Virus record (IMG/VR): IMGVR_UViG_3300031758_009207 | Coordinates: 1 to 46,474 of that record | DNA: 46,474 nt | Direction: 5' to 3' (one strand) | Source: a virus | Shown here: in pieces, positions 1 to 46,474 of the stretch | How the letters are laid out: the number at the start of each line of letters is the position of its first letter | Numbering within the stretch: the stretch's first letter is position 1 | Position numbers and translations under genes: made by a program | The notes under the pieces: model-generated | Databases searched by the model: none | What the model was told of the DNA's origin: nothing | The model's input: only the letters and a program-made list of their open reading frames with translations

Positions 1-1
1 T

Positions 2-409
2 AATGACCTGTTGGATAGCTTTCCAAAAGGTAATCACTTGGTTATGTCTTACCCCGGAGGGCAGTCTCGCCGTTTTAATATTGATCCTAACTATGCTGCC
101 ATGATTGCGGCAGGCAGGGTAGCAGAAGATGCTATTTGTAAGTCAATTAGTAAGTCCAGCGAAATGCGGCCACAGCGTACTGCGATTACTCCCGGACAAA
201 AGAAGGCCTGGGAAAAGTTAGCCAAAGAGTTCGGTGATGAATTATGTACATTGACCTATGGTAGTTCCAGAGATCATGCAGAAGCTGGAATTAAAGCCAT
301 GCAGGAAGAAGCAGATAAATTGATGAAGCATGAGGGTGTTCGTAAGGCCTACGAACATTTTTTATTAATGTGCGAGCTAACCAAAGAACGAAACGGAGTT
401 GAAGAATGA
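2..409 (+). CDS. Hypothetical phage protein, 5' end cut by window
   Basis: The frame is open to the window edge. The first in-window start-like codon is TTG at 11, so the gene most likely begins outside. I do not recognise a functional domain. The protein is charged and helical near its end. Its last ~20 residues (KAYEHFLLMCELT) resemble the C-termini of two other proteins in this window (ending at 33631 and 34683), suggesting a shared C-terminal tail motif of this phage. The stop overlaps the next start (ATGA at 406-409), so it is probably co-translated with the downstream membrane gene. Function unknown. Confidence 0.75.
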   Translation, partial: NDLLDSFPKGNHLVMSYPGGQSRRFNIDPNYAAMIAAGRVAEDAICKSISKSSEMRPQRTAITPGQKKAWEKLAKEFGDELCTLTYGSSRDHAEAGIKAMQEEADKLMKHEGVRKAYEHFLLMCELTKERNGVEE

Positions 410-786
410 CGGAAATTCCCTTGATCGTGCTACTGTTGGCTCTTTTTGGAATCAAGCATTTTATCTGCGATTTTATATTGCAGTTTCCTTATATGCTACA
501 AGAAAAGGGCACGTATGGTGCAGTGGGCGGCATTCATCATGCCGCGTTTCACGGTGTCTTTACATTTTGGATATTGTTCTTTCTTGCACCGCAAATAGCA
601 ATTTGGGCAGCATTTTTAGACTTCCTAGCACACTATCATATCGATTGGGCTAAACAGCGATTAAGCAAAGGGCTAACTCCAACAGATCGATCGTTTTGGA
701 TTTGGTTTGGGTTGGATCAAACACTGCATTATCTTACCTATATTGCGGTTATCGGTTGGGCAGTGGGTGCGTTTGCTATTAACTGA
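406..786 (+). CDS. DUF3307-like small membrane protein
   Basis: A 126-residue protein with four hydrophobic segments. The pattern fits the DUF3307 family: an early acidic-aromatic motif (HFICDFILQ, residues ~18-26), HH at ~44, an aspartate-rich segment with HxD (HYHID) and lysine near the middle, and DQTLHYL near the C-terminus. Family role is unknown; it is an integral membrane protein sometimes found in phages. It starts inside the stop of the preceding gene (ATGA), so translation is probably coupled. Family assignment is from motif memory, not a search. Confidence 0.65.
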   Translation: MTEIPLIVLLLALFGIKHFICDFILQFPYMLQEKGTYGAVGGIHHAAFHGVFTFWILFFLAPQIAIWAAFLDFLAHYHIDWAKQRLSKGLTPTDRSFWIWFGLDQTLHYLTYIAVIGWAVGAFAIN

Positions 787-833
787 TAGTATAATTACTA
801 GATATGATAAGTAATAGTGTTCAAGGAGCAACC

Positions 834-1394
834 GTGAAAAAAATCGACGAATTTAATGCTGGAGATCGGGTTGGCGTAAAATTACTGGAAAATTCAGTGC
901 ATTTTCTCATTGGAGAAATTGCTGAGGAAAATATTGCAGAATGTATCAAGTGGATTGTTTTTGAAAATTTAGATGTTTCAAAACAAAAAACTCTAACACT
1001 TTACATAAACTCTACCGGCGGAAATCTCTACGATGCTTTTGCTCTAATTGACATTATGCGTACCAGTCATCATTCTGTAAGAACTATTGCGGTTGGTACT
1101 GCTATGAGCGCAGCCTTTCTAATTTTTGCCGCAGGAGCAAATGGAGAAAGATACGCTGCCAAAAATGCCAGCTTCATGTGTCATCAGTTTACAGAAAACA
1201 TGGATGCCAAGTATCACGATCTCAAAGCAACTATGCGTGAGAATGACATCTGCAATCAAAAAATGGTTAACATTTTAAAAGAAGCTACAGGCATGGCTCC
1301 TAGCAAAATCAAAACTAAACTTTTACCAGCCAGTGATGTTTACCTAACAGCTGAAGAATTAATCGAACTCGGCGTTGCCGATCATTTACTATAA
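834..1394 (+). CDS. clpP: ClpP-like serine protease
   Basis: ATP-dependent protease proteolytic subunit homologue; in T4-like phages it may act in head maturation or replace host ClpP. Visible motifs: NSTGG (~59-63), the nucleophile in GTAMSAAFLIFAAG (Ser ~92), the catalytic histidine in FMCHQF (~117) and an aspartate in ASDVYLTAEE (~168), ending in GVADHLL. Length (186 aa) matches the ClpP core. I prefer the GTG at 834, preceded by AAGGAG at 823-828, over the ATG at 804, which has no ribosome site. A TATAAT-like -10 lies at 790-795 without a clear -35. The next gene follows after 9 bases. Confidence 0.9.
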   Translation: MKKIDEFNAGDRVGVKLLENSVHFLIGEIAEENIAECIKWIVFENLDVSKQKTLTLYINSTGGNLYDAFALIDIMRTSHHSVRTIAVGTAMSAAFLIFAAGANGERYAAKNASFMCHQFTENMDAKYHDLKATMRENDICNQKMVNILKEATGMAPSKIKTKLLPASDVYLTAEELIELGVADHLL

Positions 1395-1403
1395 AGGTCA
1401 ACT

Positions 1404-1658
1404 ATGGAAGTTGTAAGTATTAACAGCAGACGTAAAGAACAAATACAAGAAGAAGAACAAAAGAAGGCCATGCTGGACGTTGTTGACTTCATCAGACAGG
1501 CAATTGATCAAGGTCTCATAAAAGAATTTGTAGCCTGTTCGATTGACAATGACGGAGAGTGCCAGATACATGTGGCAGCAATGGATCTGCCTGGCAGCGT
1601 TGGACTCTTTGAAATTGGCAAACACATTCTAATCAGCGGTGAAACAACATTTGATTGA
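1404..1658 (+). CDS. Small conserved phage protein
   Basis: An 84-residue protein, highly charged and probably helical at residues 8-40, followed by a short beta-rich part ending GLFEIGKHILISGE. It follows clpP by 9 bases on the same strand, with AAAGGTC upstream of its start, so it is probably in the same transcript. I do not recognise a catalytic motif. A perfect 6-bp hairpin lies directly after its stop. Function unknown. Confidence 0.7.
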   Translation: MEVVSINSRRKEQIQEEEQKKAMLDVVDFIRQAIDQGLIKEFVACSIDNDGECQIHVAAMDLPGSVGLFEIGKHILISGETTFD

Positions 1659-1678
1659 ATGTGGCAAAAATACCACAT
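1659..1678 (+). other. Short hairpin after gene end
   Basis: ATGTGG at 1659-1664 pairs perfectly with CCACAT at 1673-1678 around an A-rich loop, immediately after the stop codon at 1658. There is no T-run after it, so it is a weak terminator candidate or an mRNA 3'-end stabiliser. Confidence 0.4.
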
Positions 1679-1696
1679 AAAGTACCTATATTTTAT

Positions 1697-1725
1697 TTGA
1701 CAACTAAATAAAAAGACAATATAAT
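1697..1725 (+). promoter_or_regulatory. Consensus sigma-70 promoter
   Basis: TTGACA (1697-1702), a spacer of exactly 17 bases, and TATAAT (1720-1725). This is a perfect host-type early promoter. It reads toward the small genes and the tRNA region. A second one follows 85 bases downstream. Confidence 0.85.
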
Positions 1726-1781
1726 ACACACAGTTGGTTAAGAAGGCGTCAAAACTTTTTTGTCAGAAATGCAAATAGGGG

Positions 1782-1810
1782 TTGACACAGAGACTAAATA
1801 ACTGTATAAT
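1782..1810 (+). promoter_or_regulatory. Consensus sigma-70 promoter (second of a pair)
   Basis: TTGACA (1782-1787), 17-base spacer, TATAAT (1805-1810). It drives the small gene starting at 1860 and probably the RNA genes beyond the terminator at 2035 by read-through. Confidence 0.85.
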
Positions 1811-1859
1811 TAAAACATAGACAGCAAGGTGCTGCCTATAAAAGGAAAAAGAAAGCAAA

Positions 1860-2006
1860 ATGCAATCAAACGTTAGACATCAACTCTTTAATACGATGCC
1901 CAAACAGGCAGGCGTTATAGCCTCCAATTGGTTATCGATCGAGTGTGGAAGTCTATCATATGATCGTACACCAGAGATTCGCAGGGTCCGGGAGACCGTA
2001 GTGTAA
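1860..2006 (+). CDS. Small ORF, 48 aa, behind early promoter
   Basis: ATG at 1860, about 50 bases after a perfect -10, with AAAGGA upstream. The 48-residue product starts MQSNVRHQLF and is basic at its end (RRVRE). It is followed at once by a Rho-independent terminator, which supports a discrete early transcript. I recognise no domain. It could instead be a leader peptide or non-coding early RNA, because the coding signal is short. Confidence 0.5.
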   Translation: MQSNVRHQLFNTMPKQAGVIASNWLSIECGSLSYDRTPEIRRVRETVV

Positions 2007-2034
2007 AATAAAACATACACCGCAAACTTCAAGG

Positions 2035-2063
2035 ACCCTAGGATTAAAACCCTGGGGTTTTTT
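2035..2063 (+). terminator. Rho-independent terminator
   Basis: ACCCTAGG (2035-2042) pairs with CCTGGGGT (2051-2058) with one G-T wobble over an 8-base loop, followed by a T-tract. It ends the early transcript carrying the ORF at 1860. Confidence 0.8.
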
Positions 2064-2082
2064 GTTTTCTGGAAACGGAAAC

Positions 2083-2241
2083 ATGAAATCAGAGATAGAT
2101 TTATTTGAAGTTGAACATAGCGACAATTTTGTGCTAACAGAAGAACAGACAAGGAAACTTATCTGGCAGAAGTTTGCAAGGAATAACATGCTAGATCAAC
2201 TAGAACAGCGAGAAAAGCAGGTTCAAGAACTTGTTGACTAA
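2083..2241 (+). CDS. Small acidic helical protein, 52 aa
   Basis: ATG at 2083, just after the terminator, with GGAAACGGAA upstream as a weak ribosome site. The 52-residue product starts MKSEIDLFEVE and ends in a charged helix (LEQREKQVQELVD). It resembles the many small early proteins of T4-like phages but I do not recognise the family. It is followed by a structured non-coding stretch and the tRNA array. Confidence 0.6.
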   Translation: MKSEIDLFEVEHSDNFVLTEEQTRKLIWQKFARNNMLDQLEQREKQVQELVD

Positions 2242-2270
2242 CGCAAAAGTGCAATAGATTACGGGAACGA

Positions 2271-2458
2271 GGCCCGGGCAGCGCACTCTAAACATGCTGT
2301 GAACGGGCGGCCTGTAGGATGAAGCTCCTTGTGTGGAGTGAAAAATTACAGCGTATTAAAGCATTCTTTAAGAACAGTCAGACTAAGTATTTTAGAGTGC
2401 TTTAATACACACTCTCCATTCACCTTTGAACGGTGTCTAAAAGCATAGCGGAGAGTGT
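2271..2458 (+). ncRNA. Candidate structured RNA preceding tRNA array
   Basis: No ORF fits the 226 bases 2242-2467, yet they hold four successive hairpins. GCCCG (2272-2276) pairs with CGGGC (2304-2308), enclosing CAGC/GCTG. CTCC (2325-2328) pairs with GGAG (2335-2338). A 15-bp helix joins 2353-2367 and 2394-2408 with one G-T pair. ACACTCTCC (2409-2417) pairs with GGAGAGTGT (2450-2458). The last two helices abut and could stack. The tRNA-Tyr gene follows ten bases later. T4 has stable RNAs of unknown role in its tRNA cluster; this could be analogous. Confidence 0.5.
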
Positions 2459-2467
2459 TAACAAATT

Positions 2468-2556
2468 GGACGAGTGCGCTGAATTGGTTGAAGGCAACGG
2501 ACTGTAAATCCGCCACTTAAGAAACACTGTAGGTTCGAATCCTACCTCGTCCACCA
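2468..2556 (+). tRNA. tRNA-Tyr (GTA)
   Basis: Acceptor GGACGAG pairs with CTCGTCC, then A and encoded CCA. The anticodon loop is CTGTAAA. It has the long variable arm expected of bacterial tRNA-Tyr and a T-loop TTCGAAT. First tRNA of the array. Confidence 0.95.
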
Positions 2557-2565
2557 AAATAATGG

Positions 2566-2594
2566 TTGACTTTTTTCTAGATCGGTGTTATACT
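2566..2594 (+). promoter_or_regulatory. Sigma-70 promoter
   Basis: TTGACT (2566-2571), 17-base spacer, TATACT (2589-2594). It lies right after tRNA-Tyr and 30 bases before the start at 2625, so it rules out the longer start of that gene at 2562. Confidence 0.75.
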
Positions 2595-2624
2595 ATTAAT
2601 ACTGTGAACTTAAAAGGAAATCAA

Positions 2625-2819
2625 ATGCAATCGTATCGTGTTTATGTTGAAGTAGGATTTTATCATGGCGGCGGCACCAGCGGTGCTTTCCAAACTGAAA
2701 GTCTTCGTCAATTTGAAACTGTAGTAAATGCTCAGACATCAGGTGATGCTGTTCGTATCGCAGAAGCACAGTACGGTGGCCAGGAAAGGTGCCGTGTCAC
2801 TTTCCGTGGCGTTGCTTAA
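2625..2819 (+). CDS. Small conserved phage protein, 64 aa
   Basis: ATG at 2625 with AAAAGGAAA upstream, behind its own early promoter. The product starts MQSYRVYVEVGF and has a beta strand, then an alpha helix (GDAVRIAEAQYGG), then a strand. The same layout recurs in the 49-residue protein at 8866-9015, which also lies between tRNAs. No catalytic residues are evident. Function unknown. Confidence 0.75.
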   Translation: MQSYRVYVEVGFYHGGGTSGAFQTESLRQFETVVNAQTSGDAVRIAEAQYGGQERCRVTFRGVA

Positions 2820-2827
2820 CAATTTTA

Positions 2828-2902
2828 GGTCTGTTCGTATAGAGGTTATTACTGTGGATTGTCTATCCACTTACGGGGGTTCGATTCCCCCACAGACCGC
2901 CA
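2828..2902 (+). tRNA. tRNA-Asp (GTC)
   Basis: Acceptor GGTCTGT/ACAGACC with discriminator G and encoded CCA. Anticodon stem GTGGA/TCCAC holds loop TTGTCTA. T-arm GGGGG/CCCCC. Confidence 0.93.
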
Positions 2903-2909
2903 AGTTTAT

Positions 2910-2986
2910 TCCTCGGTAGCACAGTTGGTAGTTGCGCGGCACTGTTAATGCCGATGTCGGAAGTTCGAGCCTTCCCCGGGGAGCCA
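2910..2986 (+). tRNA. tRNA-Asn (GTT)
   Basis: Acceptor TCCTCGG/CCGGGGA, discriminator G, CCA encoded. Anticodon stem CGGCA/TGCCG with loop CTGTTAA. Confidence 0.93.
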
Positions 2987-2992
2987 AATAAT

Positions 2993-3068
2993 GTATCCTT
3001 AGCTCAATTGGCAGAGTGCTGGTCTCCAAAACCAGAGGTTCGGGGTTCGAGGCCCTGAGGGTACGCCA
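2993..3068 (+). tRNA. tRNA-Trp (CCA)
   Basis: Acceptor GTATCCT/AGGGTAC, discriminator G, CCA encoded. Anticodon stem CTGGT/ACCAG with loop CTCCAAA. Six bases after tRNA-Asn. Confidence 0.93.
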
Positions 3069-3076
3069 AACAATTT

Positions 3077-3151
3077 GCACCGTTCGTCTATCGGTTAGGA
3101 CACCGGGTTTTCATCCCGGTAAGAGGAGTTCGACTCTCCTACGGTGTACCA
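3077..3151 (+). tRNA. tRNA-Glu (TTC)
   Basis: Acceptor GCACCGT/ACGGTGT (one G-T), discriminator A, CCA encoded. Anticodon stem CCGGG/CCCGG with loop TTTTCAT. The discriminator is A rather than the G usual in bacterial tRNA-Glu. Confidence 0.9.
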
Positions 3152-3167
3152 TGAACATTATATAAGT

Positions 3168-3731
3168 ATGAGTATGAAACAATCTCATTCAATAAATGGA
3201 TTAAACAATTTTATTGCAGGCTGGTATATAGATCCAGAATTATGTGATTCTATTGTAGAACAAGGTGAAAGAAACCCTTCACATTTTAATTCGGGTATTA
3301 AACAATATCGTGATTGTGATTTGAAAAAATTCAATCCTACGTTTGAAAGTAGATATTGTAAAGAATTATGGCATGTAATTGAGGAATATAAAAAAGTTTA
3401 TCCTTTTTCTTATAAGGAGATACATCCCTGGGGATGGACTCCTCCTCGTATACAAAGATACGATCCTGGTAAGTTTTACAATAATGAACATTGTGAAAAT
3501 ACTGGTTTTAAAGAATACACATCACGACATCTAGCATATATGACCTATTTAAATGATATAGAAGATGGCGGTGGTACTGAATTTTTACTACAAGGTGTGA
3601 CAACTAAAGCAGAAAAAGGTCTAACACTGATATGGCCTGCAGGATGGACTCATTACCATCGAGGTGTTGTTTCTAACACAGAAACAAAATATATCATAAC
3701 AGGTTGGCTTGTATTTTCCTGGTTAAAATAA
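3168..3731 (+). CDS. 2OG-Fe(II) oxygenase, prolyl-4-hydroxylase-like
   Basis: Predicted non-haem iron dioxygenase coupling 2-oxoglutarate decarboxylation to hydroxylation of an unknown substrate. The P4H-like pattern is visible: YDPGKFYNNEH with HxE as a possible first iron-ligand pair, YLNDIEDGGGTEFL, and the distal half WPAGWTHYHRGV followed by KYIITGW. The HxE in place of HxD is a tolerated variant. Length 187 aa is typical of phage members. The upstream GTG (3144) lies inside tRNA-Glu, so ATG at 3168 is chosen. It sits alone between tRNAs, apart from the large oxygenase island at 13.5-30 kb. Confidence 0.85.
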   Translation: MSMKQSHSINGLNNFIAGWYIDPELCDSIVEQGERNPSHFNSGIKQYRDCDLKKFNPTFESRYCKELWHVIEEYKKVYPFSYKEIHPWGWTPPRIQRYDPGKFYNNEHCENTGFKEYTSRHLAYMTYLNDIEDGGGTEFLLQGVTTKAEKGLTLIWPAGWTHYHRGVVSNTETKYIITGWLVFSWLK

Positions 3732-3735
3732 TTAT

Positions 3736-3813
3736 GTGACGGTGGCAGAGCGGCCCATTGCAACGGATTGCAAATCCGTAAAACCGTGAGTTCAAATCTC
3801 ACCCGTCACTCCA
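3736..3813 (+). tRNA. tRNA-Cys (GCA)
   Basis: Acceptor GTGACGG/CCGTCAC, discriminator T, CCA encoded. Anticodon stem ACGGA/TCCGT with loop TTGCAAA. It starts five bases after the oxygenase stop. Confidence 0.93.
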
Positions 3814-3819
3814 AACATG

Positions 3820-3858
3820 GCTCCACTCGTTCGACATAGTCGATGCTGTGGAGTTTTT
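3820..3858 (+). terminator. Terminator-like hairpin between tRNAs
   Basis: CTCCAC (3821-3826) pairs with GTGGAG (3848-3853), enclosing a smaller CGA-rich hairpin, followed by TTTTT. It may terminate the transcript after tRNA-Cys or act as a processing site. Confidence 0.6.
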
Positions 3859-3863
3859 CTTTT

Positions 3864-3944
3864 GCCCCGGTAGACAAATTGGCAAAGTCGTCTCTCTCAA
3901 AAAGAGAAATTTAAATGCGGGTTCAACTCCCGCCCGGGGTACCA
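3864..3944 (+). tRNA. tRNA-Leu (CAA)
   Basis: Acceptor GCCCCGG/CCGGGGT, discriminator A, CCA encoded. Anticodon stem TCTCT/AGAGA with loop CTCAAAA. The variable arm (about 9 nt) is short for tRNA-Leu. Confidence 0.85.
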
Positions 3945-3949
3945 ATTTA

Positions 3950-4039
3950 GGAAGTATGGCTGAGCATGGCTTAAGGCAGCAGTCTTGAAAACTGAAGGCT
4001 CGAAAGGGTCCGTGGGTTCGAATCCTACTACTTCCGCCA
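3950..4039 (+). tRNA. tRNA-Ser (TGA)
   Basis: Acceptor GGAAGTA/TACTTCC, discriminator G, CCA encoded. Anticodon loop CTTGAAA. Long variable arm as expected for serine. Confidence 0.92.
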
Positions 4040-4042
4040 ATT

Positions 4043-4239
4043 TTTGTAAGTGTCAGCAAGTGAAATCACGCTAGTAAGGTTTCTTCGAAGGACCGAGCTA
4101 GTAGAAGGTGAGGGTTCGATTCCCTGGAAATCTCAACAGGCGAGAACACTGGATGAATCCCAAGTGACGTACCGAGTCCCGCTCGAGTTTATTACACGGG
4201 TGAATGGTTGCTATAACGATGGGGCAACTACTTACAAAT
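4043..4239 (+). ncRNA. Candidate structured RNA between tRNA-Ser and tRNA-Ile
   Basis: A 197-base stretch with no convincing ORF, closed by a perfect 9-bp helix: TTTGTAAGT (4043-4051) with ACTTACAAA (4230-4238). Inside are small hairpins: GTG/CAC around AAAT, CTTCGAAG, a T-arm-like AGGG-TTCGATT-CCCT, CGAG/CTCG and GTTGC/GCAAC. The T-arm-like element is not followed by a matching acceptor or CCA, so it is not an ordinary tRNA. The flanking tRNAs suggest it is released by the same processing. Function unknown. Confidence 0.5.
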
Positions 4240-4246
4240 TCAATAC

Positions 4247-4320
4247 AGCCGGTTAGTTAAATGGTATAACGGAGGCTTGATAAGCCTTTATTACAAGTTC
4301 GATTCTTGTACTGGCTACCA
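4247..4320 (+). tRNA. tRNA-Ile (GAT)
   Basis: Acceptor AGCCGGT/ACTGGCT, discriminator A, CCA encoded. Anticodon loop TTGATAA. Confidence 0.92.
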
Positions 4321-4371
4321 ATTTTTTAAAAGGAGATCTGTCATGACAAGTGACAAGAGTGATAAGATAAT

Positions 4372-4445
4372 GGGGGTATAACTTAACGGCAAAGTAGTAG
4401 GCTTTTAACCTATTAATCAGAGTTCGATTCTCTGTGCCCCTACCA
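4372..4445 (+). tRNA. tRNA-Lys (TTT)
   Basis: Acceptor GGGGGTA/TGCCCCT, discriminator A, CCA encoded. Anticodon stem GTAGG/CCTAT with loop CTTTTAA. Its CCA runs directly into the closing helix of the next structured RNA. Confidence 0.92.
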
Positions 4446-4536
4446 TAAGCAAACACATTAGTGAAAGAACGGACATAGTCTTTAGGGCCTAGCCTGCGGC
4501 ATTGCGGTATCGCGGTGGCTAGTGTGTTTACTTATG
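4444..4536 (+). ncRNA. Candidate structured RNA wedged between tRNA-Lys and tRNA-Met
   Basis: A long closing helix joins the two edges. CATAAG (4444-4449) pairs with CTTATG (4531-4536), then after one C-A mismatch AAACACATTAG (4451-4461) pairs with CTAGTGTGTTT (4519-4529) with one G-T. Inside, GAC/GTC hairpin and CTAGCC/GGCTAG pairing around a GCGG-rich loop. The helix uses the last two bases of the tRNA-Lys CCA and the first base of tRNA-Met, so this insert and the two tRNAs cannot all be fully folded until processed. No ORF. Function unknown. Confidence 0.55.
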
Positions 4537-4610
4537 GTAATGTAGCATAACGGTAGTGCAACACCTTCATACGGTGCCCAGTGAAAGTTCAACTCTTTCC
4601 ATTACCACCA
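4536..4610 (+). tRNA. tRNA-Met or tRNA-Ile2 (CAT)
   Basis: Acceptor GGTAATG/CATTACC, discriminator A, CCA encoded. Anticodon loop TTCATAC. The anticodon stem has an A-C mismatch at its base. Fully paired first acceptor pair means it is not the initiator. Whether C34 is modified to lysidine to read AUA cannot be told from sequence. Confidence 0.85.
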
Positions 4611-4611
4611 A

Positions 4612-4766
4612 GTTTCTGAGATAGACGCAGGGTTTGAGTCCCGCAAGCCTAGTACAGTTTAGGTCGGCTGTATGACACCGCAGACGGCATTGACGGTAGT
4701 GTAAACTTGCTCTGTCGAGACAATCCAGCGAGTCCTCCCAGGAGGATAGTTGGGCTCTCAGAAAAC
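4612..4766 (+). ncRNA. Candidate structured RNA between tRNA-Met and tRNA-Gln
   Basis: No ORF. The ends pair: CTGAGA (4616-4621) with TCTCAG (4756-4761), extended by GTTT (4612-4615) with AAAC (4763-4766) over one bulged A. Inside are TACAG/CTGTA, TGTC/GACA, TCCTCC/GGAGGA and a T-arm-like GGG-TTTGAGT-CCC element. Local base composition is visibly more GC-rich than the intergenic DNA around it, as expected of a folded RNA in an AT-rich genome. Function unknown. Confidence 0.5.
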
Positions 4767-4773
4767 CTTTTGT

Positions 4774-4847
4774 TGGGGGTTAGTTAAATGGTATAACTAC
4801 GGATTTTGATTCCGTCATTGAAGGTTCGATTCCTTCACCCTCTGCCA
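4774..4847 (+). tRNA. tRNA-Gln (TTG)
   Basis: Acceptor TGGGGGT/ACCCTCT with an open first pair (T-T), as is common in tRNA-Gln, discriminator G, CCA encoded. Anticodon stem ACGGA/TCCGT with loop TTTTGAT. Confidence 0.92.
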
Positions 4848-4854
4848 CAGAGTT

Positions 4855-4927
4855 CTGATCATCGCGGTAAGTGTAGCCGGCCGCCTGTAAGGTCATTGAT
4901 GATCGTGCCGTCGCGGGTAAGCGGCAT
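4855..4927 (+). ncRNA. Candidate structured RNA between tRNA-Gln and tRNA-Arg
   Basis: No ORF. GATCATC (4857-4863) pairs with GATGATC (4898-4904), enclosing GCGG/CCGC. GTGCCG (4905-4910) pairs with CGGCAT (4922-4927) with one G-T. The segment is GC-rich compared with its surroundings. Probably two adjacent hairpins released between tRNAs; function unknown. Confidence 0.45.
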
Positions 4928-4938
4928 CTCGGGAACAT

Positions 4939-5013
4939 CGGTCCGTAGCTCAGTGGAAGAGTTCTGGTCTTCGAAACCAGCTGTCGGGAGTTCGAATCTC
5001 TCCGGACCGGCCA
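4939..5013 (+). tRNA. tRNA-Arg (TCG)
   Basis: Acceptor CGGTCCG/CGGACCG, discriminator G, CCA encoded. Anticodon stem CTGGT/ACCAG with loop CTTCGAA. Confidence 0.93.
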
Positions 5014-5014
5014 A

Positions 5015-5686
5015 TTAGATAATAGTGGATAGTTCAGCGGGAGTCAACTTAGGTGGCTCCGGAAACGGACGTGGGTCAGAAAACCCAACTGTTGTCCCGT
5101 CGTCGTTTACTATTTCTCTAACTCGAGAGTCGTCGGGTTGGCCGACAGATAGAAACACAATGGGCCATTCATTTTCTGCAAGACCTAAAATCTTGTGAGC
5201 TTGGTCTTCGAAAAAGCATGATGTAAAAGCAGTACGATATCCTAGAGATTCTGCTTGTATCATAGAAAAACTAGCAGCAATCATTGTATCTTTTTCAGAA
5301 CGTGTTCGAACAGTATATTGTGTTTTAGGATCAGCAGATCTAGGAGATACGTTTATTCCTTGTTCACGTACTGTAGTACTATTAGAAACAAGACCTAGGT
5401 CAAAATTGTCTAAGATAGGAACTCCTATCCATGCTAACAGTAAAGGTGCTTGAGCTGTTAGTAAATGTTTACGAATTGGCATATTAATGAAACTGTCTAA
5501 GAACAGTTTATTTTTTAACTCAAGGGCGTTATAGCTTTGAGTTAATGCAATAACACGCCAAGGATATGCACGTTGCTTACTAGGGGCTGAACAACCAGCT
5601 GCTAGTATTGAGTCAATATGCTCTTGAGGTATAGCGTCATTAGTAAATGCTCGCTGTGTTCGTCGATTTAAAAAGATGTCTAACAT
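5015..5686 (-). CDS. Nitroreductase-family flavoprotein
   Basis: Predicted FMN-dependent NAD(P)H oxidoreductase of the nitroreductase superfamily. N-terminal FMN-binding pattern RRTQRAF (~8-14), APSKQRAYPW (~34-43) and a C-terminal half with GYRTAF (helix-strand typical of the family) and SVGQPDD. Length 223 aa is normal. ATG at 5686 is preferred over TTG at 5689, because a late promoter sits four bases upstream. It is the only minus-strand gene within the tRNA array and its tail almost touches tRNA-Arg(TCG). Substrate unknown. Confidence 0.85.
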   Translation of the reverse strand: MLDIFLNRRTQRAFTNDAIPQEHIDSILAAGCSAPSKQRAYPWRVIALTQSYNALELKNKLFLDSFINMPIRKHLLTAQAPLLLAWIGVPILDNFDLGLVSNSTTVREQGINVSPRSADPKTQYTVRTRSEKDTMIAASFSMIQAESLGYRTAFTSCFFEDQAHKILGLAENEWPIVFLSVGQPDDSRVREIVNDDGTTVGFSDPRPFPEPPKLTPAELSTII

Positions 5687-5690
5687 CAAG

Positions 5691-5698
5691 TATTTATT
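5691..5698 (-). promoter_or_regulatory. T4-type late promoter
   Basis: AATAAATA read on the minus strand, followed by four bases (CTTG) and the ATG at 5686. A T4 late promoter starts transcription about six bases past this box, so the mRNA would begin at or next to the start codon. Confidence 0.6.
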
Positions 5699-5700
5699 TT

Positions 5701-5774
5701 ATCGCTGTGGTGAAAAGATATCACAAGACCCTGCGAAGGTCTAAGTCCACGTTCAACTCGTGGCAGCGATACCA
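5701..5774 (+). tRNA. tRNA-Arg (GCG), atypical
   Basis: Acceptor ATCGCTG/CAGCGAT, discriminator A, CCA encoded. Anticodon stem AGACC/GGTCT with loop CTGCGAA. T-arm CCACG/CGTGG with TTCAACT. The D-stem GTGA/TCAC holds a loop AAAGATA lacking the usual GG pair. A GCG anticodon is uncommon for arginine in bacteria, where ACG (read as ICG) is normal. Confidence 0.8.
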
Positions 5775-5845
5775 AAATTAGTAAAATTCTATTACGTAAA
5801 ATCCAAGCAGAGTGCAAGGGTTGGCTACATCAAGGAGATATAAAA

Positions 5846-6052
5846 ATGAAACCTATTACTTTTAAAAACCGTTTAAACAACGAACGAGTAGTCTGCGAAG
5901 ACTCTCGTCAAACTCAGAATATAGATGGCGTTGAATATCTTTTAGTCCATCGTCCTGATAATCAACGACATTTCCTTATGCGTAAGGATGTGTTAGAAAA
6001 AGTCAATGGTGTTGGTAGTGTAGTGGCTGCACGGCTGTCTGTGAAACAGTAA
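5846..6052 (+). CDS. Small conserved phage protein ending inside tRNA-His
   Basis: ATG at 5846 with a strong AAGGAGAT site. The 68-residue product starts MKPITFKNR and carries EYLLVHRPDNQRHFLMRKDVL, a pattern I associate with small conserved proteins of marine T4-like phages. The last ~15 codons overlap the tRNA-His gene (from 6008), so the tail VVAARLSVKQ is encoded by tRNA sequence. The tRNA may have inserted over an original stop codon. Function unknown. Confidence 0.75.
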   Translation: MKPITFKNRLNNERVVCEDSRQTQNIDGVEYLLVHRPDNQRHFLMRKDVLEKVNGVGSVVAARLSVKQ

Positions 6053-6081
6053 GAGAGAGTTCGATTCTCCCCTTCACCCCA
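6008..6081 (+). tRNA. tRNA-His (GTG), imperfect acceptor
   Basis: Anticodon stem GCTGT/ACAGT with loop CTGTGAA; D-arm GTGT/GCAC with GG in the loop; encoded CCA. The extra 5' G (6008) opposite C73 fits histidine identity. The acceptor GTGTTGG/CCTTCAC has two central T-T mismatches and the T-stem an A-C mismatch, so it may be weak or degenerate. It overlaps the end of the ORF 5846-6052 by 45 bases. Confidence 0.7.
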
Positions 6082-6086
6082 AATTT

Positions 6087-6162
6087 GCCGCTTTAGCTGA
6101 TGTGGTCATAGCACCGGTTTGAAGCACCGAGGAATGAGGTTCGATCCCTCAAGGCGGCACCA
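6087..6162 (+). tRNA. tRNA-Phe (GAA)
   Basis: Acceptor GCCGCTT/AGGCGGC, discriminator A, CCA encoded. Anticodon stem CGGT/ACCG with loop TTGAAGC. The fifth stem pair is C-A. Confidence 0.88.
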
Positions 6163-6165
6163 AAT

Positions 6166-6249
6166 GCGACTGTGGTGGAATGGTATACACAGCAGACTTA
6201 AAATCTGCCGCCTTCGGGATTGAGGGTTCGAGTCTCTCCAGTCGTACCA
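6166..6249 (+). tRNA. tRNA-Leu (TAA)
   Basis: Acceptor GCGACTG/CAGTCGT, discriminator A, CCA encoded. Anticodon stem GCAGA/TCTGC with loop CTTAAAA. Long variable arm and the GGAATGG D-loop typical of leucine. Confidence 0.93.
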
Positions 6250-6257
6250 AAATTAAT

Positions 6258-6349
6258 GCCAGCGAGACTTGGTAGTCAGAGAGTCCTTATAAGACTTTTA
6301 GCGCCAGATTAGCGTTCTTGAGAGGGTTCGATCCCCTCCGCTGGTACCA
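6258..6349 (+). tRNA. Atypical class II tRNA with TAT anticodon
   Basis: Acceptor GCCAGCG/CGCTGGT, discriminator A, CCA encoded; T-arm GAGGG/CCCTC. The anticodon arm GAGTC-CTTATAA-GACTT gives TAT, which would read AUA (Ile), yet there is a long variable region with two TTAGCG copies, as in Leu/Ser/Tyr. The D-loop is only four bases, three bases separate D- and anticodon stems, and position 8 is A. It may be a rewired or degenerate tRNA. Confidence 0.65.
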
Positions 6350-6378
6350 AATTATTTTATATATTTTTCACAAAGTTG

Positions 6379-6407
6379 TTGACAGCCCTGTGGTTAGACT
6401 ATATAAT
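6379..6407 (+). promoter_or_regulatory. Consensus sigma-70 promoter
   Basis: TTGACA (6379-6384), 17-base spacer, TATAAT (6402-6407). It starts a second tRNA transcription unit with tRNA-Leu(TAG) about 22 bases downstream. Confidence 0.85.
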
Positions 6408-6429
6408 GTATATTGTTAGTTAGAGATTT

Positions 6430-6513
6430 GCGCAAGTGGTGGAATGGTATACACGATGGTCTTAGAAGCCATTGCCGAAAGGATTGAGAGTTCGAGTCTC
6501 TCCTTGCGCACCA
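6430..6513 (+). tRNA. tRNA-Leu (TAG)
   Basis: Acceptor GCGCAAG/CTTGCGC, discriminator A, CCA encoded. Anticodon stem ATGGT/GCCAT with loop CTTAGAA. Long variable arm. Confidence 0.93.
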
Positions 6514-6523
6514 AGAATAGTTT

Positions 6524-6599
6524 GCATCCTTAACTCAGTTGGTAGAGTTCCTGCCTTACACGCAGGCTGTCGGCAGTTCGAGCCTGTCAGGATGCACCA
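6524..6599 (+). tRNA. tRNA-Val (TAC)
   Basis: Acceptor GCATCCT/AGGATGC, discriminator A, CCA encoded. Anticodon stem CCTGC/GCAGG with loop CTTACAC. Confidence 0.93.
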
Positions 6600-6604
6600 A
6601 TTAT

Positions 6605-6694
6605 GGAACGGTCCTATAATGGTATTAGAGCAGATTGCTAATCTGTCGCTCGGCGTAATCCGGGTTCTGAGTTCGAGTCTCAGTCGTTCCGCCA
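6605..6694 (+). tRNA. tRNA-Ser (GCT)
   Basis: Acceptor GGAACGG/TCGTTCC, discriminator G, CCA encoded. Anticodon stem GCAGA/TCTGT with loop TTGCTAA. Long variable arm. Confidence 0.92.
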
Positions 6695-6715
6695 GTTAAT
6701 TTAAAAAGGTAAAAT

Positions 6716-6928
6716 ATGAAACCCACTAAGACTTATAAAATGAGTAGCCTAACTAAAATGATGTTAGCGTCTACAGGATTTCGAAATGTAGAAGATCGCA
6801 ATGCATGGAAACGTGCAATGATCGACGCAGAATTGTGTGCCGCTGTACAGCCTAAGCGTGAATCACGAAAGCAAGGCGGTGGCAACTTTACCACCCATAG
6901 TTCTGGGACTGTGTCGTCGGGAGGTTGA
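6716..6928 (+). CDS. Small conserved phage protein, 70 aa
   Basis: Starts MKPTKTYKMS, basic N-terminus, then DRNAWKRAMIDAEL in a predicted helix and a flexible glycine/serine-rich tail. I recognise the pattern MKPTKT...R..WKRAMIDA as recurrent in T4-like phages of aquatic bacteria, without a known role. AAAAAGG lies upstream. It is followed after three bases by the CDGSH-like gene. Confidence 0.8.
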   Translation: MKPTKTYKMSSLTKMMLASTGFRNVEDRNAWKRAMIDAELCAAVQPKRESRKQGGGNFTTHSSGTVSSGG

Positions 6929-6931
6929 TTT

Positions 6932-7174
6932 ATGGGCAAAGGTTCAAGAGCAAGACCATTTAGTGTTCCTCTAAAAACTTTTGACAGTAATTGGGACAAT
7001 ATTTTTAAAAAGGACAAAGACATGCAGGTAAGAGCAAATCTAGAAGGTAAAATTGGTACGTGCGGTTGCGGCCGTTCACCAACAGGTGATTGTATCGGCT
7101 GGCATGGTCTGAATGAGCAACAGTTAAAAGAAGCTCAAGAAAAGTATCAAGCACAGCAATTAGATAATAAGTAA
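6932..7174 (+). CDS. Small protein with CDGSH-like cysteine/histidine motif
   Basis: An 80-residue protein. Residues ~43-58 read GTCGCGRSPTGDCIGWHG, giving CxC...S...C.G.H, close to the CDGSH 2Fe-2S motif (CxCx2Sx3PxCDGSH) though the spacing is one residue shorter and the aspartate is replaced. It could bind a 2Fe-2S cluster or zinc. The N-terminus (MGKGSRARPFSVPL) is basic and the C-terminus a charged helix. Genes for IscU and IscA lie at the other end of the window. The metal assignment is inference. Confidence 0.7.
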   Translation: MGKGSRARPFSVPLKTFDSNWDNIFKKDKDMQVRANLEGKIGTCGCGRSPTGDCIGWHGLNEQQLKEAQEKYQAQQLDNK

Positions 7175-7180
7175 TAAGTT

Positions 7181-7256
7181 GGGGGTGTAGCTCATTTGGG
7201 AGAGCGGCTGCTTTGCAAGCAGTAGGTAGTCGGTTCGATCCCGACCACTTCCACCA
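7181..7256 (+). tRNA. tRNA-Ala (TGC)
   Basis: Acceptor GGGGGTG/CACTTCC, discriminator A, CCA encoded. Anticodon stem GCTGC/GCAGT with loop TTTGCAA. The third acceptor pair is G-T, the alanine identity position in many bacteria, although here shifted by one. Confidence 0.92.
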
Positions 7257-7265
7257 CAGTTTTAA

Positions 7266-7339
7266 GCCCTTATAGTTAAATGGTATAACGACGGTTTTGT
7301 AATCCGTAATTTGCAGTTCGATTCTGTGTAGGGGCACCA
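7266..7339 (+). tRNA. tRNA-Thr (TGT)
   Basis: Acceptor GCCCTTA/TAGGGGC, discriminator A, CCA encoded. Anticodon loop TTTGTAA with a T-T mismatch at the loop-closing position of the stem. Confidence 0.9.
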
Positions 7340-7369
7340 AATATAGTTAACATATATTGCCAAAAATTG

Positions 7370-7398
7370 TTGACAGTGTTGGCAAAGAATGTTATAAT
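7370..7398 (+). promoter_or_regulatory. Consensus sigma-70 promoter
   Basis: TTGACA (7370-7375), 17-base spacer, TATAAT (7393-7398). The predicted transcription start is at the foot of a perfect GCAA-capped hairpin. It drives the long leader and the omega-like gene at 7683. Confidence 0.87.
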
Positions 7399-7404
7399 AG
7401 TTTT

Positions 7405-7680
7405 GTTCAGTAGCAATACTGAACCGGTGAAGTGAAAGGTAGATGAGGATAGACACAACGAAGTGAGCTTCATGCTTACTCCGAACTTACAATCCAACTT
7501 GAAATTGGAACGTGTTTATGTGATCCGACCCCAAAGACTGTCATTTGTTAATCGGAAATATATGGACCTCTGTGTATTGTTATTTGCACATTGTCAACGA
7601 AGACTACAACTCTTCATTGTCCATTGTCCGGTCTATTACTTGACCTTTCATTGACCCGTCATTTTTTTAATTAAAGGAAT
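7405..7680 (+). ncRNA. Long structured 5' leader or small RNA before omega-like gene
   Basis: About 275 bases between a perfect promoter and the next ATG. They open with an 8-bp perfect hairpin capped by a GNRA loop: GTTCAGTA (7405-7412), GCAA, TACTGAAC (7417-7424). Further hairpins follow, such as GTGAGC/GCTTAC, CCAA/TTGG and GAAGA/TCTTC. The only ORF here (63 codons from 7463) has unusual hydrophobic/Cys/His composition and no ribosome site, so I do not call it. A stabilising 5' hairpin, riboregulator or independent RNA are all possible. Confidence 0.45.
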
Positions 7681-7682
7681 AT

Positions 7683-7934
7683 ATGATTCATAGTCAACTT
7701 TCATCAGAAGCAGCAGTTCTAGCATACGGCGATAGATTTGAAATGGTATTAGCGGCGGCTCAACGAGCACGTGAACTGAAAAACAAACATGCTGCCAAGG
7801 TGGAAATTGGCGGTCATGGATTTATTGTCACTGCTCTTAACGAAATTGAACAAGGCAAGTATACTAGATTGGATTTTCTAAAAACAGTTAGGACAAAGAA
7901 AAAAGGACAACGAGATGAATATTTCCCTGCGTAA
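7683..7934 (+). CDS. RNA polymerase omega subunit-like protein
   Basis: An 83-residue protein resembling RpoZ, the small RNA polymerase subunit that chaperones beta-prime. The conserved omega core is recognisable: YGDRFEMVLAAAQRARELK (bacterial form GNRFDLVLVAARRARQL) and later VTALNEIEQGKY (bacterial form TVIALREIAEG). ATG at 7683 has AAAGGA upstream. A phage omega could bind the host enzyme and shift its behaviour; this is inference. It is followed by a gene overlapping by 20 bases. Homology is by motif recall; a profile search would settle it. Confidence 0.75.
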   Translation: MIHSQLSSEAAVLAYGDRFEMVLAAAQRARELKNKHAAKVEIGGHGFIVTALNEIEQGKYTRLDFLKTVRTKKKGQRDEYFPA

Positions 7935-8487
7935 AGCAAACGCTGTTCAGAACAGCATCAACGAAGCCATTAAAGGCATTAAAATTGAAACCAGCATTGA
8001 GATCAACGAATTTCAAGATGCTCAGGCAGAAATGCAAAAGGCCAACGATCTATTGATCGTTAACGACGGTCGTCGACAAAAACTCTTGTTGGCATTGTAC
8101 AACATTCGCGGGCTTGTGGGTACAGCCAATTCTAATTGTGGAATTGATCTAGCATTAGCCAAGGCTGCGTTTATTGACAAGCGTATTGCACAGTTGACTG
8201 AATTGTCAACTCTAAGCCCTGTAAGCGATCTTGCAGTGATCAACGGTAAGTTGGAAAAGATCCGCAATCGCAAAGAAGACAGTCGTGCTAGCCTGTACGG
8301 CCGCGATGACACAGTGTCAACAAGTGTTGTTAGCCGGGCACAGATCGATCAAGCTAAATCTGAGATTCAAAATCTCAAGAAGCAGAAACAGAAGATCAAC
8401 GATGAAGTTCTAGAGTTGAATATCAAGACAGAAGTGCCTTTGAGCGACGATGTTGTTGCTACTCTAACAACAGAAGGTTTAATCTAA
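7915..8487 (+). CDS. Coiled-coil hypothetical protein
   Basis: A 190-residue, mostly helical protein. Residues ~20-60 and ~150-185 (SEIQNLKKQKQKINDEVLEL) are predicted coiled coil. No cysteine pair or catalytic motif stands out. It overlaps the omega-like gene by 20 bases, so both are probably translated from the same early mRNA. I recognise no family. A structural spacer or polymerase-binding role would be guesswork. Confidence 0.75.
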   Translation: MNISLRKANAVQNSINEAIKGIKIETSIEINEFQDAQAEMQKANDLLIVNDGRRQKLLLALYNIRGLVGTANSNCGIDLALAKAAFIDKRIAQLTELSTLSPVSDLAVINGKLEKIRNRKEDSRASLYGRDDTVSTSVVSRAQIDQAKSEIQNLKKQKQKINDEVLELNIKTEVPLSDDVVATLTTEGLI

Positions 8488-8489
8488 AA

Positions 8490-8783
8490 GACCCCGGGCG
8501 CCCTTGCCCGTTATACACAGGGGGTGGGGCAATCACCATAGAAACTGCCTGGTGCATAAGATCTACCATGGTCTCCTGTTGGGGAGGTGCCTTAAATATC
8601 CTAGGGGGAGAACACAACTTAAACCCAAAGCAAAAAATGTGTGGACGGGGCAACCACCCAGTCTAGGGCCTATGTGGTGTAGGTAGCTAGACACTTTATT
8701 GAAGCACATACCCTACGCCCGATTAGTAAGGGAGATAGCGACTAAACGCTGAAGAAAGGTTTAAGTGTGTTTCAATAAAGTTA
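8490..8783 (+). ncRNA. Large structured RNA candidate before initiator-type tRNA
   Basis: Nearly 300 bases, visibly GC-richer than neighbours and without a good ORF. Elements: CGGGC/GCCCG hairpin near the 5' end; a possible H-type pseudoknot in which GGCA pairs TGCC while CACCA in its loop pairs TGGTG just after; and a 3' domain closed by ACTTTATTGAA (8693-8703) with TTCAATAAAGT (8771-8781), enclosing GCACAT/GTGTGT, an AGCG/CGCT hairpin and others. It ends four bases before a tRNA. I do not see RNase P, tmRNA or 6S signatures. Confidence 0.55.
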
Positions 8784-8784
8784 T

Positions 8785-8860
8785 CGCGGGATGGAAAAGT
8801 TGGTATTTCGTCAGTCTCATAAGCTGAAGGTCGTCGGTTCGAATCCGGCTCCCGCAACCA
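8785..8860 (+). tRNA. Initiator-type tRNA-fMet (CAT)
   Basis: C1 (8785) faces A72, the mismatch that marks bacterial initiator tRNA for formylation. The rest of the acceptor GCGGGA/TCCCGC pairs. The loop CTCATAA equals that of E. coli initiator, and the D-stem has A11-T24 as initiators do. But the anticodon stem is TCAGT/GCTGA, without the three G-C pairs that direct initiator tRNA to the P site. CCA encoded. Confidence 0.85.
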
Positions 8861-8865
8861 ATATT

Positions 8866-9015
8866 ATGAAATTATTTGAAGCAACAATTAGAGTAGACGG
8901 ACGAGAGTTCAAGGATCGTGTTGGCGCAGAAACTGCCGAAGAAGCAAGAAAGCTTCTACAACAGAGATATGGTCCGAGAGCTGTTCCGTATATTCCTCAC
9001 ATGATTCCAAGTTAA
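8866..9015 (+). CDS. Small protein between tRNAs, 49 aa
   Basis: ATG at 8866; any longer start would lie inside the tRNA. The product starts MKLFEATIRVDGREF and has a strand, then helix ETAEEARKLLQQRYG. The layout is like the 64-residue protein at 2625, also between tRNAs, so the two may be distant paralogues. Function unknown. No clear ribosome site. Confidence 0.65.
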   Translation: MKLFEATIRVDGREFKDRVGAETAEEARKLLQQRYGPRAVPYIPHMIPS

Positions 9016-9017
9016 TT

Positions 9018-9094
9018 CGGAGTGTAGCACAGCCTGGTAGTGCGCCTGGTTTGGGACCAGGAGGTCCAAGGTTCGAATCCTTGTACTCCGACCA
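9018..9094 (+). tRNA. tRNA-Pro (TGG)
   Basis: Acceptor CGGAGTG/TACTCCG, discriminator A, CCA encoded. Anticodon stem CCTGG/CCAGG with loop TTTGGGA. Confidence 0.94.
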
Positions 9095-9113
9095 TTTTTT
9101 ATAAAAGGCAATA

Positions 9114-9308
9114 ATGACAAAAGAAAAAGTAGAAGAAGAACGAGTAGAAACAGACCCTGCAATCTTAGAGTTCCTTGCCAAGGGCGGAGTCATTCAAAAG
9201 ATTGGTAGGAATGTTAGTAGCAGAGAAGAAGGATCTAGTTATTCATCTTGGTCAAAGAAAAAACCTTCTACGAGTCCTTTAGCCAGTACTCCAGAGGATC
9301 ACGAATAA
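9114..9308 (+). CDS. Small charged hypothetical protein, 64 aa
   Basis: Starts MTKEKVEEERVE; acidic N-terminal half, then a Ser/Lys-rich disordered tail (SSYSSWSKKKPST). AAAAGGC lies upstream of the ATG at 9114. Low complexity makes family assignment impossible by eye. It lies between tRNA-Pro and tRNA-Gly(TCC). Confidence 0.55.
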   Translation: MTKEKVEEERVETDPAILEFLAKGGVIQKIGRNVSSREEGSSYSSWSKKKPSTSPLASTPEDHE

Positions 9309-9328
9309 GTTGAAGTAAATAACAGTAT

Positions 9329-9402
9329 GCGGGATTAGTTTAATGGTAAAACAGCAGATTTCCAATCTTCGGTCATCAGTTCGATTCTGATATTCCGCTC
9401 CA
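9329..9402 (+). tRNA. tRNA-Gly (TCC)
   Basis: Acceptor GCGGGAT/ATTCCGC, discriminator T, CCA encoded. Anticodon loop TTTCCAA. Confidence 0.93.
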
Positions 9403-9406
9403 TAAT

Positions 9407-9982
9407 ATGCACACAGTAATCGATCATAACGATACTTTTAGAAAATTTGATTTCAGTTCTATAATTACGCAAGCTGACAATCAAGAAGCCATAGGCATTA
9501 TTAAATCAATCATTGCTGATGGTAATTATTTTACTAACAGTCCTAAATATCAAACTAAAGAAAATATCTTCGCTCGACCAGAATCTGTCTGGTTAAAATA
9601 TCGTATGAGTTTCTTGATGAGCGTGTTTATGTACTTAGGACATGAAGTAAAAGTAAGCAACATGATGGCTTGGAGTTTCATGACCAATCTCCAGGGTGCC
9701 GAAAATCGAGATAATCTTTGGCACCATCATTGGCATCCACAGTTGCCTAATGGAAAGATGTTAAGCGGTATATTTTACTTACATATTCCAGAAGACGTAC
9801 AAGATAGAGACTACTGTGGTACAGAGATGGCTCCCAACGGACCTGGATCTGAAGGTAAGTTTTTTGTAAGGCCCGAAGACGGCAAATGGTTAATTTACCC
9901 AGGCAACGAATGGCACCGACCTGGAATAGTACAAAGTGATCAGTACAGATTTATACTAGCAGTAGACATAGAGTATCAATAA
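9407..9982 (+). CDS. Putative 2OG-Fe(II) oxygenase (TIGR02466-like)
   Basis: A 191-residue protein resembling the TIGR02466 group of putative 2-oxoglutarate/Fe(II) oxygenases common in aquatic phages. The centre holds a histidine cluster HHHWHPQLPNGK followed by LSGIFYLHIPED; the distal half has IYPGNEWHRPGIVQSDQYRFILAVD, with a histidine and an arginine in the positions expected for iron and 2OG binding. The first HxD is not in canonical form, so activity is uncertain. ATG at 9407 is four bases after tRNA-Gly. Substrate unknown. Confidence 0.75.
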   Translation: MHTVIDHNDTFRKFDFSSIITQADNQEAIGIIKSIIADGNYFTNSPKYQTKENIFARPESVWLKYRMSFLMSVFMYLGHEVKVSNMMAWSFMTNLQGAENRDNLWHHHWHPQLPNGKMLSGIFYLHIPEDVQDRDYCGTEMAPNGPGSEGKFFVRPEDGKWLIYPGNEWHRPGIVQSDQYRFILAVDIEYQ

Positions 9983-9983
9983 T

Positions 9984-10059
9984 GCGGGCGTAGCTCAGCT
10001 GGTAGAGCGCCACGTTGCCAACGTGATTGTCGTCGGTTCGAACCCGATCGCCCGCTCCA
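9984..10059 (+). tRNA. tRNA-Gly (GCC)
   Basis: Acceptor GCGGGCG/CGCCCGC, discriminator T, CCA encoded. Anticodon stem CACG/CGTG with loop TTGCCAA. Confidence 0.93.
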
Positions 10060-10064
10060 AATTT

Positions 10065-10139
10065 CCGGCCATAGTATAATGGATAATACAAAGAGCTTCT
10101 ACCTCTTGAATGTGGGTTCGATTCCTGCTGGCCGGACCA
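10065..10139 (+). tRNA. tRNA-Arg (TCT)
   Basis: Acceptor CCGGCCA/TGGCCGG, discriminator A, CCA encoded. Anticodon stem AAGAG/CTCTT with loop CTTCTAC. Last tRNA of the main array. A CTGTTG/CAACAG hairpin (10149-10168) follows and may end the transcript, though without a T-run. Confidence 0.93.
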
Positions 10140-10174
10140 GATGTAGTACTGTTGTAAAAATGCAACAGACAAAT

Positions 10175-10203
10175 TTGACAAATTGGATTAAAGATCGTAT
10201 AAT
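10175..10203 (+). promoter_or_regulatory. Consensus sigma-70 promoter, leaderless
   Basis: TTGACA (10175-10180), 17-base spacer, TATAAT (10198-10203), then six bases and the ATG at 10210. Transcription should begin at or within a base or two of the start codon. Confidence 0.87.
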
Positions 10204-10209
10204 AACAGC

Positions 10210-10437
10210 ATGTATAAAGTAATAGATAAAAACAAAGAAACAGAATTTGCCAACTTAGATTTGGCAATGGCATTTGCCAAGGAATTAAACATATTTGTCA
10301 CTATACAAGGTGGCGAATTTGAAATCGTAGGTAAATTTGGTGTTGATAGTGTAGTAGATGGAAAGACCCCTGACGGTGTTGCCTACACCTGGAACAAGGC
10401 CAATCGTATTGGCCGAATGAAAAAGGAGAGAGTATAA
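10210..10437 (+). CDS. Small conserved phage protein, leaderless early gene
   Basis: A 75-residue protein starting MYKVIDKNKE, with helix FANLDLAMAFAKEL, then strands FVTIQGGEFEIVGKFG. I know this small alpha/beta type from T4-like phages but not its role. There is no room for a ribosome site: the -10 box ends seven bases before the ATG. Its stop overlaps the next start (TAATG at 10435-10439). Confidence 0.8.
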   Translation: MYKVIDKNKETEFANLDLAMAFAKELNIFVTIQGGEFEIVGKFGVDSVVDGKTPDGVAYTWNKANRIGRMKKERV

Positions 10438-10904
10438 TGCCTTGGATTGAAAATGTGGCGGCTGCTGATATACCTACAAGATTCCATCACGAAGCTGGAG
10501 AGAATAGTATGTTAATCAGCATTGTAGATCCAGCAAGTTGGCGCCCTGTTCCTGCACACAAGTTCAAAGAGATTCATAACTTTGAGTTCTTGGATGTAGA
10601 AGAACAGGACTCGGTGCTAGAAGAAGCAATGAAATGCAGTCAGGAACAGGCCAATGAACTTGTTCGACTATTGCAACACGCACTAGCTAATCGAATGAAT
10701 GTAGTTGTTCACTGCTATGCAGGTGTTTGCAGATCGGGTGCGGTTTGTGAAGTTGGCGTTATGTTGGGTTTTGAAGATACGGGCAGATTCCGTAGTCCAA
10801 ATCTACTGGTTAAGCATCGTATGATGAAGGCTTTAGGTTGGACCTACGACGAAAACGAAAAACCCAATCTTGATGATTGGCGTACCTTTAGATCGGTTGA
10901 CTGA
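10437..10904 (+). CDS. Dual-specificity-type protein phosphatase
   Basis: A 155-residue cysteine phosphatase. The signature VHCYAGVCRSG gives HCx5R with the nucleophile Cys ~93 and phosphate-binding Arg ~99. The general acid is probably an upstream aspartate near FLDVEEQD (~51-58). Phage members may dephosphorylate host proteins, RNA ends or nucleotides; the substrate cannot be told. AAAAAGGAGAG within the previous gene serves as ribosome site. The next promoter overlaps its stop codon. Confidence 0.88.
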   Translation: MPWIENVAAADIPTRFHHEAGENSMLISIVDPASWRPVPAHKFKEIHNFEFLDVEEQDSVLEEAMKCSQEQANELVRLLQHALANRMNVVVHCYAGVCRSGAVCEVGVMLGFEDTGRFRSPNLLVKHRMMKALGWTYDENEKPNLDDWRTFRSVD

Positions 10905-10925
10905 TTAGTAAATTGATGCTATAAT
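10897..10925 (+). promoter_or_regulatory. Sigma-70 promoter
   Basis: TTGACT (10897-10902), 17-base spacer, TATAAT (10920-10925). It overlaps the phosphatase stop codon and drives the genes at 10953 and 11138. Confidence 0.83.
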
Positions 10926-10952
10926 ATATACTTAAACAATAAAGGACATATT

Positions 10953-11126
10953 ATGGCAGGCAAGGCAAAATCAATTTATTTGACAATTCATCCCAAAGGC
11001 ACATTTACAACAGCATTCCACAAGGTGTTTTTTGAAGCTAAAACCTATAATGAATATGTTAAAACAGATGAATTTAAAGCCAAATGGCCTGTTGAAGAAT
11101 TTGATATTGTAAAAGAAACTTACTAA
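10953..11126 (+). CDS. Small conserved phage protein, 57 aa
   Basis: ATG at 10953 with AAAGGA upstream, behind a strong promoter. The product starts MAGKAKSIYLTIHPKG and ends VEEFDIVKETY; it looks like a compact beta-alpha protein. Good ribosome site and tight spacing (11 bases) to the metallophosphatase support it as a real gene. Function unknown. Confidence 0.8.
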   Translation: MAGKAKSIYLTIHPKGTFTTAFHKVFFEAKTYNEYVKTDEFKAKWPVEEFDIVKETY

Positions 11127-11137
11127 AGGAGGCTAAT

Positions 11138-11743
11138 ATGCCAAGTGTATTCTTAGTAAGCGACACGCACTTTGGACACACTGGTGTATGTCGCTTTACC
11201 CGCAACGATGGCTTCACAAAATTGCGTCCATGGGACAGTCCCGAAGAAATGGACGAAGCTATGGTTAAGGCCTGGAACGAACGGGTCAAACCCACTGACA
11301 AAGTCTACCATTTAGGCGACGTTGTTATTAACCGTAAAGCGTTGGCAATAATGCGTAGATTAAACGGTGACAAAGTATTAATCCGCGGAAACCACGATAT
11401 CTTTAAGGACGAGGATTATCGTGCTCACTTCCGTGAATTACGTGCTTACCATGTTATGAACGGTATGATCTTAAGCCATATTCCTGTACACAGCGACAGC
11501 TTAGGACGTTTCGGAGTTAACATTCACGGACACTTACACGCAAATCGTGTTCGTAAAGCCCGCGGAGTTGATGCTAAGACTGGGGATATCTTATATAGTG
11601 ATGAGATAGATCCACGCTACCATTGTGTATGCGTAGAGCAAATCCCAGACTTTGCGCCTATATTGTTTGAAGATGTATTAAAGCGCATTGCCGAAGAAGG
11701 CGGTGTAGTAGGCTTTAAAAGTGGCAACGGACCTACAATGTAG
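11138..11743 (+). CDS. Calcineurin-like metallophosphoesterase
   Basis: A 201-residue two-metal phosphoesterase. All motifs are visible: SDTHFGH (~8-14), HLGDV (~58-62), RGNHD (~83-87), SHIP (~113-116) and IHGHLH (~129-134). It may hydrolyse nucleotides, RNA or phosphoproteins; phages use such enzymes variously. AAAGGAGG is a near-perfect ribosome site. It ends an early operon at a strong terminator and could act with the phosphatase two genes upstream. Confidence 0.92.
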   Translation: MPSVFLVSDTHFGHTGVCRFTRNDGFTKLRPWDSPEEMDEAMVKAWNERVKPTDKVYHLGDVVINRKALAIMRRLNGDKVLIRGNHDIFKDEDYRAHFRELRAYHVMNGMILSHIPVHSDSLGRFGVNIHGHLHANRVRKARGVDAKTGDILYSDEIDPRYHCVCVEQIPDFAPILFEDVLKRIAEEGGVVGFKSGNGPTM

Positions 11744-11760
11744 TAAACTATGCAGTTTAA

Positions 11761-11789
11761 AATAGGGCTCTTTGGAGTCCTATTTTTTT
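11761..11789 (+). terminator. Rho-independent terminator
   Basis: AATAGGGCTC (11761-11770), loop TTTG, GAGTCCTATT (11775-11784), ten pairs with one G-T, then a T-run. It separates the early operon from the late tail-fibre gene. Confidence 0.93.
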
Positions 11790-11812
11790 GGCTCGAGGTT
11801 CTGATACAGTGG

Positions 11813-11820
11813 CATAAATA
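11813..11820 (+). promoter_or_regulatory. T4-type late promoter
   Basis: CATAAATA, one base from the T4 late consensus, 31 bases before the tail-fibre start, with a separate GGAG ribosome site. This is the usual late-gene arrangement, unlike the leaderless late genes elsewhere in the window. Confidence 0.65.
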
Positions 11821-11851
11821 CTAGTACTAACATTGCCTCGGAGTTATTAAT

Positions 11852-13504
11852 ATGGCCTTACAAATCAGACGTGGACCAACCGCAGATCGAATGAGTTATA
11901 CCCCAGTTGTGGGCGAACTTATTTGGGATACATCAACAAATTCGTTGTATATCGGAAACGGAACCACAGCCGGCGGTTTACCCGCAGGAACACTAGTCAC
12001 AGAGGATGTCCAAGACATTGCTTCTACAATGCTAACTAGTGGTACACACCAAAACATCACCTTTACCTACGACGACACACTAGGGCGTATAAATTCTACA
12101 TTCGATCTATCATCGTTTGATGGTACTATAGAAGCGGCTGGATTTAAAGGATCTGTTTATGCTTCTGATTCTACATTACTGTTAAACGCACTATCGGGCG
12201 CAGTTAATTTAGACGGAACAGTCAAAGGCAATGTTGTTCCAAACGTCAATGAAGCATATGATTTAGGCAGTGCATCAAATAGATTTAGAGATTTATATCT
12301 AAGTGGTTCTAGCATTGAGCTTGGCTCTGCTACTATTACAGCCACAGGTTCTGCAGTAAACTTACCAGCAGGATCCACAATTAATGGTGTTGTCATTGGA
12401 ACAGGATCAGGTGCCGGTGTTGAAGCCGGAATGAACTACAATATTAATATTGTTGGAGATGATAGCACAATTATTGTCAACGCATCTACAAGAACAATAA
12501 CGGCAGCAGGTGGTTTCACTGGTAATTTACTTGGTAATGTGAGTGGGAATATTACTGGTAGTGTGACTGGCAATATTTTTACAAATTTCATCGACTCAGC
12601 AGACAGTTCACCTATTATAGTTACACCGACAGTATTATTCAATTCAAATGTAACGTCCGAGGGCTCTCTAAGAGTAGTAGATGGAGGCAACTTTCAGTCT
12701 ACAGAGTTCTCAAGTTTTCCTCTTGCGGTCACTGCTGCTCATAATGATGATCAAGCCACTAGATTGGTTCTAAGAAGATCTAGAGGAACACTTGATACTC
12801 CTTTATCATTAATCACTAACGATAGAGTAGGAAGCATTCAGTTTAATGGTTATGACGGCACAAACACCATTAGTTCGGCGCAAATCCAAGCAAGAGTTAC
12901 TGGCACAGTATCTCCTGGTGTAATGCCCTCATCTTTAAGATTTTTAATTACGAATACTCTAGGGAATGAACAAGAAGCAGGGCGTTTTAACGAATCTGGA
13001 AATCTTTTTCTTTTCGCCAACGACGTTACTTCTGGACCTTTACAGATTTTTTCTGGGCATAATAGTTCTTCAAATGCCAGCAACGTTATCTTAGTTAGGG
13101 CAAGAGGGGTACCAAGTTTCCCTGGACAGACAGGAACGCCCTTGGCAGTTCTAAATGGGGATCCAATTTTTGATTTTGCGTTTGCAGGCTACGACGGAAC
13201 TAACAACGTTGGCGTAGCTCAAATTCGTGTGGTCACTGACGGAGCAGTATCTACAGGAATAGTTCCTGGCCGATTTGAATTTTTTACCAGCAATACCAGC
13301 GGAGTCTCTGCTAGCAGACTAACAATTGCTACAACTAAAACTACTTTTAATAATATGCCGGTGCTTCCTACTTATGCCGACGAAACCGCAGCCGATACTG
13401 CTATTGGTGGATCAGGAAACAGAGTAAACGGCATGATGTACTACGACACAGGAGCAGCAAAAATAAAAGCTGTGGCCGGTGGTTCTTGGACAGCTATACA
13501 TTAA
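11852..13504 (+). CDS. Tail fibre / receptor-binding structural protein
   Basis: A 550-residue beta-rich protein. Residues 1-46 match the N-terminal attachment module seen in phage tail-tip proteins such as Mtd (MALQIRRGPTADRM, VVGELIWDT, YIGNGTT). A segment near 130-165 has the repeated fibre motif AYDLGSASNRFRDLYLSGS, followed by Thr/Ser/Gly-rich shaft sequence. The C-terminus ends NGMMYYDTGAAKIKAVAGGSW, as in fibre tips of aquatic T4-like phages. It probably contacts the host surface. It is the last gene before the AT-rich island. Confidence 0.87.
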   Translation: MALQIRRGPTADRMSYTPVVGELIWDTSTNSLYIGNGTTAGGLPAGTLVTEDVQDIASTMLTSGTHQNITFTYDDTLGRINSTFDLSSFDGTIEAAGFKGSVYASDSTLLLNALSGAVNLDGTVKGNVVPNVNEAYDLGSASNRFRDLYLSGSSIELGSATITATGSAVNLPAGSTINGVVIGTGSGAGVEAGMNYNINIVGDDSTIIVNASTRTITAAGGFTGNLLGNVSGNITGSVTGNIFTNFIDSADSSPIIVTPTVLFNSNVTSEGSLRVVDGGNFQSTEFSSFPLAVTAAHNDDQATRLVLRRSRGTLDTPLSLITNDRVGSIQFNGYDGTNTISSAQIQARVTGTVSPGVMPSSLRFLITNTLGNEQEAGRFNESGNLFLFANDVTSGPLQIFSGHNSSSNASNVILVRARGVPSFPGQTGTPLAVLNGDPIFDFAFAGYDGTNNVGVAQIRVVTDGAVSTGIVPGRFEFFTSNTSGVSASRLTIATTKTTFNNMPVLPTYADETAADTAIGGSGNRVNGMMYYDTGAAKIKAVAGGSWTAIH

Positions 13505-13544
13505 CACATTTTTTATCATTTAGGTATAAGGTTACCTATCTTAT

Positions 13545-14096
13545 ATGTTAGATAAAATTTTATTCTGTCCCCTAGATATAGAATTAGATAATATAGAGTT
13601 TTCTGTAGTGGACGGAACTCCTGTCATATCTAAATATAATCCTTATTGGAATTCTACTCTCATTTCTGATGAAACGATCAAAAAAAATAATTTTGATGAA
13701 GTTCTTAAACAATTACCATTTGAAAAGATTAGCAATTTACAATATAAAATACAACAACAGACCGTAGATTCTCACGTAGATGTTTATCCAGAAATGAAAT
13801 TCGCTCCTGGAGAATATAAACACATACTAGATACAGAGCCGTCGGGATATCGATTTATTTTAAAAGGAGCAGTTGATAGTTTAGAAGTTTTTGACGGTAC
13901 ATTGTGGATTACTACTAGAGTTCCTAAAATTCCCTGTGCGTATATTTTAAATTCAACCTCAGCTATACACAAAGTTAAAGAAGACAAAGAACGAACAACA
14001 ATCTATGTAAGAGGTTGGTTAAATAAGGAACGACATCTAGCACTATTAGAAAAAAGCCTAGAAAAATATAGCCAATATGTTGTTTGGAAAAACTAG
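13545..14096 (+). CDS. 2OG-Fe(II) oxygenase, Asp/Asn hydroxylase-like
   Basis: A 183-residue protein with a double-stranded beta-helix pattern. Metal-binding HxD in DSHVDVYPEM (~75-84), distal histidine in SAIHKVKEDKERTTIYVRGW (~141-160), where the arginine would bind the 2OG carboxylate. The N-terminal ~60 residues are family-poor. C-terminal LEKYSQYVVWKN resembles the end of the oxygenase at 25887 (LDKYSDYAIWW), suggesting paralogy. It opens the oxygenase island. Substrate unknown; protein, lipid or small molecule are all possible. Confidence 0.75.
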   Translation: MLDKILFCPLDIELDNIEFSVVDGTPVISKYNPYWNSTLISDETIKKNNFDEVLKQLPFEKISNLQYKIQQQTVDSHVDVYPEMKFAPGEYKHILDTEPSGYRFILKGAVDSLEVFDGTLWITTRVPKIPCAYILNSTSAIHKVKEDKERTTIYVRGWLNKERHLALLEKSLEKYSQYVVWKN

Positions 14097-14152
14097 TATA
14101 TCTAGGAAAGGCAAAGCATCCAACACTGATAGAAACAAGCGTAAATAAATTC

Positions 14153-14857
14153 TCAGTGAGTGTGTTGTAGATTAGCGATGACTTGAGCTACATTCTGAGA
14201 AATCATAGGAATATTCAAAATTAAATGTATGCTGTTATTGACCCAACTTATAGTCCTGTGGGTCATCCGTGTGTTGAGATAATAGACCCGACCGTGTTCT
14301 ATTTGTAATTTACGGTCATCCATCCACCAGTCGTATTCTAACGGTCCGCAGTTATTAAGAAACACAATAAGTCGGAATACATCTCTAGGCATAGTAGGAT
14401 GATCTCTATGTGGAACAAAATACCCGCCTGTATCAGATCTTACTATAAATGTTCTTCCTAATGGTTGAAAGGTGTTTAAAAATGGGTGCAGACTAGTGCA
14501 GGCATGATAGACATCAGTAGGCTGATTAAACTCTAATTCACTTATCCGACGCTTGGCTGCGTATGATGCTTGAGCCAAACTAGGATTTGTTCTATGATCA
14601 GTACCCGGCAAACAAGTAAGAGTAAGAGATTTTCTGTTATTAGGTCTATCTGTTCTAGGAAGATAATCTTGCCAATCATCTTTAAACTGTTCGATCTCCC
14701 GCATGAATTGACCACAGTCTATCTTCCATTTCAGCGGTTCAAAAATTCCTAAGTTGAGTAGGCTAACTTCGTTAGTAAGATTCTCTAAACTTACTTTATC
14801 AGGGGAATAAGATTGACTTCTTCCACTTACGCCAGGAGGAACCACTACATTATTCAT
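14153..14857 (-). CDS. 2OG-Fe(II) oxygenase, Asp/Arg hydroxylase-like
   Basis: A 234-residue protein. Iron-binding HxD in YFVPHRDHP, followed by the strand FRLIVFLNN, then GRVYYLNTRMTHRTISW with the distal histidine. The N-terminus is a distinct ~100-residue region ending before the histidine motif. Its start overlaps the stop of the gene at 14854 (ATGA), so the two minus-strand oxygenases are translationally coupled. Substrate unknown. Confidence 0.78.
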   Translation of the reverse strand: MNNVVVPPGVSGRSQSYSPDKVSLENLTNEVSLLNLGIFEPLKWKIDCGQFMREIEQFKDDWQDYLPRTDRPNNRKSLTLTCLPGTDHRTNPSLAQASYAAKRRISELEFNQPTDVYHACTSLHPFLNTFQPLGRTFIVRSDTGGYFVPHRDHPTMPRDVFRLIVFLNNCGPLEYDWWMDDRKLQIEHGRVYYLNTRMTHRTISWVNNSIHLILNIPMISQNVAQVIANLQHTH

Positions 14858-15444
14858 TGACCAATCCTTAAAAATTTTTCTAAAAGTTCTTGATATGTGT
14901 GATTATCAGTAAATCTAATACTAGCACATAATCGATCTCTGCTATCTAAATTCACAGTAGTGTGTGGAATATCAGTTCGTATTAATGTAGGGGCTGTCAA
15001 TTTGCAATTTCCTATTAAAGAAAAATCTGTATTGCTAACATATTTATTTCCTTGATATCCATAATGTATACCTGATAGATTATATTCTAAAGGTTGACTT
15101 AAATTTCGCCTTGTAGGATAAATTTCTTGTAATTTTGTTTCAAACCAAGTCATATTCGAATCCGCTGACGTTAAATTATAATTGATTGCAGCATGCCATT
15201 TTATCCAACGATCATTTACTAACAATATATCCGAATGTATAGGACTTATACCGTTTTGACATTTTTTAAAAATTATAACACCACCGATTGTCAAATCCAA
15301 ATCATCAAAAATTTTTTTAGTTTGTTCGTTTATATTTTTTTTATCTATGGGATAATATCTGTTTCTTCTATCTCTAAATAAAAATTCAGGGAATTGAACA
15401 TCTTCAACTAACGGATTGATGGGAAGATCTAATTCTTGAAACAT
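14854..15444 (-). CDS. 2OG-Fe(II) oxygenase-like, RTDIPH subfamily
   Basis: A 196-residue protein. HxD in ISPIHSDIL, then WHAAINYNL, and the distal half TLIRTDIPHTTVNLDSRDR followed by CASIRF, with histidine and arginine placed as iron and 2OG ligands. The same distal module occurs in the protein at 21545, so they are paralogues. Middle of a minus-strand run from the PP-loop ATPase to the next oxygenase. Substrate unknown. Confidence 0.75.
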   Translation of the reverse strand: MFQELDLPINPLVEDVQFPEFLFRDRRNRYYPIDKKNINEQTKKIFDDLDLTIGGVIIFKKCQNGISPIHSDILLVNDRWIKWHAAINYNLTSADSNMTWFETKLQEIYPTRRNLSQPLEYNLSGIHYGYQGNKYVSNTDFSLIGNCKLTAPTLIRTDIPHTTVNLDSRDRLCASIRFTDNHTYQELLEKFLRIGQ

Positions 15445-15445
15445 G

Positions 15446-16378
15446 TTATTTCGACAACCTTTTTAGAAACTCACCAACAGGCATTTTCCATTTATCAGTG
15501 TACGGTTTATATGCTGATAAAAACTTCTGCTGTATTTGGTCACAACAATCTTGGATTAATTCGCATCCATGATATTTTTCCCTTATTTCTATATTCCAAT
15601 TTTTTTGATAAATTCTATATTTGGCATATCTAGAGTTTATGGTTTCACTTGGGGGAGATTGAAATAATTCCAACATGATAGGATCACGGCCAACTGATAA
15701 CACAATTTCAGGAGTCATTTGAAAAAAATTAATAGCTGCTGTCATGTTGTTCGCAATGGCGTATCTACACCAAGATAAGATATATTCATATTCTACATAT
15801 TTCCATTCGCCGTCTAACCTATTTGCATAAAAGTCACCATTCCCTAAAACAGGTATACCGTTTAGATTAAAATACACATGATCCATTAATTTCATTGTAG
15901 GCAACATTTCCGCTTGGAAACATTTTCCCTGTTCTGCCATTCTTAGAGATTCCGGAGAACCTAACCAGGTTAGTACATCTATATCTACATAGATAACTTC
16001 AAAATTTAATTCTTTAGATAATTTTTCAACCACTTCTATTTCGTGTGAGTTTAAATTTTTGTCGAATCTATTTGTTATGACCTTAAATGGTTGCCCTAAT
16101 TCTAAGAAAGCTCTAACCACAACTTCGCTATCAGCCCCTCCGCTTAACAACACATAAGGAAGTTTGTTCACAGTTTTTGAGTAATTGTTAATTATTTCAC
16201 AGACATTAATACACTCATCTCTGAATGAGCTAGGAGTTCTAATTGACTTAGAGTACCAACATTGAAATACATCTGATTGGTGTTGTCTTAGATTGTGCTG
16301 ACTTCCATTATAACCAAATTTAAAATTTTGATCCATCTCGAATTTTATTTTTTGATCAGATGAGACAACAGAGTGCAT
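15446..16378 (-). CDS. PP-loop ATP pyrophosphatase (Asn synthetase-like)
   Basis: A 310-residue adenine nucleotide alpha-hydrolase-like protein. The PP-loop is LLSGGADSE (~78-85), and a long C-terminal domain has no glutaminase part. Such enzymes adenylate a carboxylate or carbonyl and then form an amide or similar bond. Start: ATG at 16378 has GGGAG eight bases upstream but overlaps the desaturase by 34 bases; the ATG at 16336 avoids this. A second PP-loop protein lies at 19818. QueC is unlikely because its zinc cysteines are missing. Confidence 0.75.
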   Translation of the reverse strand: MHSVVSSDQKIKFEMDQNFKFGYNGSQHNLRQHQSDVFQCWYSKSIRTPSSFRDECINVCEIINNYSKTVNKLPYVLLSGGADSEVVVRAFLELGQPFKVITNRFDKNLNSHEIEVVEKLSKELNFEVIYVDIDVLTWLGSPESLRMAEQGKCFQAEMLPTMKLMDHVYFNLNGIPVLGNGDFYANRLDGEWKYVEYEYILSWCRYAIANNMTAAINFFQMTPEIVLSVGRDPIMLELFQSPPSETINSRYAKYRIYQKNWNIEIREKYHGCELIQDCCDQIQQKFLSAYKPYTDKWKMPVGEFLKRLSK

Positions 16379-17112
16379 GTATCAAACTCCCATTTTTTTC
16401 CGCTTACAGATTTTCCAAAATCAAAACTAGACGGCATTTGATGATGATTATTATGCCATCCATTACCCCAAAACATTAACCCTAACATAGGGATATTTCT
16501 TGATTTATCTTTAGTTTCAAAATTTCTATATCCAACGTTGTCACTATGACAGAATGTATTAATAAGTCCCTCACCATGAAATGCAACAATTGTTGGTACA
16601 ATAGCAAACCAATATAATAAATTTAAATCAATCAATCCTAGAACTATCCACGATAACAAAATAATTATTTCATAATACTTGGCGGTAAATGCCATTTTTT
16701 TATTACGTACTAGGTCAACAGCAAACTTGTAGTTTACACTAGTAGGATTGTGTTTTAAAATCCAACCTACAAAAGCATGCCATCTTCCAAAAATTGGAGA
16801 ATGTTCGTCTTTTTCTGTATCGGCAAATCTATGATGATATCCTCGGTGTACTGCGGCCCACCAGATTGGATGACCCTGGCATGATAACACACTAGCATAA
16901 ATTATTAAATTCTCTGCCCATGATTTTAAAATGATCGATCTATGAGATGCCCATCTATGAAGTCCGATTGCTACTCCGTACCCACCAATAAAAATATAGC
17001 CTGCTAGAAAATACAATAGACTGGTAAAATTGTAATCTACGAAAAAAAACAACAAAACCAATAGTATGTGTAAAGGGAAAAACGTAGTTAACAGGTATTT
17101 GTAATTTTTCAT
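16345..17112 (-). CDS. Membrane fatty-acid desaturase (delta-9 type)
   Basis: Di-iron acyl desaturase inserting a double bond into a fatty-acyl chain at the membrane. Three histidine boxes: HRWASH (52-57), HRGYHH (89-94), HNNHH (220-224). Hydrophobic segments at ~8-45, ~65-80, ~148-178. Length 255 aa is short for the family but has all boxes. The start is seven bases from the opposite-strand start region at 17119-17143, with a TATAAATA late promoter 24 bases upstream of it. First of three distinct desaturases in the island. Confidence 0.92.
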   Translation of the reverse strand: MKNYKYLLTTFFPLHILLVLLFFFVDYNFTSLLYFLAGYIFIGGYGVAIGLHRWASHRSIILKSWAENLIIYASVLSCQGHPIWWAAVHRGYHHRFADTEKDEHSPIFGRWHAFVGWILKHNPTSVNYKFAVDLVRNKKMAFTAKYYEIIILLSWIVLGLIDLNLLYWFAIVPTIVAFHGEGLINTFCHSDNVGYRNFETKDKSRNIPMLGLMFWGNGWHNNHHQMPSSFDFGKSVSGKKWEFDTCTLLSHLIKK

Positions 17113-17128
17113 AGAGGGATGATTCCGA

Positions 17129-17143
17129 TTAAATATATTTATA
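17129..17143. promoter_or_regulatory. Divergent pair of late promoters
   Basis: On the plus strand TTAAATA (17129-17135) lies eight bases before ATG 17143. On the minus strand TATAAATA (complement of 17136-17143) reads toward the desaturase start at 17112. The two boxes are back to back within 15 bases. Confidence 0.55.
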
Positions 17144-17742
17144 TGATGCCAAAATCCCTATCGCTTAAATCGAATCCCGGAGAGGACTTGTGGAATGAAT
17201 GCATGGAAACTATAAAATCTCGATGCCGTGCAGATCCATTGTATGAAAATTATGTAAATTTATCTCCTACACAATATTATTATTTTGTAACAGCAATATA
17301 CGAAAATAAAATAATTTCCTTTGGAGCCATAGAATATTCTCCTCACAAATGGGGGGAGAAAATTGCAAGAGTGTTAACTAGATTTTGGATACATCCAGAT
17401 TTTAGAAGCAACGGATTAACTAAGTGGGGACCTAATGCTGTTAGATTTAGTCCAATTATACTTAAGGCTCAGCTTGAATTTTTAAATTCACAGAATAAAA
17501 TAAAAGTTGCTATGATTACAAGAGAAGGAAAATACTCAAAAAGTTTTAAAGAAATAATAAAACTTGCATCATCTGTTTCAGTTGATTCTTTTGAAATATT
17601 AGAAAATATATACAATGTCTGCGGAGACTCAAACGATGATTCGTGTTATCAGATGGTGGCATTATCGTCAATAGATAATGAAGACAAGTGGAATATCTTT
17701 TCTGAAGCAATATCTTCTGGATTTTTTAAAGGGCCAAATTAA
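17143..17742 (+). CDS. GNAT-like N-acetyltransferase
   Basis: A 199-residue protein with a possible GNAT acyl-CoA-binding pattern: ARVLTRFWIHPDFRSNGLTKWG (around residues 75-95), where the R..H.(D)FR.xGL segment recalls motif A. The first half includes FVTAIYENKIISFG, a typical beta-strand pair before it. An ATG at 17119 is longer but lies upstream of the late promoter box, so I chose 17143. The stop overlaps the next start (TAATG). Acceptor substrate unknown. Confidence 0.65.
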   Translation: MMPKSLSLKSNPGEDLWNECMETIKSRCRADPLYENYVNLSPTQYYYFVTAIYENKIISFGAIEYSPHKWGEKIARVLTRFWIHPDFRSNGLTKWGPNAVRFSPIILKAQLEFLNSQNKIKVAMITREGKYSKSFKEIIKLASSVSVDSFEILENIYNVCGDSNDDSCYQMVALSSIDNEDKWNIFSEAISSGFFKGPN

Positions 17743-18587
17743 TGAAGTTTTACGTAAAAGATTGTCCTGCGCACCTGTCATTATTCCAGTGGATATATGA
17801 ACAAAGCGATTTCTACACAGCAATAAAAGATATTGCTACATCAACTAAAATAGATGACGTAATAGAATTACCTCACAAAATTGATATTCCTTCACTTATC
17901 AAAGATACTCTATCAGCATTAGAAACGTTTGGAACTAAAGGTTGGCAAACAACTAAAGGTCAAAGTAAGGCCTACGGCGGTCTTAGCATGGTATACAACC
18001 CGGATCTAATAGACACAATTGATCCTAATCAACATACACTCGGCACCCCTGTAAACGCTCCGGATCAATTTTATTATGGCAGTACAGAAAATTTTCGTTC
18101 TATAAGAAATACATACTTTGACAGTTATGGATTTAGAAAACTATCACCGTGCATCTCACAAACTAATCTTAAAAATTTTATCAATGAATTTCACCTTTCA
18201 CCTACACGAAGTAGGATAGCTGTTTTAGATGCTGACATGTATGATAGAGTAGGTGAAGAATTCCTTTGGCACAAGGATGAAACTATATTCGAAAATCTCA
18301 GGATCAACATTCCCATCGACACTGATTCTTCTTTCCTATTTCAACTTGAAAACAAACAGCCAATACATTTAGAGTTAGGAAAAATATATACATGGGATAC
18401 AAATTTACCGCATAGGGTATATGCCACAAAAAAATCTATTAAAAAAAGAACCCATTTAGTATTAGGATTCACACCTTGGATTAATTATATAGAAAATGAA
18501 GATTGCTTTGTATTAAATTCTCACTTTGGTAAATTACATCCGTTTGATATTCTTCTAAACGGATTAGCACATCAAAGCATTGGTTAG
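17742..18587 (+). CDS. 2OG-Fe(II) oxygenase, Asp/Asn hydroxylase-like
   Basis: A 281-residue protein. Iron-binding HxD in EEFLWHKDET, then RINIPI and FLFQLENKQPIHLELGKIYTW, with the distal histidine in LPHRVYAT and an arginine in KKRTHLVLGF. The long N-terminal ~150 residues differ from the other oxygenases here. It overlaps the previous gene by one base and is convergent with the ATP-grasp gene, overlapping it by four. Substrate unknown. Confidence 0.78.
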   Translation: MKFYVKDCPAHLSLFQWIYEQSDFYTAIKDIATSTKIDDVIELPHKIDIPSLIKDTLSALETFGTKGWQTTKGQSKAYGGLSMVYNPDLIDTIDPNQHTLGTPVNAPDQFYYGSTENFRSIRNTYFDSYGFRKLSPCISQTNLKNFINEFHLSPTRSRIAVLDADMYDRVGEEFLWHKDETIFENLRINIPIDTDSSFLFQLENKQPIHLELGKIYTWDTNLPHRVYATKKSIKKRTHLVLGFTPWINYIENEDCFVLNSHFGKLHPFDILLNGLAHQSIG

Positions 18588-19825
18588 GTATAATTAACAA
18601 TTATAGAAGAAATTAAATTTTGATATTTTTCGTTTAGATCGTTAAGATCACTGCCTGATATATAAACATATCCGTTATTGCTGATTGCTAAATCGTTCCT
18701 TGGAAGATTAACTTTATTATTAGTTGGTAATTTAATATAGTCTGCAAGAATATCTTTTTTAATCTCTATGCTTTTAATGAGACCTGGTTTTAATCCTAAA
18801 TCTCTTTTCATACTACACTTGCTTGTGTTTAACAACATATTTTTATTGTTAAGAATAGAGTTAACTAACTTTGATGCATACTGATTTTCTCCAGAGTATT
18901 GCAATAAATGGCATCCTACGGAAACTCGAGCTGCAAAATCAATAAAATAAATATTCCCCTCTTTTAATATCACATCTAACATGAACGGACAATTATCTAA
19001 CTCAGTTAAAGAAATAAACTTTTCTAATTTAATTTTGATATTTTCATAAAAATCGTTGTTAAAATATTTAGACGGATACACTAATGCAGTTTCAGCCGCA
19101 TAGGGATATGAATTAGATTCTATATCATAAAAAAAATCTAAGCTAAGAGATTTATTAAGTATGTGTCCAATCACAGAGATTATTGGTCCATCAATATATT
19201 CCTGAATTATATAATCACTATTTGCTGAATAATATTCGAAAGTTTTAAATTTTTCACCGTGGCTTTCTTGATAATCATGTACTTTAACATCAACGTCTTT
19301 AAAAAAATCTTTAAGACTTTCTCTAGAAGAAATTATTTTTATCCCTAAACTTGCCATTCCTCCCGACGGTTTTACTAAACATGGAAATTTAATATCTGAA
19401 GATATAGTGTTTAATGTTTTTTTATTTTTAACAATTTGATAAATTTCAGGAACATCGATCTTTAAATCTTTCCATATTTTGTAATAAACTATTTTTTCTT
19501 TAATTTTTTCGTATGATTTTAATTTAATTCCTGGTAGATCAAATTTACTGTTTATTTCAGCAATTAATTTCATATGATGATCAGGGAACGTAGGATAGAT
19601 ATATTGATATTTTTTTGTTTCTAATAATTGAGAAAGTAAATTTAAAAATTGATCAGTAGTATCAACAACAAATATGTTATCAAATTTAGATAGTTGTGAC
19701 TTCATTAGATCAAATTCGGGATGATCTTTAGGAACAATTATATCTAAATTATAACCTTGATTTATTAAATCATAGATTGTAGATAAATGATGATATCCAC
19801 GACATACTAACAAAATATTATTCAT
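18584..19825 (-). CDS. ATP-grasp ligase
   Basis: A 413-residue ATP-grasp protein, ligating a carboxylate to an amine or similar nucleophile through an acyl phosphate. Core motifs: KFPCLVKPSGGMASLGIKII (ATP-binding beta-hairpin and glycine loop), YIIQEYIDGP, and magnesium-binding region FMLDVILKEGNIYFIDFAARVS. An N-terminal Rossmann-like part (ILLVCRGYHHLSTIYDL) is typical of carbamoyl-phosphate/biotin-carboxylase relatives. It overlaps the PP-loop gene upstream by eight bases. Very AT-rich. Substrates unknown. Confidence 0.85.
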   Translation of the reverse strand: MNNILLVCRGYHHLSTIYDLINQGYNLDIIVPKDHPEFDLMKSQLSKFDNIFVVDTTDQFLNLLSQLLETKKYQYIYPTFPDHHMKLIAEINSKFDLPGIKLKSYEKIKEKIVYYKIWKDLKIDVPEIYQIVKNKKTLNTISSDIKFPCLVKPSGGMASLGIKIISSRESLKDFFKDVDVKVHDYQESHGEKFKTFEYYSANSDYIIQEYIDGPIISVIGHILNKSLSLDFFYDIESNSYPYAAETALVYPSKYFNNDFYENIKIKLEKFISLTELDNCPFMLDVILKEGNIYFIDFAARVSVGCHLLQYSGENQYASKLVNSILNNKNMLLNTSKCSMKRDLGLKPGLIKSIEIKKDILADYIKLPTNNKVNLPRNDLAISNNGYVYISGSDLNDLNEKYQNLISSIIVNYT

Positions 19826-20987
19826 TAATTAATCTCACAAAATGCCACTTTGAAAATAAGTGTTGATATCTTCCTCTTACTTTTCCAAAATCTCGTTGGC
19901 TTCTTTCCACTCCTAAGTACAATCTTTTATCTAATTGAGATAAAAATAGACTATTCATATCTAAAAAGCTATCACGGCATTTGGTTAATTCTGGATGCTC
20001 AAAAATCCAAAAATGTTTATCTTCTCTATCTGCAATATTTGGTTTATCAGCCTGAAAATTATTTGTCCAATTATCATATAATACTTGCCTTGCTACAGAG
20101 TTTTGCATTCGAATAGATAATAATGTAAAATCAAGTGGCCAATCTTTACTTACATCTGAATAATAATATTGTCTTAAATGAAAATTATCATCAACATATG
20201 ATGACAACTGATAGGCTTGTTCCATAGCTAATATTGGAAATTTTGGAGACCAATAAAAATATTCAGTTCCATATCTATTTTCTTGCGAAGGAATTCCCAT
20301 CCCTGTACCAGTGTCGGTAAAACTCATAAACCATTTATTATCTCTATAAGCTAACAAAGGTTTATCTATTCCATAAATGGATCCAACTTTTTTACCCTTA
20401 TTTAATTTGAGCAATTCCGATTTACTATATGTCAACATAAAAGGTATTTCTATATCATTCCATGTGTTAACGTGATGCCATAAATCTTCTGTATAAATTT
20501 CAGGACTTAAATTATCTGTCCAATCTGCAATATTGATTTTAATCTGAGGATGATACTGTGACAGCCAATCAAGAACAGGTTTAATAGCATAATCCCATTC
20601 ACTAAGAGTGTTTCTTGCCGAGGTGTCCAATTTATTAGCTTTGTAAACTTGAGATTTTATAGCGGCCATTGGCCATTTCACACAAACTTCATCTAATTTA
20701 ATACCGTTGTCTATAAACGATCTAAGAACGTTATAGCTATCGGCGCCTCCCGAAAAATATAAAATTAGATAATCGTAGCTATCTCTAATCTGTTGAGCAC
20801 GTTGTTGATAAAGTTTTTTGAGAGAAACTTTTCCCAACAAGGATCTATCAAAATTGTTCCAAATTTGATCAAAATATATGTAACTAACTTCCTGATTGGT
20901 TTCGGTAGCAAACACCAATGCTTGAAATTTATTTTTAAATTTCGTAGCACCTACCTGCCAAAATCCTTCTACTTCTTGATTAAACAT
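19818..20987 (-). CDS. PP-loop ATP pyrophosphatase, leaderless late gene
   Basis: A 389-residue protein. PP-loop YFSGGADSY (~78-85), at the same distance from the N-terminus as in the 310-residue paralogue at 15446. The C-terminal domain is unlike known glutamine-dependent asparagine synthetases. The longer TTG start at 21005 overlaps the promoter; ATG at 20987 begins five bases after a perfect TATAAATA, at the predicted transcript start. It overlaps the ATP-grasp gene by eight bases, so the two ATP-using enzymes are probably coupled and may act on one substrate. Confidence 0.78.
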   Translation of the reverse strand: MFNQEVEGFWQVGATKFKNKFQALVFATETNQEVSYIYFDQIWNNFDRSLLGKVSLKKLYQQRAQQIRDSYDYLILYFSGGADSYNVLRSFIDNGIKLDEVCVKWPMAAIKSQVYKANKLDTSARNTLSEWDYAIKPVLDWLSQYHPQIKINIADWTDNLSPEIYTEDLWHHVNTWNDIEIPFMLTYSKSELLKLNKGKKVGSIYGIDKPLLAYRDNKWFMSFTDTGTGMGIPSQENRYGTEYFYWSPKFPILAMEQAYQLSSYVDDNFHLRQYYYSDVSKDWPLDFTLLSIRMQNSVARQVLYDNWTNNFQADKPNIADREDKHFWIFEHPELTKCRDSFLDMNSLFLSQLDKRLYLGVERSQRDFGKVRGRYQHLFSKWHFVRLINE

Positions 20988-20992
20988 GTTCA

Positions 20993-21000
20993 TATTTATA
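20993..21000 (-). promoter_or_regulatory. T4 late promoter, exact consensus
   Basis: TATAAATA on the minus strand, five bases before ATG 20987. In T4 the transcript begins six bases after this box, which is the A of that ATG. Confidence 0.7.
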
Positions 21001-21028
21001 GACAAAAAAAATTATAGAAAATTAATAT

Positions 21029-21036
21029 AATAAATA
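21029..21036 (+). promoter_or_regulatory. T4-type late promoter
   Basis: AATAAATA followed by seven bases and ATG 21044, leaving a leader of about two bases. It is divergent to the TATAAATA at 20993. Confidence 0.6.
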
Positions 21037-21043
21037 CTTTACC

Positions 21044-21538
21044 ATGATATTACAGCCACTATATAAATTTATCAATTTCCAAACTTTGCAGAAAGAAGTT
21101 TTGGAATTGGTAAAAAAAATTAACGTTAACGACAATCAGCTAATATGTCAAGGATTAGAAAACGGTTCAAATGATTGGGTCACAGGTATTGGCCGTATTG
21201 AAGAATTAGAAGAACAACAGGAACGAAATTATAAATTTATATATCCAGAGCTTCATGGGACACTTCTAGAAAAATTTATTAAAGACCACAATGGTTTTAG
21301 AACTAGAATAATGTTAATGAATTCTAGAAAATGTTATTCTATCCATCGAGATCCAACCCCTAGATTGCATTTACCTATAATCACAAATGATCAGTGTTGG
21401 ATGATATGGCCATATAAAAATGAATGTCATCAACTACATGAGGGAGTTGTGTATCGAGCAGATACAACACAAGATCACACTTTTATTAATGGATCTTTAG
21501 ATCAAATTAGAATACATATTGTAATGTGTATTGATTGA
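21044..21538 (+). CDS. 2OG-Fe(II) oxygenase, Asp/Arg hydroxylase-like (short)
   Basis: A 164-residue minimal beta-helix protein. HxD in CYSIHRDPTPRLHLPI, then MIWPYKN, LHEGVVYRADTTQDHTFIN with the distal histidine, and QIRIHIV with a likely 2OG-binding arginine. This order matches the aspartyl/asparaginyl hydroxylase group. Shortest of the island's oxygenases. Followed after six bases by the RTDIPH paralogue at 21545. Substrate unknown. Confidence 0.8.
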   Translation: MILQPLYKFINFQTLQKEVLELVKKINVNDNQLICQGLENGSNDWVTGIGRIEELEEQQERNYKFIYPELHGTLLEKFIKDHNGFRTRIMLMNSRKCYSIHRDPTPRLHLPIITNDQCWMIWPYKNECHQLHEGVVYRADTTQDHTFINGSLDQIRIHIVMCID

Positions 21539-21544
21539 TAATAT

Positions 21545-22120
21545 ATGAAAAATACTACAAATTACACTCAATTTAAATTTCCTTTCGATGACATTTTAAA
21601 GCCGGGAGTCACCTTAGATGGAAGATTTTCAAGACATGATACCTGGGGCTTAGATTTCTTGCCTATAGATGAACTAGTGAAAGATGATGTATCGAAATTT
21701 TTTGAAGAAAAAGGTCTTCCTTTAAAAAATATATATTTTATGTATGGACCTGCGCAAGAATCTTTAGTTATTCATGTTGACGGATTTGTTGAAGAGAATG
21801 GAACCTTTCACGGAATTCATTGCGGGTTAAATTGGATTTATGGTTCTACAAATCATGTAATGAAATGGTATTCGTCAGATACCGTTGGCGAAACATCTGT
21901 AAACAAAGAAGGGCTCCGTAGAACAAGATGGTCAGCAAGTGACTGCGTATCTATTGAAGAATTAACAATCTCTGTACCAACTTTAGTGAGAACAGATATA
22001 CCTCATAATGTAGTTAATTTCAGCAATGAAAAAAGATTCTGTGTAAGTTTAAGATTTGCTGATATAACTTTGACATATCAGCAAGTTCGAGAAAAACTGC
22101 TAGATTATATTTTAATTTAA
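21545..22120 (+). CDS. 2OG-Fe(II) oxygenase-like, RTDIPH subfamily paralogue
   Basis: A 191-residue protein. HxD in LVIHVDGF, then GIHCGLNWIYGS, and distal half PTLVRTDIPHNVVNFSNEKR with CVSLRFAD. The distal module and the trailing TYQ helix match those of the protein at 14854, so they probably arose by duplication; they now sit 6 kb apart on opposite strands. It overlaps the end of the convergent gene at 22112 by nine bases. Substrate unknown. Confidence 0.75.
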   Translation: MKNTTNYTQFKFPFDDILKPGVTLDGRFSRHDTWGLDFLPIDELVKDDVSKFFEEKGLPLKNIYFMYGPAQESLVIHVDGFVEENGTFHGIHCGLNWIYGSTNHVMKWYSSDTVGETSVNKEGLRRTRWSASDCVSIEELTISVPTLVRTDIPHNVVNFSNEKRFCVSLRFADITLTYQQVREKLLDYILI

Positions 22121-22501
22121 ATGCGGCAGTACTCTAGTCAATCCTAGCTTTATTTCGTCTACAGCCATAGGGTCGTTATCTAATCCGAACACAGGTTCGT
22201 TAGCTATTCCAGTAAGTTTATGGTTGCATTTAATCAGATAGTTAAGTCTAGAAAGAAAATAAGTGGATATCTCAGAGGTAATTGTGTCAGTAAATTCTTT
22301 GCATTTTTCAACAGATTCGTAATTGTATACAGACACCAGTGTTAATCCGTCTTCAGTCCTAGAAATTTCACGACTGATTACTAGTCCCGAATTTTGTCTA
22401 ATAGTATCAATGATCTCCTGAAAGGCAGCTCCTTCGGGAGTATCCATGTAGAACGGATATTCTTGTGTTGGTCTTTCATAAGTCCAGGTTACTGTTAGCA
22501 T
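22112..22501 (-). CDS. Hypothetical protein, possible ferredoxin-like dimer fold
   Basis: A 129-residue protein starting MLTVTWTYERPTQ; ATG at 22501 has GAGGA upstream, and a longer ATG at 22639 would run through the promoter region of the radical SAM gene. The beta-alpha-beta-beta layout (LVISREISRTEDGLTLVSVYNYES) recalls small stress-response (ABM-like) folds, as does the protein at 30822, but there are no decisive residues. A minus-strand ATAAATA box lies at ~22527-22533. Function unknown. Confidence 0.65.
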   Translation of the reverse strand: MLTVTWTYERPTQEYPFYMDTPEGAAFQEIIDTIRQNSGLVISREISRTEDGLTLVSVYNYESVEKCKEFTDTITSEISTYFLSRLNYLIKCNHKLTGIANEPVFGLDNDPMAVDEIKLGLTRVLPHLN

Positions 22502-22543
22502 ATTAGTTCCTCGTTTAAATACATTATTATTTATCCAAGAGAT

Positions 22544-23467
22544 ATGACAACACTTTATACACCCATCCATTTTAAAAAAAATAACGAAATAGATCCGGAA
22601 AACAGCGAATTTAAAATAGTCTATGTAGACATTGTTCATCGTTGCAATATGGAATGCAGCAATTGCTATCTGCCAAACAGAAGCTACAAAGACATAGCAT
22701 TTAACAAACTCATTGAAACTATAAGCAAATTTAAAAAAAGAACAGAATTTAGATTAATAGGTGGGGAGCCTACATTACACAAAGATTTACCTAAGATCAT
22801 AAAACTTATAACAAGTATGCCTCTCAAGCATCGAATAGTTTTAGTCACAAACGGATTGCGTTTAGCAAATGAAACTTACGTAAAAAAATTAGTGGATGCT
22901 GGATTAAAAACAGTCTATCTTAGCATGAACGGTGCTGACGATGACACAGTTTATGCCACTATGGATAATTTACGATGTGCAAAGAAAAAAGTTAAAGCAT
23001 TTCAAAATTGCGTGGATAATAAGATAAAACTAGCTATTGGTTGTATTTTAGCCAAGGGAATAAATGAACATGTTCCAGATCGCCTGAAAGAGTTAATACA
23101 AAAAAATAATTATCCAGTGGCGTTGGAGTTTAGAAATGTAGGACAAATCGGTAGATATTCTTTAGAAAAAAATCAAAATTATTCTAGAAAAGAAATTTTA
23201 GATATTTTAGAAAAAGTTTTTAATTTTGATTCTAATACAGAAGATTGGAAAAATAGTTTAATAGATGATGATTCTTATAGCTGGCATTTTCCTTTAGAAA
23301 AAGCCAAGGCAAAACTGTGTAAGACTACTTCTCTACGTATTACTGATTGGAGTTTAATGGATGAGGGATATCCTGCACAGGACAATCTTAAAAGAGGCAG
23401 GATTACGGAAAATTTTAAACTGGCTCCTTTTTTCGAGCACCTACGTGAAAACGAAAACGGATATTAA
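22544..23467 (+). CDS. Radical SAM enzyme
   Basis: A 307-residue radical SAM protein. The 4Fe-4S motif CNMECSNC gives Cys 34, 38, 41, followed by RLIGGEPTLHKDL (GGEP motif for SAM binding) and VTNGLRL, YLSMNGAD. The C-terminal ~100 residues lack an obvious SPASM cysteine cluster. It would need iron-sulfur cluster supply, and IscU/IscA are encoded at 45 kb. Neighbours are an oxygenase pair and a TauD homologue. Substrate unknown; peptide or small-molecule modification are possible. Confidence 0.9.
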   Translation: MTTLYTPIHFKKNNEIDPENSEFKIVYVDIVHRCNMECSNCYLPNRSYKDIAFNKLIETISKFKKRTEFRLIGGEPTLHKDLPKIIKLITSMPLKHRIVLVTNGLRLANETYVKKLVDAGLKTVYLSMNGADDDTVYATMDNLRCAKKKVKAFQNCVDNKIKLAIGCILAKGINEHVPDRLKELIQKNNYPVALEFRNVGQIGRYSLEKNQNYSRKEILDILEKVFNFDSNTEDWKNSLIDDDSYSWHFPLEKAKAKLCKTTSLRITDWSLMDEGYPAQDNLKRGRITENFKLAPFFEHLRENENGY

Positions 23468-23468
23468 A

Positions 23469-24299
23469 TTATTTTATTGTGACACGATACAGAGATCGTC
23501 GGTGCCCGTCATATCCACCAGTAGCTCTGTGTAAGGTACAACGATTATCCCAGAGCACTAGTTGGTTATTAGTCCACCGATGTGTATAAATAAATTTTGG
23601 ATTTTTCTGGTGATTAAAAATTTCTGCTAGTATTTTGTAAGATTTATCTTTGTCTAACCCTTCAATCCCAATAGTATAACCTCGATTGCAGTTGATTACT
23701 TTCTTGCCTGTTTCAGGATGCTCTAACACCAACGGGTGATGTTGGATTTCATAGGCTTCGTCTGAATATCTAAGTTTCATTGACCTGCCAACATCTGACA
23801 CACCGTATCTAGCATCGGGCGCATATCCGCGTCTAGCAGAATTTATTCCTCGATGGTTTTCTAAAATCTGTTTAAGGTCATCGTGAAGCGTGTCATATGC
23901 TTTATACAGATTGGAAAATAGTGTATCGCCGCCGTGCGGTGGAATTTCTTTAGCATATAGTGCAGTTCCTTTTGGTGGCTCTTTCATGTGGAACCAATCA
24001 GAATGCCAACCTTCGGCAAATATTTCAGTAGATTCGTTAGGCTCTCTCAGCACTTCTGCTACATAGTTTGATCCGTTAATTGGATCAATAAACGGATCTC
24101 GACAATGTTCACCAAAATATAATACAAATTTTTCCAAGTCATTCACTGTAAGGTGCTGATCAACAAAAATCAATACTTGGTACTTATTCCATAATTCTTT
24201 TATTTCTGTTATGAGGTGTGAATCTATTTTGGAAGAAAAATCTACGCCACTAATATAGGCGCCGTATTGAGTGTCTGTTGGAGTAATTGAAATTTTCAT
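23469..24299 (-). CDS. TauD/TfdA-family 2OG dioxygenase
   Basis: A 276-residue alpha-ketoglutarate dioxygenase of the taurine-dioxygenase family. Iron-binding HxD in EGWHSDWFHM (~99-108), PKGTALYAKEIPPHGGDTLFSN typical of the family, and the C-terminal LHRATGGYDGHRR with distal histidine and 2OG-binding arginine. Near-full length. TauD relatives hydroxylate taurine, 2,4-D or free amino acids or form rings in antibiotics. Start overlaps the upstream desaturase stop (ATGA). Substrate unknown. Confidence 0.92.
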   Translation of the reverse strand: MKISITPTDTQYGAYISGVDFSSKIDSHLITEIKELWNKYQVLIFVDQHLTVNDLEKFVLYFGEHCRDPFIDPINGSNYVAEVLREPNESTEIFAEGWHSDWFHMKEPPKGTALYAKEIPPHGGDTLFSNLYKAYDTLHDDLKQILENHRGINSARRGYAPDARYGVSDVGRSMKLRYSDEAYEIQHHPLVLEHPETGKKVINCNRGYTIGIEGLDKDKSYKILAEIFNHQKNPKFIYTHRWTNNQLVLWDNRCTLHRATGGYDGHRRSLYRVTIK

Positions 24300-25057
24300 A
24301 ATTTAAAAAATTTGTTTATAATTATACCAAAAAAATCGTAGTCGTGAGATTCTACTTTGGTAGTAGAACTTGCTGCATGTGCATGGTGATTATTATGGAG
24401 GTGACCCCCTTTTAAAAGAAAAATCATTGCTGTTGAATTTTTGTTTCTGCTACTTTCCCCTGTGACAAAATCTTGTGTTCCTATTCCGTCATGGCAATAA
24501 ATGTTTACCAATCCGTTTAAATACAATCCTAATATTGCTGAAAAACTAAAAATATAAACATAAGGGACAAGTCCAAAAAGAAATATAAAGATTATAGAAA
24601 ATCCTATATATAATTCATAATACCATTTGGCAAGAAATCTAAATCTAAAATCTTTTAGATAGTCTCGTACCATTGACGGATTTACTGAAATAGGATTTAA
24701 CCAATATAGAACTTTTAATTTTCCTTTAAGTGGGGTGTGCGGATCTTTTTCTGTATCAGTGAATGCATGATGCATTCGATGTATACCTATGTAGGATAAC
24801 AACGGCCCTTGCATATTAAAGAAATGTAAAAATATCAATAGATTTTCTTTAAATTTTGTAGTCTTAAAACTTTTATGTGTGAAATATCTATGGGCACCTA
24901 TTTCGTCTCCTATGCCTTTAAATAATTCTTTAGCAACTAGGCCAGCAAGTATTCCTAAAAAACTAAAATGATAAAATAACACCCAAAGTAAAAGTCCATG
25001 TTGAATCAATATTAACGAATGATGATAGCGATGAAAAGTATAAGTTCCTATCTGCAT
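24296..25057 (-). CDS. Membrane fatty-acid desaturase
   Basis: A 253-residue di-iron desaturase. Boxes HRYFTH (56-61), HRMHH (93-97; one residue shorter than the usual HxxHH with R) and HNNHH (221-225). Hydrophobic segments at ~15-42, ~70-90, ~150-185. It differs throughout from the other two desaturases, so the three are old paralogues or separate acquisitions. Translationally coupled on both sides: TAATG with the upstream desaturase, ATGA with TauD. Confidence 0.9.
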   Translation of the reverse strand: MQIGTYTFHRYHHSLILIQHGLLLWVLFYHFSFLGILAGLVAKELFKGIGDEIGAHRYFTHKSFKTTKFKENLLIFLHFFNMQGPLLSYIGIHRMHHAFTDTEKDPHTPLKGKLKVLYWLNPISVNPSMVRDYLKDFRFRFLAKWYYELYIGFSIIFIFLFGLVPYVYIFSFSAILGLYLNGLVNIYCHDGIGTQDFVTGESSRNKNSTAMIFLLKGGHLHNNHHAHAASSTTKVESHDYDFFGIIINKFFKL

Positions 25058-25869
25058 TAGTCTGTTCCTGTTCTAAGCGATCCAGGTTTAGCTATCAGCT
25101 CAATAATTCGTCTAGCAAAATCAAAATCTCCAGGATGTGTTTCATAGCTGTAATGTCCGGGACGTGCATGATGATTATTATGCAATCCGCTGCCCAGTGT
25201 AATCCAATTAAAGATACCTCTTAAATTTCTGCTGTTATCTCCTGTTTCGTGTTCTCTAGTTCCATAGTTTGGCGTGTGTCCAAAAGTTGCAATTATTGCT
25301 TCACTATGCGTTTGCAAAACTCCAGCACCCATAAAAAAGAAAACGGCTAATTCCCATTTTATAACAAATAACAATACAAATGTGATCCAGAAAATTTTAT
25401 AGTAATGATCGCTCATAAATTTCATTACAGGATCTCTAAGCATTTTTCTACAAAACATCGGGTTAAGTTTAGGAGGATTGTTCTGCCATGTCAAATACGC
25501 ATGCCAAAAACCTTTAGTAGGAGTATGAGGATCTAGATCAGTATCACTATATCTATGATGATAGGGAGTATGTATGTTTGCCATCCAAACTGGACTGCCT
25601 CTGCCTGCTAGCAGTCCTAGATATACTCCAACAATTTCTAAAATTTTATGCGTCCGGAAGGCAGAATGTGAAATATACCTATGATAGAAAATATTAAATC
25701 CAATGAATCCAATAAAGAACCATCCTACATACGCAGCTAACAACCACCATGCCGATGTCATATCTAACAATACCATCACGATACCACTGATAAATATCAC
25801 ATGCTGCGGTATCGTTATTGTTCTTAGATTTTTATTGATTGAAATTTTTTGTAGTAGACTTGTTAACAT
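25057..25869 (-). CDS. Membrane fatty-acid desaturase (delta-9 type)
   Basis: A 270-residue di-iron desaturase. Boxes HRYISH (63-68), HTPYHH (100-105), HNNHH (230-234), with the spacing of acyl-CoA delta-9 desaturases; hydrophobic helices at ~23-62 and ~160-190. First gene of a three-gene minus-strand operon desaturase-desaturase-TauD with overlapping starts and stops. The start is 17 bases from the opposite oxygenase start. Confidence 0.92.
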   Translation of the reverse strand: MLTSLLQKISINKNLRTITIPQHVIFISGIVMVLLDMTSAWWLLAAYVGWFFIGFIGFNIFYHRYISHSAFRTHKILEIVGVYLGLLAGRGSPVWMANIHTPYHHRYSDTDLDPHTPTKGFWHAYLTWQNNPPKLNPMFCRKMLRDPVMKFMSDHYYKIFWITFVLLFVIKWELAVFFFMGAGVLQTHSEAIIATFGHTPNYGTREHETGDNSRNLRGIFNWITLGSGLHNNHHARPGHYSYETHPGDFDFARRIIELIAKPGSLRTGTD

Positions 25870-25886
25870 ACCCTTATTTAATTAAA

Positions 25887-26699
25887 ATGATTCACACCAC
25901 TCAAATTCCTTCTCAACACTGGCCAAAAAAGTTTGATCAATTTCGAGATTTGATTTATATTCCTCTAGATCTTCCAGAACCTCCCAAGGTTGATATCGAT
26001 CTATTTACAGATTGGGCCTTTACAAAAGCCCCCAAACTTGTGGGAAATATCAATCATCCTGAGACTGGTCAGAAAATTATGCATTTTGAGGAACGAGGTA
26101 TGAAAGGCTGGGGATTTTATCCCTGGATCCAAGTTAGTGCATTTCATCACGGATATAGTAATTCTTGGATTTCAGAGTTTGATAAGATATTTCCAGATGT
26201 AGTTGAATACATTCATCTTTTCCCCTATAATATATTGTCCGGAGTAACTATCCTTTTACAAAAATCAAACGTGACAGCTCCATTGCACACCGACGCCGAT
26301 GATTGGCTAGGGATGAGATTTTATCTTCACAACGAAGTCAAAGAGGATGCGTTATATTTTTGTCCTAGAAAAACCAACGAAAACAATCGCATAGCCACTT
26401 ACATTGTAGAATCAGAGAATGTGTATCCCCAAGAATGGGAGAAATACCTAGATCTAGATAAAAAAATTTACAGCAGTCATCCTTGCCAGAGGCATGCTTG
26501 GGCATTGACTAGTACGAGAGCAGCACACGGTATCGAAGCATTTGAATATGATCGATGTGCTAGGGTCACATTTTTAGTTCATTCGCATCGACCTTCTGTG
26601 AATCACAACGCCTGGAACCCTGATAAATTGTATGACTTACTCACAAGATCTTTAGACAAATATTCAGATTATGCGATATGGTGGGAATCTCCAAAATAA
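25887..26699 (+). CDS. 2OG-Fe(II) oxygenase, Asp/Asn hydroxylase-like
   Basis: A 270-residue protein. HxD in APLHTDADDWLGMRFYLHNE, distal histidine in STRAAHGIEAFEYDRCARVTFLVHS with arginines nearby. The C-terminus LDKYSDYAIWWESPK resembles that of the protein at 13545. An in-frame ATG at 25839 lies inside the divergent desaturase gene, so ATG 25887 is chosen. A hairpin terminator follows. Substrate unknown. Confidence 0.78.
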   Translation: MIHTTQIPSQHWPKKFDQFRDLIYIPLDLPEPPKVDIDLFTDWAFTKAPKLVGNINHPETGQKIMHFEERGMKGWGFYPWIQVSAFHHGYSNSWISEFDKIFPDVVEYIHLFPYNILSGVTILLQKSNVTAPLHTDADDWLGMRFYLHNEVKEDALYFCPRKTNENNRIATYIVESENVYPQEWEKYLDLDKKIYSSHPCQRHAWALTSTRAAHGIEAFEYDRCARVTFLVHSHRPSVNHNAWNPDKLYDLLTRSLDKYSDYAIWWESPK

Positions 26700-26723
26700 A
26701 AAATGCAAGTACTATAGCATTTT
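26700..26723. terminator. Bidirectional terminator between convergent genes
   Basis: AAAATGC (26700-26706) pairs with GCATTTT (26717-26723), with A-rich sequence on the left and T-rich on the right, so it could end transcripts from both directions. Confidence 0.55.
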
Positions 26724-26726
26724 GAT

Positions 26727-27368
26727 TTATAAAGAAATTAAAAAATCATTATTTCTATATTGATTTTTCAAATAGCCAATTCGATAAAGAAGATCTACAT
26801 TCCAGGTTCTATTTCTCATCATTTGCCTATATCTTGGATGTGACGGCATTGTACCAGCAGGAATAATTGCCTCGTCAAAAAATTCATACCTATCTTTTAT
26901 TATTGGTATCTGTTGTCTCATTCTATTCCAGCGGTTGGTAGTTTTAGGATTGGCCACAATAAAATCATAGGAATAATATCCTATACTCTCTGCATGTGAA
27001 ATAAGCAATGTGCTGGTGTCAGCAATACCATTATCCACAGCATTGAAGATAGAATTATTGGGACTACAAAGTATTATACATTGACGCCAAGATCTAATCA
27101 TATTCCAGAACTGACCAATAGCAATACATTTAATATTTTCTTCTTTATCAAATACTAACGCAATCTTATTTTTAGTTTGAGTTTCATTAGAAATCATTGT
27201 TTCGATAGATTTCATAAAAACAGAGATATCAAAATCTTTATCATCAAAAGGATACGACCAAATTTTAGAAGTATTCTGTCTATAATTTTTGGTATCAACT
27301 AGTAATTTTTCTAGATATACTAGATCATCGATGGTTCCAAACCTAGAGGAATATTCAGGATTTATCAT
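26727..27368 (-). CDS. Hypothetical protein, possibly GNAT-like
   Basis: A 213-residue protein. The middle (NKIALVFDKEENIKCIAIGQFWN) reads as the strand pair seen in GNAT acetyltransferases, and the C-terminus RYRQMMRNRTWNVDLLYRIGYL recurs in phage proteins I have seen as uncharacterised. The acyl-CoA loop R/QxxGxG is not visible, so the family link is weak. It overlaps the PLP enzyme gene by 14 bases and is probably in its operon. Function unknown. Confidence 0.6.
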   Translation of the reverse strand: MINPEYSSRFGTIDDLVYLEKLLVDTKNYRQNTSKIWSYPFDDKDFDISVFMKSIETMISNETQTKNKIALVFDKEENIKCIAIGQFWNMIRSWRQCIILCSPNNSIFNAVDNGIADTSTLLISHAESIGYYSYDFIVANPKTTNRWNRMRQQIPIIKDRYEFFDEAIIPAGTMPSHPRYRQMMRNRTWNVDLLYRIGYLKNQYRNNDFLISL

Positions 27369-28290
27369 AGAAGTTGTGCGGCAACATTTCTGATTTTAAA
27401 TATTTTGAAAAACAAAGTCTATTTTCTTTTATGCCGCGATTATATTCTTCGAACGACTCAGTAGAAGTTGCGAAAAAAACACACTTTGACATTTCTACTT
27501 TTAAAATTTCACAAAACTTTTCTTGTATTGACCGATATTTTTTATAATTGTAATCAGCAGTATATCTTTGTAATAGTTTTAATCCAACCGCAGCCGACAG
27601 TCTATTGACGTATTTGTTTTTATTATAAACATATAAAGCATCATCATTGTCTTCTTTGGTTAGCCTCATGCCAATTCTAAGGTGCTGTACTGGAAAATTT
27701 TTACTAAGGCTAAATGTGATATCAGTAATACATTCATAAGAAAAATCAAAATCAATTCCGCCACAAACACCAAAATAGCAACAATCGATTAATACCGGAA
27801 CTTTAAGTGCTTCACAAGTTTTTAAAACTGAATCAGTCATTACGTGTTCATTTCCAGTGCCAGCGAACGGAAGACTAAAAATTACCACGTCATTTTCTTG
27901 TATTGGTTCATCTTCAATACAGACACTCTGATCAAAATATAGATTGGCGGCTATTGAATGATACATGTATTCGCCTCGAAAATATCTTAACCTACGATTA
28001 CGATTTTTTAGATAAAATTTATCAAAAGCTTCTGTGGTTCCGTTTGAAAAGGCTAGGCCTTGGAATTTTTCTAAACCTATAACTCGATTAGAGGTGGTTT
28101 TCATTATCCATGCTTTATACTCTTTTGTAAATTTATCGTGTATTTCATCATCATTCATACAATCATTTTGCAGAACATCAACAATGATATCCGATACTTC
28201 TTGTTCTAAATCTTGATCTTTAATGCAATGTACACTACCAAAGGGTAATTTTTTTAATTCTAATAATTTATTCCAAGTATTGTTTTTCAT
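27355..28290 (-). CDS. PLP-dependent aminotransferase-fold enzyme
   Basis: A 311-residue fold-type I PLP enzyme. Visible: NGTTEAFD (~83-90) at the phosphate-cup position, VLIDCCYFG with Asp ~169 for the PLP nitrogen, and ITFSLSKNFP with the Schiff-base Lys ~197, then LRIGMRL. It may transaminate or decarboxylate an amino-acid substrate. A longer ATG at 28410 would overlap the divergent TctC gene; ATG 28290 sits four bases after a GATAAATA late box, apparently leaderless. The protein is short of the usual ~400 residues. Substrate unknown. Confidence 0.75.
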   Translation of the reverse strand: MKNNTWNKLLELKKLPFGSVHCIKDQDLEQEVSDIIVDVLQNDCMNDDEIHDKFTKEYKAWIMKTTSNRVIGLEKFQGLAFSNGTTEAFDKFYLKNRNRRLRYFRGEYMYHSIAANLYFDQSVCIEDEPIQENDVVIFSLPFAGTGNEHVMTDSVLKTCEALKVPVLIDCCYFGVCGGIDFDFSYECITDITFSLSKNFPVQHLRIGMRLTKEDNDDALYVYNKNKYVNRLSAAVGLKLLQRYTADYNYKKYRSIQEKFCEILKVEMSKCVFFATSTESFEEYNRGIKENRLCFSKYLKSEMLPHNFYDKS

Positions 28291-28294
28291 GAAA

Positions 28295-28302
28295 TATTTA
28301 TC
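28295..28302 (-). promoter_or_regulatory. T4-type late promoter
   Basis: GATAAATA on the minus strand, four bases before ATG 28290, so the transcript would begin at or just inside the start codon. Confidence 0.6.
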
Positions 28303-28346
28303 ATAGCACTTTATTGCATAAATATTTTCACTTACGGAGATGAATA

Positions 28347-29249
28347 GTGATACAAAAATTTTTATTAGGATTGAGCATGATGTTTTTTTTATCTGCTCCC
28401 AGCCAAGCATTTGACGTTGGTTCTCAACCTATTAAAGTGGTGATGCCATTTGCACCAGGAGGCGGTGTTGATCAAACTTTTAGGCATTTTGAAAATTGGG
28501 CAGCGAAAAAAAACATTAAGTTTGTAGCAGTTTACAGACCAGGAGCCGAAGGATTGATTGGCATGAATGAAATTGCCGCAATGCCTAAAGACGGATATCA
28601 TATTTCTTTTGCAACAGCCGGCACCATAGCCGTCCAAAGATTAAAAAATCCTCAAGCAGAATTAGAAACAGTGACGTTGATAAAAAATAGTATTATGGCG
28701 TTTGTCACTCATAAAGATAGTGGCATACGGTCTCTAACTGATTTGTATCAAGGTAATCCAAAAACTCTAGCCTACGGCGCACCCGGACAACTAATGACTA
28801 TACAGCAGTTAATAGAACTTTCAGATGGAAAAATGAAAGGTGCTACTCTCGTGCCCTACAAAGGTGGAGCTCCAGTAGTACAAGATATTGCCGGCAATCA
28901 TGTGCAGTTTGCAGCAGTGCCATTGTTGATCACAAAGAGTTTTGTTGATTCGGGAACCATCCGATTGCTGGCTGTAGACAGCACAACTAGACTAGCAGAA
29001 TATCCCAACATTCCCACGTTTAAAGAAATCTTCCCTAAGTGGAAAAGTACTGACGGATTTGCCGTGGTATTGCCCAAGGGTACTGATACAAAAGCTGTAG
29101 AATTTTGGAATTCTATACTGAAAGAATATATTACAGATCAGAAAGTGCAAGCTGACTTTTTGAAAGACTACAATATGTCGCAAAAATTTGGTAAAGAAGA
29201 ATTGGAAAAAACTGTTTCTAATGCAATTAACGCATTGGAAAAAAAATAA
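28347..29249 (+). CDS. TctC/Bug-family periplasmic solute-binding protein
   Basis: A 300-residue tripartite tricarboxylate transporter receptor. Residues 1-21 form a signal peptide (lysine, hydrophobic core, SQA cleavage site), then IKVVMPFAPGGGVDQTFR (the family's ligand-loop motif), YRPGAEGLIGMNEIA, and YKGGAPVVQDIAGNHVQFA. The start is GTG at 28347 with GGAGA six bases upstream; the next in-frame codon is less favourable. Such proteins bind carboxylates in the periplasm. The membrane partners TctA/TctB are absent here, so it may serve host transporters. Very unusual in a phage. Confidence 0.9.
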   Translation: MIQKFLLGLSMMFFLSAPSQAFDVGSQPIKVVMPFAPGGGVDQTFRHFENWAAKKNIKFVAVYRPGAEGLIGMNEIAAMPKDGYHISFATAGTIAVQRLKNPQAELETVTLIKNSIMAFVTHKDSGIRSLTDLYQGNPKTLAYGAPGQLMTIQQLIELSDGKMKGATLVPYKGGAPVVQDIAGNHVQFAAVPLLITKSFVDSGTIRLLAVDSTTRLAEYPNIPTFKEIFPKWKSTDGFAVVLPKGTDTKAVEFWNSILKEYITDQKVQADFLKDYNMSQKFGKEELEKTVSNAINALEKK

Positions 29250-29279
29250 TATGCACCTTATTGTCATAAGAAAAATGCC

Positions 29280-30044
29280 ATGAATATCAACCAATATATC
29301 GATAGGATAAAATTTAAAACTCTACCACAAGATTTTAATCATCAAGATGGTAAGAACTATGAAAGCTCTTACGAATACACCAAGACCTTTAGCAACTATC
29401 ATTTTGACAAATTCAAACAGGAGCAAGAGGGTGAATGGTATCATCAGTTAGGAAGATTCAAAGGCGATTGGGCAGACGATGTTGCTAAAATTATAGATAA
29501 ATCAAAATCATTATCCTGGGATCAAAGTACGGCGGCAGGACAACGTCCGGGGTTCCCTGGGGGCGTTAGTCCGATGAGAACACAAGAGCAAAACGATAGA
29601 AAGGCTCACGGTTTAGACCATGTTGATCATACTAACTTAGTTTTAGAAGAATACCTAGATCAGTTTCCTAAGATCAAAAAAATGGTAGACCATTGGCATT
29701 TAGAAAAAGTCAGCTATCGTTGCCATGTACAATGGCCTGGTCAGACTTTCGCCATGCACATTGATAAATTATGGCATCGCAATCCCACAGACCCGTCAAA
29801 AATAGTTAGGATTATTGTACACCTAGAAGATTATGAGCCTGGCCAGATCCTCATATACGGTAATGCAGTACACACTCAGTGGAGAGCTGGCGATGTTCAT
29901 ATGTTCGATACCTTGAATGTTCCGCATGGAACTTTTAATATTTCAAATAAACCAAGACCAAATATCACTATCACAGGATTGAGATCAGCCCTCACTGATC
30001 AAAGATTGCAAGAAGCCACTGCTGAATCAGAATATTGTATATAA
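29280..30044 (+). CDS. 2OG-Fe(II) oxygenase, Asp/Asn hydroxylase-like
   Basis: A 254-residue protein. HxD in FAMHIDKLWH, strand VRIIVHLEDY, then AGDVHMFDTLNVPHGTFN with the distal histidine and PRPNITITGLR with an arginine for 2OG. The N-terminal ~125 residues (including GQRPGFPGGVS) are specific to this group. It follows the TctC-type gene after 30 bases and precedes the sulfotransferase. Substrate unknown. Confidence 0.82.
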   Translation: MNINQYIDRIKFKTLPQDFNHQDGKNYESSYEYTKTFSNYHFDKFKQEQEGEWYHQLGRFKGDWADDVAKIIDKSKSLSWDQSTAAGQRPGFPGGVSPMRTQEQNDRKAHGLDHVDHTNLVLEEYLDQFPKIKKMVDHWHLEKVSYRCHVQWPGQTFAMHIDKLWHRNPTDPSKIVRIIVHLEDYEPGQILIYGNAVHTQWRAGDVHMFDTLNVPHGTFNISNKPRPNITITGLRSALTDQRLQEATAESEYCI

Positions 30045-30084
30045 TACATACAAATTTAACATCTAAATATATGGTAAAATAAAA

Positions 30085-30825
30085 ATGAATAAAAATTTTG
30101 TTATTGTTGGTACTCCTCGCAGCGGCACTACATTTGTCTGTGATGTGTTGAATAAATTTGATGATATTTGGATTCCAGAGTTTCCTAATTACGAGCCGTT
30201 CAATCCGCATAACTTACATAGATTAGCTAACTCAATAAAAAACAATTCATTTGATCAGGATTTAATCATTAAAAAGTTTATTAGTTTAAAATCAAAGAAA
30301 AATTTAGATTATTTTGGTTTTAAAACTTTTTTGTCCTTTCACTCAGATTTAAAAAATTTAATTAAAGATAATAATCTAGATGTTATCTTAATTTTAAGAA
30401 AAGATATTTGGAAAGTCATAGGAAGTATGCTGATCGCAATAGACCATAATGACTATATAGGTAGTTCTAAAAAACATGATCCGTTTATTTTTGTTGAATC
30501 CAACAGAGAAGTAAGAAGAATAATGACATTTTTCAATCAACTGTGTAGAACATATTGGGAACTAGAAAATTTATTTGCTAAAGATTCTAATATTATCGAA
30601 AAACTATATTTTGAAGATATTGTAAATAATAACACTACAAATAATTTAGACACGTATTTTAACAAAAAAATTATTTTTGATCATAATTATAACGACACTG
30701 ACGATATCAATTCTTATATTGGAAATTTTGAAGAACTGCAAAGTTTAATTATGAAAGAAGTTAAAAAAAATCACACACACTATTCAGCCCTTCCTTCATA
30801 TATTGTTGAGCAATTAGCGTTATGA
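30085..30825 (+). CDS. Sulfotransferase
   Basis: A 246-residue PAPS-dependent sulfotransferase. The 5'-phosphosulfate loop TPRSGTTF (10-17) starts the protein, and ILILRKDIWKVIGSML carries the R...S 3'-phosphate-binding motif. It would sulfate a hydroxyl or amino group of an unknown acceptor. PAPS supply could involve the P-loop kinase of the fusion at 31877. A CTAAATA box lies 15 bases before the start. It overlaps the next gene (ATGA). Confidence 0.85.
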   Translation: MNKNFVIVGTPRSGTTFVCDVLNKFDDIWIPEFPNYEPFNPHNLHRLANSIKNNSFDQDLIIKKFISLKSKKNLDYFGFKTFLSFHSDLKNLIKDNNLDVILILRKDIWKVIGSMLIAIDHNDYIGSSKKHDPFIFVESNREVRRIMTFFNQLCRTYWELENLFAKDSNIIEKLYFEDIVNNNTTNNLDTYFNKKIIFDHNYNDTDDINSYIGNFEELQSLIMKEVKKNHTHYSALPSYIVEQLAL

Positions 30826-31196
30826 TACTACAAAAAGTTATCTTTGAAGAAAAAAATAGAAATGGCACAAGCGTGGATGATTTTTATTATCGAGGATTAG
30901 AAGAAAAACTCCAAGGAAAAAAAGGCACAGGAGTTAGAGCTTTAGCAGCTGATTTTATTAGACAGGGCAGAATCCTAGACAGATTTTTAATATTAGATGA
31001 AACAGGATGTAAATTAGAAATTTATACTTTTTTTAAAGACGAAGAATCATTTTCTGAATTTATTAATCATCCTATAAATCAAAATGCAAAAATGTTTTGG
31101 CAAGATCGAGATTGGCAAAGAACTGTCACAAAAACTGTAATTACTGATTTTTTGAATGTGAGAAACAGACTTGGGCAACTTAAATCTATAATCTAA
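30822..31196 (+). CDS. Hypothetical protein, possible ferredoxin-like dimer fold
   Basis: A 124-residue protein starting MILQKVIFEEK. The layout RILDRFLILDETGCKLEIYTFFKDEESFSEFINHP (read here in two parts) suggests strand-strand-helix as in small antibiotic-biosynthesis-monooxygenase-like folds, similar to 22112. It overlaps the sulfotransferase by four bases, so it is co-translated. No catalytic motif. Convergent with the hydroxylase gene by 11 bases. Confidence 0.6.
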   Translation: MILQKVIFEEKNRNGTSVDDFYYRGLEEKLQGKKGTGVRALAADFIRQGRILDRFLILDETGCKLEIYTFFKDEESFSEFINHPINQNAKMFWQDRDWQRTVTKTVITDFLNVRNRLGQLKSII

Positions 31197-31647
31197 TTGA
31201 TCGATTTGTTTTAAAGACCCAATCCCAAAAAGGTGTCCCAATACCATAATTGCATCTACTTTCTGTATGATGCAAATAATGCCATTGACCAGATGTGTAC
31301 CAAGGATACAAATTGAATTTTCTATTGTGTTCTAGCCTTTCTTGTATAATAGCTGCATAAACATAAAATAAAATAATTATCCACCATTGACCTGTGATCC
31401 AGCTGAAAATAAAAGTAGGTAGAACTTCAGTTATCCAATAATCAAACGTGCTAGGCCAATTGTCATTAAACAGAAAAATGTTATTCCAATGCCAGACTAT
31501 CTTGTGTTTTTTAACATAGGCGTGATGATGAAAATGTAGTTTTGACAGGAATGAAATTTTATGACTGGCTCGGTGTATCCAGTATATCATAAAAGTCCAT
31601 AAAAAGAAATAAAATATTATTTCAATACTCATTATAGCTGTATTCAT
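31186..31647 (-). CDS. Fatty-acid hydroxylase / sterol desaturase family
   Basis: A 153-residue di-iron membrane hydroxylase. Boxes HRASH (25-29), HFHHH (38-42), EH (106-107) and HYLHH (123-127), the PF04116 pattern. Two or three hydrophobic segments at ~8-24 and ~75-105. Shorter than typical (~200-250 aa). It would hydroxylate lipid or sterol-like chains. Start is ATG 31647, with ATG 31632 an alternative. It ends the oxygenase island. Confidence 0.85.
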   Translation of the reverse strand: MNTAIMSIEIIFYFFLWTFMIYWIHRASHKISFLSKLHFHHHAYVKKHKIVWHWNNIFLFNDNWPSTFDYWITEVLPTFIFSWITGQWWIIILFYVYAAIIQERLEHNRKFNLYPWYTSGQWHYLHHTESRCNYGIGTPFWDWVFKTNRSIRL

Positions 31648-31655
31648 ATCCAGCG

Positions 31656-31880
31656 TTAATCCTTGTCCGTGACAATAACAGCAACTTGTTCATCCCAGAC
31701 CATTCTGCCCTGACAGGCGATGTTCCATTTTGTTTCGCCGTACTCGTGTGTACACTCAGTATAAGTTTCTCCAACGATGCGAACATCTGTGGCTAGATGC
31801 TCTACACCATTTTCAAAGATACGCCAAACTAACGGACTACCGTTATGCTTGGTGTTGAATCTAACGTGATACTTGTTCAC
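31656..31880 (-). CDS. Small conserved phage protein, 74 aa
   Basis: A beta-rich protein starting MNKYHVRFNTKHNG and ending DEQVAVIVTDKD, without a recognised domain. It overlaps the kinase-nucleotidyltransferase gene by four bases and is its operon partner. From here the base composition and gene style return to normal for the phage. Function unknown. Confidence 0.7.
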   Translation of the reverse strand: MNKYHVRFNTKHNGSPLVWRIFENGVEHLATDVRIVGETYTECTHEYGETKWNIACQGRMVWDEQVAVIVTDKD

Positions 31881-32671
31881 TTTAGTCCCAGTTGTTTTCT
31901 AATCTTAGTTGCAGAGATATCAGTAATACTTTCGTCAAATGTTTCTTCACCGCTGGTATACCCTACGCCACGTCCCCAGCCGATATGAACAATATTTGGA
32001 ACAACTTGTATTTCATATTGCCCTTGATATAGCATATCTAAATCTCGCTTAATAAAGCCTTTGACCTTTTCAACTTCGAAAGGATTACTACCTTGCCATC
32101 CTTGCACATCACGAACTTGAATAATGACCTGTCCAGTCTTGGCCAGTAATCTTTCAAAGAGTGCTCGATGACCTGCATGCCATGGTTGCCAGCGTCCTAA
32201 CATTTGAACAGTTTCTTTTTTCCAGTCAAACACAGGACGACGACGATTGTCTAGTATGTGGGCAGCAATAAACTCTCCCCACTTTTCTCCATCTTGTTCT
32301 GTGATCCTAAAGTCGTAAATCTCTGGCGGGATAAAGGCTTTGTTCGTATCTTCGTATCGACCTTTGTCAATAGTGTCGACCCAAATGGTCCAATCTGCTT
32401 TGAAGTTATTACGCATCTCAACTAGAGGAGCAACAAAATCACAAATGACATAATCAACATCAATCATTGCATCTGCTAATTCGCGCATACGATGACTTTG
32501 ACGAATACGACCTTCGTTGCTAAAATCCCAGTCGTTATACTTTTTACGCACATCGTCAGCATTTAACCAACCTACACGTTTTTTATCTGCTTGTAAATGG
32601 TCAACAATATGTTGTGCCAAATATGTTTTACCTGAACCAGGTAGGCCCATAACTAAAATACGTTTGTTCAT
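31877..32671 (-). CDS. P-loop kinase / nucleotidyltransferase fusion
   Basis: A 264-residue bifunctional protein. N-terminal adenylylsulfate-kinase-like domain: MGLPGSGKT (8-16), WLNADDVRKKY (~35-45). C-terminal nucleotidyltransferase domain: GRWQPWHAGHRAL with HxGH at ~165-168, and ISATKIRKQLG at the end. Either half could make an activated nucleotide; the order resembles phage APS-kinase/cytidylyltransferase fusions. Upstream is AAAGGAAAT before the ATG at 32671. A role in PAPS supply for the sulfotransferase at 30085 is inference. Confidence 0.85.
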   Translation of the reverse strand: MNKRILVMGLPGSGKTYLAQHIVDHLQADKKRVGWLNADDVRKKYNDWDFSNEGRIRQSHRMRELADAMIDVDYVICDFVAPLVEMRNNFKADWTIWVDTIDKGRYEDTNKAFIPPEIYDFRITEQDGEKWGEFIAAHILDNRRRPVFDWKKETVQMLGRWQPWHAGHRALFERLLAKTGQVIIQVRDVQGWQGSNPFEVEKVKGFIKRDLDMLYQGQYEIQVVPNIVHIGWGRGVGYTSGEETFDESITDISATKIRKQLGLK

Positions 32672-32750
32672 GTAATTTCCTTTGGATTTAAACTATCTTC
32701 TTAACTACCAAAAAATGGAGTTATACAAAATTTATTTATTTGGAAAATTG

Positions 32751-32779
32751 TTGACCTTTGTTCATTATGATTATATAAT
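32751..32779 (+). promoter_or_regulatory. Sigma-70 promoter of tRNA-like gene
   Basis: TTGACC (32751-32756), 17-base spacer, TATAAT (32774-32779). The +1 falls at about 32786, the first base of the tRNA acceptor stem. Confidence 0.85.
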
Positions 32780-32785
32780 ATAGTT

Positions 32786-32896
32786 GTGGTCGTGAGTGGA
32801 ATTGGCAGACCTCCCGCTTGGCTCATAGCCAAGAGTGGGGACGGGACAAAGTCGTAGACAGAGTCTTTGTAGGTTCGAAACCTACCGACCATACCA
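32786..32896 (+). tRNA. Giant class II tRNA-like gene with CAT anticodon (111 nt)
   Basis: Acceptor GTGGTCG/CGACCAT, discriminator A, CCA encoded; T-arm GTAGG/CCTAC with TTCGAAA; anticodon arm CTTGG-CTCATAG-CCAAG gives CAT. The D-loop has the GGAATTGG seen in leucine tRNAs. The variable region is very long (~35 bases) with an ACAAAG/CTTTGT stem. At 111 nt it is far longer than a normal tRNA (70-95 nt). The core is recognisable; identity (Met, Ile2 or none) is unclear. Confidence 0.7.
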
Positions 32897-32961
32897 GTTT
32901 TAAGCACCTACAAGCAAGGCGGCTTATAAGTATTAGAACATAACTATAAGGAAAAAATATT

Positions 32962-33150
32962 ATGTCAACAGTAGAACAACTAAAAGCAGATTTCGAAGCA
33001 TTTTTAGCCGAGGACGCAAAATTCACAGCAGGCAACGGCGCAGCAGGAACTCGTGCTCGTAAAGCTCTTCAAGAAGTTGCCAAAGGCGTTAAGGCTCGTC
33101 GCAATGAAATCACAGCAGAAAAGAACGCCCGCAAAGAAGCCAAGGCCTAA
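32962..33150 (+). CDS. Histone H1-like (Hc1-type) small DNA-binding protein
   Basis: A 62-residue basic protein. After an acidic helix (VEQLKADFEAFLAED) it has GNGAAGTRARKALQEVAKG, close to the GNKAAGTRARKA segment of bacterial Hc1/histone-H1-like proteins, and an Ala/Lys/Arg-rich tail. Likely binds DNA non-specifically. AAGGA precedes the ATG. It is separated from the next gene by one base. A Lys/Ala/Pro-rich protein at 44055 has a similar tail composition. Confidence 0.72.
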   Translation: MSTVEQLKADFEAFLAEDAKFTAGNGAAGTRARKALQEVAKGVKARRNEITAEKNARKEAKA

Positions 33151-33151
33151 A

Positions 33152-33631
33152 ATGGATTCAAAAGACAGTATCACATTTAATGATATTGAAATTGATCTAA
33201 GCAATTATGGTGCGGCTCAGGCCAGCACCATGATTGACACACTGGATACTATTACTCTAGATTCCAGTGCGACTACGATTACTTTACCGTCATTAAACTA
33301 CGGTGCAATCGGCGGCGGCGGTATTACTAATAATCAATGGACTACTGGAACTAGTGGTTATACAATTAATAGTGGTCCTTATACATTTTCTAATACTACT
33401 CCAACAGTTAATATAGATACTGACGGTGTTAGTATAGCAGAAGGTGGTGATATTAAAATTGGTAATGCAAGTCTAAAAGAATTTATGAAGAAGATGGAAC
33501 AACGACTTGCTATACTTGTACCCGATCCTGCAAAGTTAGAAAAGTTTGAAGCACTAAAAAAAGCCTATGAACATTACAAAACAATGGAGAGTCTTTGTTT
33601 TGATGAACCAATCGAAGAGCCCGAGCAGTAA
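33152..33631 (+). CDS. Structural or fibre-associated hypothetical protein with AYEHY tail
   Basis: A 159-residue protein. The first ~110 residues are Thr/Ser/Gly/Asn-rich and beta-like (GGGGITNNQWTTGTSGY), as in fibre or whisker proteins. A C-terminal helix carries KLEKFEALKKAYEHYKTMESL, the motif shared by proteins ending at 409 and 34683. An ATG at 33053 lies inside the H1-like gene, so ATG 33152 is used. Role inferred from composition only. Confidence 0.65.
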   Translation: MDSKDSITFNDIEIDLSNYGAAQASTMIDTLDTITLDSSATTITLPSLNYGAIGGGGITNNQWTTGTSGYTINSGPYTFSNTTPTVNIDTDGVSIAEGGDIKIGNASLKEFMKKMEQRLAILVPDPAKLEKFEALKKAYEHYKTMESLCFDEPIEEPEQ

Positions 33632-33637
33632 ATAAAC

Positions 33638-34303
33638 ATGAATGTTAAACTTCTATCATATAGTCAACCCACAGACGAATTTAGAGATTTGGGCATCGCA
33701 GATGCGCAGGAACTCATTGCGTATTGCGCCCGTGTGTCTAACCCTAGCAACCAGCTCAACACAGAGACGTCGGATAAACTCATTCGATACTTGGTCAAAC
33801 ATCAACACTGGTCACCTCTCGAAATGGTGTCAGCCTGTATCGAAATTACCACAACAAGAGACATTGCCCGACAAATCCTTAGACATAGATCTTTTAGCTT
33901 TCAAGAATTTAGTCAACGATATGCGGATCCTACTCGAGACCTTAACTTTGTCACAAGAGAAGCAAGATTGCAAGATCCCAAAAACAGACAGAACAGTGTC
34001 GCAGTCGATGATCACCTCTTACAAAATGAATGGTATCGTGCTCAACAGCGAGTTATCTATGCTGCCAAAAGAGAGTACGAATGGGCTATCGCTAACGGCA
34101 TAGCCAAGGAACAGGCTCGTGCAGTATTGCCGGAAGGCCTAATTGAAAGCCGCCTGTATATGAATGGTACACTACGTTCATGGATTCACTTTATTGAATT
34201 ACGTTCGGCTAATGGTACACAAAAAGAGCATCAAGAAGTTGCTGTTGCCTGTGCTAAAGTAATTTCTGAGATATTTCCAATGGCAGAAAGTCTTGTACAA
34301 TGA
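33638..34303 (+). CDS. thyX: Flavin-dependent thymidylate synthase
   Basis: A 221-residue ThyX. The signature RHRSFSFQEFSQRY (82-95) carries the RHRxxSxxExSxRY dUMP/FAD site; SRLYMNGTLRSWIHFIELR near 170-188 is the conserved C-terminal helix pair with catalytic arginine. Converts dUMP to dTMP using CH2-folate, FADH2 and NADPH, supplying phage DNA synthesis. A GTAAATA box lies three bases before the ATG. ATGA overlap with the next gene. Confidence 0.95.
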   Translation: MNVKLLSYSQPTDEFRDLGIADAQELIAYCARVSNPSNQLNTETSDKLIRYLVKHQHWSPLEMVSACIEITTTRDIARQILRHRSFSFQEFSQRYADPTRDLNFVTREARLQDPKNRQNSVAVDDHLLQNEWYRAQQRVIYAAKREYEWAIANGIAKEQARAVLPEGLIESRLYMNGTLRSWIHFIELRSANGTQKEHQEVAVACAKVISEIFPMAESLVQ

Positions 34304-34683
34304 AAGAAAAAATTGATCAGTTTTGCAAAAACTACGAAGTACAAATCGTAGATGATCAAAAACGTAGGGCCAGATACCACCCTCCTAAATATTTTACAGA
34401 TCCTCTGCGAGCAGACGTTGTTAGCAAGGATTTTGTAGAATTTGAAACAGAAAAAGTCTACACAGTTCAAATACCTGAAAGCAGATTTCGTGCTCTAATA
34501 GAAATGGAGCAGAGATTTTTTGGCAATCACACTCACGGCTACAGTGATGCCGACATGTTTTCCATGCTTATGGAAAAAGAACGTGAAGAAAGTTGGTATC
34601 GACAATCAAACGCCGCTGTCCAAAAGGCCTACGAGCAATATTCAATCATGCTCAATCTAGCAGGCTATCAACGGAAATTATGA
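34300..34683 (+). CDS. Hypothetical protein with AYEQY tail
   Basis: A 127-residue protein. It ends AVQKAYEQYSIMLNLAGYQ, sharing the short C-terminal helix with the proteins ending at 409 and 33631. The centre, FRALIEMEQRFFG and DMFSMLMEKEREE, is helical. Overlap by four bases with thyX and with the next gene (ATGA both). The shared tail may be an interaction or packaging tag. Function unknown. Confidence 0.7.
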   Translation: MKEKIDQFCKNYEVQIVDDQKRRARYHPPKYFTDPLRADVVSKDFVEFETEKVYTVQIPESRFRALIEMEQRFFGNHTHGYSDADMFSMLMEKEREESWYRQSNAAVQKAYEQYSIMLNLAGYQRKL

Positions 34684-35033
34684 ACGAAACACAAATTTTC
34701 TCTGGATGCCTAGCGTTTTTAATCCTATGCGGAGCAGTCTATCGCCACATAGGCTTTGTCAAAATAAAAGAATGTTATAGCATGTGGTTTAAAAAGGAAT
34801 ACTGGACTGACTATAATACAGTAGAATTTGCCAGTTGGGCGGCAAAGGCGTGTATTATTGTTCCTGGTTTAATCTTTGGTATTTCCGTATGGTGGCTTTA
34901 TTTTTTTACTTTGGCAACAAGCCTGACACTTATTTGGGCCAGTGAAAAGAAATTATTACCTACTCTTGTGGGATTCAATACTATATGGGTTTGGATCAGT
35001 TGCATGGTATTGTCACAACATTTAATAAAATAA
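34680..35033 (+). CDS. Small integral membrane protein, 117 aa
   Basis: Three or four hydrophobic segments (~7-20, ~48-75, ~80-112) with a charged loop after the first (KIKECYSMWFKKEYW). An in-frame start at 34593 would lie inside the previous gene; ATG 34680 overlaps its stop (ATGA), which I prefer. No holin-specific motif, but a membrane role such as lysis or superinfection exclusion is possible. Function unknown. Confidence 0.7.
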   Translation: MNETQIFSGCLAFLILCGAVYRHIGFVKIKECYSMWFKKEYWTDYNTVEFASWAAKACIIVPGLIFGISVWWLYFFTLATSLTLIWASEKKLLPTLVGFNTIWVWISCMVLSQHLIK

Positions 35034-35055
35034 AACGGTTCAAAAAAGAATCATC

Positions 35056-35084
35056 TTGACAGGTTTCTAGAAAGATAGTATAAT
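35056..35084 (+). promoter_or_regulatory. Consensus sigma-70 promoter
   Basis: TTGACA (35056-35061), 17-base spacer, TATAAT (35079-35084). It drives the gene at 35115. Confidence 0.87.
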
Positions 35085-35114
35085 TAAAGTGTTCAACAGA
35101 GAAAATATACTATT

Positions 35115-35951
35115 ATGGCGCAACATACAAACTATTGGTCATGCACTCCATTTGCAGATTGGCTTCGCGGTACCAAAAAACTCAGTGCAGGTACAGCAGA
35201 AGAATGGGACGAATGGACCACCGCGGCACAAATGAAGCATAACTTTCGTTATTGGCTAGCTGAAGAAGCACTTGGCCATCTCCAGGATTTTGTCACTTGG
35301 CCCATTAGAAAGATTTACGATGCGAAATACTATATTAATAACCGTTGGGTCACTCGCACTCATAGCCTCACTGCTCATTCCCGTGATATCAGACCTGGCA
35401 ATTGGTGTGATGTCGGTAATCGCTTTCTGCCTTGTCTCTTTAACGAACTCGTAGACTTTGTTGAAATTGAGTCAGCATGGAGTCACATTGCTTGGGGCAG
35501 TAAAGAAGACCGTGCCAAATACAATCCTCCATTCTGGGCAAGTGGCTGGTGGCGTTGGCGCACTTGGCGTTGTCCTCAAGCAGGCATCGATCATCTTGAC
35601 TGGGCAATGACTTTAACTAACACCGACTGGTGTACTCCAGAACATCCTGATTACGGCAAGCCAACTGGGCAAGCAATTCGTGCAAAAGAAATTAAAGAGC
35701 TTTACACTTGGTGGACTGTGACTCGTCCTGCTCGTCCTGATGCTTACGAAGTAAGTGGTTGGACTGAGTACTGCGAAAAGGCTCGAGAACTTAACGGTGG
35801 CAAACTATTTGGCAGCAAGAAGACTCCTGAACTAGAAAAGATGAGTACAAAGTCTCACAAACTACTTCAGAAGATCGAAGCAGCTTACGAAAAAGAAGAC
35901 GAAGCCATGATGATTCGTCTTATCAAAGCAAGAGACAGCCTATGGACCTAA
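35115..35951 (+). CDS. Trp-rich conserved phage protein
   Basis: A 278-residue protein unusually rich in tryptophan (WGSKEDRAKYNPPFWASGWWRWR lies near residue 125-147, read in two pieces). The start MAQHTNYWSCTPFADWLRG and the C-terminal helix LEKMSTKSHKLLQKIEAAYEKEDE are distinctive. I have seen this type in large aquatic phages without an assigned role. It is expressed from its own strong early promoter and begins an operon of small overlapping genes. Confidence 0.8.
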   Translation: MAQHTNYWSCTPFADWLRGTKKLSAGTAEEWDEWTTAAQMKHNFRYWLAEEALGHLQDFVTWPIRKIYDAKYYINNRWVTRTHSLTAHSRDIRPGNWCDVGNRFLPCLFNELVDFVEIESAWSHIAWGSKEDRAKYNPPFWASGWWRWRTWRCPQAGIDHLDWAMTLTNTDWCTPEHPDYGKPTGQAIRAKEIKELYTWWTVTRPARPDAYEVSGWTEYCEKARELNGGKLFGSKKTPELEKMSTKSHKLLQKIEAAYEKEDEAMMIRLIKARDSLWT

Positions 35952-36097
35952 ATCTGTGTCCGGACTGTCAATCTCTAATAGAGTACAACGAACAAGTCGA
36001 TGCTCATTTTTGCAGAACCTGCAATAAATGGACCGAGGATAAATGCAATGACCCAAATTGTGAATTCTGCAATGCAAGACCAGAAACACCAAACTAG
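35942..36097 (+). CDS. Zinc-ribbon small protein, 51 aa
   Basis: ATG at 35942, overlapping the previous gene by 10 bases. The product holds CPDC (6-9), CRTC (24-27), then C35 and CEFC (40-43), enough for one or two zinc knuckles. Small zinc-ribbon proteins are frequent in phages and may bind nucleic acid or polymerase. The following start lies inside it, as is usual for coupled genes. Confidence 0.75.
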   Translation: MDLNLCPDCQSLIEYNEQVDAHFCRTCNKWTEDKCNDPNCEFCNARPETPN

Positions 36098-36248
36098 TGC
36101 CTTTAGGCATTGGGTCAACGAAATTTGGATGGAAAATCGAGAAGAACGATTGATCTACGGAGAAGAACCTGCTACAATAAAACAGTATTGGGACCGCTAT
36201 AAATATTGGCTCAAACGAGAATACCGGCATAGAGAAAAAAATAAATGA
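36072..36248 (+). CDS. Small conserved phage protein, 58 aa
   Basis: Basic, aromatic, helical: FRHWVNEIWMENREERLIYG and YWDRYKYWLKREYRHR. I recognise the pattern EERL(I/S)YGE(E/P)P...YYWLKRE as recurrent in T4-like phages. An upstream ATG at 36000 or 36048 is in frame; I chose 36072 to limit overlap with the zinc-ribbon gene. ATGA overlap with the next gene. Function unknown. Confidence 0.7.
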   Translation: MQDQKHQTSAFRHWVNEIWMENREERLIYGEEPATIKQYWDRYKYWLKREYRHREKNK

Positions 36249-36466
36249 TAGATAATAAACTGCAACAACTGTATGACAATTTCCTAGAGTTTACTGACCA
36301 TATGGTTGGTATACATGGTCCTTTAGAAGTAGCCGCTATTATGATGACTCAGGCATTGAGCATATATAAATCAGCTATGTCTGAAGAAGACTATAATAAG
36401 ATGGTTGATATGATTTCGGCCAGTCGAACTCAAGTAAAAACATTTAATAAACCGGTAATCCAATGA
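36245..36466 (+). CDS. Small helical phage protein, 73 aa
   Basis: Starts MIDNKLQQLYDNF; helical throughout, with HGPLEVAAIMMTQALSIYK and SEEDYNKMVDMI. This compact form recurs in T4-like phages. It overlaps both neighbours by four bases. Function unknown. Confidence 0.75.
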   Translation: MIDNKLQQLYDNFLEFTDHMVGIHGPLEVAAIMMTQALSIYKSAMSEEDYNKMVDMISASRTQVKTFNKPVIQ

Positions 36467-36792
36467 AAGCAGAAACCCCAGCACAGGGAATTTTAAAAGT
36501 CAACGAGTGGGGCACATCCAAGATGTACAAGGTAGTGTGCGAATGCGGCAGCGATGACTGCACCCATACTGTTGATATAGAAGCTGAAGATACTGGTGTA
36601 GTTGTTGTTATCTATACTACTCAACGTACTAATTTTTGGTCGATGAATCGTTGGCAACACATTTGGAAGTTGTTAACTAAAGGTCACGTAGACTTTGAGA
36701 CCAGCATTCATTTGTCGGAACAATCTGCTCTTAATTATAGTGAAACCCTAAAGAAAGCAATGGAAGATGTCAAAAGTTTCAAAAAGCCCTGA
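36463..36792 (+). CDS. Hypothetical protein with Cys motif, 109 aa
   Basis: Starts MKAETPAQGILKVNEWG. The N-terminal half has CECGSDDCTH, a cysteine/histidine set that may bind a metal, followed by a beta strand pair. Overlaps the preceding gene by four bases and the next by 26. Function unknown. Confidence 0.7.
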   Translation: MKAETPAQGILKVNEWGTSKMYKVVCECGSDDCTHTVDIEAEDTGVVVVIYTTQRTNFWSMNRWQHIWKLLTKGHVDFETSIHLSEQSALNYSETLKKAMEDVKSFKKP

Positions 36793-37321
36793 TCGCCATA
36801 GATTTCAAAAAGAAGGCTATGTTAAACGTCAAGAAGAAGCAGGCGAGGCTGTCAGCGAAGCCTATCTAGAAATGTTTGAGAACATACTTAATGAACACGA
36901 TCACAAGTTTGACGATCCAAAAACTCATAAAAACAATATGGAATACGATCTGCTGACCACTAATTGGATCTTAGACAAGGTTCGGACCAATAACAGTTAT
37001 GCTCAAAATTTATATGCGGCCATGTGTAATAGACAATTCCAAAAATTGGATGTTATGCCCGTTCTTAAAAATGAACGTTGGTCGTGCTCTTGGCGTTATG
37101 CCGGGGGCATAATTGCAGACATGCAACAGAAAGGTGATTACATCGATTGGTATTGCTCGGGCATCGGCGGACAAAATCTTGAATACGAAGGAATAGAAAC
37201 AGAAGAAGCATGGAAGATTAGAACCAGATATGTTCCCGAAAGCACTGTGACCGACGAAATTAAAATGGATCTAAAACAATTAGGTTGGATTGTGTTAGAC
37301 TACGAAGATGACGACCGATAA
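36767..37321 (+). CDS. Conserved hypothetical phage protein, 184 aa
   Basis: Starts MSKVSKSPDRHRFQK, an alpha/beta protein with no obvious catalytic set; C-terminus DEIKMDLKQLGWIVLDYEDDD. A tryptophan-rich centre (NERWSCSWRYAGG) stands out. It begins within the previous gene (26-base overlap). AAGGAGG at its very end may serve the next gene although 18 bases away. Function unknown. Confidence 0.72.
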   Translation: MSKVSKSPDRHRFQKEGYVKRQEEAGEAVSEAYLEMFENILNEHDHKFDDPKTHKNNMEYDLLTTNWILDKVRTNNSYAQNLYAAMCNRQFQKLDVMPVLKNERWSCSWRYAGGIIADMQQKGDYIDWYCSGIGGQNLEYEGIETEEAWKIRTRYVPESTVTDEIKMDLKQLGWIVLDYEDDDR

Positions 37322-37342
37322 GGAGGTTAGAGTACAACCAAC

Positions 37343-37549
37343 ATGACATATATGTTATACGAAGTTTGGGCCGAAGACGAAGACGGCCACAATGAATTAT
37401 TGGATACAACTGCTAGCCAAAAGGAAGCATTTGAAATAGCCAAATCTAGTCTCAACGATGGCTACATATCTGCTGTGGTTTATCAAGAAAACGAAGACGG
37501 TGAGTCAGTGCCCATTAAAACTTTTCAAAATGATCCACTTGACAATTAG
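37343..37549 (+). CDS. Small acidic phage protein, 68 aa
   Basis: Starts MTYMLYEVWAEDEDG; small alpha/beta fold with a helix SQKEAFEIAKSSLND. Highly acidic. A promoter for the next gene overlaps its end. Function unknown. Confidence 0.7.
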   Translation: MTYMLYEVWAEDEDGHNELLDTTASQKEAFEIAKSSLNDGYISAVVYQENEDGESVPIKTFQNDPLDN

Positions 37550-37567
37550 ATAAAACGATGCTATAAT
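37539..37567 (+). promoter_or_regulatory. Consensus sigma-70 promoter
   Basis: TTGACA (37539-37544), 17-base spacer, TATAAT (37562-37567). It overlaps the stop of the previous gene and drives 37600. Confidence 0.87.
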
Positions 37568-37599
37568 ATAAGTATTGTTTAATTAATAGGAGTGCGGTA

Positions 37600-38766
37600 A
37601 TGGCCACAAAAGCAAAACATCTCGCAGAAGCCCGAGCAGCTAAAGGTAAAGACTTTAGTCCAAAGTGGGATGGTCACGAATCTTGGGATACCAATCAATT
37701 CTTGCGTCACTTCCATACAGCTATGAGTTGGTATCGTCTGGAGTCTAGCGGTAAAGAACTCAAACCCAAAGTTATCAATTGGATGAGCCAGAATGGTTAT
37801 ACCAAAGAACAGATAGCAGAATTTAAGAAGACCAAAGACAATCGTTGCGGTACAACTGTTGGTGCTATTGCAGCCTGCTTGCTAAAGGGTATGCCACCGG
37901 TTCGTGCAGACTTTAATGATGGTCGTAGTTCTGCAGTTTGGTTAGGACAGTCCATTGCTACTATTGTTAGTGAAGGCAAAGATGACGTCGATGATGAAGC
38001 GGTAGCAGAAGTTAAATCTACTGTACCTGTTGTTAGTATTCAAGAACGAGTGCGTGAGTCATCATACAAAATGACTGAGGAAATCGAAACCGCTATTGAA
38101 TCCTTTCAGCTTGATCCTGAAGCGTTTGATCCCAAAGCATTTAAAGTTCTCAACTTGTTAAAAGCGCATCAAGCCAAGGCAGCTCATGCTCGTATCATTA
38201 AAGATTTCTATGCTAGAAATTTAGATGAACTTACAGAAGCAGCTACAACTAAAGATGAACAACTTAAAGAAGCGTATAGTCATTTGAGCAAGGTACAACT
38301 GCGAAAAATTACTGCTTTTTATCAAGAGATTGTCAGTGCCTGCGAAATGCTAGCACAAGAAGCTAAGGTCAATCGCAAGCCCAAGGCTAAGAAAGCTGTA
38401 CCTGCTGAGAAGATTGTGGCCAAACTCAAGTACAAAAAAGCAGACGAGCCACTAAAGTTGGTGTCGATTAATCCTGCAGATATCTTGGGTGCAAAAGAAT
38501 TGTGGACCTACAATACCAAGAGTCGTAAATTGGGCAAGTATGTTGCAGAAGAATTTCAAGATCTTGGCATCAAAGGCACAACTATTACAGGATTTAGTGA
38601 ACCAAAATCTGTACAGAAAACCCTACGTAAACCCGCAGATCAACTTAAAGAATTTAAGGCAGCAGGTAAAGTAGTGCTACGCAAGTTCCTTGAGGATATC
38701 AATGCCGTTGATACTAAAATGAACGGACGTATTAACGAAGACATAATTCTGTTAAAAATTGCCTAA
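37600..38766 (+). CDS. Conserved large-phage protein, 388 aa
   Basis: Starts MATKAKHLAEARAAKGKDF; the first ~110 residues include WDGHESWDTNQFLRHFHTAMSW-like aromatic helices, then a helical centre and a Lys/Ala-rich segment (NRKPKAKKAVPAEK), ending in a compact alpha/beta domain. I recognise this as a recurrent unassigned early protein of T4-like phages. AGGAG lies upstream of the ATG. Possibly DNA-binding given the basic linker; this is inference. Confidence 0.8.
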   Translation: MATKAKHLAEARAAKGKDFSPKWDGHESWDTNQFLRHFHTAMSWYRLESSGKELKPKVINWMSQNGYTKEQIAEFKKTKDNRCGTTVGAIAACLLKGMPPVRADFNDGRSSAVWLGQSIATIVSEGKDDVDDEAVAEVKSTVPVVSIQERVRESSYKMTEEIETAIESFQLDPEAFDPKAFKVLNLLKAHQAKAAHARIIKDFYARNLDELTEAATTKDEQLKEAYSHLSKVQLRKITAFYQEIVSACEMLAQEAKVNRKPKAKKAVPAEKIVAKLKYKKADEPLKLVSINPADILGAKELWTYNTKSRKLGKYVAEEFQDLGIKGTTITGFSEPKSVQKTLRKPADQLKEFKAAGKVVLRKFLEDINAVDTKMNGRINEDIILLKIA

Positions 38767-38783
38767 TGTTTAGATTGGAGTTT

Positions 38784-38791
38784 GATAAATA
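38784..38791 (+). promoter_or_regulatory. T4-type late promoter
   Basis: GATAAATA, five bases before ATG 38797, so the predicted +1 is the A of the start codon. Confidence 0.65.
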
Positions 38792-38796
38792 CTGGT

Positions 38797-39672
38797 ATGA
38801 ACAATACCAATATCGATCAAACTCTAACAGACCTAAGCAAAGTTCTTAAGGATCTTGTTGATGCGGCCCACCAACCCGTTGCCCAAGAAATAACCCAATT
38901 CTTAGAATTCCGTGCCCGAAAAGGTGAAGGAAATTTTGGTAAGGGCATTATCTGGAGCGGTGACGGCGTTACTAAGCAGTTAGTTTTTAACGGAAATCCT
39001 GGTAGATTTTTCTCTTCCGAAAACATCGACCTAGACAAAGACAAGCATTTTTCTATTGGAAATAGCGTTGTATTGTCAACTAAAGAATTAGGATCGTCTG
39101 TAGTTAAAAGTAATCTACAGACAGTGGGCAGACTTAAGGGTTTGATTGTTGACGGTTCATTAAACATCAATCAATATCTAATCTATAACGGAACTACTGA
39201 TAGATTAGGCCTAGGTACTGACGCACCCAATGCTGCTCTTAGTGTTGCAGAAAATGCTATTGAGGTAATGCTAGGCACTAACGATGATTTCCACGGAATG
39301 GTTGGCACCTTTGCCAGTACAGATTTTGATATTGTCACAGATAATACCACACGAATTGCAGTTAAGGCCAACGGTAATATCGAACTAGGTAATCCTAATC
39401 GCAATCCTATACAGGTCAAAATTAACGGTAAGCTGAGTATTGGGGTTGAGAATCCCGATCCGGCAGTTGATCTACATGTTGCTGGTGCTGTTCGATTCGG
39501 CGGACATGTTCATATGTATGCAGGAACTCCCCCTCAAGAAGGCACTTACTCCGTGGGCGACATTGTTTGGAACACAGGCGCTAGAGTAGGCACTGGCGTA
39601 GGTTGGGTGTGTCTAAGAGCTGGTAGTCCAGGTGCTTGGTATCCATTCGGCGAGATCAAAGAACGAGGTTAA
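38797..39672 (+). CDS. Fibre-like structural protein, leaderless late gene
   Basis: A 291-residue protein. The N-terminal ~65 residues are helical with KVLKDLVDAAHQP; then GVTKQLVFNGNPGRFFSSENIDL and beta-rich NQYLIYNGTTDRLGLGTDAPNAAL, typical of phage fibre shafts; it ends VGWVCLRAGSPGAWYPFGEI, a tip-like motif. An in-frame ATG at 38782 overlaps the promoter, so ATG 38797 is used. A gene with a Rossmann-like start follows after three bases. Confidence 0.78.
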   Translation: MNNTNIDQTLTDLSKVLKDLVDAAHQPVAQEITQFLEFRARKGEGNFGKGIIWSGDGVTKQLVFNGNPGRFFSSENIDLDKDKHFSIGNSVVLSTKELGSSVVKSNLQTVGRLKGLIVDGSLNINQYLIYNGTTDRLGLGTDAPNAALSVAENAIEVMLGTNDDFHGMVGTFASTDFDIVTDNTTRIAVKANGNIELGNPNRNPIQVKINGKLSIGVENPDPAVDLHVAGAVRFGGHVHMYAGTPPQEGTYSVGDIVWNTGARVGTGVGWVCLRAGSPGAWYPFGEIKERG

Positions 39673-39675
39673 CAT

Positions 39676-40308
39676 ATGGGCGATCATGCCCTTGTTATCG
39701 GCAACGGCGAAAGTCGAAGCAAGATCGATTTAAATAGATTTAAAGATACACATTTATTTGTGGGCTGTAATGCCTTGCATAGAGACATTGTAGTTGATCA
39801 TCTTGTCTGCTGCGACCACCGAATGGTTCGTGAAGCTCTAGAAAATCCCACAACTGCCAATACAACAATACATGTTCGAGATAACTGGCATCACTATTTT
39901 AGAAAAATAGAAAAGAATAAAAACGTAAAACTTCTACCTGACTTGCCCTATCAAGGAGAACTTCGTCCAGACAAGCCAGTACATTGGGGTTCGGGTCCAT
40001 ACGCTGTTCTTATTGCCGCACAATTAAATTTACCAACAGTATCATTAGTTGGATTTGATCTATACGGAAGACAGGACCTTGTAAACAACATCTACAAGGG
40101 AACCAATAACTATTCTAATCCAAATTCTAGTGCTGTTGATCCTAGCTACTGGATTTATCAAATTGGAAAACTTTTTTCATTGTATCCCAACATTCAATTC
40201 AACATTATCAATACCGAAGGTTGGAAGATGCCCACAGAATGGCAACACGATAATGTTAAAAAAGAATCTATTGGGGTTGCATTACCTATAAATACCTTGT
40301 ATAATTAA
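39676..40308 (+). CDS. Putative glycosyltransferase-like / DUF115-like protein
   Basis: A 210-residue protein. Residues 5-20 read ALVIGNGESRSKIDLN, a nucleotide-binding-like turn seen in phage proteins related to DUF115 and sialyltransferase-like enzymes; further motifs GCNALHRD and VGFDLYG occur. It may modify a carbohydrate. It follows the fibre gene by three bases and is upstream of a ~95-base gap without genes. The family call is tentative. Confidence 0.65.
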   Translation: MGDHALVIGNGESRSKIDLNRFKDTHLFVGCNALHRDIVVDHLVCCDHRMVREALENPTTANTTIHVRDNWHHYFRKIEKNKNVKLLPDLPYQGELRPDKPVHWGSGPYAVLIAAQLNLPTVSLVGFDLYGRQDLVNNIYKGTNNYSNPNSSAVDPSYWIYQIGKLFSLYPNIQFNIINTEGWKMPTEWQHDNVKKESIGVALPINTLYN

Positions 40309-40404
40309 TCTATACACACAGGCACAGCGGACTTTTTACGTCATTCATCCCGCTTTATAAACTCTGCATGTCGTCAAACTTGCTCATTATTAAGGAGACT
40401 AGAG

Positions 40405-40890
40405 ATGGCAAAATTTTACTCGACAAAAACTTACGGAAACGACAGAGGACTGTCATGCTGTTTTAGACAATGGCGTGCCACACACAGCCACTGTTCTACA
40501 TTACATGGTTATTCAATTGGCATTAAATTAATATTTGAATGCGACACACTAGATGATAAAAACTGGTGTATGGACTTTGGTGGGCTTAAAGAATTCAAGG
40601 CATGGGCCGATGACATGTTTGATCATACCCTGGTTATTGCGGCTGACGATCCCCATCTAAACACATTTCAAAAGCTAAACGAAATTGCTGGCGGATTCAA
40701 AAACAGTGGTATATGCAATCTACGTATAGTAGAAGGTGTAGGCTGTGAGATGTTTGCTAAAATGTGCTATGACAAAATGGCAGAACTAATTGCCAGTGGC
40801 GACATGAGATATCCTATTAATCCAACAGTAAGAGTTAAATCTGTTGAGGTATTCGAACATGGTGCTAACTCAGCTACATACGAAGGCTAA
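40405..40890 (+). CDS. queD: 6-pyruvoyl-tetrahydropterin synthase / QueD-like
   Basis: A 161-residue protein of the QueD/PTPS family. Catalytic cysteine and zinc histidines fit CCFRQWRATHSHCSTLHGYS (~18-37); then WCMDFGGLKEF (the MVxDF motif) and CDTLDD; the distal EHGANSA has the glutamate. QueD makes carboxytetrahydropterin in the deazaguanine path. QueE and QueC are not visible, so it may feed the host path or another pterin need. AAGGAG precedes the start. Confidence 0.87.
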   Translation: MAKFYSTKTYGNDRGLSCCFRQWRATHSHCSTLHGYSIGIKLIFECDTLDDKNWCMDFGGLKEFKAWADDMFDHTLVIAADDPHLNTFQKLNEIAGGFKNSGICNLRIVEGVGCEMFAKMCYDKMAELIASGDMRYPINPTVRVKSVEVFEHGANSATYEG

Positions 40891-41082
40891 ATGAATAGCA
40901 TTGAAAAAGTATGGGCCCGGGCAACTGGGCATTTAATGGGGAACACGGATGACGATCGTCCGGATGTTCCCATCTTAACTTTAAGAGAAGCTCGTTGGGC
41001 TCTATTCTTTAAAACATTCTGGGTAATCATACACGTTATAACCTGTTGCTTTATTATTGCCAACACCATCAGGCATTGGTAA
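40891..41082 (+). CDS. Small membrane protein, 63 aa
   Basis: Starts [17 protein letters not shown]; acidic loop, then one hydrophobic helix ([19 protein letters not shown]) at residues ~42-60. Directly follows queD (next base). Single-span small proteins of this kind are frequent in T4-like phages. Function unknown. Confidence 0.75.
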
Positions 41083-41090
41083 ATAATTAT

Positions 41091-41918
41091 ATGCGTACAT
41101 TTAATATCAACAATCTTACCATCAGTAATCGGTTGCCACTTGTTCTTATTGCCGGTCCTTGTCAAATAGAAAGTCAAGATCATGCCGAAGACACCTGCGC
41201 TCGACTTATTGCTATTACAGCATTGCTTGGTATTCCTTTAATATACAAAAGCAGTTTTGACAAAGCCAATCGTTCTAGTATCACTACTAAACGAGGTGTA
41301 GGCATCGACGAAGGATTAAAAATTCTTAACGGTATCAAACATCAGTTTGGAGTGCCTGTTTTAACTGATATTCATGAAACGTGGCAAGCAAAGGAATGTG
41401 CTGAAGCAGGTATTGACATATTACAAATCCCTGCATTTCTTTGTCGTCAAACTGATCTGTTGATAGCCGCAGGTGAAACGGGTTGTGTGGTTAACGTTAA
41501 GAAGGGGCAGTTTCTTGCTCCGCATGATATGAAAAATGTTGCGGCAAAGATTGCTTCAACTGGCAATGAACGCATTATGTTATGTGAAAGAGGATACACT
41601 CATGGATATAATAATCTTGTTGTTGATATGCGTAGTCTACCCATTATGGCTGGCACCGGGTATCCAGTGGTCTTTGATGCCACTCATAGTGTTCAACAGC
41701 CTGGAGGAATGGGAGAACGATCCGGCGGTGATCGAAATATGGTCCCATACTTGGCGAGGGCGGCTGTAGCCACTGGATCAGTGGCTGCTGTGTTTATGGA
41801 ATGCCATGAAGATCCAGACTCCGCACCTAGTGATGGTCCTAACATGATCAAGTTAGATGATCTAAACGAAATATTAAAACCACTTGTAGCCATAGATGAA
41901 ATTGTCAAAAGAAGCTAG
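41091..41918 (+). CDS. kdsA: KDO-8-phosphate synthase
   Basis: A 275-residue KdsA, joining PEP and arabinose-5-phosphate to make KDO-8-phosphate for lipopolysaccharide. Motifs: [62 protein letters not shown]. The cysteine in GPCQIES marks the metal-dependent class; E. coli KdsA has asparagine there. A longer ATG at 41046 overlaps the membrane gene, so 41091 is used. A phage KdsA may keep or alter LPS core supply during infection. Confidence 0.95.
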
Positions 41919-42726
41919 GTCTCAATGGACCAAAGAACAAAATCGAACGTATAAACTATTTGGTACTTTGCCCGAAGAATCAACAGTAGTAAATGAAGTT
42001 GTAAATGCACCTGCTATTAATACGTCGTTAGATTCTGTTTCAGTATTGTGTGTGCGATTCGGAACACGATACGGTCGAGAATATGTTGAGCGACTACGCA
42101 ATATGGTTGCTAGACATTTAACTGTCCCATATGAATTTTATTGTCTAACAGATGATCAACATCCAATAGACGGTGTTCGTAGTATTGTTAGACCTAATGA
42201 AGGTTATGCCAAAGGCTGGTGGCACAAGGTTCACATGTTTGATCCTAGTCTAAATCTAAAAGGTAGAATTTTATATTTTGATCTTGACATTGTTATACAT
42301 CACAACATAGACAAATTGGTTGCCGGATATAATCAAGAGTTTCTTGGCATTAGAGATTTTAATAGAAAATTCAACCCGCAATGGAATGTTCTTAACAGCT
42401 CTACAATGAGTTGGCCGGCCGGACTACATCCCGATATATTCACTTCATTTAAGACTAATCCCAAGCAGGCTCAAAAACTACACGGCGATCAAGATTGGAT
42501 TTGGCAAGTGGCTAAAAGCAGAATAACATTCTGGCCAGAGAAATGGATAATGAGTTATAAATGGGAAATTCGAGATCGTAATGAATTAGTCTACGCAAAT
42601 GGTAAAAGATATTTTAAAGATGTCAGAAGTCCACGAGTGCATCCAGAATGTTCCGTTAGTGTATTTCACGGTGATCCAAAGCCCGACGAAGTTATGGATC
42701 AATTTATCGTTGACAACTGGCGGTAA
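41896..42726 (+). CDS. Glycosyltransferase (DxD type)
   Basis: A 276-residue GT-A-like protein. LYFDLDIVI contains the metal/nucleotide-sugar DxD (~132-140); upstream [14 protein letters not shown] and [13 protein letters not shown], downstream [10 protein letters not shown]-terminal ~45 residues are a flexible linker. It overlaps kdsA by 23 bases, so both are in one operon, consistent with sugar/LPS work. Substrate unknown. Confidence 0.8.
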
Positions 42727-42738
42727 TCATGCTATAAT
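42710..42738 (+). promoter_or_regulatory. Consensus sigma-70 promoter, leaderless
   Basis: TTGACA (42710-42715), 17-base spacer, TATAAT (42733-42738), then six bases and ATG 42745, as at 10210. Confidence 0.87.
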
Positions 42739-42744
42739 AGTAGC

Positions 42745-43044
42745 ATGACAAATACTATTACCGCCGAAGCCCTGCGCACTTTACTTCTCGAAAATGAGTG
42801 CATTGTAGAATTTACCAAAGTAAATGGAGAGGTCAGATCAATGCCTTGCACACTTAAGGCAGAGTTTATTCCTGATCCTATCCCTGCTCCACACTTCACT
42901 AACACTGATAATCCCGTTGACTTTCCTATAGTAAAGAAAGAAAAGAAAGTTAATCCGGATGTCTTGAGCGTTTGGTGTTTGGACAAAAAGGAATGGCGAT
43001 CCTTCCGTATCGCCAATGTAATTTCAGCGAAAGCAAAAAAATGA
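42745..43044 (+). CDS. DUF2693-like small SH3-type protein, leaderless early gene
   Basis: A 99-residue protein similar to DUF2693 phage proteins: helix ITAEALRTLLLENECIVEFTKVNGE with later MPCTL, then a linker rich in proline and lysine, and C-terminal LSVWCLDKKEWRSFRIANV, the strand typical of the family. The start codon lies at the predicted transcript start; no ribosome site is possible. Overlaps uvdE by four bases. Function unknown. Confidence 0.75.
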   Translation: MTNTITAEALRTLLLENECIVEFTKVNGEVRSMPCTLKAEFIPDPIPAPHFTNTDNPVDFPIVKKEKKVNPDVLSVWCLDKKEWRSFRIANVISAKAKK

Positions 43045-44066
43045 CAAAACGTATTGGCTTTGCCTGCAAGTGGATCGACGGTCCTAGTCAGATTGACGGT
43101 ATCAAACAGGCTGACAATTGCAAACAGTATAACACTGGTAGTACCACAGTAGCTTGGTTAAATAGACAGACTAAAGAAGTAGCTGAACAAAAGCTGTGGG
43201 ACCTAATGGTAGGCAACATCGAAGCTACTCGTAAACTAGTAGAATTAGTTGGAGAACAAGATGAAAATCTTAGAATGGTACGACTCTCTAGCGATATACT
43301 TCCTGTATATACTCAGCAGGATTGGTGCGGGTTTTGGCGGCTTCCCGATGTCCGAGCCTATTGCGAAAGAGCATTTGGAGAAGTGGGAGATCTGGCTCGC
43401 AAGAATAGTGTTAGGCTCAGTATGCATCCTGGTCAGTTTACTGTGCTTGCCTCTAGTAATCCGGGCATTGTAGAACGATCGATCGAAGAATTCGAGTATC
43501 ATACCGATATGGCCCGATGGATGGGCTACGGTAAGACATTTCAAGACTTTAAAATTAATGTACATATCTCAGGCCGCGAAGGTCCCGAAGGTATCCGCAG
43601 AGCGTTGACTAGGCTCAGCCCCGAAGCTCGTAATTGTATTACAATCGAAAATGATGAAATGACTTGGGGTATTGATTCTAGTATTGAACTAGCTAAAGAC
43701 TGTGCCTTGGTACTAGATATTCATCACCATTGGATTAACTCAGGAGAATATATTGACCCGAATGATGACCGTGTTAAAAGGATTATTGATAGTTGGCGTG
43801 GTGTGCGCCCTGTTATACATTATAGTGTTTCACGGGAAGACGTTGTTATTGGCCATGCCACAGACGCCTTTCCCGCCCTTGATACGCTAATTGAATCCGG
43901 CTACAAAAAACAAAAGCTCAGAGCACACTCAAACTTCTATTGGAATACAGTAGTGAATGAATGGGCCTTGAGCTTTAGAGACCAATTCGATATCATGTGC
44001 GAAAGCAAGGCCAAGAACTTGGCCAGCTTTGCACTTTATGAACAAGCTAAAAAATTAGGCTTGTGA
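43041..44066 (+). CDS. uvdE: UV DNA damage endonuclease
   Basis: A 341-residue UVDE, TIM-barrel nuclease nicking 5' to UV photoproducts. Family motifs: IGFACKWI at the start, RLSSDILPVY, LSMHPGQFTVL, INVHISG, CITIENDEMTWG, ALVLDIHHHW, and PVIHYSVS. Metal-ligand histidines, glutamate and aspartate are in place. An earlier ATG at 42972 is inside the previous gene; ATG 43041 overlaps its stop (ATGA). Likely repairs phage DNA or host DNA in sunlit water. Its 3' end overlaps the minus-strand gene by 12 bases. Confidence 0.95.
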   Translation: MTKRIGFACKWIDGPSQIDGIKQADNCKQYNTGSTTVAWLNRQTKEVAEQKLWDLMVGNIEATRKLVELVGEQDENLRMVRLSSDILPVYTQQDWCGFWRLPDVRAYCERAFGEVGDLARKNSVRLSMHPGQFTVLASSNPGIVERSIEEFEYHTDMARWMGYGKTFQDFKINVHISGREGPEGIRRALTRLSPEARNCITIENDEMTWGIDSSIELAKDCALVLDIHHHWINSGEYIDPNDDRVKRIIDSWRGVRPVIHYSVSREDVVIGHATDAFPALDTLIESGYKKQKLRAHSNFYWNTVVNEWALSFRDQFDIMCESKAKNLASFALYEQAKKLGL

Positions 44067-44360
44067 TTTTGGTTTTTTAGGAGCAGGTGGCTTTTTAGCT
44101 GTTGCAGGCTTTTTGGCAAACTGTTGCTTCTTTGGGGCTGCTTTCTTTGCAGGAGCAGCCTTTTTCTGTGGCTCTGTTTTTGGTGCTGCCTCAACTACTG
44201 CCGCTGGCGCAACTGCTTCTGGAACAACTACCACTGCATCAACTGCCGGAGCAGGTGATGGTACCAACTCAATTACTGGTGCTGCCTCTACCTTATATGG
44301 AACTTCCGCAGTTTGTTCTGCTGGCTTAGAACCAAATAGTTTCTTTAATAAACCGATCAT
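44055..44360 (-). CDS. Lys/Ala/Pro-rich low-complexity protein
   Basis: A 101-residue protein. Residues 1-15 are MIGLLKKLFGSKPAE, then an Ala/Val/Pro/Glu-rich acidic stretch, then a highly basic tail with repeats of KKAAPKK/KKPA form, like eukaryotic or bacterial H1 tails. Likely disordered, perhaps DNA-binding. A minus-strand TATAAATA at 44381-44388 and AAGGAGAT ribosome site precede it. Functional call is inference. Confidence 0.7.
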   Translation of the reverse strand: MIGLLKKLFGSKPAEQTAEVPYKVEAAPVIELVPSPAPAVDAVVVVPEAVAPAAVVEAAPKTEPQKKAAPAKKAAPKKQQFAKKPATAKKPPAPKKPKSQA

Positions 44361-44380
44361 ATTAAAATCTCCTTGTAGGT

Positions 44381-44397
44381 TATTTATACACTAAATA
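44381..44397. promoter_or_regulatory. Divergent late promoters
   Basis: Minus strand TATAAATA (complement of 44381-44388) reads to the basic protein at 44360. Plus strand ACTAAATA (44390-44397) is four bases before the SOD start at 44402, so that transcript should be leaderless. Confidence 0.6.
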
Positions 44398-44401
44398 CAG
44401 G

Positions 44402-44962
44402 ATGGCGCTACATTTCATCAAATACCTACACGAAGATACTGATACTAGAGAAATTGTTCAAAACAAACTGAGTTTTGGCAAAGAAGAACTTGATCCCGTT
44501 ATGAGTAAAGCTACTCTCGACTATCATTATTCAGGCCTAGCTGCCAAGTATTTTGAAAGATACAATGCCGGAGAAGGTGATTCTAAATTTAATTATGGCG
44601 GTGCAATGCTACATAATTTGTACTTTGGAAACCTAACTCCTCCGAGAGCTGCTAATAAACCTACAGAAGCAGCAGGTGAATTAATTAACAGCGTTTACGG
44701 TTCATTTGATTCCTTTAAACAAGCTGTAGAAAAAGAAGCAATGGCTATTCAAGGATCAGGTTGGGTTTACATGGATACTGCGGGCAAACTGCATACCATT
44801 CCCAATCACGAATACAAAAAAGGCATGAAGATTGCTCTGCTTATTGATTGGTGGGAACACGCTTGGGCATTAGATTACCAACAGGATAAAGCCAAATATC
44901 TAAATAATATTTGGCGTATTATCGACTGGTCTGTCGTTAACGACCGCTTAATAGGAGAATGA
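44402..44962 (+). CDS. sodB: Fe/Mn superoxide dismutase
   Basis: A 186-residue iron/manganese SOD, dismutating superoxide. Metal ligands fit His 42 (DYHYSG), His 71 (AMLHNLYF), Asp 149 and His 153 (LIDWWEHAWALDY). The tail KYLNNIWRIIDW matches the family. The start is at ATG 44402, four bases from a late box. It is probably protective of oxygen- and iron-using enzymes during infection; this is inference. It precedes iscU/iscA. Confidence 0.93.
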   Translation: MALHFIKYLHEDTDTREIVQNKLSFGKEELDPVMSKATLDYHYSGLAAKYFERYNAGEGDSKFNYGGAMLHNLYFGNLTPPRAANKPTEAAGELINSVYGSFDSFKQAVEKEAMAIQGSGWVYMDTAGKLHTIPNHEYKKGMKIALLIDWWEHAWALDYQQDKAKYLNNIWRIIDWSVVNDRLIGE

Positions 44963-44963
44963 T

Positions 44964-45080
44964 ATGTTAGAAACATTATTTTGGTTAGCACTAGGTGCAT
45001 TTATTGGTTGGAATTTTCCTCAGCCCGACTTTGCCAAAACAATTCAGGCTAAAATACTAAGTCTGTTTAAAAAGGGTTAA
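44964..45080 (+). CDS. Tiny membrane protein, 38 aa
   Basis: ATG at 44964 with TAGGAGAATGAT upstream. One hydrophobic helix MLETLFWLALGAFIGW at the start and a basic tail KILSLFKKG. Too short for automatic ORF lists but spacing, ribosome site and the two-base gaps on both sides support it. Function unknown. Confidence 0.75.
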   Translation: MLETLFWLALGAFIGWNFPQPDFAKTIQAKILSLFKKG

Positions 45081-45082
45081 GG

Positions 45083-45472
45083 ATGGCCTATTCAGCAAAA
45101 GTAATCGACCATTATGAAAATCCCAGGAATGTCGGATCTTTTGATAAGAGTGATATTGATATCGGTACTGGTATGGTCGGTGCCCCTGCTTGTGGCGATG
45201 TTATGAAACTACAAATAAAGGTAGATGAAAATGGTATTATTAGAGATGCTCGTTTTAAGACATATGGATGCGGTTCAGCAATCGCCAGCTCGAGTCTTGT
45301 CACTGAGATGGTTAAAGGAATGCACATTGATGCTGCTAGTAATATTCGTAATAGCGAGATTGCAGAAGAATTAGCTCTTCCTCCAGTAAAAATACACTGT
45401 AGTATTCTAGCAGAAGATGCGATTAAAGCAGCGGTAGCCGATTACAAGAACAAGCATGATTACACTAACTGA
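45083..45472 (+). CDS. iscU: IscU-type Fe-S cluster scaffold
   Basis: A 129-residue scaffold on which 2Fe-2S clusters are built. Cluster cysteines: Cys 37 in PACGDVMKLQI, Cys 63 in YGCGSAIASSS, Cys 106 in IHCSILAEDAIKAA; Asp 39 follows the first. The LPPVK chaperone-binding motif is present (99-103). IscS, the sulfur donor, is not in the window, so host IscS would be used. It overlaps iscA by 17 bases. Confidence 0.95.
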   Translation: MAYSAKVIDHYENPRNVGSFDKSDIDIGTGMVGAPACGDVMKLQIKVDENGIIRDARFKTYGCGSAIASSSLVTEMVKGMHIDAASNIRNSEIAEELALPPVKIHCSILAEDAIKAAVADYKNKHDYTN

Positions 45473-45779
45473 TCAAGCAGTTAATAAGATCAAAGAATTA
45501 TTGCATAAAAAAGCATGTAAGGGTATTCGAATCGGTGTAAAAACTACAGGATGTAGTGGTCTTGCTTATGTGTTGGAATATTTGAGAGATGATAAGTTTG
45601 ATCCCTACGATAACAACATTGTCTATCCGGATTTTGTTATTAAGGTAAATGTCAAAGACAGCGTCTACCTACAAGGCCTAACCATGGATTGGGTTAAAAA
45701 CGGATTGAATGAAGGATTTGATTTTCAGAATCCTAATGAGAGAGATCGCTGCGGCTGCGGTGAATCATTTAGAGTCTAG
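45456..45779 (+). CDS. iscA: IscA/HesB-type Fe-S carrier
   Basis: A 107-residue A-type carrier. The three conserved cysteines are Cys 33 in TGCSGLAYVLEY and Cys 99/101 in CGCGESF. N-terminal ITLTDQAVNKIKELL helix is typical. Translationally coupled to iscU. It could deliver clusters to the radical SAM enzyme or other phage Fe-S proteins. Convergent with the next minus-strand gene by four bases. Confidence 0.95.
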   Translation: MITLTDQAVNKIKELLHKKACKGIRIGVKTTGCSGLAYVLEYLRDDKFDPYDNNIVYPDFVIKVNVKDSVYLQGLTMDWVKNGLNEGFDFQNPNERDRCGCGESFRV

Positions 45780-46063
45780 TTTTTGCCCACCGGCAATGTG
45801 GTGCTAGCAGGCATATCCCATATCTGTTTGCGTTCAACTCCTTTACGTTGCGCAAACTTTTTAACGTCACAGTTTGAGCAGACATGAAAATAGTTATTGC
45901 TCAACCGTCTATGATCTATTTTCTTTAGATCTCTTGTAAACTCGTGATCACAGTTATCACATCGGAAGACTACAACTGTTTTATTCCTAGTGTATTCATG
46001 CTGAACTCCCAGTTTACTGATCCTAACATATTGAGTTTGTTGAGTTTCTTTTTTTAAAAACAT
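45776..46063 (-). CDS. Zinc-ribbon / HNH-like small protein, leaderless late gene
   Basis: A 95-residue protein with two CxxC knuckles, FRCDNCDHEF (~33-42) and HVCSNCDVKKF (~60-70), about 25 residues apart, as in zinc ribbons and some phage HNH relatives; the catalytic HNH histidines are not evident. A GTAAATA box is four bases before the start. Convergent with iscA. Function unknown. Confidence 0.7.
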   Translation of the reverse strand: MFLKKETQQTQYVRISKLGVQHEYTRNKTVVVFRCDNCDHEFTRDLKKIDHRRLSNNYFHVCSNCDVKKFAQRKGVERKQIWDMPASTTLPVGKN

Positions 46064-46067
46064 AACG

Positions 46068-46074
46068 TATTTAC
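46068..46074 (-). promoter_or_regulatory. T4-type late promoter
   Basis: GTAAATA on the minus strand, four bases before the ATG at 46063. Confidence 0.5.
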
Positions 46075-46096
46075 ATTCGGCTTATAAAACTTTGGG

Positions 46097-46103
46097 CTAA
46101 ATA
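46097..46103 (+). promoter_or_regulatory. T4-type late promoter (CTAAATA)
   Basis: CTAAATA, 30 bases before the structural gene at 46134, with a normal leader. This form resembles the late box of cyanophages. Confidence 0.55.
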
Positions 46104-46133
46104 GTAGAGCAACCATAAATCTTAGGATCGACC

Positions 46134-46474
46134 ATGGCAAGAAAAATTATTGATATCGGCGTTGTAGGCAACGACGGCACAGGCGACAGTATTCGCGACT
46201 CGTTCCGCAAGGTCAACGACAATTTCCGTGAGCTATACAGCTCATTAGGTCTAGGCGAAAAGCTGACATTTAAAAATCTAGACGACACTCCCAATAGCTA
46301 TCTTGGACAAGAAAATGCAATTGTTTCTGTTAACAATACAGAAACGGGTGTAGTTTTTAAACAGTTAGTAAACGGCAGTGGTATACAGTTAGATTTTACT
46401 ACAAACGCTAATGAAATTAGAATCAGTTCAGAATTTTCAGAAGTTGTAGGTGATTCAAGTCCACAACTGGGTGG
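46134..46474 (+). CDS. Virion structural / tail-fibre-like protein, 3' end cut
   Basis: Start MARKIIDIGVVGNDGTGDSI, continuing RDSFRKVNDNFRELYSSLGLGEKL. This N-terminal module is recurrent in large structural proteins of marine T4-like phages. The frame is open for 113 codons to the window edge, so the gene continues outside. Expressed from a late promoter with a normal leader. Confidence 0.85.
   Translation, partial: MARKIIDIGVVGNDGTGDSIRDSFRKVNDNFRELYSSLGLGEKLTFKNLDDTPNSYLGQENAIVSVNNTETGVVFKQLVNGSGIQLDFTTNANEIRISSEFSEVVGDSSPQLG

Follow-up and report, generated by a model that had tools for sequence, protein, structure and literature searches.

A mosaic family of pseudoknot-rich non-coding RNAs in the tRNA arrays of uncultured bacterial viruses

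Introduction

Known examples of large structured non-coding RNAs in phages are very few. The tRNA cluster of phage T4 gives rise to two stable RNAs, species 1 and 2, which are not tRNAs, are cotranscribed with the phage tRNAs and are shorter than the RNA reported here. GOLLD is an RNA of phages and prophages that lies near tRNA islands and joins a conserved to a variable region, its function being given as unknown; ROOL, another phage RNA near tRNA islands, is described as containing multiple pseudoknots (PMC12286853). Theta (HDV-like) ribozymes are small knotted phage RNAs that adjoin tRNAs, are self-cleaving, and are built on a nested double pseudoknot (PMC10879173). Finally, phage PhiTE evades the ToxIN system with the aid of a non-coding mimic of the repeated antitoxin RNA; expansion and recombination drive the evolution of this mimic (PMC3475682).

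The DNA analysed here (the window) is an IMG/VR virus record of 46,474 bases with 28 tRNA genes, and it contains, in front of one of these genes, an RNA element of about 205 nt to which we refer as the core RNA. It constitutes a new, previously uncatalogued family that occupies a setting like that of GOLLD and ROOL and is a member of neither. With GOLLD it shares the proximity to tRNA islands and the combination of a conserved with a variable region; however, many GOLLD members are described as longer than 800 nt, with a conserved 3′ and a variable 5′ part (PMC12286853), whereas the core RNA is followed by separate 3′ modules. The 55 aligned cores measure 187–207 nt, as opposed to the about 800 nt or more that characterize GOLLD, and core and modules together are bounded by tRNAs or coding sequences. 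ROOL, which resembles the core RNA in its multiple pseudoknots and its location, is larger, with residue numbers that run to at least 464 in its description (PMC12286853). Theta ribozymes likewise resemble the core RNA as small knotted phage RNAs next to tRNAs (PMC10879173), but the core RNA is a series of H-type pseudoknots in which no nested double pseudoknot is found, and it has no match among the HDV-like ribozymes of Rfam. The pseudo-ToxI of PhiTE, also a non-coding phage RNA that evolves by recombination, consists of repeats of one short unit (PMC3475682), whereas the core RNA combines three different units with a common platform; tandem repeats of a single pseudoknot, as in ToxI and similar type III antitoxins, are absent from it, and these antitoxins gave no Rfam match.

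When the whole window was compared with Rfam 15 at the gathering score, only tRNAs were found. A search of 501 bases around the region with E values up to 10 returned a tRNA, an antisense-tRNA match, and three entries that fell well short of the gathering score of their family, and hence no credible match to the core. The GOLLD and ROOL models matched neither the window at the gathering score nor the core at E up to 10, and they were equally absent from two relatives (L110, L038). No antitoxin or decoy RNA of Rfam was matched by the window, the core, or the same two relatives, and the window contains no tmRNA according to ARAGORN and the Rfam tmRNA models. Within the open PMC literature searched, no description of the core RNA was found. 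The first-pass annotation of this DNA had raised the possibility of a new class of RNA near tRNAs that is smaller than GOLLD and ROOL, and the lack of an Rfam match together with the abundant covariation described below supports it. A much smaller, mosaic family in the GOLLD/ROOL setting opens the role of ornate RNAs among phage tRNA genes to comparative tests, and its size of 205 nt makes the RNA easy to transcribe, to probe and to image. The family also offers a covariation-rich test bed for the prediction of pseudoknots and a lead to RNA-based counter-defence.

Location of the core RNA and its 3′ module

The element (positions 8490–8783) fills the gap between a gene for a 190-aa protein (7915–8487, plus strand, with the stop codon ending at 8487) and a gene for tRNA-Met (CAT) (8785–8860, plus strand). 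The core RNA, 204 nt in the window, extends on the plus strand from 8491 to 8694, as delimited by alignment A1 (see below) and by a match of 153.3 bits to R1, the covariance model of the core. It is followed on the same strand by a 3′ module (8693–8781) with a closing stem of 17 bp (8693–8709/8765–8781), and the tRNA-Met gene begins three nt past this module. An RNA candidate without an open reading frame had been placed here, before the tRNA, by the first-pass annotation, correctly with regard to both place and kind, although the closing stem of its 3′ domain had been given as only 11 bp. There is no conserved open reading frame: two of the three forward frames are open in none of 55 core homologues and the third in one, and the 60- and 64-aa frames listed in the region are incidental. 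The 190-aa protein has no match in Pfam or PHROG and has distant homologues in the Dolichocephalovirinae; just upstream of its gene, an Rpb6/omega-like RNA polymerase subunit is encoded (7683–7931; PF01192, E 9.7e-10).

Fold of the core RNA

Comparison of 55 cores yields a fold with, from 5′ to 3′, a first pseudoknot, a hairpin (S3), a second and a third pseudoknot, and a conserved 3′ domain; all coordinates given for it refer to the plus strand of the window. In pseudoknot 1 (8495–8523), helix S1 (8495–8499/8506–8510) crosses helix S2 (8501–8505/8519–8523). Hairpin S3 (8528–8549) is closed by GGCA/TGCC (8528–8531/8546–8549). In pseudoknot 2 (8550–8603), helix S5, formed by TGGTG (8550–8554) and TACCA (8564–8568), crosses helix S6 (8557–8562/8598–8603), which contains one A·C mismatch in the window, and a further hairpin, S7 (about 8570–8591), lies within this unit. 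Pseudoknot 3 (8604–8642) is composed of hairpin S8 (about 8604–8626; GAG/CTT and GGG/CCC) and helix S9, in which the S8 loop sequence ACACA (8612–8616) pairs with TGTGT (8638–8642). The 3′ domain (8644–8694) comprises S10 (8648–8650/8657–8659), S11 (GTCTAG 8661–8666/CTAGAC 8687–8692) and S12 (8669–8672/8680–8683); it is strongly conserved and contains unpaired positions that hardly vary in alignment A1. An outer extension of S10 through GAC/GUC was considered and not adopted; the same GUC covaries with the CUAGAC strand of S11, and the GAC side is nearly invariant.

The first-pass annotation had envisioned one H-type pseudoknot that combines GGCA/TGCC with CACCA/TGGTG. Its GGCA/TGCC part persists as the covarying helix S3, but the CACCA/TGGTG part does not: these strands fail to stay complementary in relatives (in L058, for instance, the loop reads ACCAAA and the partner CUGUG), and the TGGTG strand pairs with UACCA in S5 instead. 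Hence, three H-type pseudoknots are present in the core RNA, none of which corresponds to the one originally proposed.

Comparative evidence for the structure

Folding of a single sequence says little about this RNA. The minimum free energy of the whole region is unremarkable (z = −1.38; 15 of 200 shuffled sequences fold equally well), while that of the 3′ hairpin alone is much lower than expected (z = −4.8; none of 200 shuffles is as good); because pseudoknots are invisible to the method, single-sequence folding of the region is uninformative. We therefore turn to alignment A1, which contains 55 cores chosen from 64 that remained non-redundant after clustering at 88%. Nine members whose 5′ end was not intact or could not be cleanly trimmed were left out (L018, L090, L093, L099, L109, L113, L121, L135, L189), and L120, 169 nt as trimmed, was skipped when the cores were clustered.

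Seven helices aligned by column, including the mutually crossing S5 and S6, provide 1,523 cells for a column test. Standard pairs occupy 93.8% of these cells, compared with 78.5% in shuffles, and pairing drops to 33–47% (at most 47.4%) when the partner strands are slid by one to three columns. Covariation is abundant: 229 cells carry changes on both sides of the pair, against a shuffle mean of 67.6, and none of 500 shuffles reaches this value. The number of pairs having at least one such double change, 20, is not clearly above the 17.8 found in shuffles (40 of 500 are as high). In addition, a chimera test compared fixed helix segments of real cores with chimeras of different members for all helices. 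The proportion of chimeras that reach the median of the real cores amounts to 7% for S6, 8% for S12, 10% for S3, 12% for S5, 13% for S9, 19% for S2, 23% for S7, 30% for S1, 31% for S8, 35% for S11 and 46% for S10; taken by itself, this test gives weak support to S1, S8, S10 and S11, for which 30–46% of chimeras reach the real median. By column, standard pairs fill 98.2% of the S10 cells and 99.7% of the S11 cells, yet both helices vary little, and S1 and S8 are represented by 26 and 35 different strand pairs, respectively. Helix descriptors were also tried; they found nothing in 1, 3 and 14 of the 55 cores and made some picks off the consensus (e.g., in L007, L038 and L087), and we therefore relied on the fixed-segment chimera test and the column test. 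G-U pairs occupy 78 of the helix cells and A-C combinations only 19, which assigns the pairing to the strand that also encodes the tRNAs. At the level of sequence comparison the predicted structure of the core is thus proven, where the folding of one sequence would not have sufficed.

Relatives and their genomic setting

The core RNA is carried by many bacterial viruses, which are uncultured and often very large. Searching with the 190-aa protein led to 80 IMG/VR loci with 53 distinct sequences downstream of the gene. A full core, as judged by the core-end pattern, lies between this gene and a tRNA at 39 of the 53; at 11 the element is missing, the tRNA following 10–13 nt past the gene with nothing in between. 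The remaining loci hold only the 3′ part (L018), a miniature hairpin with a module (L029), or a 47-nt remnant (L011).

A degenerate pattern of the most conserved motif was found in at least 120 stretches of viral contigs, and the combined set amounts to at least 171 core instances, at least 124 of them distinct. Among the matches listed, 110 of the 124 distinct cores are followed on the same strand by a tRNA gene no more than 900 nt away (at most 15 nt for 22 of them, 16–130 nt for 42, 131–360 nt for 42 and more for 4), and none of the 124 has an opposite-strand tRNA nearby. Upstream, 54 of the 124 cores in the matches listed have a tRNA within 700 nt, and 36 of these 54 start no more than 15 nt past its end; the other cores have a coding gene before them, stand at a greater distance, or are found at a contig end. 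The identity of the flanking tRNAs differs widely between loci (Thr, Gly, Glu, Lys, Asn, Leu, Met and others).

The R1 model matched 80 places in a set of 96 sources, 53 in a second set of 49, and 9 in a third of 9; only the matches outside the training set are independent, since 55 of the matched sequences were used to build it. Of 19 IMG/VR records from which the loci come (4,912 to 354,680 bases), 15 contain exactly one R1 match with an E value of 0.01 or less, and the other 4 of the 19 records searched contain none. More divergent copies, some of them second copies within a contig, reach 24–76 bits. Second copies of 24–54 bits, all on the minus strand, were noted between tRNAs in five contigs that also have a full copy (L100, 8042–8238; L149, 14248–14444; L191, 7725–7916; L163, 3222–3416; L134, 9417–9612). 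A second pattern scan produced 13 stretches, nine of them new, and all the new ones are matched by R1 with 36–66 bits; for eight of the new loci a tRNA scan is available, and six of these have the copy between tRNA-Glu and tRNA-Lys. A partial match lies between the same two tRNAs in L215, and the copy in L207 directly follows tRNA-Asn.

Searches of cultured phages by blastn with the stretch from the window and four other members yielded, among 50,697 phage records, tRNA or chance hits only; a hit in Alteromonas phage AD45-P3, for example, is situated among coding genes. One member had no relative in a BLAST search of plasmids. A single scan of 84,980 species genomes with the degenerate pattern produced two hits, both in GC-rich, coding-like sequence with no tRNA next to it; they were judged to be due to chance. 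R1 has no match in the genomes of three cultured Dolichocephalovirinae, jumbo phages of Caulobacter and Brevundimonas. In these phages, a different non-coding gap of 284–311 nt follows the gene that is distantly homologous to the one for the 190-aa protein (L204, 12595–12878; L205, 12607–12898; L206, 12598–12908); by eye, it is closed by a stem of roughly 10 bp, and it contains neither a tRNA nor an Rfam match at the gathering score nor a match to R1. The Rfam scan of 12 relatives covers the best 150 of its 223 rows; in one contig that also carries the core RNA (L194), a group I intron was identified at 5738–5920 on the minus strand (62.9 bits to RF00028).

Exchangeable 3′ modules

Downstream of the core, zero to three modules are found, the closing stems of which mostly start with ACUUUA and end with UAAAGU. 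They fall into several unrelated classes and measure about 70–170 nt. Near-identical modules were omitted from the alignments of classes A and C. Class A (19 of 22 members found were aligned) has a stem of 8 bp, and 10 of its 27 predicted pairs have double changes; in part of its members, an adjacent hairpin reads, by our own interpretation of the sequence, like the T-arm of a tRNA. In class C (8 of 10 aligned), the motifs GGAC and CACC are kept, and double changes are seen in 10 of 30 predicted pairs. By eye, a similar inner stem is often present in modules that belong to different classes (..ACAUU/AGUGU..; L027, L109, L130, L160, L167, L187 and others); this stem is possibly a common site for a protein or nuclease.

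Since each is present without the other in relatives, the core and the 3′ hairpin are separate, exchangeable units. The module of the window is 98% identical to that of L110, whereas their cores are only 67% identical; conversely, cores that are at least 85% identical may have quite different modules or none at all.

Mosaic evolution of the core

The domains of the core are swapped almost independently of each other, and modules have moved between cores. Across pairs of cores, the identity of pseudoknot 1 is correlated neither with that of pseudoknot 2 (r = −0.01) nor with that of pseudoknot 3 (r = 0.04). The other variable domains are partly linked (r = 0.41 for S3 and pseudoknot 2, 0.28 for pseudoknots 2 and 3, and 0.22–0.41 among S3 and pseudoknots 2 and 3 overall), and independence is therefore strongest for pseudoknot 1. 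In the 15 pairs with pseudoknots 1 that are at least 90% identical, the identities of S3 and of pseudoknots 2 and 3 are 0.67–0.69, compared with a background of 0.60–0.66; for pseudoknot 2, the mean is 0.69 versus 0.66. Only 24 of 1,485 pairs combine one domain that is at least 92% identical with another that is at most 60% identical, so that the correlations carry the argument for mosaicism more than such striking pairs do. The window itself has a pseudoknot 1 like that of L004 (0.97) and pseudoknots 2 and 3 like those of L146 (0.91 and 0.97).

Exchange extends to the neighbours of the element. Among 36 loci with the 190-aa gene, the core and the tRNA, several pairs have genes that are 94–95% identical and cores that are 73–75% identical, with a background of 71–72%; over all pairs of the 36 loci, gene and core identities are still correlated (r = 0.32). 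The tRNA-Met beside the element has been replaced as well (75% identity between the window and L003), which indicates that the whole tRNA array is in flux. Domain exchange of this kind, with pseudoknots moving almost independently of one another, is not known to be common among structured RNAs.

Possible roles of the core RNA

The reading that we favour, if tentatively, is that of a trans-acting scaffold RNA with exchangeable binding domains that is punctuated by tRNAs and excised by their processing. The core RNA would be transcribed within the tRNA array and released mainly by tRNA maturation. RNase P cuts at the 5′ side of a tRNA, and a preceding tRNA has its own 3′ processing. Core plus module would thus receive its 3′ end from the RNase P cut at the following tRNA and, where a tRNA precedes, its 5′ end from the 3′ processing of that tRNA. 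The knotted 5′ part and the stem-closed 3′ end might render the released RNA stable towards exonucleases. The conserved 3′ domain would serve as a common platform, and the swappable binding heads would be supplied by the three pseudoknots together with the modules that follow the core; the fast and largely independent exchange of these heads suggests that they would bind host factors that vary from one host to the next. Most plausibly, they would counter defences directed at RNA or tRNA, either as decoys or as inhibitors, from a site next to tRNAs able to replace cleaved host tRNAs.

Counter-defence is our leading guess because of two precedents: phage tRNAs are described as evading tRNA-depleting defences (PMC11555353), and PhiTE as evading ToxIN through its antitoxin mimic (PMC3475682). 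A more specific and rather doubtful version is a hypervariable RNA counter-defence, in which pseudoknot cassettes and 3′ modules, some of them T-arm-like, are rapidly swapped on a fixed platform in the tRNA array according to the defences of the host; if true, it would be an RNA counterpart to the swappable islands of anti-defence proteins. Several observations speak against a trans-acting scaffold RNA. The core RNA matches no antitoxin or decoy RNA of Rfam; the mosaicism may reflect only frequent recombination in phage tRNA arrays, the tRNA-Met at this site having been replaced too; S3 and pseudoknots 2 and 3 are partly linked; and the element is not universal, 11 of the 53 loci and 4 of the 19 records being without it.

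Its setting in tRNA islands, many pseudoknots, and conserved and variable regions, which it shares with the RNAs described in PMC12286853, could also mark the core RNA as a small GOLLD- or ROOL-like RNA that self-assembles into an RNA-only particle, with the modules as cargo or surface domains, and the strong conservation of the 3′ domain would fit such an assembly. We consider this improbable in view of its length (about 205 nt versus more than 800 nt for GOLLD), the lack of an Rfam match, and the exchange of whole domains, for which the interfaces of a particle would have to be kept intact. Also unlikely is a purely cis-acting role, in which the core RNA would be a folded spacer of the tRNA transcript that blocks exonucleases or guides the processing of neighbouring tRNAs and has no role after its release. 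Core and modules directly adjoin tRNAs of varying identity, and plain stem-loops also part tRNAs in these arrays (e.g., at 4441–4539 of the window), but a spacer requires nothing as elaborate and conserved as the core RNA; moreover, 15 of 19 records have a single full copy although their arrays offer many other gaps between tRNAs, and many loci do without the element at the site between the 190-aa gene and the tRNA.

That the core RNA is a self-cleaving or otherwise catalytic RNA which matures tRNAs, as proposed for theta ribozymes, seems very unlikely to us. Phage ribozymes that adjoin tRNAs do exist (PMC10879173), and multiple pseudoknots along with a 3′ domain in which unpaired positions hardly vary would be in keeping with catalysis; however, no ribozyme family of Rfam is matched, and the supported fold of about 205 nt is not a nested double pseudoknot. 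Hardly more credible would be a mobile or selfish DNA or RNA element that homes into gaps of tRNA arrays and whose fold serves its own spread. Such an element would account for a site that is either occupied or empty, for the many different gaps that are used, and for the exchange of modules and domains, but no adjacent gene for a nuclease, transposase or reverse transcriptase was seen in the list of open reading frames and a partial profile search, and the single full copy in 15 of 19 records also argues against it.

Other non-coding stretches of the window

Two further stretches of the window deserve mention. At 4441–4539, a stem of 21 nt per strand (90% complementary) bridges the gap between tRNA-Lys and tRNA-Met, enters both tRNA ends and encloses 57 nt; it is another stem-closed spacer that resembles the 3′ modules. 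The first tRNA gene of the window is preceded by about 800 nt (1659–2467) without any plus-strand open reading frame of at least 60 aa. This stretch contains an inverted repeat of 15 nt at 2353–2408 and, by eye, a CACTCTCC/GGAGAGTG hairpin, and possibly encodes further non-coding RNAs.

Follow-up and report, generated by a model that had tools for sequence, protein, structure and literature searches.

An oxygenase-rich gene island of a jumbo phage and related islands recurring around a PP-loop ATPase and TctC-type binding proteins

Gene content of the island

The window analysed here, a stretch of 46,474 nucleotides from the IMG/VR virus record IMGVR_UViG_3300031758_009207, carries an island that an initial annotation, made from the sequence alone, had described as AT-rich, frequently strand-switching and crowded with 2-oxoglutarate (2OG) and di-iron oxygenases. 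Its composition agrees with this description (GC 0.328 in the block, 0.419 and 0.405 in the flanks), as does its layout, with 11 strand switches among 26 genes. The main features, referred to below by their first coordinate, are as follows.

13545–14096, +: 2OG oxygenase, family 2OGd, left fringe; HxD...H invariant, same family as 25887
14153–14857, −: probable 2OG oxygenase, left fringe; HRD...H kept, HHalign 66–70% to 2OGa/2OGc
14854–15444, −: 2OG oxygenase, 2OGb; H77/D79/H154/R164 in alignment A8, HHalign 97% to 2OGe
15433–31636, no strand: block exchanged as a unit (refined island), ~16 kb; from identity, dS and GC
15446–16378, −: QueC-like PP-loop ATPase; PF06508 over cut-off, QueC NCBIfam match
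16345–17112, −: membrane fatty-acid desaturase, DesA/SCD type; PF00487, 56 bits
17119–17742, +: GNAT acyltransferase; PF00583 just under cut-off
17742–18587, +: 2OG oxygenase, Asp/Asn-hydroxylase-like; H177-D179-H224-R236, HHalign 96.5% to 2OGa
18584–19825, −: ATP-grasp ligase; PF13535 over cut-off
19818–20996, −: SGGxDS PP-loop ATPase of a nearly virus-only family; motif, AF2, Foldseek
21044–21538, +: 2OG oxygenase, 2OGa; PF05118, 25.4 bits against a cut-off of 22.6
21545–22120, +: 2OG oxygenase, 2OGb, paralogous to 14854
22112–22492, −: small protein, ABM-like by appearance; weak PF24651
22544–23467, +: radical SAM enzyme, MoaA-like; PF04055, 63 bits
23469–24299, −: TauD/TfdA 2OG dioxygenase; PF02668, 192 bits, PDB E 2e-47
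24296–25057, −: membrane desaturase; PF00487 over cut-off
25057–25869, −: membrane desaturase, SCD1-like; PF00487, PDB 4ymk E 3e-7
25887–26699, +: 2OG oxygenase, 2OGd; AF2 model and Foldseek
26727–27368, −: unknown family, possibly GNAT-like; dN/dS 0.04, no Pfam match over cut-off
27355–28284, −: PLP fold-type I enzyme, aminotransferase-like; K195 and D167 invariant, weak HisC match
28347–29249, +: solute-binding protein of the TctC/Bug type, signal peptide apparent; PF03401, 95 bits
29280–30044, +: 2OG oxygenase, 2OGc, partner of TctC; annotated phage homologue, TctC-2OGc linkage
30085–30825, +: sulfotransferase-like protein; PF00685 and PF13469 just below cut-off
30822–31196, +: small protein; dN/dS 0.08, no Pfam match over cut-off
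31186–31647, −: di-iron fatty-acid hydroxylase; PF04116, 51 bits
31877–32671, −: APS-kinase-like and nucleotidyltransferase-like protein adjoining the block; PF01583, 43 bits

All nine proposed 2OG oxygenases retained the HxD...H pattern and drew support from Pfam, profile-profile or fold evidence, bearing out the initial count, and we predict that these nine are 2OG- and Fe-dependent oxygenases. Across all tested 2OG clusters the H, D and H were conserved, with the later arginine present in most; its absence from 14153, together with moderate HHalign links, makes this the weakest assignment of the nine. A profile network (HHalign) linked all 2OG clusters and joined none of them to the PP-loop, TctC or desaturase clusters. 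In the paralogues 14854 and 21545, the H, D and H were invariant and the R nearly so; a PDB profile search with their family, 2OGb, returned no significant match. The match of 17742 to PF05118 was weak and below cut-off, 21044 has conserved counterparts in G003 and in further core loci, and 29280 shared 34% identity with a protein annotated as a 2OG oxygenase in Synechococcus phage S-SCSM2R. For 25887, in sequence the least obvious 2OG oxygenase of the nine, an AF2 model of moderate confidence (pLDDT 70.7) had top PDB neighbours in Foldseek that were nearly all 2OG oxygenases, including PHD2, FtmOx1, EvdMO1 and AviO1. The double-stranded beta-helix is thus indicated by a folded model for 25887 and by HHalign only for the remaining 2OG proteins, and neither line of evidence pointed to the outcome, foreseen as a possible refutation, that fewer than half would fold as such enzymes. 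Of two further 2OG enzymes proposed in the tRNA array, 3144 passed the PF13640 cut-off and 9407 fell just below that of PF13759.

The three desaturases (16345, 24296 and 25057; PF00487) and the fatty-acid hydroxylase (31186; PF04116) that had been proposed all scored over their Pfam cut-offs, with histidine boxes visible in the translations; 16345 additionally matched the NCBIfam DesA family, below that family's cut-off. The initial annotation had left unnamed the two PP-loop ATPases, the ATP-grasp, PLP, radical SAM and GNAT enzymes, TctC and the sulfotransferase-like protein. Among these, 27355 was 64% identical to its G003 counterpart, and 28347, whose signal peptide was judged by eye only, had BugD, Bug27 and the terephthalate-binding protein TBP as PDB homologues. 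The small ABM-like proteins formed one cluster, present in 12 related loci. No carrier protein and no FAAL, NRPS or PKS core enzyme occurred among the Pfam matches of the tested island ORFs; by inspection, G003 has one AMP-ligase-like and one ACP-like ORF. Elsewhere in the window lie a PTPS/QueD-like protein (40405) and a DAHP/KDO-8-P-type synthase (41046).

The PP-loop protein 19818 belongs to a family in which the S, G and D of SGGxDS were invariant in 63 members. Its AF2 model (pLDDT 94.8) had a core like those of LarE and of NMN and GMP synthetase in Foldseek (TM 0.2–0.35 over about 155 residues), and its cluster aligned with the QueC-like cluster at an HHalign value of 97.8%. It had no match in Pfam, PHROG, PDB sequences (profile search included) or INPHARED, the last with three different queries for the family; in Pfam, 62 of the 63 members were without a match and one had an unrelated weak match. 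As none of the 63 matched the corresponding Pfam families, we rejected asparagine synthetase and QueC proper as identities, and we assign 19818 to the PP-loop (N-type ATP-PPase) superfamily only, as a predicted ATPase. In cellular genomes, scanning 84,980 species by pattern found one relative, and an HMM search of one phylum found 4/291, while 333 stretches were confirmed in phage contigs.

Nucleic acids can be substrates of phage 2OG enzymes, as in thymine hydroxylation. The island might accordingly modify phage DNA or tRNA through its 2OG enzymes, its QueC-like and other PP-loop ATPases and 40405, and the QueC matches of 15446 and the PTPS match of 40405 lean that way. We consider this very unlikely, because it gives no role to membrane desaturases, TctC, PLP or sulfotransferase-like proteins, and because 15446 resembles QueC in its N-terminal ATP-binding part only.

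Exchange and recurrence of the island

Aligned with G004 (70914–89126), from a second jumbo phage species, the stretch 15433–31636 showed 95.7–96.0% DNA identity, as against mostly 76–87% in the flanks. Between the two species, dS was about 0.08–0.26 for the block and mostly 0.4–2.3 for flanking genes. The block has been transferred as a whole between phage species. The island first delimited at 13545–31647 is hence real, but its jointly exchanged part is narrower: 14153 has diverged (dS 1.4) and lies outside, and 13545 was exchanged separately (dS 0.156). With dN/dS at 0.02–0.19 across the compared genes, the block is an intact enzyme set under purifying selection.

The carrier is a jumbo myovirus; its terminase is of the T4 superfamily and 58% identical to those of PA5oct-like phages, megablast found no close named relative, and a tail-fibre-like gene with an Mtd N-terminal domain (Mtd_N) adjoins the island. 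Misassembly or bacterial contamination, a concern raised at the outset, was rejected because independent contigs carry the island, one of 353 kb with the same junctions and others of 199, 80 and 41 kb. No block-specific flanking repeats marked a mobile-element boundary, and late promoters (TATAAATA), sigma-70 promoters and terminators occurred at chance level.

Related islands recur in phages. The 19818 family was found in 63 nonredundant loci, of which 47 had TctC, 34 2OG genes, 26 QueC-like genes (25–26 for the 15446 family) and 24 desaturases. TctC was present in these 47/63 loci versus 1/74 ThyX control loci (Fisher 1e-21) and, by Pfam in whole records, in 40/50 versus 6/50 controls (Fisher 5e-12), P values that overstate independence because the loci are related by descent. 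In the control records, chosen without regard to the PP-loop gene, all four with a strong PP-loop match were TctC-positive, compared to 2/46 of the others. In 29 loci, no more than 30 nt separated the two genes; in the window they are 7 kb apart on opposite strands. The density of 2OG families was 9.2 per 100 kb in PP-loop loci versus 1.0 in ThyX control loci, a ratio somewhat inflated because the HMMs were trained on the PP-loop set. Several PP-loop/TctC loci were without oxygenases, and oxygenases are therefore not obligatory. Reverse scans starting from TctC and from 29280 led to the same neighbours. A core of PLP enzyme, PP-loop ATPase, TctC, 2OGa and 2OGc (plus 2OGe and radical SAM) was kept in G003, G004 and L057, with window-to-G003 protein identities of 42–69%. 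From these sequence comparisons, related islands recur around the PP-loop ATPase with TctC or DctP, and around TctC with 2OG oxygenases of the 29280 kind.

From one island to the next, the genes differ strongly in order and in kind. Such variation is also compatible with loose cargo, in which independent auxiliary genes gather at a recombination hot spot with no common pathway. The shuffled order, the strand switching, the differing content between species and the radical SAM + 2OGe pair found in G004 and missing from the window all suit such cargo. We nevertheless regard it as rather unlikely, given the strong pairwise linkage in both directions, the abutting frames, the conservation of the core over large divergence and the co-occurrence of 2OG genes with desaturases in 23/24 desaturase-bearing loci.

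Marine relatives of 29280 belong to a compact operon of TctC, P-loop and 2OG genes, with reading frames abutting or overlapping in 32 marine loci. The marine 2OG and TctC proteins were absent from INPHARED, and our literature search found no publication describing a TctC/2OG module in phages. We considered homology between the middle P-loop gene and 30085, for which HHalign gave no support; one marine P-loop member had a weak Sulfotransfer_3 match (E 0.09), which is not evidence of such homology. In L276, a homologue of 31877 adjoins the marine TctC cassette. This operon, the nearly virus-only PP-loop ATPase and TctC tie the islands to one another, ties that the initial annotation had missed.

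The TctC-2OG linkage is also what would be expected if the oxygenases drained or sensed 2-oxoglutarate, shifting host nitrogen and carbon metabolism while TctC imported di- or tricarboxylates, as proposed for the oxygenases of cyanophages (PMC3037559). Such lowering needs no desaturases, ligases or specific conserved partners, and the 2OG families are many and separate, each conserved in its own right, which suggests that their substrates differ; we thus deem it the least probable reading, extremely unlikely overall.

A candidate small-molecule pathway

We give an even chance to the block being a horizontally exchanged biosynthetic and tailoring island that makes a small molecule during infection. 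The phage pathway would most likely capture or make a carboxylate-type metabolite, activate it with ATP and tailor it oxidatively. In such a scheme, the secreted TctC protein would bind a solute of carboxylate type in the periplasm for delivery to TTT/TRAP membrane subunits supplied by the host (TctA was found in 0/20 phage records). Inside the cell, the ATP-grasp ligase and the PP-loop ATPases could activate a carboxylate with ATP and link it to an amine or a thiol. The scaffold would be built by the PLP and radical SAM enzymes, the acyl part supplied or modified by the GNAT and the desaturases, and hydroxylation or desaturation carried out by the series of 2OG oxygenases. The product, a small molecule presumably made only during infection, might antagonize rival phages or host defence, salvage nutrients or become an envelope component. 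Most of these steps are assigned from enzyme class. Membrane desaturases usually act on lipids rather than on soluble metabolites, which counts against the proposal, as do the variability that fits loose cargo, the PP-loop/TctC loci that have no oxygenases and the distance between PP-loop gene and TctC in the window.

The main rival is remodelling of the host envelope, in which the desaturases, the fatty-acid hydroxylase and the LpxO-like Asp/Asn-hydroxylase-type 2OG enzymes would alter lipids or LPS for superinfection exclusion or membrane fluidity. The four membrane lipid enzymes, the adjoining Mtd_N tail-fibre gene, the synthase at 41046 and the heptose-type genes that, by inspection, adjoin L053 favour it, and there is precedent in the glycosyltransferases so interpreted in pelagimyophage host-recognition clusters (PMC7029224) and in a comparable island beside the tail fibres of Pelagibacter phage Mosig. 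Envelope remodelling leaves the PLP, PP-loop, ATP-grasp and radical SAM enzymes and the strict TctC linkage unexplained, the conserved core of G003, G004 and L057 has no lipid enzyme, and NCBIfam gave no match for the PF05118-type proteins tested; we judge it unlikely, though still to be taken seriously.

Returning to the small-molecule pathway, recurring oxygenase-rich blocks with uptake-protein partners suggest an undescribed phage-encoded route that would capture or build a small molecule and then decorate it. A bolder version, which we put forward only tentatively as possible but doubtful, is that phages own a nearly virus-only pathway of PP-loop ligase, dedicated binding proteins and oxidative tailoring, yielding a non-host small molecule, with the module traded whole like a bacterial gene cluster. 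The initial suggestion of a tailoring cluster holds in part, in that the island is non-artefactual, has a tailoring repertoire, is under purifying selection and recurs in phages, while lipids, virions and metabolites are all candidate targets. Auxiliary metabolic genes (AMGs) that occur singly in phages are commonly taken for functions borrowed from the host. In these islands, a PP-loop ATPase almost absent from cellular genomes yet common in phage contigs is linked with a binding protein and with a changing oxygenase set that moves as a block. If the island is a pathway, phages make their own chemistry. The TctC / P-loop / 2OG operon and the pair of PP-loop and TctC genes are both compact enough for direct expression tests.

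Comparison with known systems

The initial description of the cluster as undescribed needs narrowing, since phages are already known to carry AMGs for 2OG enzymes and for desaturases, and hypervariable islands next to tail fibres have been described in pelagimyophages (PMC7029224). The host recognition clusters (HRCs) of the latter are dominated by glycosyltransferases and tail fibres, and those of freshwater members include a stearoyl-CoA desaturase and a 2OG-Fe protein (PMC7029224). They may be of a kind with our island, being hypervariable stretches beside tail-fibre genes of T4-like phages, with radical SAM and unrelated enzymes (PMC7029224); our island has the Mtd_N neighbour, and its phage the T4-superfamily terminase. 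They differ in that no PP-loop/TctC or TctC/2OG module has been described in them, and here a jumbo-phage block was exchanged whole.

A cultured relative in kind is Pelagibacter phage Mosig EXVC030M (MT647606), whose island at about 54.7–71 kb, by the tail fibres, encodes two Asp_Arg_Hydrox proteins, an FA_desaturase, a TauD-like dioxygenase, a GNAT, MoaA-like proteins, a carbamoyltransferase and an aminotransferase remotely like 27355. The 19818 family was not found in Mosig by tblastn, and no TctC is annotated; its announcement does not discuss the cluster (PMC7892664). T4-like cyanophages carry AMGs of the same enzyme classes, namely 2OG-Fe(II) oxygenases (PMC3037559) and, as cited in PMC11480375 from Roitman 2018, lipid desaturases. 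Those are few genes interpreted singly, whereas here nine 2OG and four di-iron enzymes occur with ligases, a PLP enzyme and a binding protein, most of them in one exchanged block.

With LarE, QueC, GMP synthetase and NMN/NAD synthetase, 19818 shares SGGxDS and the core fold, and it departs from these N-type ATP pyrophosphatases in its extra N- and C-terminal parts, its low Foldseek TM and the lack of a Pfam match in 62/63 members. Similarly, 28347 resembles TctC/Bug proteins in PF03401 fold family, signal peptide and PDB homologues, while the phage TctC proteins stand apart from the known ones in being phage-borne and orphan (no TctA in the 20 records) and in having a PP-loop ATPase or 2OG oxygenase as genetic partner.

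Exchange of the island between phage species

By comparing the 46,474-base window (an IMG/VR virus record) with related contigs, we found a second, 41-kb assembly of the same phage that matches 14357-40285 at 99.98-100%, short gaps excepted, as well as a second phage species on a 353-kb contig (G004); contigs of 199 kb and 80 kb align likewise. The G004 terminase shares 58% identity with its counterparts in PA5oct/MIJ3-like Pseudomonas jumbo phages and 47-53% with those of other jumbo phages, which places the phage among the jumbo phages of the T4 superfamily. The other assembly, IMGVR_UViG_3300008108_006104, lacks four segments of ~75-130 bp (15058-15134, 18345-18468, 34213-34328 and 39607-39737), one of which falls within gene 17742; the joins are exact, and this is probably an assembly gap artefact. 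Between 15433 and 31636, the window is 96% identical to G004, compared to mostly 76-87% in the flanks, and dS is 0.08-0.26 for island genes versus 0.4-2.3 for flanking genes, save 5015 and 13545 (genes are named by start coordinate), which both lie outside the block and were exchanged separately. The block is AT-rich, as the initial annotation had stated (GC 0.328 versus 0.41 outside), and so is its copy in G004 (GC 0.333), while dN/dS is 0.02-0.19 in all 20 island genes compared. Taken together, the contrast with the flanks, the dN/dS values and the AT-richness indicate that the block recently moved in one piece from one phage species to another and that purifying selection acts on it. Away from the island, recent exchange also touched 4939-6600 within the tRNA array, a stretch at 92% identity whose nitroreductase gene 5015 has a dS of 0.13. 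In G004, 25887 and 26727 are separated by an extra 2 kb, where a radical SAM enzyme and a 2OG-Fe(II) (2OG) oxygenase are encoded; because the more distant phage G003 (206 kb), which has a related island, holds the same pair adjoining the same partners, the window probably lost it.

Oxygenases and the conserved core

All nine 2OG candidates proposed initially were supported, with differing strength. Family matches were obtained for 23469 and 21044 and, weakly, for 17742; the homologue of 29280 is an annotated phage 2OG oxygenase, and 25887 was assigned by its predicted fold. For the remaining candidates, the HxD...H(...R) columns are conserved and a profile-profile network linked the 2OG clusters among themselves, with no link to the PP-loop, TctC or desaturase clusters that formed its internal negative control; 14153 is the least certain of the nine. 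The three desaturases and one fatty-acid hydroxylase named alongside them all score above Pfam cut-offs, and the two further 2OG genes placed in the tRNA array (3144 and 9407, among small genes between 28 tRNA genes at 2468-10139) are both plausible.

Five gene types recur, listed here with the protein identity of their G003 counterparts, which all lie inside ~6 kb:

19818, SGGxDS PP-loop ATPase, 50%
21044, 2OG oxygenase, 42%
27355, PLP enzyme, 64%
28347, TctC solute-binding protein, 48%
29280, 2OG oxygenase, 69%

This set is repeated in loci L054/L061, L057 and L059, and across islands the gene order is shuffled with partners retained. Locus L248 (1-7600) is denser than the window, with seven 2OG-family genes, PP-loop and TctC in 7.6 kb. 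A cytochrome P450, a third class of oxygen-activating enzyme, lies in the PP-loop island of L081 (11516-12652; cluster present in five loci).

The PP-loop family and its association with TctC

For 19818, we found no match in Pfam, PHROG, PDB sequences or INPHARED. Viral contigs gave 333 confirmed stretches with the family, compared with 1 of 84,980 species genomes by pattern scan, a ratio that is approximate given the different patterns used; an HMM search within the phylum of the one positive species found 4 of 291 genomes. These rare genomes, from the phylum of a Bacteriovoracaceae MAG, are G106/L130, G205, G212 and G394; in the copy inspected (L130), a methyltransferase-like gene, perhaps nicotianamine-synthase-like, follows the PP-loop gene, and TctC is absent from the neighbourhood. 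A confident AlphaFold2 model (pLDDT 94.8) predicts an ATP-pyrophosphatase core like that of LarE and of NMN and GMP synthetases; the rest of the model has no match. Going by this fold, the enzyme would be expected to activate a carboxyl or carbonyl group at the expense of ATP.

We compared 63 nonredundant loci (1.18 Mb) in which the PP-loop gene is present with 74 control loci (1.05 Mb) picked by ThyX.

Genes counted in PP-loop and ThyX control loci
TctC: 64 genes in 47 of 63 loci; control, 1 gene
Desaturase: 42 genes in 24 of 63 loci; control, 6 genes
QueC-like: 37 genes in 26 of 63 loci; control, 2 genes
2OG (eleven clusters): 108 genes in the 63 loci; control, 11 genes

Since the HMMs for these counts were built from the PP-loop loci themselves, we repeated the TctC test over entire records using the curated Pfam model, which gave 40 of 50 versus 6 of 50 controls. 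All four control records with a strong PP-loop match belong to those six (Fisher 7e-5), although such P values are strong but not literal, because the loci are related to one another. TctC lies <=30 nt from the PP-loop gene in 29 loci, and searching outward from TctC yielded new loci (L240, L248, L253, L257) in which genes of the PP-loop, 2OG and QueC-like types and related ones are present. The search outward from 29280 gave close relatives that again mostly adjoin TctC, plus 64 distant loci, taken to be marine by inference and not by metadata; TctC is present in 39 of these, and almost all of the rest end too near the gene to judge. The order TctC, P-loop protein (~195 aa), oxygenase, with the genes abutting or overlapping, was seen in 32 loci.

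Proposed working and relation to known systems

The membrane subunit TctA was found in 0 of 20 records tested, which leaves TctC to work through membrane subunits of the host, to serve as a sensor or to sequester its ligand. Judging from the enzyme classes, the simplest scheme uniting binding protein, ligase-type ATPases and oxygenases, and the most likely, is that a carboxylate would be captured by the binding protein or synthesised, coupled in an ATP-dependent manner by the ATPases, and then oxidatively tailored by the oxygenases; in oxygenase-rich versions, the desaturases, GNAT and fatty-acid hydroxylase may indicate an acyl part. The chief rival is envelope remodelling, given that such islands adjoin tail fibres both here and in pelagimyophages, for which surface alteration has been proposed (PMC7029224).

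Several neighbouring genes were also observed. A DAHP/KDO-8-phosphate synthase family protein (PF00793; 41088-41918) is suggestive of LPS sugar synthesis, and in L053 (2114-4661) a cytidylyltransferase-like gene (PF01467) adjoins an oxygenase/PP-loop island, as do neighbours that on inspection look like genes for ADP-heptose synthesis. An APS-kinase-like and nucleotidyltransferase-like fusion adjoins the island (31877-32671) and has a homologue just downstream of the TctC/P-loop/2OG cassette in L276 (11244-12083), which hints at PAPS supply for sulfation. At 44402-45779, an Fe/Mn superoxide dismutase precedes NifU/IscU-like and IscA-like Fe-S assembly proteins, all concerned with iron/oxygen handling.

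Cyanophages commonly carry 2OG oxygenases, which have been suggested to affect 2OG pools or to function in DNA repair (PMC3037559). Phage lipid desaturases are already known (Roitman 2018, as cited in PMC11480375), and in contigs of SUP05 phages earlier work recorded 2OG oxygenases as well as a TctA domain (PMC4164917). An island of comparable kind adjoins the tail fibres of the cultured Pelagibacter phage Mosig, whose announcement does not discuss it (PMC7892664). The literature searched contained no description of the PP-loop/TctC pair, the TctC/P-loop/2OG operon or whole-block exchange; we therefore regard this as a phage island of auxiliary genes, itself a known kind, whose underlying module is undescribed.
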